Assembly (NCBI GenBank): GCA_036245525.1
Contig: BTPG01000005.1
Location: 177,868,577-177,932,576, forward strand
DNA length: 64,000 bases
Source of the DNA: Semisulcospira habei
Taxonomy: Eukaryota > Mollusca > Gastropoda > Semisulcospiridae
Direction of reading: 5' to 3'
Position numbers and translations under genes: made by a program. Position 1 is the stretch's first letter. Each line of letters starts with the position of its first letter. Under the pieces are notes generated by a model, which was given only the letters and a program-made list of their open reading frames with translations, did no database searches and was not told the DNA's origin. Shown here in pieces: positions 1 to 64,000 of this stretch.

Positions 1-328
1 CCGTTGGATCCAACCTGATCTCCTCCGTCCTCTAGCCGTTGGCTGTCAGAAACAGCTCATCCGCCTAGTGGTGCAATGCGAACACCACCCCCTCACGTGG
101 TTTAGCCGACCAGCTGAGGTGGTTTGCCAGGGTGTGGCGCTTGGAGCCAGCACGTGAGAGATTAAGGAGATGGATGAGGACCAGTGATGCCCGTCCGTCC
201 TATGTAGGACGCAGCTGCCGAACAGCAAAGGTGCTACCTCTATCCAGAGCCCCCTACACCCCTAGGTCCTGGTACTCTTTGTTTAAACCAGCCAGCTCTA
301 TCCATTTCTCCAATTAGCTCCTGATTCT

Positions 329-1036
329 TTAAATGAATAGGCCGGGTGCTTCTCCTTCTTCAGGCTTGCAGTTCCGAAATCGTCGCCTGTAACCCTCGTT
401 AGTGAAGTCGTACTGCCTCAGCAGGGCGGCTTTCAACTGCGTATAATCTTCGGCTTCTTCTCTTGACAAGCGGGTGTAAAATTCAAGCGCTTTGCCAGTT
501 AGAAGTGCACTCTGCTTGATAGCCCAAGTCTCTTGTCTCCAGTTATTGCTGCTTGCGAAGCGCTCGAATCGCTCTAGGTAAGCGTCCATCTTATCTGAAT
601 TTTCTGCGAAAGGTGGTAGCTTTGGCGCACGGGCTGTTTGCTCTCTGCTGACTAATGCTGTTGCTTCATTAGCTCTCTGGCTCTGTGCTTCTATCTCCAT
701 CTGGTTTAGATGAATTTCGTGCTGACGTTGCCTCTCCGCCTCTTCTCGCTGTTTATCTGCCTCTCTTCGCTTTTTCTCTGCTTCTTCTGCTTGAATTTTG
801 AGTTTCCTGATTTCACGTTCTTTAGCTTGTTCTTCTCTCTCCAATCTCTCCTTTTCTTCTCTCTCTTGTCTCTTTTCTTCTTTTTCCTCTCTCTCCAGTC
901 TCTCTTTTCTTCTCTCTCTCTCGTTTCTTTTCTTTTTTCTCTCCTCTCTCTCCTTTACAAACTCGAGGAGTTGAGCTCATTCGAGTCCACATTCCTTTCC
1001 GATTTTCAGGAATGTCTCCATTTCCGATGTCGCCAT
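329..1036 (-). pseudogene. gag remnant of a Ty3/gypsy-like LTR retrotransposon
   Basis: Reading leftwards from an ATG at 1036, the frame begins MATSEMETFLKIGKE. It contains an in-frame TGA at 977-979, then continues through a long charged coiled coil (many E, R, K, Q; positions about 950-680) into a gag capsid-like region with PKLPPFAENSDKMDAYLERF and DYTQLKAALLRQYDF. It ends at a stop near 329. In another frame just left of that, the segment WIELAGLNKEYQDL looks like the next part of the capsid, so a frameshift also lies near 330. With one nonsense change and at least one frameshift, the gene is dead. Protease and pol would lie outside the window to the left. Confidence 0.7.
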
Positions 1037-1118
1037 CTCTGCGTTCCACTGCTGGCTGTTTTCTCCGGCTACCCTTTCCACTGAGCCAACTAAAGAAGTT
1101 CCGTCGGAGGTGCCAATA

Positions 1119-2350
1119 TGTTACGTGGCGAAGTCGTAGTCGTAGTATGATAAACACACCAGACGCACGCACGTAAGGTTCTTTTAAATAAACTTTATTC
1201 AGCTGCAACCCGTCACACGTGGCTTAAGGATGTAGACTACACTGGAGTAACAGTTCCAACAATATTTTAATTCAGCGATGCGATTTCCACACAATGTATT
1301 CCCAAATGCACCAACACTGATACAATATCTCTTCTTCAAATGTCAACACTGGCGACACAAAGTTCCTCACACAACGTACACCACCGTTACGCTGCGTCTC
1401 TCACAATGTACAACCTATCTCTCTTGGCTTGACTTCGCGAACGAAGATTTTATAGGAGTTGCCCACGACGTCTGCAGGCTTGTTCGTGGCTGCGGAGGCC
1501 AATCCGAGACAGGCAGGTTCGACCGCAGTGGCTGCAGGGGAAGGTATGGCCAGGGTTCTGAGCTGCGGCATCTCTGTTTTTTCTCCTGAGCCGCTTGTCC
1601 TTAAGGCTAGCTCTGTGAGAGTCCTCAAAGGAGACAGCTGCCTTGTAAAACAACCTATACGGGCCACGTAACCTACGATAAACTGTGTATCCCTACAACT
1701 GACAATGCGTTACGATGTACACACGTGCTTCCTAGCACCAATGTTATATAGTAAAACAACTTTCTAGAATAATTCAAGGAATTTACTCAACGCAACCAAT
1801 CAAAACGGAACACGTAACTGAAACTCATAAATATTAATAAAAAAAATGAACTTTCTAGAATAACTAAACTGGTCTACAAAATTCGACTGCTCATTTCATC
1901 CCCAAATCCCAATGTATAATGACATTACACAAAAGTATGACAAACCGTTCACGACCTTTCAAAACACACACTGAACGGCTGTTAATTTCACGTGCACAGT
2001 AAACAATTATGACTAAAATTACTACAGTGTAGCAAACTGTTGCTTATACTTCGACGTCACATGTAAGAGGTCACTAGACAGCGCGACCCTGCTCGAACGT
2101 TCTGGTTCATTCTCAGGTAATCTACGCAAAACAAAAATCGACCGCTCTTCTCCGTGCGACCTTTCTAGAAGCTTCCGGACTCAAATTAGCGTATCATAAC
2201 AAAACAAAATCCGCTATCATGCACGAACGATAGAGAATCTCAATGAAAAGTACGTGATACGTAACGATGAAAGCTCAAAAAAATATCGGATCGTTTCCTA
2301 CGATTCACACATGTATGCTCTCACAGAACAACACAACCACAATCGTAACA
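1119..2350 (-). mobile_element. LTR of the gag-bearing element (5' LTR in minus orientation)
   Basis: The gag start at 1036 is preceded (minus strand) by a short leader and a TGG-starting primer-binding-like stretch (TGGCACCTCC). Next to it the + strand begins TGTTACG and, 1.2 kb later, ends CGTAACA at 2344-2350. These matching inverted ends mark the LTR. It contains a nested LINE tail (1419-1649). Directly right of 2350 is the right half of an HP-B hairpin element, so the LTR element probably inserted into that hairpin. The other LTR is not in the window. Confidence 0.6.
1419..1649 (-). mobile_element. 5'-truncated RTE-like LINE tail (family 1) with target duplication
   Basis: This 231-bp insert encodes the last ~65 residues of the LINE at 20281-21620, including the finger-like C-terminus (CSHCGRTC...HEQAC), almost unchanged. 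It is flanked by a perfect 9-bp duplication ACAACCTAT at 1410-1418 and 1650-1658. It sits inside the LTR at 1119-2350, so it is younger than that LTR. Confidence 0.88.
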
Positions 2351-2443
2351 ATCATGGTCGATCCATCTCCTGCAACTGATACACAGTCGTTACGTGACAC
2401 ATCCAAAATGTGGGAAATGCGGCCGTTGGGTTAAATGGGTTAA
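2351..2443. mobile_element. Right half of an HP-B hairpin element
   Basis: Starts at the LTR edge with ATCATGGTCGATCCATCTCC and ends AAATGGGTTAA, the normal right end of HP-B. The left half would be left of the LTR element, outside the window. Confidence 0.6.
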
Positions 2444-2583
2444 CAGCGACTAGAAGAAACAAATACTGTGCCTTGACTGATACACGTCGTGACAAAGCAT
2501 TTTTTTACCCAAATCCTGTGGTCCAGAGACTACAGCTTAGCCCGTTCAGTGCTAGCCGATGCAGACTGTACTTCTGCAATCTT

Positions 2584-2700
2584 CGTTAGTTGGATCGACC
2601 ATGATAATTCAAGGGTAGTATCAGATTAGCTTGGCGCCGACAATTATCATGGCCGATCCATCTCCTGCATAGTCGTTAGATGACGCCTCCAACATTTGGG
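2584..2700. mobile_element. HP-B element with most of the right arm deleted
   Basis: The left arm (GATCGACCATGATAATTC ... TAGCTTGGCGCC) is intact, then the sequence jumps to AATTATCATGGCCGATCC, skipping about 30 bp of the right arm. Arm-internal deletion is typical for hairpins during replication. Confidence 0.6.
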
Positions 2701-2724
2701 AAATACTGTGACGTGCGTCTCACT

Positions 2725-3007
2725 GTTTTCCTTCCAGTCCGCCCTCAAAACTCACCTCTTTCAACAGTTCTAGCACTATAAAATCACCCGCCGTGAGATG
2801 GCCTTAGTTGCCTGCTCGGCGTTAAACCCAAATAACTAATTAACTATAAAATCACCACACTTCCCACCCCAACGTGAGTCATTATGTTGTCGAAAGCGTG
2901 CGCATGTGTGCGCGAGTTGTGCGTGCGCGAGTTGTGAGTGCGCGCTTAGAGTTATAATTATTTTTAAGATAAGCGCATTATAAGTACCGTAATTATTATT
3001 ATTATTT
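2725..3007 (+). mobile_element. 3' end of an L2-like LINE, split by a tiny retroposon
   Basis: It carries the last codons of the reverse transcriptase (QSALKTHLFQQF-type end), then the short 3' UTR seen at 56.1 kb and a (ATT)n tail. A 54-bp retroposon (2789-2842) interrupts the UTR. It has the same 3' sequence as the copies at 28.1, 45.9 and 56.2 kb. Confidence 0.75.
2789..2842 (+). mobile_element. Ultra-short retroposon G (54 bp) with 14-bp target duplication
   Basis: The insert contains GAGATGGCCTTAGTTGCCTG and CTCGGCGTTAAACCCAAATA, ending in a short TAACTAAT-like tail. It is bracketed by ACTATAAAATCACC at 2775-2788 and 2843-2856, both perfect. The same unit recurs at 9.1, 10.4, 15.75, 24.0 and 30.6 kb. 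Confidence 0.85.
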
Positions 3008-3029
3008 AGTTGATTCAACACCCAAAAAC

Positions 3030-3165
3030 CCTAGCTGTCCCAGGAACATGCAAACAAAGCGGTGTCAGCAAGAGGCATAGATCCTCATGAGCCCAGGCAA
3101 AGGCGAATTTATACTTCTTGCAGCTGGCTGGTGTTTATATTTCTCGGCACTGAACGGATGTATGT
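3030..3165 (-). mobile_element. HP-A element, right arm decayed
   Basis: The left arm AGAGGCATAGATCCTCATGA is canonical; the right arm survives only as AATTTATACTTCTTGC. The outer sequence (GGAACATG... and TTTCTCGGCACTGAACGG) matches other HP-A copies in reverse orientation. It ends 9 bp from exon 7 of the GPCR gene. Confidence 0.6.
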
Positions 3166-3173
3166 AAACTGAC

Positions 3174-3276
3174 CTGCAAGTGCCGCCCCTGTAGACAGAC
3201 GATACACAGCACCAGGATAGAAAACAGGGACAGGATGAAGTTGAACCGAACACAGTGGAACAGCGTCCACGAGCCC
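3174..3276 (-). CDS. Adhesion-GPCR exon 7: intracellular loop 1 and TM2
   Basis: A 103-bp exon, phase 2 to 0. The acceptor is TCTATTTCAG, the donor is CTTGCAG/GTCAGT. The leftover AG of exon 6 plus G makes Arg, then the peptide reads GSWTLFHCVRFNFILSLFSI and LVLCIVCLQGRHLQ. A short basic loop followed by N-x-x-(L/I)-S-L and a second hydrophobic helix is the TM1-loop-TM2 pattern of class B GPCRs. A hairpin element (HP-A) sits only a few bases past the donor. Exons for TM3 to TM7 were not recognised to the left and should lie beyond position 1 or be hidden among repeats. Confidence 0.74.
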
Positions 3277-3309
3277 CTGAAATAGACAAACATGTCGTGA
3301 CGTTTGAAT

Positions 3310-3690
3310 TCTGAGTCGAGACCTCAAGGAAATTGCCAAGAAATGAAGAAACACGCCTTAAAAAGACGAGCATAAAACAGTTTAGCACATGCCCGTTTTG
3401 TGCTTATCCTTTCAAACCGTGTGACTTCTTTTTTGGGTCGGTTATTTTTGTGTGTGTGTGTGTGTGTGCATCTAACAAGCTTGGCAGTCACTTTTGATTG
3501 TTAGGTAGAATTCAAAGAAACAGCCAAGAAGGAAAGAAACACGTTTTTGAATAGACGAGTACAAAAATGTTAGTAACTATTTGTGCTGGTCCTTTCAAAG
3601 CGTGGGTCTTTTCTTGTTTGTGCTGATTATTTCTTTGCATTCAGTTTTTAAATCTTGGCAGTCACTTTTTTGGGTCAGAATCAGGGGAAA
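3310..3690. repeat. Imperfect tandem duplication of a ~190-bp unit
   Basis: Two diverged copies (about 3320-3500 and 3515-3690) share AAGAAACACG, TGTGCT..TCCTTTCAAA and CTTGGCAGTCACTTTT. The second half resembles the repeat module at 9.77, 28.7 and 53.9 kb. A (TG)n tract lies inside the first copy. No coding potential. Confidence 0.5.
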
Positions 3691-3780
3691 GGATCGAGAT
3701 GGGCAGATCGTTTTTTCAAGATAAATCCGTCTGCTGGAAACATTGTTGGCACAGATCCGCTGAACTGGTTTCCTCAAATA

Positions 3781-4143
3781 GATGGTTGGTTGGTTGTACA
3801 TTGCTTAACGTCCCGACAGCAACAAGACTTTCTCAGAACGTGCCTGAACAGCTTGTGAAAAAAACCCAACTAAACAGAATATTAAATGTATGTCGCCAGC
3901 CGGTCTAATACGCTAAATAAACATAAGACCATTTAGCAACACACATCCAATATCAAGAGCTACAGGCAGTGCAGACAGTAGGGAGAGTTTAAAATAGGAA
4001 AATACAGGTGAATGGACGAAGGGTAGAAAGTCATGCCCCGGAACAGAGTGAAAAACCCACCCTGTGGGACTGAACAGGGTGACCTTGGGAACTAAAAAGT
4101 AGTTAACCCCACCCAAGCCCACCAGGGCAGACCCGGGTGGGGG
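3781..4143 (-). mobile_element. SINE-like retroposon F, copy 1
   Basis: In minus orientation it runs from a C/G-rich head (ACCCCCACCCGGGTCTGCCC) to a tail ending GGACGTTAAGCAATGTACAA plus CCAACC repeats. An 11-bp duplication with one mismatch flanks it (TTCCTCAAATA at 3770, TTCCTCATATA at 4144). The three copies in the window have similar lengths and discrete ends, so this is a real unit. No clear tRNA A/B box was seen. Confidence 0.72.
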
Positions 4144-4439
4144 TTCCTCATATAAAGGTAAATCATTAGTGGTAATTCCGGTATAATATGCAAGTGTACT
4201 CCCCGGTTAGACCCACTCGGGAACAATACTACAACTCTATTCAAATGAGATGCCATGGGCCTATCTAGGAAGTGTACGAGAAGGTTCAAAGGCACTTGAG
4301 AAATTGTGAAAGACACGAGTCTTCTTTCCTTACTTGACAAAAGGCAGTTCGTGCAGTTTTTCAAAACAAGTGTAAATGCTGGCTTTTGTCAGATCAGTCT
4401 TGTCCCACTGTGCAAGAGAGATGGCGGAAACAGACATTG

Positions 4440-4641
4440 TCACCCGTTCTGTGCCGGCTGCTACAATCTTCGTGAATTCAAACGGCCCCCTGGACCCTTG
4501 ATGTCCCAGGTATATGGTTTCAAAGTGGTGTCAACAAGCGGCAAAGATCCTCATTAGCCCCCGCAAATGCGGGAGCTCATGAGGATCTATACCTCTGGCA
4601 GTTGGGTAGTATTCATTTTGTTCAGTCTCCGCACTGAACGG
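4440..4641 (-). mobile_element. HP-A element in GPCR intron 6
   Basis: Hairpin 4535-4597 with a 4-base apex (AAAT) and small mismatches. Outer parts match HP-A (TTTCAAAGTGGTGTCAACAA; CTCCGCACTGAACGG). TTAA ends are worn away. Confidence 0.65.
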
Positions 4642-4754
4642 CCAGTAATTTGGACCTTGTGTTCTCTTCATAAACTATGAACAAGAGTCAACGTGGATTT
4701 TCTCAACGGTGTTATGCGTGTACAGGTGCAGGAGATGTTGCAAGAAATGTATAC

Positions 4755-4858
4755 CTGCAGGCCAGCACATAGGTGAGAAGGATGGCGGTGACCCCACACA
4801 ACCCTAGCACACTGCCCATCAACAACACTGCCGCCCCAGGACGGTCGGCGTCATCATT
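4755..4858 (-). CDS. Adhesion-GPCR exon 6: first transmembrane helix
   Basis: A 104-bp exon, phase 0 to 2. The donor is CCTGCAG/GTATAC. The acceptor (CTATGTACAG) is preceded by a (GAT)n tract, so its pyrimidine tract is poor. The peptide is NDDADRPG followed by a hydrophobic stretch AAVLLMGSVLGLCGVTAILL and TYVLAC, one transmembrane helix of about 25 residues. It joins exon 5 in phase, about 14 residues after the GPS strand, which is the standard GPS-to-TM1 spacing of adhesion GPCRs. The (ATC)n tract right at the acceptor could affect splicing. Confidence 0.75.
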
Positions 4859-4870
4859 CTGTACATAGTG

Positions 4871-4911
<41 letters not shown>
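4871..4911. repeat. (ATC)n microsatellite beside exon 6
   Basis: About 14 uninterrupted ATC units, starting 13 bp from the exon 6 acceptor. The poly-Asp reading on the minus strand is an artefact. Confidence 0.9.
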
Positions 4912-4913
<2 letters not shown>

Positions 4914-4984
4914 AGTAATAAATGCATTGATAGAGGGAGAGACGAAGTGATTACCTGATTGACTGATTGATTAATCGACTAACT

Positions 4985-5082
4985 GATTGTATGTGTGTGT
5001 GTGTGTCATTGTGTGTGTGTCAGTGTGTGTGCGTGTGAGTGTGTCAGTGTGTGTGTGTGTGTGTCAATGAGTGTGTCAGTGT
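4985..5082. repeat. (TG)n-rich stretch
   Basis: Interrupted GT repeats with GTCA inserts between exons 6 and 5. Length variation here would change the distance to the exon 5 donor. Confidence 0.8.
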
Positions 5083-5097
5083 TGGTAGATGACCTAC

Positions 5098-5230
5098 CTT
5101 TGAGAGCTGTTGCTGTGGCCGTATGAAGAGCGCTACGTGTGCGGGGACAGTACAGTAGCACGTAGTGGTGTTGATGGAATGACCTAGCACGTGACACGCG
5201 CTGCTCTCCCAATGCTGATCTAGCGTGCGA
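5098..5230 (-). CDS. Adhesion-GPCR exon 5: GPS-like motif
   Basis: A 133-bp exon, phase 2 to 0, with textbook sites: acceptor TTTTGTCTTTTCCACAG, donor CTCAAAG/GTAGGT. It encodes HWESSACHVLGHSINTTTCY, then CTVPAHVALFIRP. The W-x4-C spacing and the C-x-C followed by a hydrophobic strand match the GPCR proteolysis site at the end of GAIN domains. In cleaved family members C-x-C is followed by an Asn and then His-Leu/Thr. Here the matching positions read Val-Pro/Ala, and the usual first Cys-x-(F/Y)-Trp of the motif is not visible. The site is therefore likely not self-cleaved (inference). The downstream strand would be the tethered-agonist segment. The intron to exon 6 holds (TG)n and (ATC)n tracts. 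Confidence 0.78.
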
Positions 5231-5349
5231 CTGTGGAAAAGACAAAAGATGTGTGTCATTGTGAACATATGACACTAAAGACAGCGCTGCTATCTCATTG
5301 CCGATCTATGGTGCGCATTTGTCTAAATACCAAGTACTACAAATTAAGG

Positions 5350-5437
5350 AAAAGACCCTCGGGCCGACGTCGGCCGCAGTTAGCCCGCGCACAGACGTGC
5401 GCGGGCCCACTGCGGCTGACGTCGGCCGGGAGACCTT
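5350..5437. mobile_element. HP-D palindrome, copy 1
   Basis: GC-rich hairpin: left CCTCGGGCCGACGTCGGCC ... GCCCGCGC, apex ACAGA, right GCGCGGGC ... CTGACGTCGGCC ... GACCTTT. No TTAA at the ends. Same family at 5.69, 12.93, 29.43, 31.13 and 49.06 kb. Confidence 0.72.
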
Positions 5438-5687
5438 TGCTAGCTGGGCAGTACTACGACCTGTTAGTGATCACGTTGAAGCACATAGTCTCGTTCAGGT
5501 CAAACAGCGACGCGTGGTGAGGATGGGGGAAGGTCAAATTCATCCGGAAGTCCTCTTTGACCCAGGATTTTCCCACCGGAAGTAGAGAGCGCAGGCCTGA
5601 AAGGGGCACCCATTCTGCGCTGTTGCTGTCGGCGGAAAGAAGACATTTAGGAGGAATGCTTCTTACTTCATATAGCCAGTAAGCAAA

Positions 5688-5900
5688 CGGTCCTCGGACC
5701 GACGCTGGCTGCAGCTGGAGCCAGTTGCAAGCGTAAGCGTAATCCTGCGCGAGTCACTAAGCACGGTGTTCTGCTGTAGCGCAGCACCTTGCTTAGTGGC
5801 AGGCGCATCAGGACTAAGCTACCTCATGCAACTGACCCATGGTACGCGAACGACCATGTGCGGCCAACTACGGCTGATTTCGGCCTGAGGATCGTTTGCT
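5688..5900. mobile_element. HP-D copy 2, split by another palindrome
   Basis: The left end (AGTAAGCAAACGGTCCTCGG) and right end (CGGCCTGAGGATCGTTTGCT) belong to HP-D. Between them lies a different inverted repeat (about 5728-5820) with arms TCACTAAGCACGGTG and CACCTTGCTTAGTG. A partial copy of that inner repeat occurs at 22825-22890. This is a palindrome nested in a palindrome. Confidence 0.55.
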
Positions 5901-6089
5901 CACCGGCTGTACAGTGATCGTGTTTACTTTGCAAGTGGCATAGAACATCATGAGCTCCAAATTTCCGCTCTGATAAAGGAGACAATAACAAGAAAGTCAA
6001 AGCAATTATGGCTAACGTGTATGACCGATTTACATAATTATGTGTGACCTTTGTGACAAGGGCTGGCTTCTGCAAATGTAAACATTTTT

Positions 6090-6938
6090 CACACATCTGT
6101 CAACCTCTTGTGACCCTTGACCTTGTTGATGAGTTGAATAAATTAGTATGAATAGAAAGGTCTTATCGTCAGCTATCTTTGTGCCAAATGTGGTTGAAAT
6201 ATTCGCAAAAATGTTGATATCTACAATTTTATCAAAAATTAGCATCTTACACACATTTGCCGGCCTCTTGTGACCCTTGACCTTTCCGAGAGGTCATCTA
6301 AATTAGTATTCATAGATAGGTCTTACCATCAGGTATCTCTGTACCAAATGTGGGTTTGAAGCTGAATAGTATTTGAGAAAAAAACATCTTTTGTCAAAAT
6401 ATGGCGATATTTGACATATTTCCTGAGCTCTGATGACCCTTGACATTTCTGATAGATCAACCAAATTAGTGTGCATAGAAAGGTCTTCCCAGTAGGTATC
6501 TATGTAGCAAGTTTGTGTTTAAAGTTGTAAATAGTATTTGAGAAAACAAAATCTTTTGTCAAAATATGGCTATTTCGGACGAATTTCCTGAGCCCTTGTC
6601 ACCGTTGACCTCTCCGAGGAGTCATCAAAATTAGTATGCATAGATAGGTCTTACCATCAGGTATCTCTGTAGCAAGTTTGGGCTTGAAGTTGCGAACAGT
6701 ATTTGAGAAAAAACATCTTTTGTCAAAATATGGCTATTTTTCACCTATTTCCTGAGCTCTTGTGACCCTTGACCTTTGCGAGGGATCAACCAAATTAGTA
6801 TGCATAGAAAGGTCTTACCATCAGGTACCTTGTACCAAGTTTGGGTTTGAAGCTGTGAATAGTATTTGAGAGAAAATAAATTATGTCAAAATATAGCTAT
6901 TTTTGACATATTATTTCCTGATCCCCTGTGACTTTGAC
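6090..6938. repeat. Tandem array of ~163-bp units (about 5 to 6 copies)
   Basis: Each unit has CTTGTGACCCTTGACCTTT, AAATTAGTATGCATAGA, AGGTCTTACCATCAGGTAT and ATCTTTTGTCAAAATATGGC. Unit starts lie near 6105, 6263, 6428, 6592, 6755 and 6920. Copies are clearly diverged, so the array is old. It resumes at 7354 after a retroposon and ends near 7500 in CGGACGGACG repeats. No ORF. Confidence 0.82.
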
Positions 6939-6948
6939 CTTTGTAAGA

Positions 6949-7342
6949 TTGATTGATTGATTGTACATTGCTTAACGTCCCGACAGCAACAAGGCTTTCT
7001 CAGGACGTGCCTGCACTGCTTGTGAAAAAAAAAATAAACAGAACATTGAATGTATGTCGCCAGCCGGTCAAATACGTTAAATTAACCTAACACATGGGGC
7101 AAAAGTGAGTATAAAGCTAAGACCATTTAGCAACACACATCCAATATCAAGAGCTACAGGCACCGCAGACAGTAGGGAGAGTTTTAAAAAGGCAAATACA
7201 GGTGAATGGACAAAGGGTAGACAGAAACACATGCCCCAGAATAGAGAGAAAAACCCACCCTGTGGGGCTGACCAGGGTGACCCTGGGAACTAAAAAATAC
7301 CTAACCCCACCCAAGTCCCCCAGGGCAGACCCGGGTGGGGTT
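6949..7342 (-). mobile_element. SINE-like retroposon F, copy 2
   Basis: Inserted in the tandem array with a perfect 11-bp duplication CCTTTGTAAGA at 6938-6948 and 7343-7353. The tail on the left is (ATTG)n. At 394 bp it is the longest copy. Confidence 0.85.
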
Positions 7343-7353
7343 CCTTTGTAAGA

Positions 7354-7500
7354 GGTCACTCAAATTGGAATGTTTAGAAAGGTCTTGCCGCAAAGTATCC
7401 TTGGGCCAAGTTTGAAGACTGTGGCTTGAATAGTCTCCGAGAACGGCGGACGGACGACAGCGGACGGACGCCGGACGGACGACCACTGGCCCAAAACATA
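7354..7500. repeat. End of the ~163-bp tandem array
   Basis: It continues the interrupted unit (AGGTCACTCAAATTGGAATG) and ends in short CGGACGGACG-type repeats. No gene. Confidence 0.6.
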
Positions 7501-7851
7501 CTCACTTTTGCTTCGCATGTGAGTCGAATAAAGGATGTGCATCTACGACGAAATTTCCGGGACATTACTATATAAAAACTGTTTGGAAAATTGTTATTAA
7601 AGCTACTAATTTCTACCAGAACAAATGCATTTAGTAAAAGTTATGTTCCGAGTATGTCGACACAAACAGCATAGCCAGCAGTTTGTACCCTTCCTCATTA
7701 TCATATTTTGTTTCATAGTTCAAAATGGCTACAGAGAAAGGCTCTCCAAGTCCTTCTAAAGACACAACAACAACAAAACTGGATGTGGAGAGATATGGAG
7801 AGAATACTCCCATCAAAATCTTCCTAGGTGGTGGGGGTCACGAAAATCACG

Positions 7852-8065
7852 TTAACTCATTCAGCCCGACGCACGTATTTCCCATACTTTGGAGGCGTCA
7901 TCTAACCACTATACACCTGTTGCAGGAGATGGATCCACCATGATAATTCAAGGACAGTGCCAGATTAGCTTGGCGCCAACAGGCGCCAAGCTAATCTGGC
8001 ACTACCCTTGAATTATCACAGTCGACCCATCTCCTGCTGTAGTGCATCAGGGCTGAATGGGGTAA
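7852..8065. mobile_element. HP-B element, long near-perfect hairpin
   Basis: Left end GTTAACTCATTCAGCCCGAC, right end GGGCTGAATGGGGTAAT (TTAA mutated). Hairpin 7922-8037 with arms of about 55 bp and apex AACA. The arm pair reads AGATTAGC/GCTAATCT, unlike the AGAATAGC/GCTATTCT of other copies. Confidence 0.8.
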
Positions 8066-8925
8066 TAGTCTAGAAAAAGTTCCAAAAAGTTCAGACCCAA
8101 TTTTACAAAAATCAGGATCAGGAATTTATTTAACGTCTTTTCACACATTGGTGATATTAGACACACACACACAAAATAAATAAATAAATAAATAAATAAA
8201 ATAGTAATAATTTTTTTAAAAATTAAATAAATAAATAAATAAATAAAAAATAAAAAAATAAAAAAATTAACAACCAAACACACAACTTGTGAATATCAAA
8301 GAAACGCAATAATTAACATCGAACAACACACACAAATTACTTATTATAATAGTTTACCCACCGGACTATGAATTATTATATTAACTATTGGAATTGCAAT
8401 ATTTCTATGTAAGATGTCATACAAATTTTCTGCTAAGTGATCAACTGTTATGCTATTTTTTTGTCAACAGATTCATTGTAATAGGACATTCACAGATTAC
8501 ATGTTTAATAGAGATGGGGCTTAAGCACTCGCATTTGATGTCTTTTGCGAATTTTGTTTTCCAAGAATTTAGTCTTAACTTGTATATCAAGGAAGCTGTT
8601 TTCCTTGAACAAGGAAAAATTAAAATTAAAATTAAAATTACAAAATCAGAGGTACGTCTAAAGTAGTAGGTCTACTCTGCGCGTGAAGCTGTAGTTATGT
8701 CGGGAAAAGTTCAGTTAACTCATTGGAAACGTATCCCGTCCGTATACTCAGCATAAAGCCGATGCGGCACGTCTCGGATGTATTAACTTGTAACTATAAT
8801 ATATAAACCGAACTGAAAATCGAGTAGAAGGCAAATATCTCAACCAGGAAGTCTTCTGTCTAAAACTGGAAATGTCCTCACAAAATACTACTCAACCCAA
8901 CGAACTCATTCAAGGCGCCTTTCAT
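8066..8925. other. AT-rich low-complexity stretch, no gene seen
   Basis: Contains AATA and AAAAT repeats (8170-8270) and AAAATT repeats (8620-8640). The ORFs here are poly-F/I/Y artefacts or lack any recognisable domain. Confidence 0.6.
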
Positions 8926-8932
8926 CAACAGT

Positions 8933-8987
8933 TGGCGAAAGTGTCGCATAGCGTTGCCGGCGGCAACGCTATGCGACACTTTCGCCA
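8933..8987. repeat. Perfect 27-bp-arm palindrome with a 1-bp centre
   Basis: The arms TGGCGAAAGTGTCGCATAGC... and their exact reverse complement meet around a single G. Weaker outer symmetry (TCAAGGCGCC / GGTGCCTTGA) extends it to about 8912-9013. No other copy in the window. Confidence 0.85.
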
Positions 8988-9121
8988 GCTTGGATTCAAG
9001 GTGCCTTGAATGATCTAAACCTGTAGGCCTACATGAATACGTATAGCTCGAAGCCACCATTTTTTTTTTTTTTATATGACTGAGCCGGTGTTTGCATGCG
9101 GAATCACAAACACTTTTTCCC

Positions 9122-9156
9122 GCCCTGGAATGGCCTGAGTTGCCTGTTCGGCGTTA
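9122..9156 (+). mobile_element. Retroposon G fragment
   Basis: TGGCCTGAGTTGCCTGTTCG and GCGTTAACTC match unit G, ending exactly at the TTAA mini-element that follows. Confidence 0.45.
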
Positions 9157-9204
9157 ACTCATTCGTAGCCAGCCGCATCCGGATTTGCGCGGCTTATGAG
9201 TTAA
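9154..9204. mobile_element. 51-bp TTAA-bounded mini-palindrome
   Basis: Begins TTAACTCATTCGTAGCC and ends GGCTTATGAGTTAA, so the ends are inverted repeats with TTAA at both edges. It has the HP-B type of terminus but a different, short centre. Confidence 0.5.
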
Positions 9205-9331
9205 ACCATGAAAAAACTAACTGTTTTCAAATGGTTAGGACTGTTCATCATCCTTGACCACGCACTTATTCCTCTTGTGCATGCGGCCAATAGTACTGTC
9301 AATAGTACCGGCGGCTGTATGCACAATTTGG

Positions 9332-9527
9332 TTAACCCATTTCACCCCATTTGGAGGTGTCGCCTATCGACTATGTTCCAGTTGCAGGAGATGGATAGAC
9401 CGTGACAATTCAAGGGGAGTGCCAGATTTGCTTGGCGCCGGACGGCGCCAAGCAAATCTGGCACTCCCCTTGAATTGTCACGGTCGATCCATCTCCTGCT
9501 GTAGTGTGTTGGGACTAAAGGAGTTAA
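9332..9527. mobile_element. HP-B element with 114-bp hairpin
   Basis: TTAACCCATT at the left and AAAGGAGTTAA at the right. Hairpin 9385-9498 is almost perfect over ~55-bp arms. It carries its own matched arm changes: GATTTGC/GCAAATC and GGGGAGT/ACTCCCC. Confidence 0.85.
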
Positions 9528-9574
9528 TGTATACACACTCTGGTAGCTCGTGTTCACTTTCTCTCAGACTCTCT

Positions 9575-9890
9575 CTTATGAGTTTTTCGTTGACGTCATT
9601 TTTTTTTTTACACACTTTTGTTTTTCTTTTATTGTATTTTATGTCACATCCTTCAGTGGCTACATTCCTTCTGCAGTAAATAAAGATAAGTAGTGACTGA
9701 TCTCTCTATGTGTTTGTTTGTCTATTTTGGCAAAGGGTATTTACCCGAAATATTAATAAATTGTGTTGTAACTGTCTTTTCTAAGCGTGGTTCTTTCTCC
9801 GTTGGGTACTTCTTTTTTTTTTGTTGTTGCATTTTACATGCTTGGCAGCCACCTTTTCGGTCTGGATAATGTATGCATGAAAAGAGGGAA
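9575..9890. repeat. Dispersed repeat module J, copy 1
   Basis: Shares TGAGTTTTTCGTTGACGTCA, CTACATTCCTTCTGC, ATTTACCCGAAAT and TTTCTAAGCGTGGTTCTTTC with 27985-28780, where it is split by a LINE. Parts recur at 53.9 kb. Nature unknown. Confidence 0.55.
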
Positions 9891-9901
9891 AAGGACAACA
9901 C

Positions 9902-10007
9902 CTGACAGTGAGCGGCGGCAGAGGCAACAGCTTCAAGCTGGCAGCGTGGAACACCTCCAGTATCTTGACCGGCTCCTCGTCTTCCATCAGCATGTCCAGG
10001 ACGCCGT
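9902..10007 (-). CDS. Adhesion-GPCR exon 4 (between GAIN insert and GPS)
   Basis: A 106-bp exon, phase 1 to 2. The acceptor is TTCTGGTTCAACAG, the donor is CTGTCAG/GTGTTG. The peptide contains GVLDMLMEDEEPVKILEVFH followed by AASLKLLPLPPLTV, fitting the strands of GAIN subdomain B just before the GPS. Phase fits on both sides: the incoming G completes Asp and the outgoing AG completes a Ser codon with the T that opens exon 5. The right flank is an (AAT)n tract; the left flank is a repeat module also seen at 28.6 and 53.9 kb. I identify it from phase and context more than from sequence. Confidence 0.62.
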
Positions 10008-10056
10008 CTGTTGAACCAGAACACAATAAAAGTCAGCCCGTTCAGCCGTGACCCAC

Positions 10057-10058
<2 letters not shown>

Positions 10059-10100
<42 letters not shown>

Positions 10101-10173
10101 GGAGATTTTTTAAGCGCTTATTCTAAAAGTAGCTTTAAGCGCTGATACAATAAAAAGGCTAACAGCCAACACG

Positions 10174-10236
<63 letters not shown>
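10059..10236. repeat. (AAT)n and (AC)n microsatellites
   Basis: (AAT)n at 10059-10099 and a long (AC)n at 10168-10236, separated by AAGCGC-type SINE/LINE tail sequence. Confidence 0.9.
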
Positions 10237-10238
<2 letters not shown>

Positions 10239-10371
10239 CATACGCACGCACGTGACAGTGGGGATGAATTGTGCATGGCTGAGGAAATGCATTTCTCCCT
10301 GATGCTGACCACTTAATAGTGCCGAGGGACTCTTAAAATGGAATAGGTCAGTCCGTCGGTAGTGACCCACA

Positions 10372-10439
10372 ATCCGTCGATAGATGGCCTTAGTCGCCTG
10401 CTCGGCGTTAAACTCGAATAACTAAGTAAGTAACTAATC
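10372..10439 (+). mobile_element. Ultra-short retroposon G with 9-bp target duplication
   Basis: Unit G (GATGGCCTTAGTCGCCTGCT, CGGCGTTAAACTCGAATAAC) with tail (AACTAAGT). The duplication TGACCCACA lies at 10363-10371 and 10440-10448. The next retroposon sits in the same target. Confidence 0.8.
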
Positions 10440-10454
10440 TGACCCACAGCAGGA

Positions 10455-10818
10455 TGTTGGTTGGTTGTACATTGCTTAACGTCCCGACAGCAACAAGACT
10501 ATCTCAGGACGTACCTGCACTAGTCGTGAAAAAAACACCACTAATTAGAATATTGAATGTATGTCGCCAGCCGGTCTAATACATTAAATAAACCTAAGAC
10601 CATTTATCAACACACATTCAACATCAAGAGCTACAGGCAGCGCAGACAGTTGGGACAGTTAAAAAAAGGAAAATACAGGTGAAGGGACCAACGGTAGACA
10701 GAAACACAAGCCCCAGAATAGAATATAAAACCCACCATGTGGGGCTGACCAGGGTGACCCTAGGAACTAAAAAGTAGTTAACCCCACAGAAGTCCCCCAG
10801 GGCAGTTCCGGGTGGGGA
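10455..10818 (-). mobile_element. SINE-like retroposon F, copy 3
   Basis: The 14-bp duplication GACCCACAGCAGGA at 10441-10454 recurs at 10819-10832 with one mismatch. The insertion is directly next to retroposon G in the same short target. Confidence 0.83.
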
Positions 10819-10889
10819 GACCCACAACAGGAGATGGGTGGATGATGATAACATCTACTAGAGGCGCAACGCTAATTCAGACACCGACC

Positions 10890-11449
10890 TTAACCCTTTT
10901 AATTCCACGGGCGCATTTCCCACATTTTTGAGGTGTCACCTAACCGTCTGTAGGAGACAGATCGACGATGCTGATTCAAGGGCAGTACCATTTTAGCTTG
11001 GCGCCTGCCACCAATGCTAAAGGTGCGAGGTTCGATTACGGGTTCCGGCGTCGGATTTTTCTCCTCTAGTAAGTGTCACCGTTAATTCGGGCGGACCGTC
11101 GGGGGTTCTTTCTCCGGGTACTCCGGCTCTTCCTCCCCCTCCACTTTGGTATCAGTTTCAGCCCACTTAATCAAATTTCAAATACAAACGATTTTGAATT
11201 TCCAAAAACTACAGTAGCTCGCTTGAGCTTGCCCTTAGCACCACGTGAATGTTCTGTGTTTATGTACTGTGTGTGGGTGAATGCGCGTGATTCACGTGAG
11301 CGTGCTTGTTGGGTTCAGTTCGCGGCGGCGCTTTGAGCCGATTTTCAATTGGGATAAAGCGCCTATTTAATGCGCTTATTATTATTATTATTATTATCAT
11401 CATGGTCGATCCGTCTCCTGCTCTAGCGCGTCGGGGCTAAATGGGTTAA
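10890..11449. mobile_element. HP-B element whose hairpin apex is replaced by a tRNA-SINE
   Basis: The left half starts TTAACCCTTTTAATTCC and runs to TAGCTTGGCGCC. The sequence then continues as the SINE CTGCCACCAATGC. After the SINE tail the HP-B right part returns (ATCATGGTCGATCCGTCTCC ... AAATGGGTTAA). The join lies at GGCGCC/GCGCCTG, which both elements share. Confidence 0.75.
11003..11393 (+). mobile_element. tRNA-derived SINE S1, copy 1 (head truncated)
   Basis: Starts within the tRNA-like head at CTGCCACCAATGC, includes the B box GGTTCGATTAC, the body shared with 16704 and 48471, the end AAAGCGCCTATTTAATGCGC and an (ATT)n tail. The A box is missing. The 87-aa ORF inside it is not a gene. 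Confidence 0.75.
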
Positions 11450-11695
11450 ACTGTCATGGTCAATCTAATTTCCTGGACAGATACGTAGTCGTAAGGGGAC
11501 ATGTGAAATCGACCTTACATGAAACATACATTGTTTCATTTCATACATTTCACATATTCTGACTAAACAACAGCAACAACAACAAAAACAGCAACAACAA
11601 CAAAACAAAACAAAAACAAACAAACAAACAAACAAAACCAACACAACGACACCGACAACACTTCGCGTGGCCATTGTGGACATCAACGTTTCATT

Positions 11696-12374
11696 CATCT
11701 CATCATCTTGGCTTGACTTCGCGAACGAAGATTTTATAGGAGTTGCCCACGACGTCTGCAGGCTTGTTCGTGGCTGCGGAGGCCAATCCGAGACAGGCAG
11801 GTTCGACCGCAGTGGCTGCAGGGGAAGGTATGGCCAGGGTTCTGAGCTGCGGCATCTCTGTTTTTTCTCCTGAGCCGCTTGTCCTTAAGGCTAGCTCTGT
11901 GAGAGTCCTCAAAGGAGACAGCTGCCTTGTAAATGGTGGAGCGCCAGGTGTCACGGTCCGCAGCAAGCGAAGACCACTGGTGGTGGTCGATTTGGCAGGC
12001 ACTAAGTGACTTCTTGAGACAGTCTTTGTATCTCTTCTTTGGTGCCCCTCTGTCACGGTGTCCAGTAGCAAGCTCGCCGAACAGGGTGATCTTTGGTAGG
12101 CGATGATCCTCCATCCTGGAGACATGCCCCGCCCAGCGGAGCTGTGTCCGCAGCAGCAAAGCCTCGATGCTCACAGTTTCAGCCTGTTCAAGGACCTCGA
12201 CGTTGGTGACATAGTCACTCCAGTGAATGCCCAGGATGGTACGCAGGCAGCGCTGGTGGAAGCGTTCGAGGAGTCGTAGTTGGCTGCGGTAGAGGGCCCA
12301 GGACTCGGAACCATACAGCAGGGTGGTGAGGACCACAGCTCTGTACACGCTGATCTTGGTGCCTGTTTTCAGCT
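11696..12374 (-). mobile_element. 5'-truncated RTE-like LINE (family 1), copy 2
   Basis: The minus-strand frame begins LKTGTKISVYRAVVLTTLLY, runs through WAGHVSRMEDHRLPKI and ends at a C2H2-like CSHCGRTC...HEQAC motif and stop, with no interruption over about 214 codons. The target duplication GTTTCATT lies at 11688-11695 and 12375-12382. The protein is nearly identical to the copy at 20281, so the family was active recently. The first 11 residues of the open frame upstream are flanking DNA. Confidence 0.88.
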
Positions 12375-12465
12375 GTTTCATTACACCCAAACTTTTAGCA
12401 AACACAGTCTGTGCACAATCCGTGCACTATAAGTTCAGACCATCACGACTCGTAACGCAATGCCC

Positions 12466-12557
12466 TTAACCCTTTGGCTGTCGGTAGCGGTTACTGTCGC
12501 GATGGCTCCTGCAGAAATTATCGCGACAAAAACCACTACCGACATCCGAAGGGTTAA
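12466..12557. mobile_element. HP-C element, 92 bp
   Basis: TTAACCCTTTGGCTGTCGG at the left, CCGAAGGGTTAA at the right. Whole-element palindrome with GTCGCGATGG and ATTATCGCGAC near the apex; arms show a few mismatches. Confidence 0.72.
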
Positions 12558-12924
12558 AAAATCATTATGCTCGAACGCTTGATGCCGTGCACACTAATCG
12601 TATATTCACGCATGTTTGCAAAGAATCTGGCACCCCATTTATCATGACCATCTCGGGCAAAACGTGCATTGGTTTGTGACTTGGAGCTTGCGGATCTAGG
12701 CCGTACCGTCCAAACTCACAGACCCACACACATTTCTCTTGATCGTGAAGATCTTAGATTGCTGAGGAATAACTGCGCAACTGTGCGCTGAATGGACGAT
12801 TTTTCGAAATCAGAAGCAGATCAAAATTACACGTGTTTCTACGAAAACAGTGGATTACAAATCCCGAACGGCTGGTGTTCAGGGTTTAGGATAACTAGAT
12901 TCTTAGAGTGTTCGTCTGGTAGCG
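12558..12924. other. Unique-looking intron sequence, no feature seen
   Basis: Between HP-C and HP-D in the GPCR intron. No ORF with a recognisable domain and no clear repeat. Confidence 0.4.
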
Positions 12925-13012
12925 AGGAAAAGGTACTCGGGCCGACATCGGCCTTCGTTGGCCCGCGCACGCAACGAAAGCCGATGTCGGTCAGAGGACC
13001 TTTTGCTTACTT
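12925..13012. mobile_element. HP-D palindrome, copy 3
   Basis: GAGGAAAAGGTACTCGGGCC ... right end GAGGACCTTTTGCTTACTTG. The inner arms read GACATCGG/CCGATGTC where copy 1 reads GACGTCGG/CTGACGTC. It lies 170 bp from the donor of exon 3. Confidence 0.7.
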
Positions 13013-13179
13013 GAGATAATGAACGACCGTATTATTTTACGGGCTGGACCCCACTGTTTTCGTAGAAACTCGTACCATTTTGACCTACTGATTTCCGGAA
13101 ATCGTCCATTGTGACGTTTGGCTGAACAACTCCTCGTCGTGAGGTCCAAACAAAACACAGACGTGTTCGGTTTACGAAC

Positions 13180-13671
13180 CTTGTGTAGTGTAGTAAACAT
13201 CCGGGGTGAAATCTTCGGTTTCAGAATGCTCGGTGTCGCTGGAATTATCCGACTGGCTTTCTATCTCCTGCTGAATGGAGTTGTGGTCCTCAGTGGCTGA
13301 CTTCCGCTCAGCAGCGTGCTGATCTTCTTGCACAGTAGACGGCTGGTCGGCCTGGTGCGTTTGGCTATTGGCACGTGACTGATTGTCCTGCTGACTACTG
13401 CTGGTTGCGATAGGCTGATCGGAGTTTTCAGCCGGCACAACACGAGTTAGTGGTTGGTGTGATTGCTGCAGCTCACTGGTAGAAGATGGTTGATGATGAA
13501 ATTGAGGTTCGCGGGCTGGAGATGTTTGATTTGGCTGCTGCGACTGTCCGGTTGCAAGTGGCTGATGTGGCAGAGGCTGGTTGGTTTCGGATGGTTGACT
13601 GGATGGCTGCGTTTGGTTGTCAGCTTGCTGCTCAGTCAGGTTTTCGTACACCACATCTCTGACGTTAACAC
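13180..13671 (-). CDS. Adhesion-GPCR exon 3: Q/S/T-rich insert within the GAIN region
   Basis: A 492-bp exon, phase 1 to 1. The acceptor is CTTACACAG/GTGTT, the donor is ACACAAG/GTTCGT. After a folded-looking start (NVRDVVYENLTEQQ) it encodes about 140 low-complexity residues rich in Gln, Ser, Thr, Asn and Pro, then an acidic end (DNSSDTEHSETEDFTPDVYY). Several N-glycosylation sequons are visible (NLT, NQT, NQS, NSS), as expected for an extracellular linker. The single leftover G at the donor joins the AC at the start of the next exon to complete an Asp codon, which supports the splice. Because the exon is phase-symmetric, it could be skipped without a frameshift. The frame stays open upstream to about 13797, so the acceptor could lie further out, for example near 13715. 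Confidence 0.55.
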
Positions 13672-13746
13672 CTGTGTAAGATACGTTTGTCACAAAATGG
13701 ATGTTGAAAGGTTGACTGATAGCGTACAGAAAATGTGAAAAGTCGG

Positions 13747-13838
13747 TTAACCTTTGGACTGTCGGAAGCGCTTTTTGTCGCGATGATTCCGGATAGAATC
13801 ATGGCAATAAAAAGCGCTACCGTCAGCCAAAGGGTTAA
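13747..13838. mobile_element. HP-C element, 92 bp, beside exon 3
   Basis: TTAACCTTTGGACTGTCGG ... CAGCCAAAGGGTTAA. The arms carry GCGCTTTTTG/CAATAAAAAGCGC. Its edge is about 75 bp upstream of the exon 3 acceptor, so it could lie in the branch-point region. Confidence 0.72.
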
Positions 13839-14029
13839 AAATAAGCGCCAGTAAAAGAGAAAAGTCTGCTGGCATATGACTGGTAACAGATTAACTGCTA
13901 GTAAATGCGTATACAAGAAATAAAACATATTTTAAAAAAACTCCGACACTATCGTAAGTTGAAATAGGCGCTTGTAATGGAATGAACTGTGACAAAAAAT
14001 GACGGCACACTTCTCTCCCTTACCAGTGT

Positions 14030-14247
14030 TTAACCCTTTAGCTGACGGTAGCGATTTTTGTTGCAGTGATTCCTGCAGGAATAACAACACCCTGCAGGAA
14101 TAACAACACCTGACATCCTGCATGAATAACAACGCCCTGACATCCTGCAGGCATAACAACACCCTGACATCCTGCAAGAATAAAAACACCCTGACATCCT
14201 GCAGGAATAATTGCGACACAAACCAATACCGACGGCCAAAGAGTTAA
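14030..14247. mobile_element. HP-C element with a 27-bp minisatellite grown at the apex
   Basis: TTAACCCTTTAGCTGACGG at the left, GGCCAAAGAGTTAA at the right. The apex TCCTGCAGGAATAACAACAC is expanded into about five to six units of 27 bp (14071-14211), making the element 218 bp instead of 92. Confidence 0.75.
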
Positions 14248-14249
14248 TC

Positions 14250-15148
14250 TATACCTACCTCTTAAACTTTACACTGAAATAAATTGGTTTGACTACTCAT
14301 CAAATTAGAAAGAATGAGTGGCTTTGTAGAAGAGCCTAAAACAAGCAAGACTTTTCCAGACTGTTCAAACTATAGTTCCTTGTACAGTACGCTGAGAAAG
14401 CACAGAGAAATAACCCATAATAAGATCCGATCTGTATTGCGTAAAACCCAGACAAGAAGACATGTACGAACTAACCGAGATATAGACCATGGTGAGATCC
14501 GTTGTGCGGCAGAGGCACCGCCCAACCCATCAGCTCTGACAGGATTTCCAGGGATATGATAGCACGGGACAGCAAGCGCTGTTCCTGAACAACACACATA
14601 TATATGTATAAACCAAAATGCAAGTATCGAGCAATAGCTAATGTGTGTCAAGTTCTTAATGTAGCTCCATCTGGACATATAATCCTGTCGGTAATGCTTT
14701 TTGTTGAGGCGATTCCTGCAGGAAATCTCCTCAACCAACTCCGAGCATCCCTAAATCTCAGTTCCTGTCGATTATAATTTATGTAGTGCACAAACCAAGG
14801 GGAATTACTCAGCGCTGGATAGACAAACGGTTAGATCCCTTGCTCCCTCCTATCCGGCACCCAATCGCCAGCCCACAGAGAAATACTCAGATAAATAACA
14901 AGATGGTCATATACACTGTCTGTTCAGCGCTGAGTAGTTCCCCTTGGATGCGTACTGTTTCTACCAGCACTAGCCTCGCGTATTTGGTCTGTGACGATTA
15001 TATGCGCATTATTATGCTAATGCAAACCTTGCTCCAGCTGTCAAATCAAGCCGCTGGTTTCTATCGGACCATCAACGGTTTCCGTGAGATCCCATGAGGA
15101 TGGTTACCTCATGGGTGCCGTTTTCTGTGTGTCGGCAATGAATCAAAG
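14250..15148. other. Intron sequence with little recognisable content
   Basis: A partial HP-C-like stretch (14680-14740, CTGTCGGTAATGCTTTTTGT, TCCTGCAGG) is the only repeat seen. The exon predicted to be missing between exons 2 and 3 could be here, but I found no convincing splice pair. Confidence 0.4.
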
Positions 15149-15207
15149 GGTTAGCCCATTGACTGCCACTGACGATAAACCGCTCGGCAGACTGAAAATA
15201 CGCGTAG

Positions 15208-15333
15208 TTAACCCCTTGTCTGCTACTGACGATACCGCTCGGCAGAAAAGACGCGTGACTACGTCATGACCTATCTACGTGACTACGCGTCTTTTCTGCC
15301 GAACGATATCGTCAGTAACAGAAAAGGGGTTAA
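15208..15333. mobile_element. HP-E element, TTAA-bounded hairpin
   Basis: TTAACCCCTTGTCTGCTACT ... GAAAAGGGGTTAA. Arms contain CGGCAGAAAAGACGCGTGAC and GACTACGCGTCTTTTCTGCC. A left-half copy (15149-15211, ACTGCCACTGACGATAAACC) abuts it and shares its TTAA. Confidence 0.72.
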
Positions 15334-15438
15334 CGCTCCCTCACCGGCTGAATCAACTGAAGTGTATCTGCTGGGTACACAACAGCATCCGTAAGTCTAT
15401 CATCTACATAGTTTCACAGACTTAAAAAAGCTACGTAC

Positions 15439-15504
15439 CTCTTTTTCTTCTGGTGTGGCGTTTACAGCCATGGTCAAGATCAAGTCCAGTAAATTCAACA
15501 CCAC
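15439..15504 (-). CDS. Adhesion-GPCR exon 2 (GAIN helix)
   Basis: A 66-bp exon, phase 0 to 0, with a strong acceptor (TTTTTTCAG) and a strong donor (AAAGAG/GTACGT). It encodes 22 residues, VVLNLLDLILTMAVNATPEE then KE, a leucine-rich helix with one N-glycosylation sequon (NAT). It follows exon 1 in frame after a 9.5-kb intron filled with hairpin mini-elements and retroposons. The next exon found (13180-13671) needs an incoming phase 1, so at least one exon between 13.7 and 15.4 kb is missing from this model, or a splice site is misplaced. Of the other two frames, one is closed and one is open but not helix-like. Confidence 0.66.
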
Positions 15505-15566
15505 CTGAAAAAAGCAACGAGGCATGTCAGCAGGACGTCTAACTTTTGGTCAGTGTGGTTATCTCC

Positions 15567-15630
15567 TAAACTCCCAGAACCAAATGACTTCCATTCAGAA
15601 GAATGGAAGTCATTCGGTTTTGGGAGTTTA
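15567..15630. repeat. Single 64-bp palindrome
   Basis: TAAACTCCCAGAACCAAATG ... CATTCGGTTTTGGGAGTTTA with apex near AGA; one or two mismatches. Lies 63 bp upstream of exon 2. No second copy seen. Confidence 0.65.
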
Positions 15631-15744
15631 AGGGTTATGACACAATATTCATGTTTTAAGAAGATGTAGGCTTTGGGTGTCGACAGAAACGACCGGGGAG
15701 TGGAGAGCTTGTTTTTTATTTACATCCCCATCGTCATAGACTCA

Positions 15745-15840
15745 CTTTTAGTTATTTGGGTTTAACGCCGAGCAGGGGACTAAGGCCATCGCACGGCGGG
15801 ATGGGTAATAATATGGGCAGCCAGACTAAAAGAAAGGTCG
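15745..15840 (-). mobile_element. Retroposon G, longer minus copy
   Basis: TAGTTATTTGGGTTTAACGC, CGAGCAGGGGACTAAGGCCA and further CAGCCAGACTAAAAGAAAGG, which matches the body of the copy at 30600. It shows that the 54-68 bp copies are 3' ends of a longer SINE-like unit. Confidence 0.6.
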
Positions 15841-16161
15841 TATGACAAGATGTAAATATATCTTTAAAATATTTCATGCCAAAATGTCGCACGAGTCTTT
15901 AAGGGAAAGGTCTACAGACTTTTGAAAAGGTCAAAATAATAAACTGCACGTAGTCTATGAATGATCAGATCTTGCTACAAATATTGGATTCTCTCAGAAA
16001 ACTGAAGATTTTGTTCGGGGAACTTCCCGGAACAAAACCTTCAAGGAGTCTGCTGTGAAATGCTTGTATCTCGTGTCAATTAGATCGGCACAAGACAGAA
16101 AAAAAATGTTTAACAGAAAACTGCTCGTCACAGGCATAACACCATGGACGCTCCTCCTGTT

Positions 16162-16500
16162 TTAATAAATAAGAGTGCGTAAATAAGTGTGGCCATTGTG
16201 GAGCCGAGCAAGGACAGTCTCCTCATGGCGGCTGCAGCGGTAAGGTAGACTGTCAGACACTTTAGGAAAAGCTTCATGTAGCTTGTTAGCTTCCTCTTTG
16301 CCCCACTCGGACTGCCACTCGCGAGCTATGTAGGCACTAATCACAGGTTTAAAATATCTATCGACAGTCTGTGCGTCAGGGTCAGGGTCATTGTGGGCAT
16401 CGTTGGCAGCAGAATCTGCGATCCTGTTGCCTTCGATGCCCACATGCCCTGGGACCCAAATAAAGATGATTCCTTCATCAAGTCTGCGTAAAGCTCTCTA
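16162..16500 (-). pseudogene. RNase H fragment of a non-LTR retrotransposon
   Basis: The minus frame reads FIWVPGHVGIEGNRIADSAA, the conserved end of LINE-encoded RNase H, and continues to SRHEETVLARLHNGHTYL, the segment that follows RNase H in I/Jockey-type elements. Stops lie upstream, and the start and end are truncated. RT and endonuclease are absent. Confidence 0.78.
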
Positions 16501-16703
16501 ATCTGCACCAGCAATGGGTGTTCTATTCCTGCGCCCTCGTAGACTCGCTGTAAGCAGTTTATTCGCAGAAAGGAAACTAAATTTTTTGGTTTCGTGTCTA
16601 ATATTTCTTAAAGACGGTGTCATCATCGTTGTTAATTTATTTACTTTCTTTATTGTTTTTGTTTTTTTAAATCTTATTTTATTTTATATCATTTTATTAT
16701 TGG

Positions 16704-17130
16704 GGCGATCCGTGGCGCAGCGGTAAAAGCGCCTGCCACCAATGCTAGAGGAGCGAGGTTCGATACCCGGTTCCGGCGTCGGACTTTTCTCCTCTAGTAA
16801 GTGTCACCGTTAATTCGGGCGGACCGTTGGGGGTTCTTTTTCCGGGTACTCCGGCTCTTCCCCCCACCCCCCCCCTCCCACCCACGACTTTGGTATCCAT
16901 TTCAGCCCACTTAATCAAATTTCAAATATAAACGATTTGAATTTCCAAAACTTCAGTAGCTCGCTTGAGCTTGCCCTTTGCATCACGTAAATGTACAGTG
17001 CGTGAATGAATGCGCGTGATTCACGTGAGCGTGCTTGTTGGGTTCAGTTCGCAGCGGCACTTTGAGCCGATTTTCAATTGAGATAAAGCGCCTATTTAAT
17101 GCGCTGATTTATTTATTTATTTATTTATTA
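16704..17130 (+). mobile_element. tRNA-derived SINE S1, copy 2 (most complete)
   Basis: The head has an A-box-like TGGCGCAGCGG and a B-box GGTTCGATACC with the spacing of a tRNA gene. The body has TCACCGTTAATTCGGGCGGA and CAGTAGCTCGCTTGAGCTTG. The end is AAAGCGCCTATTTAATGCGC with an (ATTT)n tail. Probably transcribed by Pol III when young. Confidence 0.85.
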
Positions 17131-17214
17131 TTAAATTTGTTTTGTTTTGTTGTCTACCGAATTGAAAATTTGGTACACTTTGAGATGGGGCTGGTCGGAA
17201 CGCGTTCCGTAGCA

Positions 17215-17860
17215 TGCAAATGACGAACACAGGCGGGCACACATCAGACTCTGACAGTAAAGTAACACGATAAAAATTACGTCATGCCTAGCCGCGCTGT
17301 TCAACGTACATATGGCGGAAAACGCCGCGCGGCGCGTGTGCACGTGCGTACGTGTGCGTGTGTGTGCGTGCGTGTGTGTAGACACGAGTTTCTCCGGTGT
17401 TTGTGTACGTACAGGCCTACAACTTTAGGAAATGCTTTGATCGAGATGTATTTCGGAGAGTCTCCGAGGATATTTTAAATGGTTGACTCCTTAAAGAGAA
17501 ATATTGCTGTGTATATAAAGTCGGTTGACCCGCATTTGAGTCCGTAATTTTTGTTTTATTCACTCGTAATATTGGATATAGCTAGCTTGTAAATAGACAT
17601 TGAATGAATTCGTTAGCCAGCTTTGTACCGTTTCAACTTTTCCGTAAAAAGTAATTCATTGCAGAAAAAAAAGTAAGAATTCTCGACTCTCTAAAAGGAT
17701 CAGACAGTGACGGTGACGTAAAGGCGCCAAACACGTCTGTGTTACACACTGTTCATAAATTGTCGCAAAGCACCAGATGTCAGTATTATGCAAATTTTCT
17801 GAATTGACATAAAATTCGTCACTGTCTACTCGGCGTCGTGGAACCAGCGATGCCATGACG
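17215..17860 (+). repeat. Dispersed repeat Q with central microsatellite, copy 1
   Basis: Shares ACGATAAAAATTACGTCATG, CGTACATATGGCGGAAAACG, a central TG-rich tract, GAGTCCGTAATTTTTGTTTT and CAGACAGTGACGGTGACGTA with copies at 54600-55200 (minus) and 56735-57343. Non-coding. The layout (unique arms around a microsatellite) recalls non-autonomous Helitron-like elements, but ends were not defined. Confidence 0.6.
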
Positions 17861-18227
17861 TGAAGCTTATAGTGACATCATTTTGCTGCTCGTTCTATTC
17901 CTCCTCTTCAGAATTCCTGTCGCTACTCGAGCCCACAGAGCGTACGATGGCGGGAAGCGCTATGTGTCCGTCTTTATTTGTGTGCGCCGGTATGTTTTGA
18001 TCAGAGGTTGGGTTAGAGAGAAGGGAAATGGATCAGCAGGATAAGCTTAAAAATATGAACATGAAAAGAAAAAAACGCATCTGAGCTCCAAACAATACGG
18101 GAGACGTTGGGATGATATCCTCATCTTCTTTTGTTTTATTTCCATTTTTTTTTTACTGGAAATACATCTTTGGCTCTCCGTTTTCTTGTCAGTGTGAGTC
18201 GCTCAGTCGATCAAGATTCACTTTCTA

Positions 18228-18384
18228 AACAAATCCCATCTGCAAGTGACAGATTATCAAGAGTCCATGACAACGCAGGGACTATTGATACTCTATACCA
18301 CTTGCTAACAAATCCCATCTGCAAGTGACGGATTATCAAGAGTCCATGACAACGCAGGGACTATTGATACTCTATACCACTTGC
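18228..18384. repeat. 79-bp tandem duplication
   Basis: Two copies starting AACAAATCCCATCTGCAAGT at 18228 and 18307 differ by very few bases, so the duplication is recent. Confidence 0.9.
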
Positions 18385-18964
18385 CGGCAATTGTAAGCAT
18401 TTAGGTCCTTTAGAACTTGACATTGTTATGATCTATGGATGGTGAGCGGTCATCCGCGTAAATCCGAAACCCCATGCGTCCAAATTATTCGGATTCTTCG
18501 TCCTCTCAAGAGATTATTAAATATCGTTGCCATCCTTATAATGCATAATCCATCTTGCTGTTTTTACTTCGTGGTGTCCCACTCCGCAGTTCCAGTGTCA
18601 CAATACATCCATCATTTTTCTTTGTAGTGTGAAAGCAGAGGCCAAACCGGTTTTCTCCCTCGACCTGCCGAGGGAGAAAACAAGTGTGGACTTACCCTCC
18701 TCCCCTCCCTTCACCTCTCCACTTTTCTCCCCCATGCCCATTTCCCACCCACCATGTTCAATTTGTAACCCGACCCCACCTTTCTCTTGGCACATTACAA
18801 GAACAACCCTATTCGAACCAGAATATTTTGTCCTCTGAAGCTCATTTGCATGAATGAGCTGAAACCCTACGCAGACCAGTATATACAAAAGCGCTTTCTT
18901 GAATACAGTTGCCTGTCGAGAAAAAGAAACAAAACAAAACACACACACCACGAGCTCGCTATAT

Positions 18965-19135
18965 GCAATATGTCGGTCGAAAGGTCCTAGCAAATCAAAG
19001 CGGCACAGCGGGAATGGACCTATAGTTATCAGCTTCAGATCGCATATCATTGGCAAGAGATGTTGCTGCCGTTAGGGTCCGTCTTTTATCACTCCGGTGC
19101 CGAGGACATTAGACGCTGAAATAACCAACAGTTGC
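18965..19135 (+). mobile_element. SINE H, body and tail only
   Basis: AAATCAAAGCGGCACAGCGG, GGGTCCGTCTTTTATCACTC and CGGTGCCGAGGAC match 21778-21920. The tRNA-like head is missing. Tail AATAACCAAC. Confidence 0.6.
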
Positions 19136-19312
19136 ATAAGCGGGCTTACATTTTGCGCAATGCGCTATAACAACTGAGTTAAGCATCTTGCGTTCTGACT
19201 TAGCCAGGATTAAAGTTATGGTAGAGAGCCTCAAGCAGGGAAGTGAAAATTTAAATGGAGCAGGCGGCCCCTTTAAGATGTGCAACCAGTCTAGACAGGG
19301 CTGCAATGCAGT

Positions 19313-19529
19313 TTAACTCTTTTCATCCTGATACAGCCATTCCTCAACATAATTGTGACTATCATAGTTCAAGTGTGGTGCCAGAATAGCTTGGCGCCTG
19401 AGACGCCAAGCTATTCTGGCACCACCCTTGAACTAAAACGGTTGATTTGTCGTCTCCTATCTGTAATGTAGCCTTCATAGGACAATAAGCAATTGATTTA
19501 AAAATCAGCCTCTGAATGTAATGGGTTAA
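19313..19529. mobile_element. HP-B element, second subfamily
   Basis: TTAACTCTTTTCATCCTGAT ... GAATGTAATGGGTTAA. Hairpin with GTGTGGTGCCAGAATAGCTT and its partner AAGCTATTCTGGCACCACCC. The outer parts (AATAAGCAA, ATCAGCCTC) define a subfamily shared with 22515 and 26636. Confidence 0.82.
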
Positions 19530-19689
19530 TATACACTCGTGCTCCTCATACTACGCAGGTTATAAGGATTTCGCTCGCGACTTTATAGACCAGCAACTGG
19601 TCTGTCCGGTCATTAATTTTAGTGGCTTCTCTCCTCCCAGGTTGACAACTGGTTTGATTGAGCTAGCTTCTCAAGTTATGACTGAAGTC

Positions 19690-19880
19690 CCTTTCAAAAT
19701 CATAAACGTAGCTGATCAACCTGCAAAGGCATAGATTCTCATGGGTCCCCGCAGTCGCGGGGCCTCATGAGACACTCAGTATGCCTTTTGCAGCAGAGTC
19801 ACGTAATGTTCACAGAAAGCATCGCAAACACGACTGCATATAGCGTTTGTGCTGCATTGTTCGGAAATGCGTTGTACAAG
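19690..19880. mobile_element. HP-A subfamily element, copy with one damaged arm
   Basis: Hairpin 19721-19792. Left arm GGCATAGATTCTCATGGGTC. The right arm has CCTCATGAGACACTCAGTAT, so it no longer pairs fully. Its flanks repeat those of 20030-20225 (AAAATCATAAACGTAGCTG; AAAGCATCGCAAACACGAC). Confidence 0.68.
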
Positions 19881-20029
19881 CAATTGATTTGACAGTTCGC
19901 TAGTGAAGTGTATCGTTACCAGTCTTGCTGATTTTCCTACCACCGTTGTTTTCACTAACTGCTTGGCCACAGCTTGTACACTATGAGTTGTCGTCCCTTA
20001 GTTGAAACTCCGTAAGGGTTAGTAGCGAA

Positions 20030-20225
20030 GTGTGAAATCTGTAGCCACAAAATCATAGACGCAGCTGTTCTACCTGCAAAAGGCATAGATTCTCATGGGT
20101 CCCCGTAGTCGCGGGGACCCATGAGAATCTACGCCTCTTGCAGCTGAATGGTGTTCACAGAATGCATCGCAAATACGACTGCCTTTGTGTTTGTGCTGTG
20201 TTGTTTGGAAATGGCGGGGAGGCAG
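20030..20225. mobile_element. HP-A subfamily element with perfect hairpin
   Basis: Hairpin 20074-20143: GATTCTCATGGGTCCCCG pairs with CGGGGACCCATGAGAATC. Other HP-A copies have GATCCTCATGAGCCCCCG with CGGGGGCTCATGAGGATC, so three changes are matched in both arms. Confidence 0.8.
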
Positions 20226-20280
20226 TGAGTGTTTAAAATCAGGTGTCGCGTGGTTTATTAGTTAGTTACAGTCCGAAATG

Positions 20281-21620
20281 CCTTGCCTGCTCACAGGCAA
20301 GGCATGTGGCAGATCCTGGAGCGACTTGGCTGTCCCCCAAAGTTCCTCAACATGATTGTCCAGCTACACGAGGACCAGCAAGGCCAGGTCAGACTCAACA
20401 ATGACCTCTCAGAACCATTCCCTATTCTCAACGGCGTAAAGCAGGGCTGCGTGCTGGCACCGACCCTCTTCACCATCTTTTTTAGCATGATGTTGAAGCA
20501 GGCCACAGTGGACCTCGATGATGACGATGCAGTGTACATCAGGTATCGTCTCGATGGCAGCCTGTTCAACCTCAGACGACTGCAGGCCCACACGAAAACC
20601 CTAGACCAACTGATTCGTGAGCTGCTTTTTGCTGATGATGCTGCCCTCGTTGCACACACAGAGAGAGCCCTGCAGCGCATCACGTCTTGCTTCGCAGATG
20701 CTGCCCAGCTCTTTGGACTCGAGGTCAGTCTGAAAAAGACAGAGGTCCTCCATCAGCCGGCACCCAAGACAGTGTATCGCCCTCCTCACATCACCATTGG
20801 CGAGTCTGAACTAAAGTCAGTGCACCAGTTTACTTACCTTGGCTGCATTATCACGTCGGACGCCAAGCTGGACAAGGAGCTTGACAGCAGGCTGGCAAAA
20901 GCGAACAGCGCTTTCGGGCGACTTTTCAAGCGGGTGTGGCACAATCAACAGCTGAAAACAGGCACCAAGATCAGCGTGTACAGAGCTGTGGTCCTCACCA
21001 CCCTGCTGTATGGTTCCGAGTCCTGGGCCCTCTACCGCAGCCAACTACTACTCCTCGAACGCTTTCACCAGCGCTGCCTGCGTACCATCCTGGGCATTCA
21101 CTGGAGTGACTATGTCACCAACGTCGAGGTCCTTGAACAGGCTGAAACTGTGAGCATCGAGGCTTTGCTGCTGCGGACACAGCTCCGCTGGGCGGGGCAT
21201 GTCTCCAGGATGGAGGATCATCGCCTACCAAAGATCACCCTGTTCGGCGAGCTTGCTACTGGACACCGTGACAGAGGGGCACCAAAGAAGAGATACAAAG
21301 ACTGTCTCAAGAAGTCACTTAGTGCCTGCCAAATCGACCACCACCAGTGGTCTTCGCTTGCTGCGGACCGTGACACCTGGCGCTCCACCATTTACAAGGC
21401 AGCTGTCTCCTTTGAGGACTCTCACAGAGCTAGCCTTAAGGACAAGCGGCTCAGGAGAAAAAACAGAGATGCCGCAGCTCAGAACCCCGGCCATACCTTC
21501 CCCTGCAGCCACTGCGGTCGAACCTGCCTGTCTCGGATTGGCCTCCGCAGCCACGAACAAGCCTGCAGACGTCGTGGGAAACTCCTATAAAATCTTCGTT
21601 CGCGAAGTCAAGCAAAGAGA
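20281..21620 (+). mobile_element. 5'-truncated RTE-like LINE (family 1), copy 3
   Basis: Flanked by a perfect 12-bp duplication ACAGTCCGAAAT at 20269-20280 and 21621-21632. It ends, just after the ORF stop, in a very short 3' UTR (CTTCGTTCGCGAAGTCAAGC) without poly(A). The 5' junction carries a small palindrome (GCCTTGCC ... GGCAAGGC). The target is the 5' edge of SINE H. Clade assignment (RTE-like) rests on the short 3' end and C-terminal motifs and is uncertain. Confidence 0.88.
20283..21590 (+). CDS. Reverse transcriptase C-terminal half, LINE family 1
   Basis: An open frame of 435 codons without interruption. It starts inside the RT domain at the truncation point; the ATG/TTG there is not a native start. 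Motifs: VKQGCVLAPTLFTIFF (residues ~52-67), the catalytic LLFADDAALVA (FADD at ~116-119, near 20628), FTYLGCIITSDAKLDKELDS, the thumb segment RAVVLTTLLYGSESW, then WAGHVSRMEDHRLPKI and GAPKKRYKDCLKKSL. It ends with a finger-like CSHCGRTC...RSHEQAC. Palm and thumb are present, but the endonuclease and early RT motifs are lost, so it cannot move itself. It matches 11696-12374 and 1419-1649 almost exactly. The frame is preserved because the insertion is young, not from selection here. Confidence 0.88.
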   Translation: MPAHRQGMWQILERLGCPPKFLNMIVQLHEDQQGQVRLNNDLSEPFPILNGVKQGCVLAPTLFTIFFSMMLKQATVDLDDDDAVYIRYRLDGSLFNLRRLQAHTKTLDQLIRELLFADDAALVAHTERALQRITSCFADAAQLFGLEVSLKKTEVLHQPAPKTVYRPPHITIGESELKSVHQFTYLGCIITSDAKLDKELDSRLAKANSAFGRLFKRVWHNQQLKTGTKISVYRAVVLTTLLYGSESWALYRSQLLLLERFHQRCLRTILGIHWSDYVTNVEVLEQAETVSIEALLLRTQLRWAGHVSRMEDHRLPKITLFGELATGHRDRGAPKKRYKDCLKKSLSACQIDHHQWSSLAADRDTWRSTIYKAAVSFEDSHRASLKDKRLRRKNRDAAAQNPGHTFPCSHCGRTCLSRIGLRSHEQACRRRGKLL

Positions 21621-21950
21621 ACAGTCCGAAATAGCTCAGGCGGTTAAGCGTCGGAGCAAGAGAGCGAAGGGAATCGCCGGGTCGTGGGTTCCGAATCCCC
21701 GTCCCGGCCCCTGTAGTTGGACTCACAATCCAGGGAAGAAAGACGGGCTTGTTTAATAGCAAGCCCGTTGAAAGGCCCTGGTAAATCAAAGTGGCACAGT
21801 TGCAGTGCGCCTGAATTGATCAGTGTTCAGGTCGTACTCCATAAGCACTAGATTTCCCTGTCCCCCATAACCCGCCCGTCAGGGCCGTCCATTATCACTT
21901 CGGTGCCGTGGAGTTAAACCCTGAACTAACCAGTTTATTAGTTAGTAGAA
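21621..21950 (+). mobile_element. tRNA-like SINE H with head
   Basis: The head contains AATAGCTCAGGCGGTTAAGC (A-box-like) and GTGGGTTCCGAATCC (B-box-like with one extra C), then a hairpin-rich body (GACGGGCTTG ... CAAGCCCGTT) and the part shared with 18965. The tail is GAACTAACCAGTTTATTAGT. Not a functional tRNA: the head does not fold into a full cloverleaf by eye. Confidence 0.62.
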
Positions 21951-22106
21951 TTTAGCGCCGAACTGGCAGTTGATGGGCGGTAAAATTCTGTTAACTTCTT
22001 AACCACAAACGAAACTTGATTTTCAAATTACTGTTGGTTATTCTCAGCTACTAAGGCAGGCTTCGTCCGACTTCAATAAATTTCAGACAAATGTTGGACA
22101 AAGCCG

Positions 22107-22327
22107 TAACCCTTCACTGACACTGATCGTACAGTGTACGTCTGAAATCTGTGTAAATTCCACGATAAAGAGCGCCAGCCGTCCCTTGAACAATGCATAC
22201 AAAGTGGTTTCAGCAAGCGGCATAGATCTTCATGAGCCCCCACAATTGCTGGGGCTCATGAAGATCTAATCTATACCTCTTGCAGTAGTGTGGTGTCCAT
22301 TTTTAATCTTGCCAGTAAAGGGGTTAA
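22107..22327 (-). mobile_element. HP-A element, TTAA at right end
   Basis: Left end GTAACCCTTCACTGACACTG, right end CAGTAAAGGGGTTAA. Hairpin 22212-22283 with GATCTTCATGAGCCCC and GGGGCTCATGAAGATC, a matched change against the usual CCTC/GAGG. The right arm has a short internal duplication (GATCTAATCTAT). Confidence 0.78.
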
Positions 22328-22514
22328 TTGTCTTCATAGACGATTTCCGTAGATGAAAAGTAGGTCATAAGTTGCGCGTCTTGTGACGCAAGCATGTCGC
22401 ATGTTTTTTAGGGCTTTTAATCCAGTGTTAGCATCACAAGAAGCACGGTTTTTTTTTTTAAACCTGCTTTCTCATGAATTTTTATTTTAAAAAATCGTCT
22501 ATAGCATTTCATGC

Positions 22515-22690
22515 TTAACCCTTTCATCCTAATACACTATTGCTTGAAATAAATTTGACTGACAGTTCAAGGCGCCAAGCTATTCTGAACTTGAAATAAA
22601 ATGGTTAATCTATCTCCTAATGTGTAATGTAGCTTTCATAGCACAATAAGCAAATTTTATCAAAGTCATCCTCAGGATGTAATGGGTTAA
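22515..22690. mobile_element. HP-B second-subfamily element with collapsed hairpin
   Basis: TTAACCCTTTCATCCTAATA ... GGATGTAATGGGTTAA. The outer arms are normal but the left half of the hairpin is deleted, leaving CAAGGCGCCAAGCTATTCTG. Confidence 0.72.
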
Positions 22691-22824
22691 TCTAAAAACT
22701 CTTCATACAACAGCTTGCTGACGTCGAGATAAACACGTTTTGAGCGCATTCAAACCTTTTTATTATATCAGAGGATTTTGCTCTCATGCAAGGGCTCCAG
22801 GTGTCAGTACCACATATCCAACTG

Positions 22825-22890
22825 CCTTCAGCGGCGCACCTTGCTTAGTGGCAGGTGCATGACTAAGCTCGCTTATACAACTGGTTCCTG
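22825..22890. repeat. Partial copy of the inner palindrome of 5728-5820
   Basis: GCGCACCTTGCTTAGTGGCA, GGTGCATGACTAAGCT match the right arm at 5775-5820. No partner arm here. Confidence 0.5.
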
Positions 22891-23287
22891 GTCTACACAA
22901 GACTCTTGGCACACAAATCTCCGATTTTCTCCACCTTGTGGTTATATCTGATCCACAGATTAGTGTCCAGCACGTATTAACTGTGACGTCTGCAAGCTAT
23001 GAAGAGCTCGCTGGCTTCCTTCTTTGTACACGTTTTAGAGAGTAAAAACTGACAATTAGAGGTGGCTTGTAAAATGAATTCATGCAGGATTCATACTTAC
23101 ATAAAAGTCAGACAAACCCAACAAAATAACGGTTTGTGTGTGTGAGGCTTTGGCTAAACTGAAACAAACGTTTAGTTAATTTAGAATCCGAGAGAAGTCA
23201 AAAGTATTGAGCGTGGTGTACCATAAGTGATAACAACCAGCTGCGCGCACAAACAGTTGCATGGATATAGCCTCTCCAACATGCGAT

Positions 23288-23358
23288 AGACATAGATTCA
23301 CAGAATTACATAAGCCCGTGCACCTGCAGGGGCCTACGAGAATCTCTATGCCTCTTGC
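23288..23358. mobile_element. Decayed HP-A hairpin
   Basis: GACATAGATTCACAGAATTA ... CGAGAATCTCTATGCCTCTT. Arms pair only partly. Confidence 0.5.
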
Positions 23359-24032
23359 TGGGAGATCGGTTTCAGGTGTGCCCATGCGTATGCCTGTGCT
23401 TGAAATCCAACTACAGTTGATACAATTACCAGGGTAATGTTAAACTTTATTACCAAAGGTGTCGGGAGGGTGGAGGGGGGGGGGGGAGAGGCAGACAGAC
23501 TGGGGGAAGGGGGGAGGGCGATGCACCGGTGAGTATAGCACAATACAAGTTTTCTTCCCGAAATGTAAGTCACAAACGCAAAGCATCTGAGTACACGTGA
23601 AAGCATACAGGTCTTCCCCAAGTGCGCAATTACCTGACAAAAATTTAAACACAAATGTTAGTCTAGTAGCACAACAGCAGGTAAACATAACCCCATCTGT
23701 TACCTTCGGCCGTAAGACCCAAAATCACAGACCAGCACACCTATCTGTCCGACTCAGATATTTAGACAACAAATCAAAATGCATTTCTCGCACTCAGGCT
23801 CACTTGTGGCACCCAATAAAGCCATTGTGGGTGGTAATCTGAATCGCAGCAACAACCAAACAAAACCTAAACAAACAAACATAAAGCAATCCAACCATAA
23901 AGCCACCTTTCACCAGCTGCGTGAGATAGACATCATTGAATATACTTTGACAGATCAACACATAGAGTCCGCGTTTTCATCTGTCAATGTATGTTCAATG
24001 TTCAGGGGATTTTGTTCTCTCTTGCTTGTTAA

Positions 24033-24091
24033 TCCCGCCGTGAGATGGCCTTAGTTGCTTGCTCGGCGTTAAACCCAAATAGCTAAACTAA
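24033..24091 (+). mobile_element. Ultra-short retroposon G (59 bp) with 13-bp target duplication
   Basis: Same unit as at 2789. The duplication TCTTGCTTGTTAA is perfect (24020-24032 and 24092-24104). Confidence 0.87.
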
Positions 24092-24374
24092 TCTTGCTTG
24101 TTAACCCCTTGATTGCCTGTGGACGCAGATTCTGTTAAGAAATCAACGTTAATTCAACGACCAAAAGCTACATCCGATCAAAAGCACATTGATACAACTG
24201 GTTCTCTTGAAGTTGGATTGTGTTCACTTTGTCCCGGCAGTTTAGGGCTTAACGAAACAGTTTTTCTCGTGTTCCTCAAATGAAATGTAGTGCTTGTACA
24301 TTTCTGGCCTGTTGTCAACGGTGTTTGGAAGGTTCCTTGAAAGCTTTACCATACACGGAAAATATAATGCCCTG

Positions 24375-24589
24375 TTAAACTCTTAACTGCCGAGAAAAAC
24401 TGAACACTACCCAACTACAAGAGGTATAGATCCTCATGAGCCCCCGCTGTAGCGGGGGCTCATGAGGATCTATGCCTCTTGCTTGGAACCATTTTGTATC
24501 CACGTCCCTTTAACGCGACTGGGGATCGTCAACATTGAACATGTGATTTCAAAAACACAAACTGCGTCAGCTGGCGGTGAACAGGTTAA
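24375..24589 (+). mobile_element. HP-A element, reference-quality copy (215 bp)
   Basis: TTAA at both ends (TTAAACTCTTAACTGCCGAG; GGCGGTGAACAGGTTAA). Perfect hairpin 24418-24481 with GATCCTCATGAGCCCCCGC and its complement, apex TGTA. Between hairpin and right end is a ~105-bp non-palindromic segment (TTTGTATCCACG ... CAAAAACACAAACTGCG), which gives the element an orientation. Confidence 0.85.
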
Positions 24590-24759
24590 GGCGATCGACA
24601 GTAAGTAATTTATTGTAGTACAATGAAAACCTCGTTTTTCACAAAAACTGTTCTTTGCATTCACAGGGCGGTGTTTCGGAGGCTAAATAACGGTATGTGC
24701 GAAACCATGATGATATTATCAAGCCTGATTCACTCTTTGTACTGCCATAACAAATGGAT

Positions 24760-24930
24760 ATGATCCAACAGCAAGAAACATAGATCCTCATGAGACCCCG
24801 CAGTTGCGGCGGCTGATGAGGATCTGTGCCTCCTGACATTAATTTGTATCTATGTTCCTTGGACGGCTGAGGCTCTTTGGCGTTGAATTAACGGATTTCA
24901 AAAACACTGCGGCCATTTGCAGTGTGGAGG
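24760..24930 (+). mobile_element. HP-A element 120 bp upstream (3' side) of GPCR exon 1
   Basis: Hairpin 24771-24835 with a few unpaired changes (GAGACCCCGC versus GCGGCGGCTG). Right segment TTTGTATCTATGTTCCTTGG as in 24375. Confidence 0.72.
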
Positions 24931-25049
24931 TCAACGCATCAGGACAAATAATGACATCAACATCCACCACCACCACGACCACAGCCATCAACAGTAGTAA
25001 CAACCACCAAAACAACAACAACACCACCAATATCACATTTGCTGGTCAC

Positions 25050-25250
25050 CTCAGGCTGTAGAAGTATCTCTGCGCTGGTCAGCAGGTTCGGAATGTCTCG
25101 CGCGTCCGTCAGGCCGTTCAGCAGGATTCTGGCGGCCAGTGTGACGTCACCGGCGACGGTCTGGTGGCTGCCGTTGCGGAGCAGGTCCGACAAGTAGGCC
25201 AGGATGTCAGCAATGCTCTGCCCCTGGTAGCCCTGGCGCAGCTCCTCCAT
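25050..25250 (-). CDS. Adhesion-GPCR exon 1 found (GAIN domain, helical part)
   Basis: A 201-bp exon of 67 codons, phase 0 to 0. The acceptor is a pyrimidine-rich tract ending TCTCGCCAG, the donor is CTGAG/GTGACC. The peptide starts MEELRQGYQG and holds amphipathic helices with SIADILAYLSDLL and GDVTLAARILL, which resemble the helical subdomain A of the GAIN domain of adhesion GPCRs. It is much richer in GC than the intron around it. The initial ATG directly follows the acceptor, so it is probably an internal Met. The function, an extracellular adhesion or tethered-agonist module, is inferred from the downstream GPS and TM exons. Upstream exons (signal peptide, other ectodomains) were not found and may lie to the right. 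A donor further downstream cannot be excluded. Confidence 0.68.
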
Positions 25251-25373
25251 CTGGCGAGAAACGACAGCAATAACAATTACAGTAAAACCTCTTTTGAGTG
25301 ACGACCCTTCTGAGAGATCACCTGTAATTAAAGACTATCGCTATCGCCACCTAAATGATGGTCTTTAACCCTC

Positions 25374-25577
25374 TTAACCGCAAGGCCCCATGCCCCAAAT
25401 TTGAAGCTGTCACCTGACAACTATGTACCGGTTGCCGGAGATGAATGGACCGTGATAATTCAAGGGTAGTGCCAGAATAGCTTGGCGCCTGAAGGCGCCA
25501 AGCTAATCTGGGACTGCCCTTGAATCATCACAGTCCATCCATCTCCTGCGGTAGGGTCTCGGGTTTAAATGGGTTAA
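25374..25577. mobile_element. HP-B element with mosaic arms, next to GPCR exon 1
   Basis: TTAACCGCAAGGCCCCATGC ... TTTAAATGGGTTAA. Left arm has AGAATAGC (one subfamily), right arm has GCTAATCT (another), so the two arms mismatch exactly at a position that is matched in all intact copies. Confidence 0.8.
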
Positions 25578-25625
25578 CGATAGGTAATACTTCTTGCTTC
25601 TTCAGGACTTCAAGAGAGCATCTTT

Positions 25626-25634
25626 TAATAATAA

Positions 25635-25668
<34 letters not shown>

Positions 25669-25694
25669 TAATAATAATATAATAATAATAATAA
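25626..25694. repeat. (AAT)n microsatellite
   Basis: About 20 AAT units with a few ATA interruptions. Confidence 0.92.
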
Positions 25695-26258
25695 TGTAAT
25701 TACTATTGCATGTAGCTCTTATATAGTGCAATATCTCAAGGCACTACACACTGACATCACTAAAATCATCTAAGAACATTTTTTTCTTGAAAACAAGTAA
25801 GTGATTGCTTGAAACAGGTTCTGGTGTATAGCACATTGAGTCCTAAGGGCGACCTTCCCAAACGAGATGCTGCTACCTACGGATGTCCAATGCAAACACC
25901 TTACATAAGAATTCCTCTGCAAATTCTTTGGCCTAATGCACAAGAATAGCCCACATTTACAAGGAAAGCAATATATTAGAACACGCTTCAGAATTATCGT
26001 GACAAAACAGTTTACTTCGTATTGTCTCGACTATTCTGAAACCTTTCAGCGTCTGCTGCGTATTGTAATACATCAACTTATGCATTCTTTCTTATGTATA
26101 CTGTACATCAAACTGACACACTATACACCGTGCATGAAACTCGTATTTCTACTATTCAATCACCGAGGGAAGCATTCATTGCGAGGCGAGGGAGCAATAC
26201 GATAGATTGGTCTAGTCAGCGGCAGACAATTTCACCCCAAAGACTGACGACTGTCACT

Positions 26259-26478
26259 GTAACCCTGTCGGGGCAAGGCGAACGCTACCCACCTGCAAGG
26301 GACATAAATCCTCATGAGCCCCCGCAGTCGCTGGTGGTCATGAGGATTTATGTCTCGTGTTAGTCCTGTGTTCTTTGTCCTTTTGGTCCCTTTTCGTTTG
26401 TGTTCTTCACGCGAATGTCGGTTAGTGTGGAGTGGTTTCAGACGCGAAATCCGCGTCCACGGGCAGTCAAAGGGTTAA
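26259..26478 (+). mobile_element. HP-A element, ACATAAAT subfamily
   Basis: Hairpin 26293-26360: GACATAAATCCTCATGAGCC pairs with CATGAGGATTTATGTC, a matched pair of changes relative to GCATAGATC/GATCTATGC. The right end is GGCAGTCAAAGGGTTAA. A left-arm fragment of another HP-A (26479-26510, ACACAGATCCTCATGAG) follows directly. Confidence 0.78.
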
Positions 26479-26635
26479 CACGAGAGACACAGATCCTCAT
26501 GAGCTTCTGAACAGTAGCATTCTGCAAGAGGCCATGTTTGAGAAAATAACGTAACATTTCAAAATTTACATCCGTGTTCTCTTTAGACTGAAGGTGTCTG
26601 CGATTTTCCTCTCTTCGCTTGGGTCCGAGGGGACT

Positions 26636-26828
26636 TTAAACTTTTTCATCCTGATACACTATTGCTTGAAATAAAATTGACCGTAATGGTTCAAAGGTGG
26701 TGTCAGAATAGCTTGTCGCCTGAAGCGCCAAGCTATTCTGACACCACCCTCAATTAACATGGTTGATCTGTAGCCTGCGTAGGAAAAGAAGCTGTTAACA
26801 AAATCAGCCTCAAGATGCAATGGGTTAA
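26636..26828. mobile_element. HP-B element, second subfamily
   Basis: TTAAACTTTTTCATCCTGAT ... GATGCAATGGGTTAA. Arms GGTGGTGTCAGAATAGCTTG and CAAGCTATTCTGACACCACC share a matched GTGTC/GACAC change. Confidence 0.8.
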
Positions 26829-26893
26829 ACAAACGAGCCGTGTGTTACCCTGATTCAACCAATGTCCGTTACATACAGCTACACATATTTATT

Positions 26894-26964
26894 TGCAAGC
26901 GAAATAGATCCTCATGAGTCTCTACAGCTGCGGATGCAGATGGTAATCTATAAATACCTGTTGC
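26894..26964. mobile_element. Decayed HP-A hairpin
   Basis: GAAATAGATCCTCATGAGTC ... GGTAATCTATAAATACCTGT; pairing largely lost. Confidence 0.5.
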
Positions 26965-26989
26965 TGGCAAGCAACAGTGTATATCAAAC

Positions 26990-27205
26990 CTTTCATTGCC
27001 GAAAAAAAAGTGAACAGGACCGAACCGCAAAAGACATAGATCCTCATGAGCCCCCGCGTTGCGGGGGCTCATAAGGACCTATGCCTCTTGCTGAGACCAA
27101 TTTGTACCCATGTTTCTTGGAAGGTTGCGGCTTCTGGTCGTTGATTGATCAAAGACTTCAGAAACAAACTATGCGTCCAGTGGCAGGGAAGCGGCCTGTG
27201 CATCT
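26990..27205 (+). mobile_element. HP-A element
   Basis: Hairpin 27027-27091 (GATCCTCATGAGCCCCCGC / GCGGGGGCTCATAAGGACC). Right segment TTTGTACCCATGTTTCTTGG and GCGTCCAGTGGCAGGGAAG. Confidence 0.75.
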
Positions 27206-27980
27206 CGTACGCATTTTCTCCATATAGGCCGTTTGACATCGGAGCGCACAACGTTTGTCCTAAATATCTCCGCACAGAAACACTTTTCTCTACCATTGTA
27301 AGAACAAATATCATTTAGTGCCAACTGACCTAATATGAAATATGTTTTACTGAACTCCTATGATTTGTCGATTTTGCTGTACGGTCGTAAAGAATTGGTG
27401 AAACGACAAAAACGAGCTATTTTCAATACCCTATTAGAGATCCGGCACATATCAATATCGAGGTTAAGCATGCAGACTTCATGTATGCCTACGTTGTTTC
27501 AGGCGTAATAACTTGGCCAATTCACGTGAAAATAGATCTTTCTTAATACTGGGTTTAATATATCTGGGGCACATTTAGAGATGTAAAATCAGTCATTTCA
27601 AGAAAATATTTTGTACCACTGTACAGCAAAAATGACACACTGTTCGAGTGTCTTAAAAGAAAATCGTATTATCTCAACGGGTACTGAATGACATTTGTTC
27701 TTAGATAAGTATAGAATAGTGTTTCTGTGCGGAGATATTTGCGAAAAACGATGTGCTCTCCGACGTCAAACGACCTATTTTTGTGTCTGTGCTCAAGCTT
27801 GCCTCGAAGGCTGTGTTTGAACACGTGCATAGAAGATGAGTATACGATGAATTAAACGGGTCAGCCGGCAACCCAAGTTGGCTAGTGATTTCGGATGTAA
27901 AAGACAAAAGAAACAGGTTGCTACCATTGGTCACTAGATCACCGGCTCCTAGATCACCAGCGAAACCAGCACAGATGAGT
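27206..27980. other. No feature recognised
   Basis: Moderately AT-rich, no repeat family I know from the window. Minus-strand ORF 27701-27934 lacks any domain and any good splice context. Two distant stretches (27265-27300 and 27718-27750) share CAGAAACAC and ATATTT in inverted order, hinting at a ~480-bp weak inverted repeat. Confidence 0.4.
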
Positions 27981-27984
27981 TTTG

Positions 27985-28780
<796 letters not shown>

Positions 28781-28913
28781 GTACATTTCATTAGTGCCAC
28801 CGTATTTTTACAATCTAAAATATGTTTCCAATTAGCTACGTGACAGCGGCGTGGTGGGCGACACGGCAAAAATGTAGCTGATCAGTAGGCGGAAAATCGC
28901 TTTGGGTGTCCAT

Positions 28914-29125
28914 TTAACTCATTCAGCCCCGACGCACTACAGCAAAAGATAGATCGACCATGATAATTGAAGGGTAGTGTCAGATTAACTTGGCGATTTC
29001 AGGCGCCAAGCTAATCTAGCACTACCCTTGAATTATCATGGTCGATCCATCTCTTGCAACTGCTGCATAGTCATCAGATGACGCCAAAAATTTGGGAAAC
29101 ATGGCCTTGGGGTTGAATGAGTTAA
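28914..29125. mobile_element. HP-B element (212 bp)
   Basis: TTAACTCATTCAGCCCCGAC ... GGGGTTGAATGAGTTAA. Hairpin centre TAACTTGGCGATTTCAGGCG has small loop changes. The best copy for the outer, non-hairpin part. Confidence 0.8.
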
Positions 29126-29425
29126 TCTGTTTAGCACTGTTACAATTTGTTGTCGCCTGCTGAAAACCACGCTTCCTTCACAGCTGAATCGCGACGGATC
29201 GCATTTGGATCGTTCAATAGGGCGATACAATTTTGTCGCGCCGCTGTCGCCTGTCGCACCCCGCTGTCGCGACGCGCATGATTGCTGAAACACTCCTTTT
29301 CTTCTGTTTCTCGTTTCGCGTTGAAATATGGAAACACCCTCTTACACATGTGTCTTGTGAAAAGGAGCCATGAAGTCAGATAGCGTTATTCGCGACCTCG
29401 TTATTGCCGTGATAGCAATTTGAAT

Positions 29426-29492
29426 TATGGAAGCTGGCCCGCGCAGAGCCGTGCGCGGGCCACCAAAAGCTGACGTTGGCCCGAGGACCTTT
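29426..29492. mobile_element. HP-D copy 4, left part lost
   Basis: TGGCCCGCGCAGAGCCGTGC, GCGGGCCACCAAAAGCTGAC, GTTGGCCCGAGGACCTTTTG. Confidence 0.6.
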
Positions 29493-29779
29493 TGCCTCAC
29501 CGAGCGTCCCCCTGGGAGCCAGAGATCTTCGCACGCTACACCAGATACCGCGGGACACTGGAACGCGTAATAGGCCTACTGAGGCTGGCTGTATTTCTTA
29601 GAATTTTGATAACCCATTACTTTGCGTCAGGAGACCCACTTCCCCCCCCCCCCCCCACAACGCCTCCCCCCCACCCTTGCCTGTACACTCTCCCCCGCCA
29701 CCTCACGCTTGGCAGTCACCTTTTGTTGTGTCAATTTTTCGTTTGATTGGCTGCTTTAGTCTTGTTGGCTGCACTTGTT

Positions 29780-29870
29780 TCCATGATCTTTTTCGCACAG
29801 ATTAGCTTAGCGCCTTCCCTAATCTTGTACTACTCTTGAACTATAACAGCCGATCCATATTTTCATAAGA
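29780..29870. mobile_element. Decayed HP-B hairpin
   Basis: CCATGATCTTTTTCGCACAG, ATTAGCTTAGCGCCTTCCCT and TACTCTTGAACTATAACAGC resemble HP-B arms with deletions. Confidence 0.45.
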
Positions 29871-29920
29871 ATAAAAGTTTGAAAAAAACCCACATAATAT
29901 GGCGGAATACGCCTGTGGCT

Positions 29921-30136
29921 TTAACTCATTGTGCCCGAGGTACGAAATACCCACATTTTGGAGTTATCCTCTGTGGCCCGCATTACATTTCAGGAGACAG
30001 ATCGACCATGATAGTTCACAGGTGGTGGCAGAATAGTTTGGCGCCTATAGGCGCCAAGCTATTCTGCCACCACCATTGAATTATGATGGTCGAGCCATAT
30101 CTTGTTGTGGGGTGTCGCGGGCTGAATGACATAAGT
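29921..30136. mobile_element. HP-B element
   Basis: TTAACTCATTGTGCCCGAGG at the left; right end decayed (GGGCTGAATGACATAAG). The arms share a private matched change: GGTGGTGGCAGAATA with TATTCTGCCACCACC. Confidence 0.8.
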
Positions 30137-30599
30137 TGGTCCGAAAAAAATTCTGCATAAATATCTTCACGTCAGTTCATCATATCTATGCATGCTTGAA
30201 AACATCGAGGAGCGCAAAAACGGCGACTGCCTGACTGCCAAGCGTGTCAAACTGATGCAGAGAATATCCCAAAGAATAAAGAAACACGAAAGAATTAGAA
30301 AACACACGAGAAACGACAATTACAGCACAATGAGTTGTATTTGCCTTTATCTAAGCGTGTTTCTTTCTTCGTTGGGATATTCTCAGCGCAAAGTGGAATA
30401 TTACCATAAAACACAGTATAATGCACTTCGCGTAATTTGCAAGTAAACAAACAAACTTACAAGAAGCAGAAGTGTAAGTGAAATAGGGAACATCAAAACC
30501 AAGCACCATGGTTCAATATTGCAAATTAACTTCGTAGCCTTTTTGTGTCTGGAGATTTGAATGAGACAATTTTAATTTAAAAAAAAAGCAAATAACATA

Positions 30600-30697
30600 A
30601 GTTAGTTAGTTATGTGGGGTTAACGCCGAGCAGACCACTAAGGCCGTCTCACGGCGGGTCGGGTAAACTTCCGGCGAGGCAGACTAAGAGAAAGGCC
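30600..30697 (-). mobile_element. Retroposon G, ~100-bp minus copy abutting HP-B
   Basis: GTTAGTTAGTTATGTGGGGT tail, GCCGTCTCACGGCGGGTCGG and GAGGCAGACTAAGAGAAAGG. It ends at the TTAA of the next element. Confidence 0.62.
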
Positions 30698-30911
30698 TTA
30701 ACTCATTCTACCCCAACACCGAAATCCTTAAATTTTGCCCCTGTCCTCTGAAGACTGCATTGCAGTGCAGGACACAGGTCGACCATGATAGTTTAAGGGT
30801 GATGCCAGAATAGCTTGGCGCCCATAGGCGCCAAGCTATTCTGGCATCACCCTGGGACTGTCATGGTCGATCCTTATTTTCCTGTGGTGTGTCTGGGGTA
30901 GAATGAGTTAA
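30698..30911. mobile_element. HP-B element (214 bp), both TTAA ends intact
   Basis: TTAACTCATTCTACCCCAAC ... GGGTAGAATGAGTTAA. Hairpin GGGTGATGCCAGAATAGCTT with AAGCTATTCTGGCATCACCC: a private matched GATGCC/GGCATC change. Confidence 0.85.
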
Positions 30912-31131
30912 AACATGATGCAAATACAGTTTGAAAGTATTCTTGGCTAAAACGTCGCACAGGCCAGTCGTACATTTCTACAGACTTTCATAAAGAACAG
31001 TCAGATTTATATAGACTACAGAGACTCAAATCTTGTAAAACAAACTGGCTTCCTTTAGAAAGCTGAAGAAAATAACAGGTCGATTACGGTCGATATTGTG
31101 TAAGAACGACATTCAATATCTCGCCACAGAA

Positions 31132-31208
31132 AAGGAAAGGTCCTCGGGCCGAATTCGGCCGTCGTTGACTAATGACGGGCGACGTCGGCCCAAGGGCTTT
31201 TTTCTTAC
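31132..31208. mobile_element. HP-D palindrome, copy 5 (shorter arms)
   Basis: AAGGTCCTCGGGCCGAATTC, GGCCGTCGTTGACTAATGAC, GGGCGACGTCGGCCCAAGGG. Middle shortened. Confidence 0.65.
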
Positions 31209-31251
31209 TGGGACAAGCTCTAGCGAAAGCAGATAGCACAAGAAAACACGA

Positions 31252-31287
<36 letters not shown>

Positions 31288-31288
31288 T
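31252..31288. repeat. (ATT)n microsatellite
   Basis: About 12 uninterrupted units. Confidence 0.9.
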
Positions 31289-31537
31289 ATTTATTTTATC
31301 TGCAAGTGAAATACCATTGACACATTTCATCCTTCCATTGGTCACCAAAGCATGACATACTACGCTGTCACATGTTGCAATCAATCAGCAAACATGATAA
31401 ATCGGGGTACCTAACTCTTGGATTTCTTTGCCCCTGTGGTTCGTTTCACTGTTACGATTTCTTTGTGTGGACCTTCGCGCGCCCGGTACAAGCTCACTGC
31501 TACAGTGCGCTTGCACCGGGCGCGCGAGGGTTTACTG

Positions 31538-31567
31538 GGGGGGGGGGGGGGGGAGGGGGAGGGGTGG
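31538..31567. repeat. G-run, possible G-quadruplex
   Basis: A run of 18 or so G followed by GAGGGGGAGGGG. Similar G or C runs lie at 23476, 29641, 51259 and 52055-52227. The palindrome GCGCCCGGTACAAG ... CTTGCACCGGGCGCGC (31476-31521) is just upstream. Confidence 0.75.
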
Positions 31568-31789
31568 AAGCTCAGTAATGCCATATTAGACTACATGAAG
31601 ATTACTGCTGGACTTTTTGTCTTAAGGAGCAAGGACTTGATGACGACAAAATGCAAAAGAAGAACCGCCCCAACATTTTCAGTTCCATTAAACGAATTAC
31701 CAACCTAATGGAGTGCAAAAGTGTTCAACATAGCTCAAACGCTGACACGTTGTGTCAATGTTTAATGGAAAACGTTACACGTTTAGGGC

Positions 31790-31935
31790 TTAACGTCTTT
31801 TGTCCACAACGAAGGTGATTTCAAAGACGAGGCACCGACCAGGGTCTGAACAAATTGTGACCCGAGCTGGGTTCGAACACGGGACCTTTCGGACGAGAGT
31901 CGAGGGCTCTACCACCGAGCCACCGAGATCAACCA
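31790..31935 (-). mobile_element. tRNA-headed SINE (minus)
   Basis: The minus head is GATCTCGGTGGCTCGGTGGT, AGAGC (A box) and GTGTTCGAACCC (B box), and the 3' part ends AAGACGTTAAGCCCTAAACG. It looks like a tRNA gene by boxes, but the anticodon arm does not pair well and the sequence continues into a SINE tail. Confidence 0.62.
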
Positions 31936-31940
31936 AAGTT

Positions 31941-32203
<263 letters not shown>

Positions 32204-32322
32204 AGTTATTGGTCGGAGGGGTTCGCTACACGGACCTTTGTAGGCCTGAGGGAGGTCAAAGGAATCATTGACCTCCCGAAGGCCTACAAAGGTCCGTGTA
32301 GCGAACCCCTCCGACCAATAAC
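32204..32322. repeat. ~119-bp palindrome right of the (AT)n tract
   Basis: Arms GTTATTGGTCGGAGGGGTTC, GCTACACGGACCTTTGTAGG and complements, apex near AAAGGAATCA. Unrelated in sequence to the left palindrome. Confidence 0.85.
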
Positions 32323-33480
32323 GTATTTGTTTTCCTTCCTCCGTTTATTGTTTAGAAAAAATCCGGTTTATGAAGACGGCCGCTTCTGTGGTGGATAGGC
32401 GACACCTTTGAATATACATGTTCTGCCGGGGATTCCCAGTCTTTACGAGACAGAGTGTGACGTAGCATGATTCCGTGTGAAGCGCAAGTTTCGCGAGTAA
32501 AATGCTACTAATCTTGGCTTGTGTACAGAATGATTCAAGCTGCAATGTCTACAAAAGGTCGTTAAAGTAATACAGTGACAGTGCTTCTTGACTGCTGTGC
32601 GATTCAGAAAAATTAAGAACTTTTTGATGAAGCGATCGGTATTTGACCACTGTCCGATGTGACAGCTTGTGCAAGTTAGCATGGTGCTTCGTGCTCAGTT
32701 TTAGATTCAAGATGACTGAAGTGGATGCTTCGAGTGTGCAGCAGATTGTCGTTGTTATATCCTAAAGTGTCATGTGTGTTGGGATATCTGGAAAAAGGAA
32801 TACCAAAAGAACGCTCGTTGTTAACAGCGGAACTAGTGCTGAGATGGATTTTAAGGCAAGATTTTATTTTACAGCGTTGACGTGATGTCAGATAGTCTTT
32901 GAAGATGTTTTTCTTCAGATAGTCCCGCATTGAGTGACGTGAAGAGAGAACTTTGGCAATAGCGTGCTTTGTGTATAGTGTTGCTGGGTGTGTATTTTCG
33001 TTTTAGTTCTTGAATTTGTTGCTCTGTGCTTTGGTGAAATTGTGGCGTGTTGGTGGTTGAGCAGACGACAGTGTGTTGCCGGTTTGCAAGGATTGCTGTC
33101 TCCGATTGGTTAAAAAAAAACACAAAAAACTCCTTAGCTATTTTTGTTCCGTGGTTTCCCGAACTTTGAAAATGTTTCGGTGCATGGCGATGAGCGGATG
33201 GATTTGGCGAAGGCTTTTGCTGTTTGCGCTGTGTAATTAGTGGTGAAATATTGTTTAAGTTGGCTCCTCACGTCGTAAAAAAATAAGGCAGATGTGTGTA
33301 TTACGTCAAATAGGACTACTTTGGTGAGTTTTTTTCTGCTATTTTGTCGAACCGAGTTGCTGTCAAGACTCAAAAACGAGGTCCTAACGCGTCATCGAGT
33401 GGGCTATAAAACGTCCCATTTTTCGCTACAGTGGTTTTTATATCACGTTCACATGGTACACTTTGCGCTAAAGTGACTGG
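32323..33480. other. Stretch without recognised features
   Basis: No repeat family or domain seen. Minus-strand ORFs of 66-84 codons overlap in several frames and show no family features. Confidence 0.4.
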
Positions 33481-33504
33481 TCGTGTGACGTAGGGAGGAA
33501 AACA

Positions 33505-33622
33505 TTTTATATATATATCTATCTCTATATATCTATCTCTATATATCTATCTCTATATATCTATCTCTATATATCTATCTCTATATATCTATCTCTATAT
33601 CTATATCTATATCTATATATCT

Positions 33623-33653
<31 letters not shown>

Positions 33654-33655
33654 TA
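33505..33655. repeat. Compound (TATCTCTA)n / (TATATC)n microsatellite
   Basis: Repeats ATATATCTATCTCT and TATATC. It borders and seems to have eaten the left end of the HP-A element that follows. Confidence 0.9.
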
Positions 33656-33730
33656 GTCACTCCTTCCAAGGCGGACGTTATCCATCTGCAAGAGACATAA
33701 ATCCGCATGAGCCCCCGCAGTCGCGGGGGT

Positions 33731-34451
33731 CATCATCATCATCATCATCAGTCCCTTGCCCGAACTGGGCGTTGGGGGGACTGAAAGGCAGCAGCAACAG
33801 ACAGTGCTCTCCACCGAGTTCTATTTTGGGCGGTGGCAAGCAAGTCTGACATCTCGAGTGCGGTCCATTCTTTTATGTTTGCGACCCAACTCTTTCTCTG
33901 ACGACCTCGCCGACGACTTCCTTCGAGAGTGCCTTGGAGGATAGTCTTGGACAAGGTGTTGTGTCGGGTCACGTGGCCAAACCAAGCAAGCTTGCGCCGT
34001 TTCACGGTTGCCAGAAGGGGTTCATGTGGGCCCACCAGGGAAGTGACGATGCTCCGTACATATTCCTTGGTCTTGTGCTCGCGGTACGAGATGTGGAGCA
34101 ACTTCCTCAGGCACTTGTTCTCAAAGGCCTGGATTTTCTTTTCTAAGTCTGCAAGCAGTGTCCAAGTCTCACAGCCGTAGAGTAGAATAGACACTATGAG
34201 GGACTTGTAAAGCCTGTACTTGATGGTGAAGCTGATGGAGTTACTTCGCCATATCCTGTCCAGCCTGGCCATTGCGGATGTTGCTGTACCTATCCCGATA
34301 CGGATCTCTGCTATGCAACTACCGTCTTTGGACAGGGTGGCTCCCAAGTACTTGAAGCTATTGACCTCTTCTAGCTTTTGGCCATTCATGTGAATGTTGC
34401 TGCTGCTGTCGCTTGTGGTGTTGATCATCACTTTGCTTTTATCCGTACTGA
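33731..34451 (-). mobile_element. RTE-like LINE family 2, 5'-truncated, in a hairpin apex
   Basis: Perfect 10-bp duplication TCGCGGGGGT (33721-33730 and 34452-34461). The 3' end is a short (TGA)n tail next to CAGTTCGGGCAAGGGACTGA, typical of RTE-like elements that end in short tandem repeats and not poly(A). The target is the loop of an HP-A hairpin. Confidence 0.88.
33748..34431 (-). CDS. Reverse transcriptase C-terminal part, LINE family 2
   Basis: 227 codons without a break. It contains [20 protein letters not shown] (end of the palm/thumb), [60 protein letters not shown] and [14 protein letters not shown], the C-terminal signature of RTE-type reverse transcriptases of many aquatic invertebrates. 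The catalytic YADD block is upstream of the truncation and lost. It cannot act alone. It belongs to a different family from the LINE at 20281 (no finger motif). Confidence 0.85.
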
Positions 34452-34602
34452 TCGCGGGGGTACATGAAGATTTATGTCTTTTGTTAGTCCGGTGTTCAAT
34501 GTGCCCACGTCTGGCTCCATTTCATATGTGTTCTTCGCGCGAATGTCGGTCGGTGTGCAGTGGTTTCAGAAGCGAGATCCGCGTTCACTGGTAGTCAAAA
34601 AG

Positions 34603-34792
34603 TTAAATACATTGAGCCGTATGGTAAAAATGCCAATATTTGGGAGTTGTAGACTACATGCCATTTTGGAGATCGACCATGGTAATTCAAAGGTCGTGCC
34701 AGAATAGCTTGGCGCCTAGAGGCGCCAAGCTATTCTGGCACAACCTTTGGTCGATCCATGTGCCGGTGTAGTGTCAGGCCTGAACAGGTTAA
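34603..34792. mobile_element. HP-B element in a three-element chain
   Basis: Left TTAAATACATTGAGCC, right GGCCTGAACAGGTTAA. Hairpin GGTCGTGCCAGAATAGCTTG with CAAGCTATTCTGGCACAACC. It shares its TTAA with HP-A on the left and HP-C on the right. Confidence 0.8.
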
Positions 34793-34867
34793 CCATTTAG
34801 CTGTCGGTAGCGCTTTTCCTCCTGATGATTCTTGCCACAAAAAGCGCTACGGAAGACAAGGGGTTAA
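34789..34867. mobile_element. HP-C element at the end of the chain
   Basis: TTAACCATTTAGCTGTCGG ... GACAAGGGGTTAA, 79 bp with arms TAGCGCTTTT / AAAAAGCGCTA and a shortened apex. Confidence 0.75.
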
Positions 34868-35235
34868 CCTAATTTAGAAAACAACTAGGCAGACATTTCC
34901 AAAATAAAGAAGGCGCGCACTACCCAAAATGTAGAATGCATCCACACACGTTGAAAACCGCAGTCTCCTAATTGATATCATCTCGTCCCACCCACAACCA
35001 TCGCCACCAACCTTACCCCATTTTGTTTGCAATAAGACAGAAAAACAAAAGCAAGACTTGCGCAAGTTGCTAATGCTGGTGCACGGTGTCACGCGAAATA
35101 AATTGGAGAAAACGATTGTGCGGATCAATAGTTCATAAGCACTCAGCTCTCTCTTTCTAGCTTCCACACACTCATGTGCGTGCGTATGCAAGTGCGCGTG
35201 CTTGTGTGTGTGTGTATGTGTGTGTGTGTGTGTCT

Positions 35236-35238
<3 letters not shown>

Positions 35239-35312
<74 letters not shown>
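35239..35312. repeat. (GA)n microsatellite
   Basis: About 37 units; the R-E or S-L readings in all frames are artefacts. Confidence 0.95.
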
Positions 35313-35316
<4 letters not shown>

Positions 35317-37187
35317 GCACTTCGTTTACTCAGTGTTTTTTTGTGCTGGGAAACATTAAAAGTGACAGGCTTTGCGAAGTAACGGAATAGCTTTTCCAAA
35401 TTCTGTTTGTGCAGTAATATAGAGCCGCCTGACTGAACCTTATTTTCAGAGCAAGAATGTCAGGCGTGATGAACACGAAAATACGCCAAGAAAATGTTAT
35501 TTTTACCCCTTATTCTTCTTATTTTTTCGACATTTCGAAACACCTAAATCAGCATTTACATTTATGTTTCTTTTAAAATAACCACTTTTATCATGAAGAG
35601 CAGTCTTCCGAGATTTGATAACAAGAGGCATTGTTTTGGTTCCCTTTTTGTTGTTTTTGGAGGCTGTTCCTATCATGAAACACAGAAAGCACCTAATATA
35701 AAACGGTGTTTCGTATTTAGAACAGTGTTACATATAAGGAGCAGTGCTTGTCTAGCGTATATAGGTCAATCTCCAAAGCTGTGTACCACAGAGTGCCATA
35801 CTCTCAGATGAGTGATTTTGTAAACCTTTCCTATCGATCGGCTGTGTTGGTGATACCGATCCGTAAAGAATTGAAAGGACTATGAAGTGAAATAAAATTC
35901 ACTTCAAAATACGACGTCTATGTTTGTGTTCTTACGCCTGATATGTCCAAAAGTTGCCCAAAATGGCGGATGGAAATGCGACATGCTTTGCGACCCTTTC
36001 TCTTTTCATGCACCAAATCTGACTGAGTTTCAATAAAAAGTCTAAACTCGCTGTTTTCTGCTGTTTGTGAACTGGAGTGAGTGTGCGATTTATTTTCTCC
36101 ACAAATTAATTCCGATACCTTGTGTTTTCGGCCAGTGAGAAAAATAGCCGTCCAACGTAAAGCGAGTTTCCATCCCACCTGCCAACCAATAAGCACCGGT
36201 TTTGCTCACTACACGTATGAAGACAGAACTATTTTGTATCCTGAGACCTTGGGAGTTGTGTTAGGAACGTGTGTGACTAAATTGTGAAAAAAAAAAAAAA
36301 AAAAAAAATACAGACTTTTTTCGAGCTTTTAAATTGGTAATCGACGATTGCTTCCTGTTTTGGCTGTTACGTTGGACGACATTTTCGCATTTTACGATAT
36401 AAAACCTACAGCCCACGAACTATGTTGCATATGAATAGCTTCCGGTTGTCAGCGGAAGGCTAGTAGGGCAATCCGTCAGTTTGAAAGAGGTTCGAAGACA
36501 GCGCGAAGCTCGAATGAATTCGATTTCCTTCATACTTCCAAATGTTACGTTGGCCAAATTTAAACGTTCATATCTTCACCACCTCACAAAAACATGCAAA
36601 TATATGAATGCAATTATTCGTTTTTTTCTTACATAAAATGATGAATTAAATCTGTATGTACAAGAAAGCACAGAAACATTTAGAGGTATTTTATTGTTTT
36701 TGGTAACAGCTTTAGAGAGTGACCCATGTATCCAGCCATCTGAAACAATCCAGCCAGTTTGTTCCAAATATTTGTGGATACATTTTTTTCAATAAAGAGT
36801 ATCCCACACCAGGATCACGCATGCCACTTTCTTTAAGGTCAAGGTCACAACGGCTACATTTAATATGCACACCGTTGTCCATGCAATGTTACTCTAAACA
36901 CCGAAACGATATGATCCAAATGGCAAATTGCGATATTTTGTAACGATACAGAGTGTTGCGCACCAGAATCTATTCATTGCCTTGAAGGCCAACGTCACAG
37001 TTTCCATATTCGTTTTGTGCAGGTCTGTGTGCTTGGCAATATCTAAAAAAACCATTGGATCTATTGAATCCAAATTTTGGATAACGGCATTTTAACACAT
37101 CACACTTAAATTAATCATAATTACACCTCTATCTCAAAGTCAAGGTCATAGCGGCCATATTTGTTGTTGCAGACTATTGTGTAGAGA
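35313..37187. other. Host flank of the LTR element; no gene seen
   Basis: Largely unique by eye. From about 36780 to 37187 there are diverged repeats with AAGGTCAAGGTCACAACGGC / AAGTCAAGGTCATAGCGGCC at ~300-bp spacing, into which the LTR retrotransposon inserted; similar sequence continues at 45005-45210. A poly(A) run is at 36288-36309. Confidence 0.45.
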
Positions 37188-37188
37188 N

Positions 37189-38220
37189 TGTAACGACGGT
37201 GTTTTCGTGTACTACTGAACTAAATTGTTACATATATAAACGTTTATCCTAATGGAATGAGTGTGTGCGTGGGTTTGTTCTGCTAATCAGTATAAAGGTG
37301 GGTGTTCTATCTCTGTTCACTAGACTCTTTCATCCACCACACACGCGCTTACAAACAAGGACAAAGGCCACACAATTATCTCTCTTTGCCCTCTGTTTAA
37401 ATATTAACATGCACTCATAACATACATTAAACCACACAATTCACATCATATAAACCAATCTACACAGATAACTAACAAGTGGCATATAGGTTATTCACAA
37501 CTTCAGCGCTCACACATTCACTCGCTACCGTAGAGGTCGTTGTCTCCCTCGAGAGACGTCACTCGACTCCTCTTTATACTAGTGTCGACACAGTCAATAT
37601 CACATTGACGACTTGACGGAGATTTCCCGAACTGAACATTACTATTCAATGACTACTCACAGATTTAGAACATTCCTAGGCGTGAAATTAACGGCGCTAG
37701 GCGACAATAGCTACACTGAAGGAACACCGCATGTGGTCCTGTAGCTCGAATCTGTGGCTTACTTCGCTACCGTTGCTGCTCGTAGCACCAGTGATGGTAG
37801 GACGAAGGAGAGATGAAGGCTTGATGTCCGCATCTGTTCACGTACGTGATGCCTTCAGGACAGCTTCATCGGCCCTACACCAGGGGTTTCCGCTCCGTAC
37901 CGGCCCCGCTGTATTCAATATACAGCTACCGAATTCTCTAGCCAGAATTCTTCCTCAGAGCCCTAGCAAAAACGACCGCTCGGCTCGACTGGTGTAGCAT
38001 CTCTAACTTGCAATTATTCCCGATGCCACACTGTCACTCCCACACGTGACACGTGAACATCGCTCACCTACATTACCACACGTGAACATGGTTTATCTGT
38101 ACATTCCCGCTCGTGAACATTGCTTATCTCTACATTATTCGCACGTGTACATTCTGTCCAACTGCTAATGACGTCACACCATCGTCCGACCAAAAACCTG
38201 CACTAAAGGCGTTCGTTACA
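37189..38220 (-). repeat. 3' LTR of the Gmr1-like element
   Basis: 1032 bp, TGTAACGACG ... GTTCGTTACA, so the ends are inverted repeats (TGTAACGA/TCGTTACA). A TATA-like and polyadenylation signal were not pinned down. The 88-codon + strand ORF occurs in both LTRs and is not taken as a gene. Confidence 0.93.
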
Positions 38221-38234
38221 CTACCCCCCTCTCA
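38221..38234 (-). promoter_or_regulatory. Polypurine tract
   Basis: Minus strand GAGAGGGGGGTAG directly upstream of the 3' LTR: the plus-strand primer site for reverse transcription. Confidence 0.8.
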
Positions 38235-38318
38235 ACGAAAAAAAGAACCGACCGAGGGTCTTTTTTTACAAGTTCGTAGGATAATGTGAAAATACAGTAA
38301 CGACTATGAAACCTTGAC

Positions 38319-38745
38319 CTATGGAACCGACTGATCACGATCAGCGCGTGACAACAGATCCGCGAACACATTCTGTGTACCTGGAAGTGGTTCGAGAATG
38401 AATCTAAACTCTTGTAAGGACAAGGACCAACGCATGATGCGAGAATTCTTAAAGCGACTTGTATGCAAGTACGTCAGCGGTCTGTGGTCAGTCTGGAGAA
38501 TGAAATCGACCCCCCAAAGAAATTTGGAAAATTTCGAAATGGCCCAAACAATAGCTAAACACTCCCTTTCGATTGTACTGTAGCGGGTCTCTCTGTCGAG
38601 CAACTTTCTGCTCGCAAATGACACGGGGTGAAGAGTTCCCCCTAACTCCTGAAGCAGCACAGCACCCAAGCCAGTAGAACTAGCATCTGTGCGTAAAATG
38701 AAAGGTTGATCAAGCCTAGGCAACTGAAGAACAGGCGCAGAGGAA
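38319..38745 (-). pseudogene. RNase H end of gag-pol, shifted frame
   Basis: Continues pol after the frame break. It contains FILRTDASSTGLGAVLLQEL (first catalytic Asp region), YSTIERECLAIVWAISKF and FILQTDHRPLTYL, then DLLSRADRDQSVP and a stop at 38319. All core RNase H motifs are visible. It is separated from the main frame by a one-base shift at an A8 run (minus T8) near 38743-38750. Confidence 0.88.
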
Positions 38746-41700
38746 AAAAAATGTGTCTGATCCTAATCAACGCTTCCTCACAAGCAGGTGTCCATGCAAA
38801 CGTGCGTGCTTTCGTCTCCTTTGTGAGATCAGTAATGGGAGCCGTGATGGTGGCGAATGCCGGGACATAGCGTCTATAAAAGCTCAATAGCTCCAACAAC
38901 GAACGGACTTGCTTTCTGGTGGTTGGGGTTGGGATAGCCAAAATTTTCTCGATCTTTTTCTTTTCTGGACGCAACATCCCTTCTCCCACCACATGTCCAA
39001 GAAACTCAAGACTCCTGTAACCAGACGAGATCTTAACCGGACTGGCAGTCAAGTTGTAGTGGAGCAACTTGGTTAGGACATCTCTAACGTGCACCAGATG
39101 ATCTTGAAAAGTAGTACTATGGATCAAAATATCATCGAAGAAATTCATTGAGTACGCCTCAGGAAGTTCAAGCATTCGCATCATACGAGCAAACACTGCT
39201 GGGGCAGAAACCAGACCAAAAGGCATCCTGATCCATTGATACAAACCAACGTGCGTTGCGAACGCCGTCTTGTGACGATCCACCGGGTTGACAACAATCT
39301 GCCAGTAACCTTTAGAAAGATCAATACGTGTGAAGAACGTACTGTTCGCTAGCCTTGTGAACAACTCGTCCACATTGGGAATGGGTTCAGCATCGAAAAC
39401 AGTTATCTTGTTGAGAGCTCTATAGTCAATGCAAAACCGACAAGCACCATCCTTTTTCTGAACCAGGACAACGGGTGATGAATACGCAGATTTAGATTTC
39501 TCTATGACACCTAGGTCAAGCATGGTTTGAATCTCTCGTACAACTATCTGCTTAGAAGAAAAAGGTAGATCATAAGCCCGTCGACGAACTGGAACATCAG
39601 TCGTAAGAGTGACGTCAAGGAAAAGATTTCCGTTGAACGCACCGGGTCTCGAGGTCAACACCGTAGGAAAATCTGCAAATACTGCATACAGTGACTGACC
39701 ATCAGAATCAGATAAATCAATGTTAAAATCGATATCGGAAATGTCTTTGTCATTGATAGACGACAACATGACAGGAATAGTGGGGAGAACACCAACTTCA
39801 TCATCATCTTGGACAACACCAATAGCCACTGATTTGACAGTATGCCAGGCTGAAACGTCTACATGAGGAACATCACACTGAGGCTCCACAACCTCGACAT
39901 CTGGAAGCAAAAAAGGAGAAATGGAAGACCAGTCGACTAAAACACCAGTTGACAATTGTGTAGTAGACTCCTCAACACCACTAACAGCAGCATCAACACG
40001 ACGAAGATAACGTTTGAGCATGTTGGCATGGAAAATCTTCGGCTTGCCTTTCACAAGAATCCTATAGTCAGGATGAAGACATTCCTGCACAAAATAAGGA
40101 CCTGACCATGTCATAAGAAGCTTGTTAGAGTCAGTGGGAAGAAGAACGAGAACCTCATCGTTAACAGAAAAAGTCCGTGCCTTCGCACGACGGTCAAAGT
40201 ACGTCTTGTTCTTGACAGACGTATCTGCAGAGTTTTGCGAAGCAATTTCACAACTTTCAGAAATAATATTCTTCAAGTCGAAGAGATAAGCGTACAATGG
40301 CTTTGCTGATGTATCACTAGAATTGTGATCTTCGGTCCAGAAATCAGCAATGAGAGAAATGGGACCTCTTGGTTTGCGGCCGAACATCAGTTCGAAAGGA
40401 CTGAAACCTGTACTTTCTGACGGCAATTCTCTACATGCGAAAAGCAATGCAGGAAGATACCGATGCCAAGCGGTTGGTTGAGAATGAACAACCTTCCGAA
40501 GCATAGACTTCAAAGTACCATGAAACCTTTCAACAGTACCATTTGCTTGAGGATGGTAGGGAGAAGTACGTATGGCGCGAGTACCACACAAAGCATGAAA
40601 CTGTTTCATCAAATCGGAGTTAAACTGAGAACCTTGATCCGACAGAATTTCCTTGGGAAAGCCTAACCTTGAAAAAATACTCATCAAAGCTTCGGCAACT
40701 GCAACAGAAGAAATATCCTTCATAGGAACAGCCTCCGGATACCTAGTAGCTAAGTCAATCAAAGTCAGAATATATCTATGACCTTCAACAGAGGGAGGAG
40801 ACAAAGGCCCAACGAGATCAATAGCGACCCTCTCGAACGGAGTCGAGATAAGAGGCATAGTCGCCAAAGGAACAGGGGAAACTCTCCCTTTCGAAATAGT
40901 TTTCTGGCAAATGTCGCAAGTGTGAACATAAGTACTCACATCAGCAGAAACACCAGGCCAAAAGAATTGGGACAAAATCCGAGTCAGAGTTCTACGAACT
41001 CCACAATGACCAGCCAAAAGTTGATCATGCGCAGCAGTCATGACTGAAGCACGAAGTTTCTCGGGAACAACAACCTGATGCAAAATATCCTTTGATTTCC
41101 GATACCTCCTGTACAAAATATCATCTTGAAAATAGAAAGAATAAGTAGCAGAACCAACAATCTTTTCTTCACCTGAGGCAGCTAAATTGAAACAACCTTG
41201 CAGAGTAGCATCACCTTTCTGCAACTGAATGAGTTCAGCACGAGTGACCCTCAAATCATCGCACACAGTGACAAGAGGTTTGTGCGGGAGACCTTGTTCC
41301 CTAGCCTGAGCACGAGTAGTGACAGCAGCAACAGGGATCACATCAGCAGCAGCAGCAACTTTGGTATCTTGGGCCTGCGGGACAACCAAACCTGGAATAT
41401 TACCCACAATCAAGTCAGCAACTGGATCCTCAAGAACACAACAAACCAACTCTCCAGCAAAATATGGACAAGAAACAACAACTTTAGCCTGCTGGTAAAT
41501 GTTGATCTCTCCACCAAAAGTTTTACAACGGACAGTACCTGGTACATACTGGTCATCAGAAACCAAACGTTTTCGAACACCACAAATGGTAGCACCTGTG
41601 TCTCGCAGAACTGAGCAAGCAGTAGAATTGACAGAACCAACTTCTAAATGCAAGTGACCAGCTGACTGATCAAAAATAGAGCAAACAACTTCCGAGTCTA

Positions 41701-43078
41701 CAGGGACAACTGCACAACCTGAGCTCGAGTTACTCTTATCATCTGAAGCTATGGTTTTTTTCACAACAAAGGGACAAGTTTTTCGAGTATGACCACCAAT
41801 GTTGCAAACAGAGCAAGGGTTTGGACTGTTGCGAAGAGGACACTGCCTGGGACCATGACCTTTACCATCACAAAGAGGGCAATTATCAAAATTGGTGTAA
41901 AACGAACCACCTCCACGTCCACGTTTCAAAGATCCTCGAGTTTGATCAAAACGACCTTCGACCTTTTGGTTCGAAACCGAGGGCGTTTGGTCGGTCTGTC
42001 GAAAACCACCACGATTTCTCCAATAGCCGCGACCTCGATAGTTGGAGTAACCACCGCGAGAATCTGCAGAGCCAGCAACAGCTTGTGACTCTTCAGCTAA
42101 ATCAACTGATCCTACTGAGCCGAAAACCGTAGCAGCCGATCTGCGTGCCAAGTTCTTTCCGGGACGAGCAAGACGATAACTTTCAGCGGTTTTAACCATG
42201 TCATCTAATGTGACAAGTCCACGCTCGCGAATGAAAGTAGCAAGATCCTGTGACGCACATTCTAGAAACTGCTCACCTAACACAAGATTCATAATTCCCT
42301 GCATGTCTCTAGGAACACCGGACAAAGCTATCCATCGATCAAACAATCTGTTTAGCTCAATACCAAAAGTTTGGAAAGGTTCGTTCGAGTCTGGTCGGAT
42401 TTCACGGAACTTCTTGCGAAAACCTTCTGCAGTACACTGGAACTTCTTAAGCAAATTGTCCTTCAATGTCTGATAATCTACAGGACCATGAGCAGCAAGA
42501 CTGTGGTACAAGTTCAATGCGTTACCTTCTAACAAAGCGGAAAGAAAGGTAACCCATTTGCTTTGATCCCAGCCAAGGGCTGTAGCATGAGTCTCAAAAC
42601 GAAAAAGGTATGAATCGATATCATCTTGTCTTTCTTTGAAAACAGGCAACTTGGGGTAAACAGGTCTAGCACCAAAAGAATTACTATCCCTACCTCTGTT
42701 TCCATGACCATCCTCTTCTTCCTCAAGTCTACGTGCAGAATGTAACTCAAGTTCCATTTGTTTTGTTTTCTCTCTTTCCAGCTCTAACTGAACATCGGCT
42801 TGTTTATTCGCTAATGCTAACTGAACATCGGCTTGTTTATTTGCGAGCTCAACTTCTGCTTGTCGTTTAGCTAGCTCAACTTCTGCTTGTCGTTTAGCTA
42901 GCTCAACTTCTGCTTCTTTTTCCAATTTCTTTTCATCCCTCAATCTTTGTCTCTCAAGACGATCAAAACAATCCTGTACATATTTTCCACGTTCCTTATC
43001 AGGGATACCCAAAGTTGTAGCTTGAGCAATAAAAGATTGGAACAACTTATCATAATCGTCAGACATGGCTAAGTGCAA
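38746..43078 (-). CDS. gag-pol: gag-pol polyprotein of the Gmr1-like element
   Basis: About 1445 codons in one frame before the shift. Residue map: repetitive coiled coil (~40-120, units like VELAKRQAE), capsid-like region (~140-300), Arg/Gly-rich stretch, two CCHC zinc knuckles (CPLCDGKGHGPRQC at ~400-413, CSVCNIGGHTRKTC at ~422-435), protease LRDTGATICG (~491-500), integrase zinc-binding HDQLLAGHCGVRR ... CDIC (~684-724), integrase core (IDLVGP, LSDQGSQFNSD, PQANGTVERFHG; ~753-854), GPY/F-type module WSGPYFVQE ... HANMLKRY (~991-1024), then RT (~1150-1440) with SPVVLVQKKDGACRFCIDYR, MPFGLVSAPAVF and the catalytic FFDDILIHS (~1313). Gag and pol share a frame. ATG at 43078 or 43066. The product would form particles and copy and insert the element. 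Only one frame break was seen. Confidence 0.93.
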
Positions 43079-43969
43079 TGTAGATCAACAAACAAAAGAA
43101 AACTTACTAAAAAAAAATCAAAACGTCTAAACAGGAAATCAATAAAGTACTAAAGTGTCAACAAAATGGCAAAATGCAATCAATCACAATAAATTGTTCT
43201 ATCAACCTTATGAAACAATGAAGTTTCTCCAAACGTAAATTTACAGGACAAGGCACAGTAAAAAATGAAGTTACTAAGTGAGAAGTTTTAATCCAATTAT
43301 GTTCAAAGAAAAATACAATAAAATTTACGTCAAACACCGCAAACACTATAATCGCTAATACTAAATACCAAATGTACGGCGAAAGGGAAATAAACCCAAT
43401 CAAATTATCAAAGTCTCAAACAAATGAACCAAGGGAAACAATCTATTGACAACTAAACCAAACAAAAAAAAAAACAACAATTTAACAAAAATAACCAATT
43501 ATGACCACATACATAAATACAAAAAAAACCTAGATCAAAATCAATACAAATCAAACTTAAAAATAAATTAAATCAAATGAGGCTGAAATCCCAACACGAG
43601 AATCTACTTAAAATAAGGGCAAAGAGAACATACACCCAACCACACGCATAAAAGGATAGGACCCTACAACAGCAAAGAACTAGTAAATACAATTCCCTAA
43701 CAGAAGAATAGAGCTGAAGAAGAGAATAGGAACCCCCAAGACAGAAAAAGAGCTAAATCCTTAGTGCCCAGAAACTGTACACAGATACAGCCGTTAAACT
43801 GGAGACGGCAAATATCACACAAAACACCACATCCCAGTCATACACTATAACAAAATTTCAAAAGAATAAGCCCACTAGTCTACCGATATAAATCTATAAT
43901 AACTAGCCCACACTAAATATGAATATGTATGACCTAATGTTAACACAGAGAAAGTCTAGGGTCACCAAA
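43079..43969 (-). other. 5' leader of the Gmr1-like element, with primer-binding site
   Basis: About 890 nt, A-rich on the + strand, no conserved ORF. Next to the 5' LTR (2 nt apart) the minus strand reads TGGTGACCCTAGACTTTC (43950-43967), a primer-binding site complementary to a tRNA ending GGGTCACCA. The long leader may hold packaging or translation signals; none can be shown. Confidence 0.72.
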
Positions 43970-45004
43970 TGTAACGACGGTGTTTTCGTGTACTACTGAA
44001 CTAAATTGTTACATATATAAACGTTTATCCTAATGGAATGAGTGTGTGCGTGGGTTTGTTCTGCTAATCAGTATAAAGGTGGGTGTTCTATCTCTGTTCA
44101 CTAGACTCTTTCATCCACCACACACGCGCTTACAAACAAAGACAAAGGCCACACAATTATCTCTCTTTGCCCTCTGTTTAAATATTAACATGCACTCATA
44201 ACATACATTAAACCACACAATTCACATCATATAAACCAATCTACACAGATAACTAACAAGTGGCATATAGGTTATTCACAACTTCAGCGCTCACACATTC
44301 ACTCGCTACCGTAGAGGTCGTTGTCTCCCTCGAGAGACGTCACTCGACTCCTCTTTATACTAGTGTCGACACAGTCAATATCACATTGACGACTTAACGG
44401 AGATTTCCCGAACTGAATATTACTATTCAATGACTACTCACAGATTTAGAACATTCCTAGGCGTGAAATTAACGGCGCTAGGCGACAATAGCTACACTGA
44501 AGGAACACCGCATGTGGTCCTGTAGCTCGAATCTGTGGCTTACCTCGCTACCGTTGCTGCTCGTAGCACCAGTGATGGTAGGACGAAGGAGAGATGAAGG
44601 CTTGATGATGTCCGCATCTGTTCACGTACGTGATGCCTTCAGGACAGCTTCATCGGCCCTACACCAGGGGTTTCCGCTCCGTACCGGCCCCGCTGTATTC
44701 AATATACAGCTACCGAATTCTCTAGCCAGAATTCTTCCTCAGAGCCCTAGCAAAAACGACCGCTCGGCTCGACTGGTGTAGCATCTCTAACTTGCAATTA
44801 TTCCCGATGCCACACTGTCACTCCCACACGTGACACGTGAACATCGCTCACCTACATTACCACACGTGAACATGGTTTATCTGTACATTCCCGCTCGTGA
44901 ACATTGCTTATCTCTACATTATTCGCACGTGTACATTCGGTCCAACTGCTAATGACGTCACACCATCGTCCGACCGAAAACCTGCACTAAAGGCGTTCGT
45001 TACA
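43970..45004 (-). repeat. 5' LTR of the Gmr1-like element
   Basis: 1035 bp, same ends as the 3' LTR, with an extra ATG triplet near 44605. In minus orientation this LTR should hold the promoter. Confidence 0.93.
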
Positions 45005-45213
45005 AGAGAATACCTCTGAAACCACTGTACTGATCTGCTCTGAATTATTAGGAAACGATGCCTTACGCGCATATGTGATGTCATTAACAGAATAAATTCA
45101 CGACCTGTGAAGTGAAGGGTACAAAGGCATTATGTGTGTAAGCCTTTGTGCAGGCAATGTCTCTGAAACCAGAGGCCCGATTTCATCCAAATTTTATTTC
45201 ATGACATTTTGAC

Positions 45214-45390
45214 TTAACCCCTTCACAGCCGAGAAACTCTCAATAAGATCCATCCACAAAACACACAGATCCTCATAAGGCCCGCGGTTCCGGGGACTCA
45301 TGAGGATTTTGGCTCTTTTTGGCTCATATATTCTTTACTTTTAACAAAGGCGTCGCCCAAAGCCAAAATTGCACTCAATCAGATTAGCTC
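45214..45390 (+). mobile_element. HP-A element, imperfect hairpin
   Basis: TTAACCCCTTCACAGCCGAG left end intact; hairpin 45263-45316 (CACAGATCCTCATAAGGCCC / CGGGGACTCATGAGGATTTT). The right end is not clear. Confidence 0.68.
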
Positions 45391-45889
45391 CAAGGGACGT
45401 AATTTTTCATTCAATTCTGAGAATGCTCTTGCTGTGCTAATGCCATGGAATTCCAGGCTGGTAAGCTTGCATTGTGTCGTCAGAACATCAGCTGCCCTTT
45501 TTGTGATTATATATGTATAAAAATAAAAGTACTTTATTGTCTCGAAAAGAGAAATTCGTCTCGCCATCTCAGATGCAACTCGCAATCACACACACTCACA
45601 CAACAGTTTACAAACAAATGGACAATAACATAGCTACAAAATGGACAATGACTCGGGACGGGTGAAGCCCGTCGCCAAGGCATCTAAAGGCCGGCGCCAG
45701 TGGCTTCATTCCGACCCGAACTTTCCTGAGAAAAACAGACTGGAATACTAAGACTGGCAACCCTATGTCTACTGATCACACTATTATATGTTCTTTTGTA
45801 AAGTTCCTACTTGACTAAAGCTAGTACATGAAATACAAGTTAACAACAGAAACAAAATACCGTCTGGCACCGCTGCTGTCACAATAATA

Positions 45890-47310
45890 ATAATAATTAC
45901 GGTATTTATAATGCGCTTATCTTATAATAATTATAACTCTAAGCGCGCACTCACAACTCGCGCACGCATGCGCACGCTTTAGACAACGACTCACGTACCA
46001 CAAATAGTGAAATACATTACGACAGTCAGCTTGGGATGGGGAGTGTGGTGTTGATATAGTGCTAGAACTGTTGAAAGAGGTGAGTTTTGAGGGCGGACTG
46101 GAAGGAGGAGAGAGAGTGTTTCTGACGGAGAGAGAGTGGGAGAGTGTTCCAGGTGGATGGACCGTAGACGGGCCGAAAGTGCTGAGTTTGGTGCGGGGGA
46201 TGTGGAGGCGGAGAGGGTCGGAGGTGGAGCGGAGGGAACGGAGAGGAGTGTAGGGGTGAAGTAAGTTTGAGAGATAGGCGGGAGCGCAGTTGTTCAGGGA
46301 TTTGTAGCAGAGAGACAGAATCTTGTATTGGATGCGTTGGGGGATGGGAAGCCAGTGAAGGAGTTTGAGCAGGGAAGTGATGTGGTCGGATTTTTTCTTT
46401 CTGATGACGAGGCGGGCAGCATTGTTCTGGACGCGCTGGAGAGTGAAAGTGGTGGAGTGAGGGAGGCCGCAAAGGAGAGAGTTGCAGTAGTCAATGCGAG
46501 ATAGGATGAGAGAGACATCAAGTTTGGTGGCAGCTTCGGTAGTGAGGTATTTTCTGATCTGACTGATGCGGCGGAGGTGGAAGTAGCATGCCTGGGCCGT
46601 GGCGGAGACGAAGCTGGTTATGGAAAAAGAGGAATCGAGGATAACGCCGAGATTTTTGGCCGAGTCTGAGAGGGAGATGAGGGTGCTGTCGAGTGGAGGG
46701 AGGGAGGGAGCTGGGAAAGTTTTTGGCGAGTGCCTACCAGCATGGCTTCCGTTTTGTCGTCATTCAGTTTAAGCTTGTTTGCTGTCATCAGTTTTTCACG
46801 TCTTCGTAGCAGTCAGCCGTGCGAGTCAGTAGTGACTGAGTGTTGTCGAGTTTGTCTTTGTCTAGTAGTTGTGAGTCGTCAGCGTAGAGGTGGTGGTGTA
46901 TGTGGTGAGACTGGATGATGTTGGACAGGGCAGAGGTGTAGAGTGTGAAAAGGACCGGGCCCAGAACGGACCCCCGTGGAACTCCGCAGGAGAGCGTGAC
47001 TGGGTTGGAGGAGACGCCGTCGATGGTGACGAACTGCTGTCTGTCGGAGAGGTAGGAGAGAAACCAGGAGTGAGCAGAGTCAGTGATGCCAAAGGTGTGG
47101 TGAAGGCGTTGGAGGAGGATAGAGTGGTCTATAGTGTCGAAGGCGGCAGAGAGGTCGAGTAGCGTAAGAAGGGAGATGTTGCCCGAGTCGGTGGAGAGAA
47201 GCAGGTCGTTTAAGATATGTCGAAGGGCTGTTTCAGTGCTGTGATGTTTGCGATAGGCAGACTTGAAGGGACTGAGGAGGTTGTTGCCGGCGAGGTGGAG
47301 GTTGAGCTCC
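45890..47310 (-). mobile_element. L2-like LINE, longer 5'-truncated copy
   Basis: From the right: PFKSAYRKHHSTETALRHIL (~47275), SLLTLLDLSAAFDTIDHS, GVPRGSVLGPVLFTLYTSAL, catalytic LYADDSQL (YADD at 46875-46886), then the C-terminal part and the shared 3' UTR with an (AAT)n tail at 45885-45900. Frames change along the way; a deletion near 46170 removes part of the coding sequence that is present at 28.5 and 55.9 kb. Pseudogene. Confidence 0.85.
46062..47310 (-). pseudogene. L2-like reverse transcriptase, frame-broken
   Basis: RT fingers, palm (YADD) and C-terminal region are recognisable in different frames of the minus strand, ending VYGPSTWNTLPLSLRQKHSL and LKTHLFQQF at 46062. At least one frameshift lies between 46150 and 46480. 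No endonuclease is present. Confidence 0.82.
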
Positions 47311-48170
47311 GCAGTTCCAGGGCCTGGTTAGCACCCTCTCTTTGGTTAACAGCAGTATATATATGACAGAAAGCGTGGAATGCAGCCCCGTCACGCAGTC
47401 CCAAACCACATGGACCACCATGACATCATCATATCATCATCATCATGCAAAATGAAGAACGCTGTTCCAAGTCTCTGATCTCTCAAGTCTCCGTCTCAGT
47501 CCTTTAGGAGCCCTAGGTGCACGGTTGTCTTCGGCCAGACCTGCTGCTGTGCGTGGAAGGACATAGTGGTTGACTCGCCACCTCTGGGGGGAGCTCCCAC
47601 TCGTCAACTCCAGGACTAGCTAACAATGTTGTAAGTAAGGGGAATAGTAGGTGTGGTCAAATAAAATAAAATAATAAATAGTTTCTTAAAGAAATGGCAC
47701 ATTGTCCCATGCTACGCTATTTTTTTTATCTTTGCAACCTTGACCTTACATGAAGGTCAGCGAAATGGACATAAAGTCAAAGATATTATCAAATAGGATT
47801 CCTGTACTAAATTAGAAGTCTATGGCTCCAATGGTCTTTCAGAAATTTAAAATGATAAAATCTGTCACAATTTGATACAGGAAGGATGATGGATGGATGG
47901 ACCAATGGTGGACTAGTGGCGGGTGACTCATTATATTTAACCCAATTTCAATGTTAATTAATGAGAATATAATGTGTACTAAACTTCTCTCATACCTTAC
48001 GTTACCAACAAAATGTAAATTAAATTTGTAAAAAGGACATACACACTGTTTCATAACAAGAGATCTGATGTTTCATATTAAGCAAATGGTGCCTAAAAGG
48101 AAACATTGTGTCACTTTTTGAAACTGGAACTTCTTCTACGTCGATTCGAGTTTTAAATTTAGATTTGTCC
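47311..48170. other. No gene seen; short diverged repeat
   Basis: A TTGACCTTACATGAAGGTCA palindrome-like stretch (47744-47764) resembles the old repeats flanking the LTR element. (ATC)n at 47427-47455. Otherwise AT-rich. Confidence 0.4.
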
Positions 48171-48294
48171 TAAGATGCATCAATATAATCTCTACCAAAT
48201 CCCTTGGCGGATTGATTCTACCTTTCTTTGGACGGTCGCGCGAGACGTTCTTGCTTCAGTGTTTTTTGATTGGGTCTCCCCTACGTGCGTGCGG

Positions 48295-48470
<176 letters not shown>

Positions 48471-48473
<3 letters not shown>

Positions 48474-48870
48474 CGCAGTGGTTAAGACGCCTGCCACCAA
48501 TGCTAAAGGTGCGAGGTTCGATTACGGGTTCCGGCGTCGAACTTTTTTCCTCTAGTAAGTGTCACCGTTAATTTGGGCGGATCGTCGGGGGTTCTTTCTC
48601 CGGGTACTCCGGCCCTTCCTCCCCCTCCCCTATGGTACCGGTTTCAGGCCACTTTATAAAATTTCAAATACAATCGATCAAAATTTCCGAAACCTCAGTA
48701 GCTGAGCTGACCTTTCGCACCACGTGAATGTCCTGTGTTTGTCTTGTACTGTGTTTGTCTTCAGTGTGTATATGTGTGTGTCACGTGAGCGTGCGTGTTG
48801 GGTTCAGTTCGCGGCGCTTTGAGCGATTCGCAGAATTGGGAAAAGCGCCTATATAATAACAGGTATTATT
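48471..48870 (+). mobile_element. tRNA-derived SINE S1, copy 3
   Basis: TGGCGCAGTGGTTAAGACGC (A box), GGTTCGATTAC (B box), shared body, end AAAAGCGCCTATATAATAAC and (ATT)n tail. It begins inside the (TG)n, so the first bases of the head are lost or merged. Confidence 0.84.
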
Positions 48871-49063
48871 TATTATTATTATTTATGTGCGTGCATGCGC
48901 TGTGTGTGTGTGTGCGTGAGTTCGTGCTTGCGTGTGCGTGTGTTTGTGTGAAAGAGACAGAGAATGTTAGCTTTCCACTAAATCTTGTTTCCCTGGTGGT
49001 CTGAGAAAGATGCAGAGTGACACGCTTTGTGAAGAAAAGGAAGTTCGACCAGATACCCAGGGA

Positions 49064-49130
49064 GCAAAGCTCCTCGGGCCGCCGACATTGCGCGGGCAGA
49101 CGTCGGCCCGAGGCTCTATTGCTTACTGTA
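49064..49130. mobile_element. HP-D palindrome, copy 6 (short)
   Basis: AGCTCCTCGGGCCGCCGACA, TTGCGCGGGCAGACGTCGGC, CCGAGGCTCTATTGCTTACT. The middle is reduced. Confidence 0.62.
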
Positions 49131-49187
49131 AGACAAACTGCAACTGTTAGGAGTCGTCCTCTGCAGACAACATCACCGTTGTAAAGA

Positions 49188-49265
49188 TGGCGCCAAGCTA
49201 TTCTGGGACCACCCTTGAACTATCATGTTCGATATCTGTTTTGTTGTAATGTGTCAGGGCCGATT
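49188..49265. mobile_element. Right half of an HP-B element
   Basis: GGCGCCAAGCTATTCTGGGA, CCACCCTTGAACTATCATG, GTGTCAGGGCCGATTCTG. Left arm missing. Confidence 0.6.
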
Positions 49266-49374
49266 CTGTCTACTACAGTCTATGAATCAGTGACTCCATG
49301 ATACAATGTGACAAGCGTCGGCCAGGGATGCAATGGAGGTCAAATAAGTTGGACAACTCTGGTCGCCTCGCGGG

Positions 49375-49560
49375 TCGTCACTGCTTGGCGACGCAGACTG
49401 TGTTTCTGAAATCTTTGTCAGTTAACTGCCAACAAGCCCCAGTCAACCAAGGAACATGGATACGAAGCGGTGTCAGCAAGAGGCATAGATCCTCATGAGC
49501 CCCCGCAATTGCGGGGGCTCATGAAGATCTATGCCTCTTGCAGTGGGATCGTGATCGGAG
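49375..49560 (-). mobile_element. HP-A element with near-perfect hairpin
   Basis: Hairpin 49475-49542 (GATCCTCATGAGCCCCCGC / GCGGGGGCTCATGAAGATC, apex AATT). The left segment is in reverse orientation: CAAGGAACATGGATACGAAG. Confidence 0.8.
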
Positions 49561-49569
49561 CTACCGTTC

Positions 49570-49710
49570 AGGCGACGCATCGACCATGCCAGTTGATGGG
49601 TGGTCGGTGTCAGGGTAGTTCGGTGCCTCCAGGCGCCACGCTATTCTGGCACAACCTTGACTACTGCTATCGTCGATCCAATTAGTTTGTTGCTGTGGTT
49701 CATGGCTAAC
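49570..49710. mobile_element. Decayed HP-B element
   Basis: GCATCGACCATGCCAGTTGA, GGTGCCTCCAGGCGCCACGC, TATTCTGGCACAACCTTGAC. Arms mismatch at several points. Confidence 0.6.
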
Positions 49711-49804
49711 TGATACTTCAATACACCAAGTTATTTCAGCACCACACTTTGTTTTCATGGTCTGTCCCTCTTTCTGTGAAGTGTATCAGGGACGAACCAT
49801 AAGG

Positions 49805-49900
49805 GTTTGATGGTAGTGCTTTGACTAATGTAGATCCGCTGCGCCACCGCGTGCGCGCCACCGCCTACTAATCTCAAGTCAGAATACAAGGGAGGAAACA
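49805..49900 (-). mobile_element. SINE-like repeat I, minus copy
   Basis: TGTAGATCCGCTGCGCCACC and CAGAATACAAGGGAGGAAAC are the reverse complement of sequence at 50985-51075. GTGGCGCAGCGGAT looks like a tRNA-type A box. Confidence 0.55.
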
Positions 49901-49979
49901 AAAGGCACACAAAGAGGCGAAGCACTGTGATTCCAGAGTAGTTTTCAACCCTCAAAGCAACCATCCGCCTAAAACCTCA

Positions 49980-50970
49980 AACTGAACAAACTCGGTAGAT
50001 ATTTTGCCACAAATCTTTACCAACCTTGGCCTCCGATCAAAACTGATAGTTTAGTATCAAGGCCTTTTGCACAGTCAAGCATCATTTATAGCAGACGTCG
50101 AGTTGTTGGGTTTTAGATGTGGCCGGAAATAAGCCCCATGCTCATTTTTAATTGGTTTATGTAAATTAGCAGATATCTAATGAAATTAAAACAAGAGTGT
50201 GTCTAACTGTCGACATGAACTTGTGACCTGCACGCAGCAGTCGCTTTAGGTACGTATTTCCACCAGCCCGAAAAGGTCTACTTTAATGGAGTCTGGTTTA
50301 AACACTGCTCAGTTGTCAATTTCTTTTCGAGTAATTCTCTTCGACTTTAAAGTAAACACGGCAATAAACAATGGATGCATTGGAGTGCATAGTGGCCTCT
50401 TTCACGGTACTCTACTAAAGGGTTTAACGTTCAACTCTATATGTTGAGAAAGAGATCCGGGACTTCCGGCCACAGCTAGAGGTCATGTTACCTATTCAAA
50501 TTTGGCAGTTGAGGCAGTGCAAGGACCGGTGTTTTTAAAAATAATTTTTGCCTTGTTTGAAAATTTGTAGTAAGGCTGAATGTTGGAATTTGCTGGAAAT
50601 TTCTGGTTAGCTGAGAGGAGACATGTTTGGTGCTTTGATTCATACCATCCTGAGCTTATCCAGTGGACAATTGTGGGCCTATGTTGAGTTGCCATTTACG
50701 TAGTGATTTGAGGGGCACGCTGATTTCAGCTGTGGTTGGGTGTGGGGTTGGTAAGGAACCAGTTTCATAGCCAAGAAATGTCCTTGTTTTGTTGTTGTTT
50801 TTTTGTTATTTTGTTTGTTTGTTTGTTTTTTGTGCATGGCAAATGTGCAGCTGTGGGCGGTAGTGTTTGTAGGGAATTGAAAAATTAGGGGATGACTGGG
50901 ACTGACTAAGGCTGAGAGACTGGACAGTACGGAAACGGCACTGTAGTCCGAGGCCTAGAATTTCTCGGGT
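49980..50970. other. No feature recognised
   Basis: No repeat family or domain. A (TTTG)n stretch is at 50810-50830. Confidence 0.4.
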
Positions 50971-50984
50971 GTGCTTCGGCGTTT

Positions 50985-51075
50985 CCTCCCTTGTATTCTG
51001 ACTTGAGCTTAGTAAGGGGTGGCGCGCACGTGGTGGCGCAGCGGATATGCATTAGTCAAAGCACTATCATCAGGT
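50985..51075 (+). mobile_element. SINE-like repeat I, plus copy
   Basis: TTTCCTCCCTTGTATTCTGA, GGTGGCGCAGCGGATATGCA. With the minus copy at 49805 it forms an inverted pair about 1.1 kb apart. Confidence 0.55.
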
Positions 51076-51258
51076 CACTATGGGCTAAACGGCCTAAGAA
51101 TGGTAATCTAAGCATGAGATGTATCAGCCATGGCAGCTCCAAGGGCATGCATGATGGACTTATGCGCGTGGTGAACAAGGAAACAAGCCAATTACGCAAC
51201 ACTAAAATTATCCTGCTTCAGTCATATCGAGTGCGCTTCCATCCATCACACCAGCTCG

Positions 51259-51345
51259 CCCCCCCCCTCCCCCTCCCCTCCCCTCCCCCCCCCCCCCGCA
51301 CACACACTACTACCACCACCATCACCCCCCCCCTTCCACACACAC
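51259..51345. repeat. C-rich and (CA)n tract
   Basis: CCCCCCCCTCCCCCTCCCCT-type runs followed by (CA)n. Confidence 0.88.
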
Positions 51346-51666
51346 ACACACACACACCACAGAAAAAGTAAGCCCTCATATTCATGTCACAGCTAGCTCC
51401 AACAGCTGTTCTGATTATTAAGTCTCCTGTCGTTCATTGGCATAAAGTCTCATTGACACCCTCATCTTAGAAGTCCCATGCGGTTTACTTCCCCATCTCA
51501 TATTCCTTTTGCTGGCTTTACAAAAACAGTGAATTCAACGCAGGCGGGCCTTCAACAAAAACAGCTTTGTGCTGCACTTTAAAGCTTAGCGGCAACTTTT
51601 GACACTTCCATTAATCTACCGGCAGTAAGAGCATTTCTTGCTACAGGGTGGGCTTTACTTGACGCA

Positions 51667-51892
51667 TTCACCCCTTCGCTGCCGAGAAAACTCCATACAG
51701 TCCATCTGCAAGAGACATAGATCTTCATGAGCCCCCGCAGTAGCGGGGGCTCATGAGGATCTATGCCTCTTGCTGAAACCACTTTTTATCCATGTTCCTG
51801 GGACGACTAGGGCTTTTGGCGTGGAATTAATACAGATTAAAAAAAAAAACAACCCACGATCTGCGTTTGCTGATGTCCAGTGAAGGGGATAA
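51667..51892 (+). mobile_element. HP-A element, full length (226 bp)
   Basis: TTCACCCCTTCGCTGCCGAG ... TCCAGTGAAGGGGATAAA (TTAA mutated at both ends). Hairpin 51707-51774 near perfect, with one U-G-like change (CTTC against GAGG). Confidence 0.82.
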
Positions 51893-52054
51893 ACCAAATG
51901 CGAAGACTGCTATGGCATAAGAATGATATGAAATTCACAATATCGCGATTTCGTTATCATAGCCTTTGCTATTCTTCGTCTATATTATGAAACGTGCGCT
52001 CAATTTGTCCGTGACCGTCTCACGTCTTTTCGTTCCCAGTGTCCTTCATATTGC

Positions 52055-52227
52055 GGGGAGGGGGGGGGCGGATGGGTGGGGGGGGCAGGGGTGGGCGGGG
52101 GGGGGGGGGCACGAGATAGCGCACGTGGCAGCACTGATCCCCGCTGGCTCGGCTCCAACCCTAACTTGGACTTCTCCAAGAGAGGTGAGGTGGGGTTTGA
52201 AAGGGTGTTGGGGGGGGGGGGAGGGGG
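52055..52227. repeat. G-rich stretch
   Basis: Several runs of 6-9 G between 52055-52110 and at 52210-52227. The ORFs on both strands are poly-Gly or poly-Pro artefacts. Confidence 0.8.
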
Positions 52228-52708
52228 GGTTGTGGCGCACGAGTTATTTGAGTTGCAAATTTGCAAGGTTAGCTACTGTCTGAGGAATATCGAGATAAAA
52301 TGATGTTCAGATCAGTCATACTTGTGCCACCCCCTCATGCCACCCCTCCACCTTTAAGATCAAGCACTGTCCTGTAAGCGCTTAGGCCAGATGAAGATAT
52401 GTGTACATTCTGACATCCCTACCGTAATAGACGACAGTTGATGTTGAGATTGCTTGCGTGCAAGAATTTCTTTTGCAGCCTTTGAGAGACGTAACTCGAA
52501 AGAATGACAGCTCGTTGTCTGAGCCAGTGACATGGGATGATCTTGCATTACTCACCTCTATATGTGCACGAGTCTCTGTCACAGCTTTTGAGAGACATAA
52601 CCCGAAAGAATGACAGCTAGCCGCCGTAGTCCAATACACCGGAAAGTGTTGTGTCAAATATCTACACTAGAACTGCCCTCACAGCCACAGGCGTGGAATG
52701 ATCGTTGC

Positions 52709-52800
52709 TTAACCCTTTGCGTGTCGATAGCGGTTTTTGTCGCGATGATTTCTATACAAATCATCGCGACAAAAACAGCTACCGACACGCAAAGGGTTAA
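52709..52800. mobile_element. HP-C element, 92 bp, best palindrome
   Basis: TTAACCCTTTGCGTGTCGAT ... CCGACACGCAAAGGGTTAA. TTAA at both ends. GCGTGTCG/CGACACGC is a matched change against GGCTGTCGG of other copies. Confidence 0.85.
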
Positions 52801-53880
52801 TCGATCACCTCTATAACAAGGCTATTAGGCATTGTCTTCTTTCAGTCTATTTACACTTTTTCTCATTGGCCTGGCTCTATTTGATTTTTTTTCCCTGGCC
52901 GTCCGTTCTCAGGGAAACGGGAGTTCCCTTGTCACATATTACCAAGGTAATATTTGATAAGTAGACTCCCTTATTAAATGATTCGATGACAACGTTACTC
53001 GTTGAGCAAAGCTTTCTCCCCCAAATAAATCCTTGGCCAATCACATTTCTCGGTACAAACATACCATAATCTTCATTCAGTCAAACCTCCAAACAAACAT
53101 ATGCCAACAAATAAATAATTCAAGGGGCTACGCAACAAAAAGAACTATATGTAGGTGTTCTGTGATACCGCTGGTACCAGTTTCACACAAAACATAACTG
53201 GATGATTGGATAAGTTAGATAATATCAACGACAGGAAAATTCAACTGAAGCGAAGGCCCTATCACCTACTGACAGTATTCGAAACGGTGAAGAAATAAAA
53301 AGCTGTATAAATAAAAACTGAGAGGGTTACGCAACCAAATAACTATATACACGCGTTGTGTTCAGCCTATATTACCAATTTTATACAAAATAATGACTGA
53401 AAATGTGTTATATTAAAAAATACCTGAGAGAGAAATTCCAGACGAATGCAGTTTGCGCGAGGTTGTTGACATAGTCGGAAGTATGGAGATTTACGTCCCC
53501 TGAATCTCTAAGTGACGCGTCAAGTTTGATGTCCTTTGGCAGTCACCTTTTTGGTCTGGATTGATGTCCTTTTGTATTACGAGTTAGGTGTTGCCGGTGG
53601 TTCTTGCCGCCTCTTGGGTCCCGTCTACCTTCGACATTGACCCCCTGATCGGAACCTCAAACCGCCAAAAACCATTGGCAAAACCTAACTCGCAATTACA
53701 GCTAATACTGTGATCGTGCTCACATGTGGAAAAAAGAAGCTGTATTTTTTTTTCTCCGACGGCCTCTTTATTTTTGCTGCGTGATGCTCATTACCCGGAT
53801 GACTAAGCGAAAACACAATCCCTAAGGCCACACTTAGGTTTTACTGTACTCCAACTAATAAAACGGCGTAACCCATGCAA
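52801..53880. other. No gene seen
   Basis: AT-rich. 53530-53570 holds a short part of module J (TTGGCAGTCACCTTTTTGGT). The two stretches 53120-53150 and 53325-53350 share GGCTACGCAA/GGTTACGCAACCAA, a hint of an old duplication of ~200 bp. Confidence 0.4.
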
Positions 53881-53899
53881 TCATGAAATCCAGACCAAA

Positions 53900-54005
53900 A
53901 GGTCTTCTTCAGCTGTGTTATAACTGTATTTTCTAAGCGTGATTCTTTCTTCAATTGTGTTGTAACTGTCTTTTCTAAGCCTGTTTCTTTCTTCGCTGGG
54001 TTCTG
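53900..54005. repeat. Partial module J, tandemly doubled
   Basis: TTTCTAAGCGTGATTCTTTC and TTTCTAAGCCTGTTTCTTTC repeat ~50 bp apart, as at 9.78 and 28.73 kb. Confidence 0.6.
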
Positions 54006-54504
54006 CCATGCAGTCGTGGCCTCATTAACAGGATGGGATGAACCATAACCCACAAAGTCCATTCTATATAAGAGCTGTCCTCGCTGTCAAGAGTCTCTAC
54101 CTTTTGTTTTTGACCTGATTCTGATTTTGAAATATCTCCTTTTGAAAAGGTCTTGCAGATCTGCCAATGCGCCACGGTGAATTCTACCCGTCATTGGTTT
54201 TTCAAACGTCATTTGTCATGACGTATGTTTTGTTTTTACGTAATGTTATATGATATGATATGAGTTTCACTTTCACTTCAAGACTTAAGAAAATGGTGAC
54301 AAAATTAGAATTTTACGGTACGATTTTAGTCTCGCTATATTCTGTGTTAAATCAGGTTGACTTTACCTAGCCACATGATGTACTATATACACTTGCATGC
54401 TCTTCTGAAAGCGCGTCGATGTGTGTCTGTCTGTGTGTGTATGTGTGCGTGTGCGTGCCTCTTGCGCGTGCAAGTGCGTGCGTGCGCAACTCCGAACATC
54501 ACCA

Positions 54505-54562
54505 AGATGCATAGATCCTCATGCGCCCTTCCCGGCGCATGAGGATCTGTGCATCTTGTAGG
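54505..54562. mobile_element. Bare HP-A hairpin with private matched changes
   Basis: AAGATGCATAGATCCTCATG, CGCC / GGCG, CATGAGGATCTGTGCATCTT. Relative to the family, GATGC/GCATC and ATGCGCC/GGCGCAT are changed in both arms. Outer HP-A sequence is absent. Confidence 0.78.
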
Positions 54563-54599
54563 TGTGCGCATGTGTGTGTGTGAGAGAGAAAGAGAGCAG

Positions 54600-55056
54600 G
54601 CGTGCGAGATAGAGAACTACGTCATATTTAGAGTATTGGTGTCAATGTCTTGCGTGATGACGAAGTTGATTCTTTTATGTCACCGCCACTGTCCGACTTT
54701 CTTTAGAAGTCAAGATTTTTACTGTTTTAATTTTTGTGTGAAAAGATTTTTTTTCTGAAGAAATTGAAATGGTACAACGCTGGCAAACGAACAAATCCAA
54801 TGTCTTTATCCAAACTAGCTATATTCAAAATTTCAAGTAAATGTAACAAAAATTACGGACTCTATTCTGGGTCAACCGACTTTCTATAAACTGTCTTTTA
54901 TGTCTTCAAGGAGACGTCCCCTTACAATATACTCGCAGGCTCTCGTAGCCACCTCTTGAAGAAAGTATTTCGCCAAGTTTAACGCTTGTGCTTACAGCAA
55001 TATCGGAGATTCTCGTGTTTACATACATACGCGCGCGCGCGCACACACACACACAG

Positions 55057-55090
<34 letters not shown>

Positions 55091-55200
55091 GCACACGCAC
55101 ACAGTGACACACACGCGCGCGCACGCACATACGGCGCTTCGCGACAAATGTACGTTCAGCAGCGAGGTTGGCGTAACTAGGCATGACGTAATTGTTTAGT
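54600..55200 (-). repeat. Dispersed repeat Q, copy 2, with (CA)n core
   Basis: Reverse complement of the Q family; its core (55031-55125) is (CA)n with GCGC parts, at the position where copy 3 has (TATG)n and copy 1 a TG-rich tract. Confidence 0.62.
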
Positions 55201-55553
55201 CCGTTCTATACTGACTTCCATCAAAAACGCGAATTTTTCACCAAAGCGCTTTTCTTCATAAATATGCTTTAATCCGGGTTATTTTGGCGTAATTTATTAG
55301 AAAATGTTACGAAGAGTGTGTTATGTCGTGTGCAAATAGAACGTTTAGTCTTAAAAATCGCACATCGATGACTTGTGACGTCATCAGTGACACTACCATC
55401 ACAGGATATTGAAAGTGAAAGGGACAGCTGAAAGCCAACCAATGTGCAGCGTCACTAGGGTTCGTGTGCATGAAACTCCGGCCTGTTTGGTCTTGACCTA
55501 CTTTTCGTTTGTCAAAGGCACCTAAATAATCAACATGACCTACAAACATGAAA

Positions 55554-56068
55554 GTCAGATCAGAAAATACCTCACTACCGAAGCTGCCACCAAACTCGCT
55601 GTCTCTCTCATCTTATCTCGCATCGACTACTGCAACTCTCTCCTTTCTGGCCTTCCTCACTCCACCACTCTCACTCTCCAGCGCGTCCAGAACAATGCTG
55701 CCCGCCTCGTCCTCAGAAAGAAAAAATCCGACCACATCACTCCTCTGCTCAAGCTCCTTCACTGGCTCCCCATCCCCCAACGCATCCAATACAAGATACT
55801 GTCTCTCTGCTACAAATCCCTGAACAACTACGCTCCTGCGTATCTCTCCAACTTACTTCACCCCTACACTCCTCCCCGCTCCCTCCGCTCCGCCTCTGAC
55901 CCTCTCCGACTCCTCATCCCCCGCACCAAACTCAGCACTTTCGGCCCCCGCTCTTTCTCAGTATACGGTCCAACCACCTGGAACACTCTCCCACTCTCTC
56001 TCCGTCAGAAACACTCGCTCTCCTCCTTCCAGTCTGCCCTCAAAACTCATCTCTTTCAACAGTTCTAG
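55554..56068 (+). CDS. L2-like reverse transcriptase C-terminal part
   Basis: About 170 codons, uninterrupted, from IRKYLTTEAATKLAVSLILS through SRIDYCNSLLSGLPHS, KSDHITPLLKLLHWLPI and YKSLNNYAPAYLSNLLHPYT to SVYGPTTWNTLPLSL and LKTHLFQQF. This is the conserved region after the palm in CR1/L2-group LINEs. No catalytic motif is left. The same protein tail appears at 28.4 and 46.1 kb and, minimally, at 2.75 kb. Confidence 0.86.
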
Positions 56069-56253
56069 CACTATATCACCACACTCCCCAGCCCAAGCTG
56101 ACCGTCGTAATGTATCTTCACTATTTGTGTTACGTGAGTCATTGTCTAAAGCGTGCGCATGCGTGTGCGAGTTGTGAGTGCGCGCTTAGAGTTATAATTA
56201 TTATAAGATAAGCGCATTATAAATACCGTAATTATTATTTTATTATTATTATT
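55554..56253 (+). mobile_element. L2-like LINE 3' end with perfect target duplication
   Basis: AAACATGAAA at 55544-55553 and 56254-56263. 5' truncated, (ATT)n tail. The youngest-looking copy of this family in the window. Confidence 0.9.
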
Positions 56254-56734
56254 AAACATGAAAATCAAAAAGTTCTCTTTTTTATTTAGGATAGCGGCCA
56301 TATTTACCTGATTAAATGAATATGGGTGTGTTCTTTATCTCTGTATAAAATGGTTTGAAAGTAATTCACATTAAATCAAATAAGATTTATTAAGAAAATA
56401 ATGTGATCCGGAAGTTCTAATTCTCTAATGAATTTTTCGAGTCAAATTTCGATTGAGGCAGTTAATAACATCATAAGCAATCCACACAACTTGTGTGTTA
56501 AAACATATCACAGAAAACTTGCTTCACAGAGTGTGTCCAGTTTTGCTTATTTTCACCCTTTCATTATTAAACCCTGTGTCCTCCAAGTTAGCCATGGGCA
56601 ATAACTCATCCAATTTTTTTGTGTGAAGGTAGCTCAGACAGTAGGATGAACGCGTTTTTAATGGAAGTCGGTATATTTATAAAAGGGACTTTTTAGGACG
56701 GGTCGCGGTGGGGCGATTTTAATAATATATCCAT

Positions 56735-59111
<2,377 letters not shown>

Positions 59112-60103
59112 CCCCCACCCCACCCCATTACCCTTCACCTCGCCGCACGCCCCCCTCCGCCCTCCCCCTTTCCGCCCTACCCCCCTCCCCCGGTGTAATT
59201 AGGGAAGTTAGGGATGTTTGTTTGTTGTAGCGCAGACTGCATCATTTTGTTGGTTCGCGTTGTAGGACACCGCAAGCTGAACGTGGACACTTGTGAATTC
59301 AGTGCCAAGTGCCGTTCACATATATATGAATATATAAAACTGTCGTTTGAAACAGTGTTCGTGACTGCTCGGGTGGACAGAGTTTCTGCGTCATTTGAAT
59401 TTTCTTTTCTGTTAGGTTGTGTGCTATTTTTCTCATTTGCATTCTCTACCAGGGAATAATAAGATTATGTGTCATTTTCTTTCGTGACACAAAGACGTCA
59501 GTGACTTGACCTTCATTGTTGATGAGAAAAAACAACCACCAAACATTACAGGCCTAGCATCGTGTGTTTAGAGCGAGTGCTTACGACGTCCAGTGTTGTT
59601 CTTCACCAGTAAGATTAATTACACTGTATACGGAGTCGCTTGAAGGACTTTCTCTAGCGAGCTCTGCAGTCTCATTGACGATATTTCCGTCAAAAGTGTG
59701 GACTATAGTTTTCAATGCTACTGTCTGTCTGTGTTAATATTAATTAGTTGCACGAATCGCAGCCACACAGACTCTCACTGTTACTTGTGACAATTGCTGA
59801 AAACTAATTTTCTCCGAATTTTAATCTTTTGTTGATTCGGGGTGTGAGACATTGAAGAGTACCTGGGATATTTTAGTCCCCACGGACGTGTGTAAGCCTT
59901 CTGGAGGCCTATTCCCCTGCGTACAGTGATTACGCCTCTAGTCTTTGTTTATTGTGTTTATTGCACTTAGAATAGTTTAGTTAGTGATTTTATACTTTTT
60001 ATTTGTATCATTATTATTACTTTCTATTTGGCACGTGTTACGGATACATTCTGTTGATTTTCTTCTTTTTTGTTTTTCTACAAACACATTGACTTTGCGT
60101 GAA
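59112..60103 (+). other. Spacer between LINE ORF1 and ORF2
   Basis: About 990 bp: a C-rich start (59115-59195), then AT-rich sequence with no conserved ORF. This is long for a LINE inter-ORF region. An 81-codon ORF (59214-59459) lacks a domain. Confidence 0.5.
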
Positions 60104-62983
60104 ATGAGTGGCGTAAAACTCAAGACGAAAGATCTCCGCATTGGTCATCTCAATATTTACCATCTTTGCAATAAGTTGCCTGACATATGTGTTTATCTAA
60201 ATGGAGCAGACCCGTTTCATATTTTTGGACTGTCTGAAACACGTCTCAATTCAAATGTATCAGATATATCCATCCAAGTTCCTGGATTTACTGTCATGAG
60301 ACGTGATCCTACGGCCCATGGACAGACAGATTAGCTGCTTATGTTCACTCGTCTATTCAAGATTTTATACGTAGACGACATGATTTAGAAACCAAAGATA
60401 TTGAGTGTATGTGGCTTGAACTGAAGGCCCCCCAATCTACATCATTTCTTATTGGCCTTCTGTACCGCAACCCTGCTGCGAACTTTGAGTGGTATGATGA
60501 TTTCCTTAGTATGTGTGATAAAGCTTGTAATCCCAACTCCAATGTCATCCTCATGGGAGACTTTAACATAGACATGCTAAAGCCTCACCATGCGTGGGAC
60601 TCTACGTTAACGTTGTTGGGTCTGCAACAGTTAATCACTTCACCCACACGGATCACACAAACAACATCCACACTCATAGATCATATATACACAACCAAGC
60701 CAGAGTCTGTTCATAATGTATCTGTCGGTAACCTTAGTATCAGCGACCATTTTCCCATCCGCTGTACGTGGTCTACTAAACTCCCTAAAGCAAAGAAAGG
60801 ATGCCATACGTATATCACCTATCGCTCCTTTAAAAGTTTTAATGAAAGCGAGTTTCTGTTTGATCTTAACAGCGCACCTTTTGATGAAGTATTTAGTACA
60901 TCTGACCCTGACAGCGCTCTGTCTGTTTGGTATACCATCTTTCTTAAGATCTTAAATAAACATGCGCCCCTGCGGAGGAGACGCGTCAAACACGCATCAC
61001 TCCCGCCGTGGCTTACTCAAGACATCATTCAAGCCATGAGGGTGAGAGATGATCTGAGACAGCAGAAGTGCTTCACTGAATTTAAGCGTGAGCGCAATCG
61101 CGTAAAATCTCTTGTGCGACAGGCTAAAAAATCTTTCATTGATCGCTTGATTAAACAAGACAAAGACATGTCCACGCTCTGGCGCGCTATGGCCGTAGTG
61201 ACTGGAGGCAAGTGTAATAAATCTCCTTTAATCCCTTCTGATCTGACTGCAGACATGTTTAACGACCATTTCCTCTCAGTTGCCGAGTCTCTTGTCCCTT
61301 CAGAAGCAAGTTCTCAGCCCTACTCTTGCTCAGACAGACTAGTTGACTTTTGTAGAACGCGAACTGCAGGATCTGAGCCTTTCGTGATTCCACCACTGGC
61401 AGTGCACGAAGTCGGTAGGACAATTAGTTCAATGAAGAATAAGAAATCGTCCGGGCCAGATGAAATCAGCCCCAAAATACTTAAATTAGCTATTCCTTAT
61501 GTTATTGAAACAATAACCTATATTTATAATTTGTGCATTCAAACGAATATTTTCCCAAAAGAACTTAAAAAAGCCAAGGTTATACCCCTCCCGAAAACAA
61601 GAGATATGACTGATGTTAATAACTATCGCCCCATCTCACTATTGTCCATCCTTAGTAAACCACTTGAACGGCATATCCATAAACATCTCTTGGAATATTT
61701 AGAAAATCATACATTAATCCACCCCCTTCAGTCGGGATTCAGACCAAAGCATAGCTGTCACACGGCCCTAGCACGTCTAACTGATGTGTGGCTACGCTCA
61801 ATAAATCAGGGCGAATTTACCGGCGCTGTATTTATTGACTTACGAAAAGCCTTTGATCTTGTGGACCATAAACTTCTACTTTCCAAGCTAAATGTGTACT
61901 TCGGTAGTTCGTTTGGCAATAAATGCATTTCTTCCTCAATTAACTACAGCCAGAAATCTCTTTACCACCATGGCACAACTCCACTTTTTGCCTCATATCT
62001 TAGCGACAGACAGCAGCGCGTCATGGTCAATGGATCATACTCCTCAAGCGGATTAGTAACACAGGGAGTTCCCCAGGGTTCAGTCCTAGGGCCTCTTCTG
62101 TTTTGCCTCTTTATAAATGACCTACCGCTACATTTGACTAGCGACAAAATTTCATGTGATTTATTCCTGATGACGCCACAATTCACACCCCGGACAAGAG
62201 TATTGATTCTTTAAATGGCCGTTTGCAGCAGGGTTTGAGCGAAATTTCCACTTGGTGCGCAAACAATGAAATGATTTTAAATCCTTCCAAAACGGAATGC
62301 ATGACGATAGCAACCCGTCAGAAGCACCAGCTCAAGCCACTTACACTCAGCTGACTATCCATAATGACATCGTTAATCAGGTCACGGAACACCGATTACT
62401 TGGTGTAATTGTTGATGACCAGATGAAGTGGCAATCACACATAAATGCTGTATGTAAAACTGTTGCTAGAAATGTTTTTATGCTTTCAAAGTTGAAGTAC
62501 TTTATCGATGTTGATGCCCGCAAGTTATTTTACAATGCGCATGTCAAATCCCACATCGATTATGCGTCCACGATATGGGATGGCAGCGGTGACATACACT
62601 TAAAGAGGCTTAACTCCCTGCATCGGAGAGCAGCGAAACATATCCTGCCTGATTCAGCCCTAACAACTGATGAAAGACTTGAAAAACTGAAAATGCTACC
62701 TCTTAGCAAGCATCACCTCTTAAACAAGGGTGTGGTTATGTATAAAATCTGGAATGAGATTCACCCAAAATATCTTTGTAAGCTCTTTACCAAGGCAAGT
62801 TCAGGTTATTCTACTTCAAGACGAAACTTTATTACACCTCGCCCCAGGATAGATCTATTTAAAACCAGTGTATCTTTCTCAGGCGCATCTTTCTGGAACA
62901 CACTGCCAACATGTATAACACACGCTAGCTCCCTCTCCTCTTTCAAGGAATGCCTCCTCAAGTACTTGTCTGCTGATACATAA
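60104..62983 (+). pseudogene. LINE ORF2: endonuclease-reverse transcriptase with three frameshifts
   Basis: Starts MSGVKLKTKDLRIGHLNIYH (60104). Endonuclease motifs: LNIYHL, LSETRLNS, ILMGDFNID (near 60556) and ISDHFPI. RT: RPISLLSILSKPLERHIHKH, GAVFIDLRKAFDLVDHKLLL, VTQGVPQGSVLGPLLF, then the catalytic block, which is cut by a shift near 62167, and the C-terminal part to KECLLKYLSADT and stop. Each break behaves like a single missing base: near 60330, 62167 and 62354. The middle one falls within the FADD-type catalytic motif. With these errors the copy is inactive as read; all else is well conserved, so decay is recent, or the breaks are assembly errors. Confidence 0.9.
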
Positions 62984-63436
62984 TCTACCACAAGTATTCG
63001 TATCAAACATGTGCTTATCGTATAATCAGTGCATGCTGCCGTATGGTTTGTCCATACTAATAATAATCGCCTAATTACATAATTCAAATTTCTATTATCA
63101 TCCAAATAATTTTGCTGTCTGAAGTGAATTTTCACTATGATCCAAATGATTTGCTTCGTATATAGGTCAAGTTATCATTAGCGCGTGTCTGTGTGTGCGC
63201 GCGAGCGTGTATGTGTCAGTGTGCGCGCGTTGCGTGTACTTTTTATTTTTCGTTTGTTTTTTGTATGACCGAATGAATGAATGAATTTTGTTTAATGTCT
63301 CTTCATGTTTAATGTTTTCTAATTTTTCTTTGTGTAATTTGGTACTATTAGTATTACAATTATTATCCTGTGTTTGTAGATTAGCAACGGCAAGTATGAA
63401 AAATGGCACACGTGCTAATTACTTTATCCGTTGAGA

Positions 63437-63467
63437 AATAAAGTTTCATTTCATTTCATTTCATTTC

Positions 63468-63469
<2 letters not shown>
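63437..63469 (+). repeat. (CATTT)n LINE tail
   Basis: Follows GAGAAATAAAGTTT. Repeated-unit 3' ends are usual for CR1/L2-group LINEs. Confidence 0.85.
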
Positions 63470-63564
<95 letters not shown>

Positions 63565-63695
63565 CCTCCCTCCCTACCTCTCGCCCTCTCTCTCCCTCCC
63601 TCTCTCTCCCTCCCTCCCTCTCTCTCCCTCTCTCTCCCTCCCTCCCTCTCTCTCTCCCTCCCTCCCTCCCTCCCTCTCTCCCTCCCTCTCTCCCT

Positions 63696-63772
<77 letters not shown>
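63470..63772. repeat. (CT)n / (CCCT)n microsatellite at the LINE 3' edge
   Basis: About 300 bp of pure CT with a CCCT-rich middle (63560-63705). Frames on both strands give long S/L/P or R/E/G artefact ORFs. Confidence 0.95.
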
Positions 63773-63775
<3 letters not shown>

Positions 63776-63779
63776 CAAT

Positions 63780-63994
63780 ACAAGAGGTAAAGAAGTTAAT
63801 TTTAAGAGAGAAACTGTTGACAACATTCTTGAGTATAGACATAACTTTCAGGCATTTTGGAAGGAAATAAAGAAATGGAAAAGAAAACGGCGTTTAAGAA
63901 ACAATATAACAAAGAAGCGGTGGTTTGATCACTTCTCTAGCATTTTAAATGAAAACATGGCACAGCAAGAGAATAATGATGATGTATTTTTATG
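63780..63994 (+). pseudogene. Possible fragment of another LINE (between endonuclease and RT)
   Basis: One frame is open: GKEVNFKRETVDNILEYRHN, then FWKEIKKWKRKRRLRNNITK and KRWFDHFSSILNENMAQQEN, with a stop at about 63992. FWKEIKK ... WFDHFSSILN resembles the linker that precedes RT motifs in LINE ORF2 proteins. It is cut by the (CT)n on the left and a stop on the right. Confidence 0.45.
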
Positions 63995-64000
63995 AAAAGA

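Follow-up and report, generated by a model that had tools for sequence, protein, structure and literature searches.

The 64,000-nucleotide window, part of a 1.98 Gb genome assembly, is populated by short TTAA-bounded elements built around a hairpin. At E 0.001 or better, and with fragments counted, it holds 16 copies of HP-A, 16 of HP-B and five of HP-C, in agreement with the numbers (about 15, about 15 and five) given by an earlier, sequence-only reading of this DNA. The HP-C of that reading, with a sequence starting TTAACCCTTTGGCTGTCGG, is HP-D in our analysis and is entered as HP-C/D in the following list.

2348..2722, minus strand: two HP-B fragments (2348-2442 and 2587-2722)
7852..8065, plus strand: full-length HP-B of subfamily B1 (AGATTAGC at 7962), TTAACTCATTCAGCCC ends, hairpin arms 7922-8037
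9332..9527, plus strand: HP-B copy W9332 (GATTTGC/GCAAATC, 9425), ends not in agreement, hairpin 9384-9499 (changes: five matched, one unmatched)
10891..11449, plus strand: HP-B in two pieces (10891-11008, 11396-11449), an insert splitting its hairpin
19316..19529, plus strand: HP-B of the AGAATAGC/GCTATTCT type (19383), hairpin 19365-19435
25365..25577, plus strand: HP-B, hairpin 25437-25546
26643..26828, plus strand: HP-B of the AGAATAGC/GCTATTCT type (26705), hairpin 26696-26748
28914..29125, minus strand: HP-B, TTAA-to-TTAA element
29921..30129, plus strand: HP-B (GTGGCAG/CTGCCAC, 30025), hairpin 30002-30093, matched change also in L031_3987
30698..30911, plus strand: HP-B (GATGCC/GGCATC, 30801; AGAATAGC/GCTATTCT, 30807), with 39 genome relatives at 95-98% among the matches listed; its GATGCC change is common to three other sampled copies
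34607..34791, plus strand: HP-B, AGAATAGC/GCTATTCT at 34701, hairpin 34688-34749, ends disagree, arm mismatches few
49188..49264, plus strand: HP-B, right half only
49567..49711, plus strand: old HP-B copy, arms heavily mismatched
3068..3119, no strand: HP-A match (E 0.001 or better)
4535..4598, minus strand: HP-A hairpin (GATCCTC/GAGGATC, 4546)
19725..19790, plus strand: HP-A hairpin
20074..20143, plus strand: HP-A hairpin (GATTCTC/GAGAATC, 20088)
22090..22327, minus strand: HP-A element A1 (GATCTTC/GAAGATC, 22225), hairpin 22223-22268
23295..23358, minus strand: HP-A match
24418..24482, minus strand: HP-A hairpin (GATCCTC/GAGGATC, 24429)
24772..24835, minus strand: HP-A hairpin (GATCCTC/GAGGATC, 24783)
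26296..26358, minus strand: HP-A hairpin (ACATAAAT/ATTTATGT, 26302) in a different flank family
26895..26951, no strand: HP-A match (E 0.001 or better)
27028..27091, minus strand: HP-A hairpin
33688..33735, no strand: HP-A match (E 0.001 or better)
45258..45315, minus strand: HP-A match
49476..49541, plus strand: HP-A hairpin with a one-sided change (CCTC/GAAG)
51709..51773, minus strand: HP-A hairpin with a one-sided change
54503..54558, minus strand: HP-A hairpin (GATGC, 54506; GATCCTC, 54514), CT/GT-rich surroundings, another flank family
12466..12557, plus strand: HP-C/D, 92 bp, near end-to-end palindrome, TTAACCCTTT ends
13748..13837, no strand: HP-C/D element
14031..14112, no strand: HP-C/D match (E 0.001 or better)
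34790..34866, no strand: HP-C/D match (E 0.001 or better)
52709..52800, plus strand: HP-C/D, 92 bp, near end-to-end palindrome
15208..15333, plus strand: further TTAA-bounded palindromic element (TTAACCCCTTGTCTG), 126 bp

Ten of the eleven arm pairs named in the sequence-only reading were recovered as hairpins in the window; the eleventh, ATGCGCC/GGCGCAT, falls below the 24-base minimum of the hairpin search, yet is visible at 54521-54540. The TTAACYC ends were likewise confirmed. In 264 kb, 21 TTAA-bounded stretches have 20-base ends that match each other at no fewer than 15 positions, compared with 4, 3 and 0 after block-shuffling in three controls; their inverted terminal repeats start CCY, and the left end is TTAACYC in 18 of them. 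The inverted repeat covers most of the length. Elements of 80-92 bp include near end-to-end palindromes (for example L031 6344-6423 and 52709-52800 in the window), and in HP-B the palindrome forms a hairpin in the centre, flanked on one side by about 45 bp of unpaired sequence. Partial copies are numerous and several carry deletions inside the hairpin. Insertions aimed at the hairpin centre were considered and rejected on reading eight places, where several half-hairpins turned out to be internal deletions. The insert inside the HP-B hairpin at 10891-11449 resembles a SINE. HP-B is not confined to the window: evenly placed stretches totalling 200 kb gave 38 matches, and the window itself gave 17 in the same count. 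The stretch L001 overlaps the window; it was included in this density count, the subfamily counts and the shared-variant comparison, and left out of the mismatch-versus-distance, local-consensus and tree tests described below.

TTAA is the target site of the piggyBac superfamily, CCY tips mark its members, and palindromic TTAA elements are known as PALTTAA. The search for a piggyBac-like transposase that had been suggested earlier returned 116 genome matches to PF13843 above the Pfam cut-off, scored out of 1058 candidates, many of them lying in uninterrupted reading frames 474-687 aa long. A scan of 363,540 sampled bases with transposase motifs gave one short match (L021), in a frame full of stops. 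The elements share with the piggyBac superfamily the TTAA on both sides, the CCY-type tips and abundant matches to a related transposase in the same genome; they are TTAA-bounded palindromic MITEs, probably non-autonomous and piggyBac-like, as had been proposed from their ends. The further statement that a long central hairpin is foreign to the piggyBac plan should be toned down. The ends of piggyBac are described as carrying 19-bp palindromes bound by the transposase as a dimer (PMC11707139), the arms here being about 26-58 bp long, and a repeat component shared by PALTTAA2 and PiggyBac is recorded in Caenorhabditis (C. elegans and C. briggsae; PMC1431705). As described there, those repeats are alike in being TTAA-type, non-coding and grouped in families that share domains, a likeness of description and not of compared sequences; ours differ in the central hairpin, in the one-sided unpaired stretch of HP-B and in the occurrence of one stem, that of HP-A, across several flank families.

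The commonest matched arm variants are founder subfamilies. Among 75 older copies, 32 are of the AGAATAG type and 27 of the AGATTAG type, and both of these variants, together with GATGCC and GTGGCAG, are common to related copies. Because the arms of the founders were already matched, many differences between copies are inherited pairs. In the youngest HP-B subfamily, for which a first genome search gave 5418 candidate places and 30 copies were compared, 73 changed arm pairs are one-sided and one is matched (0.10 expected; chance P 0.10), with one additional matched change in a near relative, L010_610; private mutations amount to 1.15% per site in the arms and 1.0% in the flanks. The farther a copy lies from its nearest relative, the more its arms mismatch (Spearman 0.75 over 85 copies), and when distant copies are compared the arms differ less than the flanks (0.21 against 0.44). 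The sequence-only reading had put forward arm-to-arm copying, or selection on RNA or DNA folding, to explain the matched arms. As a general rule the copying is not supported: in the youngest subfamily the arms mutate like the flanks, and conversion ongoing in every copy was rejected since young copies change one side only. Mismatch that tracks divergence, named in that reading as evidence against its own proposal, is what we found; the other such sign, a founder origin of the matched changes, holds for the commonest variants and leaves a residue of matched doubles beyond them.

Once founder variants are removed, matched double changes occur at 3-4 times the frequency predicted for arms that mutate independently. 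HP-B (53 hairpins, 1942 pairs) has 25 against 6.5 expected and HP-A (76 hairpins, 1977 pairs) 49 against 14.8, while unmatched doubles, which act as a built-in control, stay near expectation in HP-B (9 against 7.5) as well as in HP-A (20 against 16.4). With the HP-B spectrum of changes, independent decay would make 0.46 of all doubles matched. This is the footprint expected of template switching. Our claim of arm correction rests on the HP-B test, whose main set leaves out L051-L064 and search-selected targets and comprises 53 of 55 hairpins, two having been dropped for fewer than 25 readable pairs; for HP-A, 76 of 78 were used. If every distinct change is scored a single time, the excess weakens in HP-B (19 matched and 9 unmatched changes, P 0.016) and loses significance in HP-A (26 and 20, P 0.13). 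The earlier proposal of arm copying is supported in part. Among 29 search-selected young copies, three matched changes were seen against 0.5 expected, two of which needed just one further change because a C.A mismatch is common at that pair. The 14 relatives of W9332 gave 9 against 0.4, a figure biased by their having been picked for similarity to it. A local-consensus count over 4754 pairs, with L051-L064 included, yielded 398 one-sided changes, along with 52 matched and 17 unmatched ones. On the terminal branches of a FastTree phylogeny (about 214 columns, including L051-L064, which were chosen for similarity to W9332), matched doubles numbered 30 against a null of 4.2; this test is less clean than the HP-B and HP-A tests, since unmatched doubles also exceed their null there (10 against about 5). 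On internal branches, 21 pairs were broken against 51 in the simulated null and 12 were repaired against 5.

Near-perfect arms within diverged flanks occur in a few copies, above all in W9332, the 9.4 kb example of the sequence-only reading. Against the consensus of 14 relatives, the 58 pairs of the W9332 hairpin show five matched changes, one one-sided change and no unmatched doubles, and its flanks are changed at 9 of 63 sites (14%), compared with 4-11 of 62-63 in the relatives. The 39 other genome places scored, of 5856 candidates, are 84-90% identical to it, with none above 90%. Under independent decay, at most one one-sided change in 56 pairs would have a probability of 5e-4 if divergence is 10%, falling to 4e-7 for a divergence of 19%, the latter divergence being that of its flank count of 14/72 in the local-consensus test. 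A second copy, L039 8926-9137, has ends mismatched at 7 of 12 positions and an arm core mismatched at 1 of 40, and even so four of its 53 pairs carry a one-sided change. Further candidates for arm correction are 34607-34791 in the window, L031 7383-7577 and L008 502-573. The decay of ends is of little use as a clock, because end and arm mismatch showed no correlation over 23 copies (Spearman -0.14, P 0.53).

On balance we favour, as somewhat probable, a combination of founder subfamilies with occasional template-switch correction between the arms of piggyBac-like TTAA MITEs. Subfamilies would arise from founders with arms already matched, as seen for the commonest variants, and copies would decay after insertion by one-sided changes at an equal rate in arms and flanks, as in the youngest HP-B subfamily. 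Occasionally, at a replication fork or in a repair gap, fold-back priming or a template switch may let one arm serve to rewrite its partner; mismatches would then be erased or made into matched pairs, giving the excess of matched doubles and the few near-perfect arms in diverged flanks. Elements that were still spreading might also have kept their arms paired, perhaps with the palindrome as a transposase binding site. That founder subfamilies and neutral decay suffice, W9332-like copies being young offspring of rare or extinct sources with no arm-to-arm copying after insertion, appears doubtful to us. The one-sided decay of the youngest subfamily, the rise of arm mismatch with distance, the four variants shared by related copies and the weak counts of distinct changes all agree with it, and matched changes in some old copies may indeed derive from founder lineages outside the sample. 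However, W9332 has flanks no less diverged than its relatives have, but arms that are less so, none of its other scored matches exceeds 90%, the terminal-branch excess of matched doubles is left over, and how founders alter both arms together stays unexplained.

Selection for pairing in the source elements, whose hairpin would be needed for spread as RNA or as a DNA site for transposase or a host factor, could account for the scarcity of breaks and surplus of repairs on internal branches, for the lower divergence of arms than flanks between distant copies and for the HP-A stem in several flank families; the palindromes reported to be bound by dimeric piggyBac transposase (PMC11707139) point the same way. 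We nevertheless consider it unlikely, as it gives no account of matched changes acquired after insertion, the arms of 40-57 bp exceed the need of a 19-bp site and the tree was built on about 214 columns. Nor do the RNA tests favour it: the window contains no match at gathering score to any of 4227 Rfam families, and the strand-specific tolerance of G.U pairs that RNA selection would leave gives no signal in oriented HP-B copies, where G.T mismatches number 121 and A.C mismatches 206, the latter including pairs fixed in one subfamily (the same count is uninformative in HP-A, where orientation is arbitrary). It is very improbable that chance, alignment or the way copies were chosen produced the matched excess. 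Similarity did guide the choice of some copies (the L002-L030 targets and L051-L064), and the local consensus is uncertain in old copies; against this, unmatched doubles are equally prone to error and fit expectation, and the HP-B test used copies taken without similarity picking.

Template switching is a proposed answer to the question of how hairpins stay paired despite single-base mutations. Template-switch mutations are described as creating and mending hairpins in rRNA and microRNA genes, where a single event is predicted to give multi-base matched stem changes like the W9332 pattern, and the strongest evidence for the maintenance of short stems in this way is there called circumstantial (PMC8794818). 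In RNA genes the test is confounded by selection, whereas the hairpins here belong to decaying transposon copies, which in very many copies of varied age would allow a correction rate to be measured free of selection. In E. coli and yeast, imperfect inverted repeats are reported to be homogenised by arm-to-arm template switching (PMC7202029, PMC8604942); these quasipalindromes lie in microbes or coding genes, unlike the transposon hairpins described here. Judged by titles and the starts of abstracts, we found no literature report of arm correction in miniature inverted-repeat transposable elements. The result also carries a caution: matched changes seen from one repeat copy to another do not demonstrate a functional RNA, the commonest ones here being founder differences. 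It is possible, and we suggest it tentatively, that these elements constitute a natural and largely unselected mutation-accumulation experiment, with hundreds of thousands of hairpins of varied age (extrapolated from the 200-kb HP-B count) in which the frequency of template switching can be set against that of point mutation, and that the HP-A stem is a module passing between unrelated element families. By a rough hand estimate from the HP-B doubles, mismatches would be resolved at several times the per-site mutation rate.

The window belongs to the chromosome-size contig C5 of a 1.98-Gb assembly of 507 contigs. The families and named arm variants of the sequence-only reading were all present in it, with 16 copies of HP-A, 16 of HP-B and 5 of HP-C. 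A mechanical scan of the window and of 200 kb of evenly placed stretches of the same genome returned 64 hairpins, among them those of HP-A, HP-B and HP-C/D as well as other palindromes bounded by TTAA. Over the same sequence there were 55 matches to HP-B, of which the window contributed 17 and the evenly placed stretches 38. In the youngest subfamily, a full-length HP-B element measures 214 bp. Its ends are TTAACTCATTCAGCCC/GGGCTGAATGGGTTAA, and its interior has about 45 unpaired bp on the left, followed by two arms of 57–58 bp around a short loop. HP-A showed ends of the TTAACCCCTT type and arms of about 28–30 bp. Among the HP elements, partial deletion of the hairpin was seen in several copies. 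The HP-A stem was found in several flank families.

Flanks of the HP-A stem (78 hairpins compared)
Main type on both sides: 20/78
Second type on both sides: 5/78
Third type on both sides: 2/78
Fourth type on both sides: 2/78
Single recognised flank or a main-type variant: 28/78
Resembling no other in the sample: 21/78

This stem, about 26 bp long (CAAGAGGCATAGATYCTCATGRGCCC), is shared among repeat families with unlike flanks, for example at window 54503–54558 and in the copies L017_527, L048_2485 and L043_9482 from other stretches of the genome.

On the basis of their TTAA boundaries, their CCY tips and 116 scored genomic matches to the PF13843 (piggyBac) transposase, from 1058 candidates, we judge the HP elements to be piggyBac-like MITEs with a putative partner transposase. 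Recent piggyBac transposase activity in this genome is likely, since many of these matches have open frames of 474–687 aa without internal stop. A PALTTAA2/PiggyBac repeat component is on record in Caenorhabditis (PMC1431705).

Whether the two arms change together has three different answers at three time scales. In the youngest HP-B subfamily, represented by the 30 best genome-wide matches to window 7852–8065 (counting that copy), each arm changes independently of the other: 1666 pairs were unchanged, 73 were one-sided and 1 was matched, i.e. changed in both arms and still pairing. Private changes in this subfamily amounted to 1.15% per site in the arms and 1.0% per site in the flanks. The proposal that arms are held matched within each copy therefore fails in young copies. 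A refuting pattern named with it was observed over 85 HP-B copies, where arm mismatch rose with distance to the nearest sampled relative (Spearman 0.75), its mean being 0.06 at distances below 0.05 and 0.26 at 0.2–0.3. Matched differences were common between distant HP-B copies (flank distance 0.4–0.6), at 0.08 per pair, with 0.20 one-sided. The three commonest matched differences, at pairs 95/162, 105/152 and 114/143, each split 75 older copies nearly in half and are founder differences, as are the commonest arm variants that had been cited for arm copying. Of the other variants, GATGCC of the 30.8 kb copy also occurs in three other sampled copies (39 other genome matches scored for this copy were 95–98% identical, which refers to overall identity and not to the GATGCC change itself), and GTGGCAG of the 30.0 kb copy also occurs in L031_3987, from one of the evenly placed stretches.

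With founder types excluded and only copies not chosen by similarity included, the main HP-B test (53 hairpins, 1942 pairs) gave 203 one-sided changes; of the double changes, 25 were matched and 9 unmatched, where independence would give 6.5 and 7.5. The corresponding figures for HP-A (76 hairpins, 1977 pairs) were 295, 49 and 20, against 14.8 and 16.4. Unmatched doubles, in which both arms changed without pairing, serve as a control exposed to the same uncertainties, and lay close to expectation. The excess matched share had P values of 0.001 for HP-B and 5e-5 for HP-A. These rose to 0.016 and 0.13 when recurrences of a matched change were collapsed into a single count, so part of the excess is due to shared descent. 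Occasional arm-to-arm correction is supported, though not proven, and the earlier suggestion that one arm is copied from the other survives in this form but not as a rule in every copy. By a hand estimate rather than a fit, the 18.5 surplus HP-B matched changes, if two-way corrections, would imply that mismatches are resolved several times faster than sites mutate. The youngest set should then contain about one matched change, and one was observed. A search-selected young HP-B set gave 42 one-sided, 3 matched (0.5 expected) and 0 unmatched changes, two of the three matched ones at a pair where a C.A mismatch is common.

The clearest single copy for arm correction is W9332 (window 9332–9527), an HP-B copy and the GATTTGC example of the original reading. 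Its 39 other genome matches scored, of 5856 first-look candidates, were 84–90% identical. Compared with the consensus of 14 of these relatives, its 58 hairpin pairs carried 5 matched changes (one at the loop), 1 one-sided and 0 unmatched double, and its flanks differed at 9/63 positions (4–11 in the relatives). Another local consensus gave 14/72 in the flanks, with 1 one-sided and 4 matched changes in 56 pairs. The two ends are mutually discordant (TTAACCCATTTCACCCC, TTAACTCCTTTAGTCCC). Under independent decay, one one-sided change or fewer would have a probability of 5e-4 at 10% divergence and 4e-7 at 19%. A single event, in which a tract of one arm was copied from the other, could have produced this copy; a young copy of a lineage without other members would also explain the pattern. 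Two further candidates for arm correction resemble W9332. L039 8926–9137 has an end mismatch of 7/12, an arm core mismatch of 1/40 and two matched changes, but also 4 one-sided changes in 53 pairs of the longer arm; L008 502–573 has 35-bp arms without mismatch, two matched changes and flanks unlike other copies. L024_2543 combines 4/12 mismatched ends with 0/40 in the arms and has no matched changes. Counter-examples are old copies whose arms are heavily mismatched, such as that at window 49567–49711 (21/55 pairs one-sided). Over 23 copies, mismatch was higher in ends (22% of sites, partly fixed subfamily differences) than in arms (9%), and the two were uncorrelated (Spearman -0.14).

A FastTree tree of 83 copies was compared with a neutral simulation. 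Internal branches showed 21 pair losses versus 51 simulated and 12 regains versus 5, and terminal branches lost pairs at the neutral rate (278 versus 265). Matched doubles on terminal branches numbered 30 versus 4, and unmatched doubles were also raised (10 versus about 5). This suggests that spreading elements retain the palindrome and that copies decay afterwards, a result given modest weight because the tree rests on few data and includes similarity-picked copies. One possible reason for retention is that the transposase binds the palindrome, as may be proposed from transposase-bound palindromes reported in piggyBac (PMC11707139).

The long reading frames of the window look LINE-like and Gypsy-like in translations read by eye; a 1480-aa open frame (window 38642–43084, minus strand) reads like a Gypsy-type polyprotein. 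A SINE-looking repeat, also judged by eye, interrupts the hairpin of one HP-B copy at window 11010–11395, where it contains TTAATTCGGGCGGACCGTCGGGGG, a tRNA-like-looking stretch and a (TTA)n-like tail, and is also found near 16810 and 48568. Two near-perfect inverted repeats (window 31942–32068 and 32200–32327; arms of 63 and 60 nt, 95% complementary) flank a long (TA)n run; nothing in the 200 kb from elsewhere in the genome matched the right-hand repeat. An 80-bp TTAA element, palindromic almost throughout, was observed at L031 6344–6423, L046 4040–4119 and L050 1173–1252, in at least two forms differing at several pairs.
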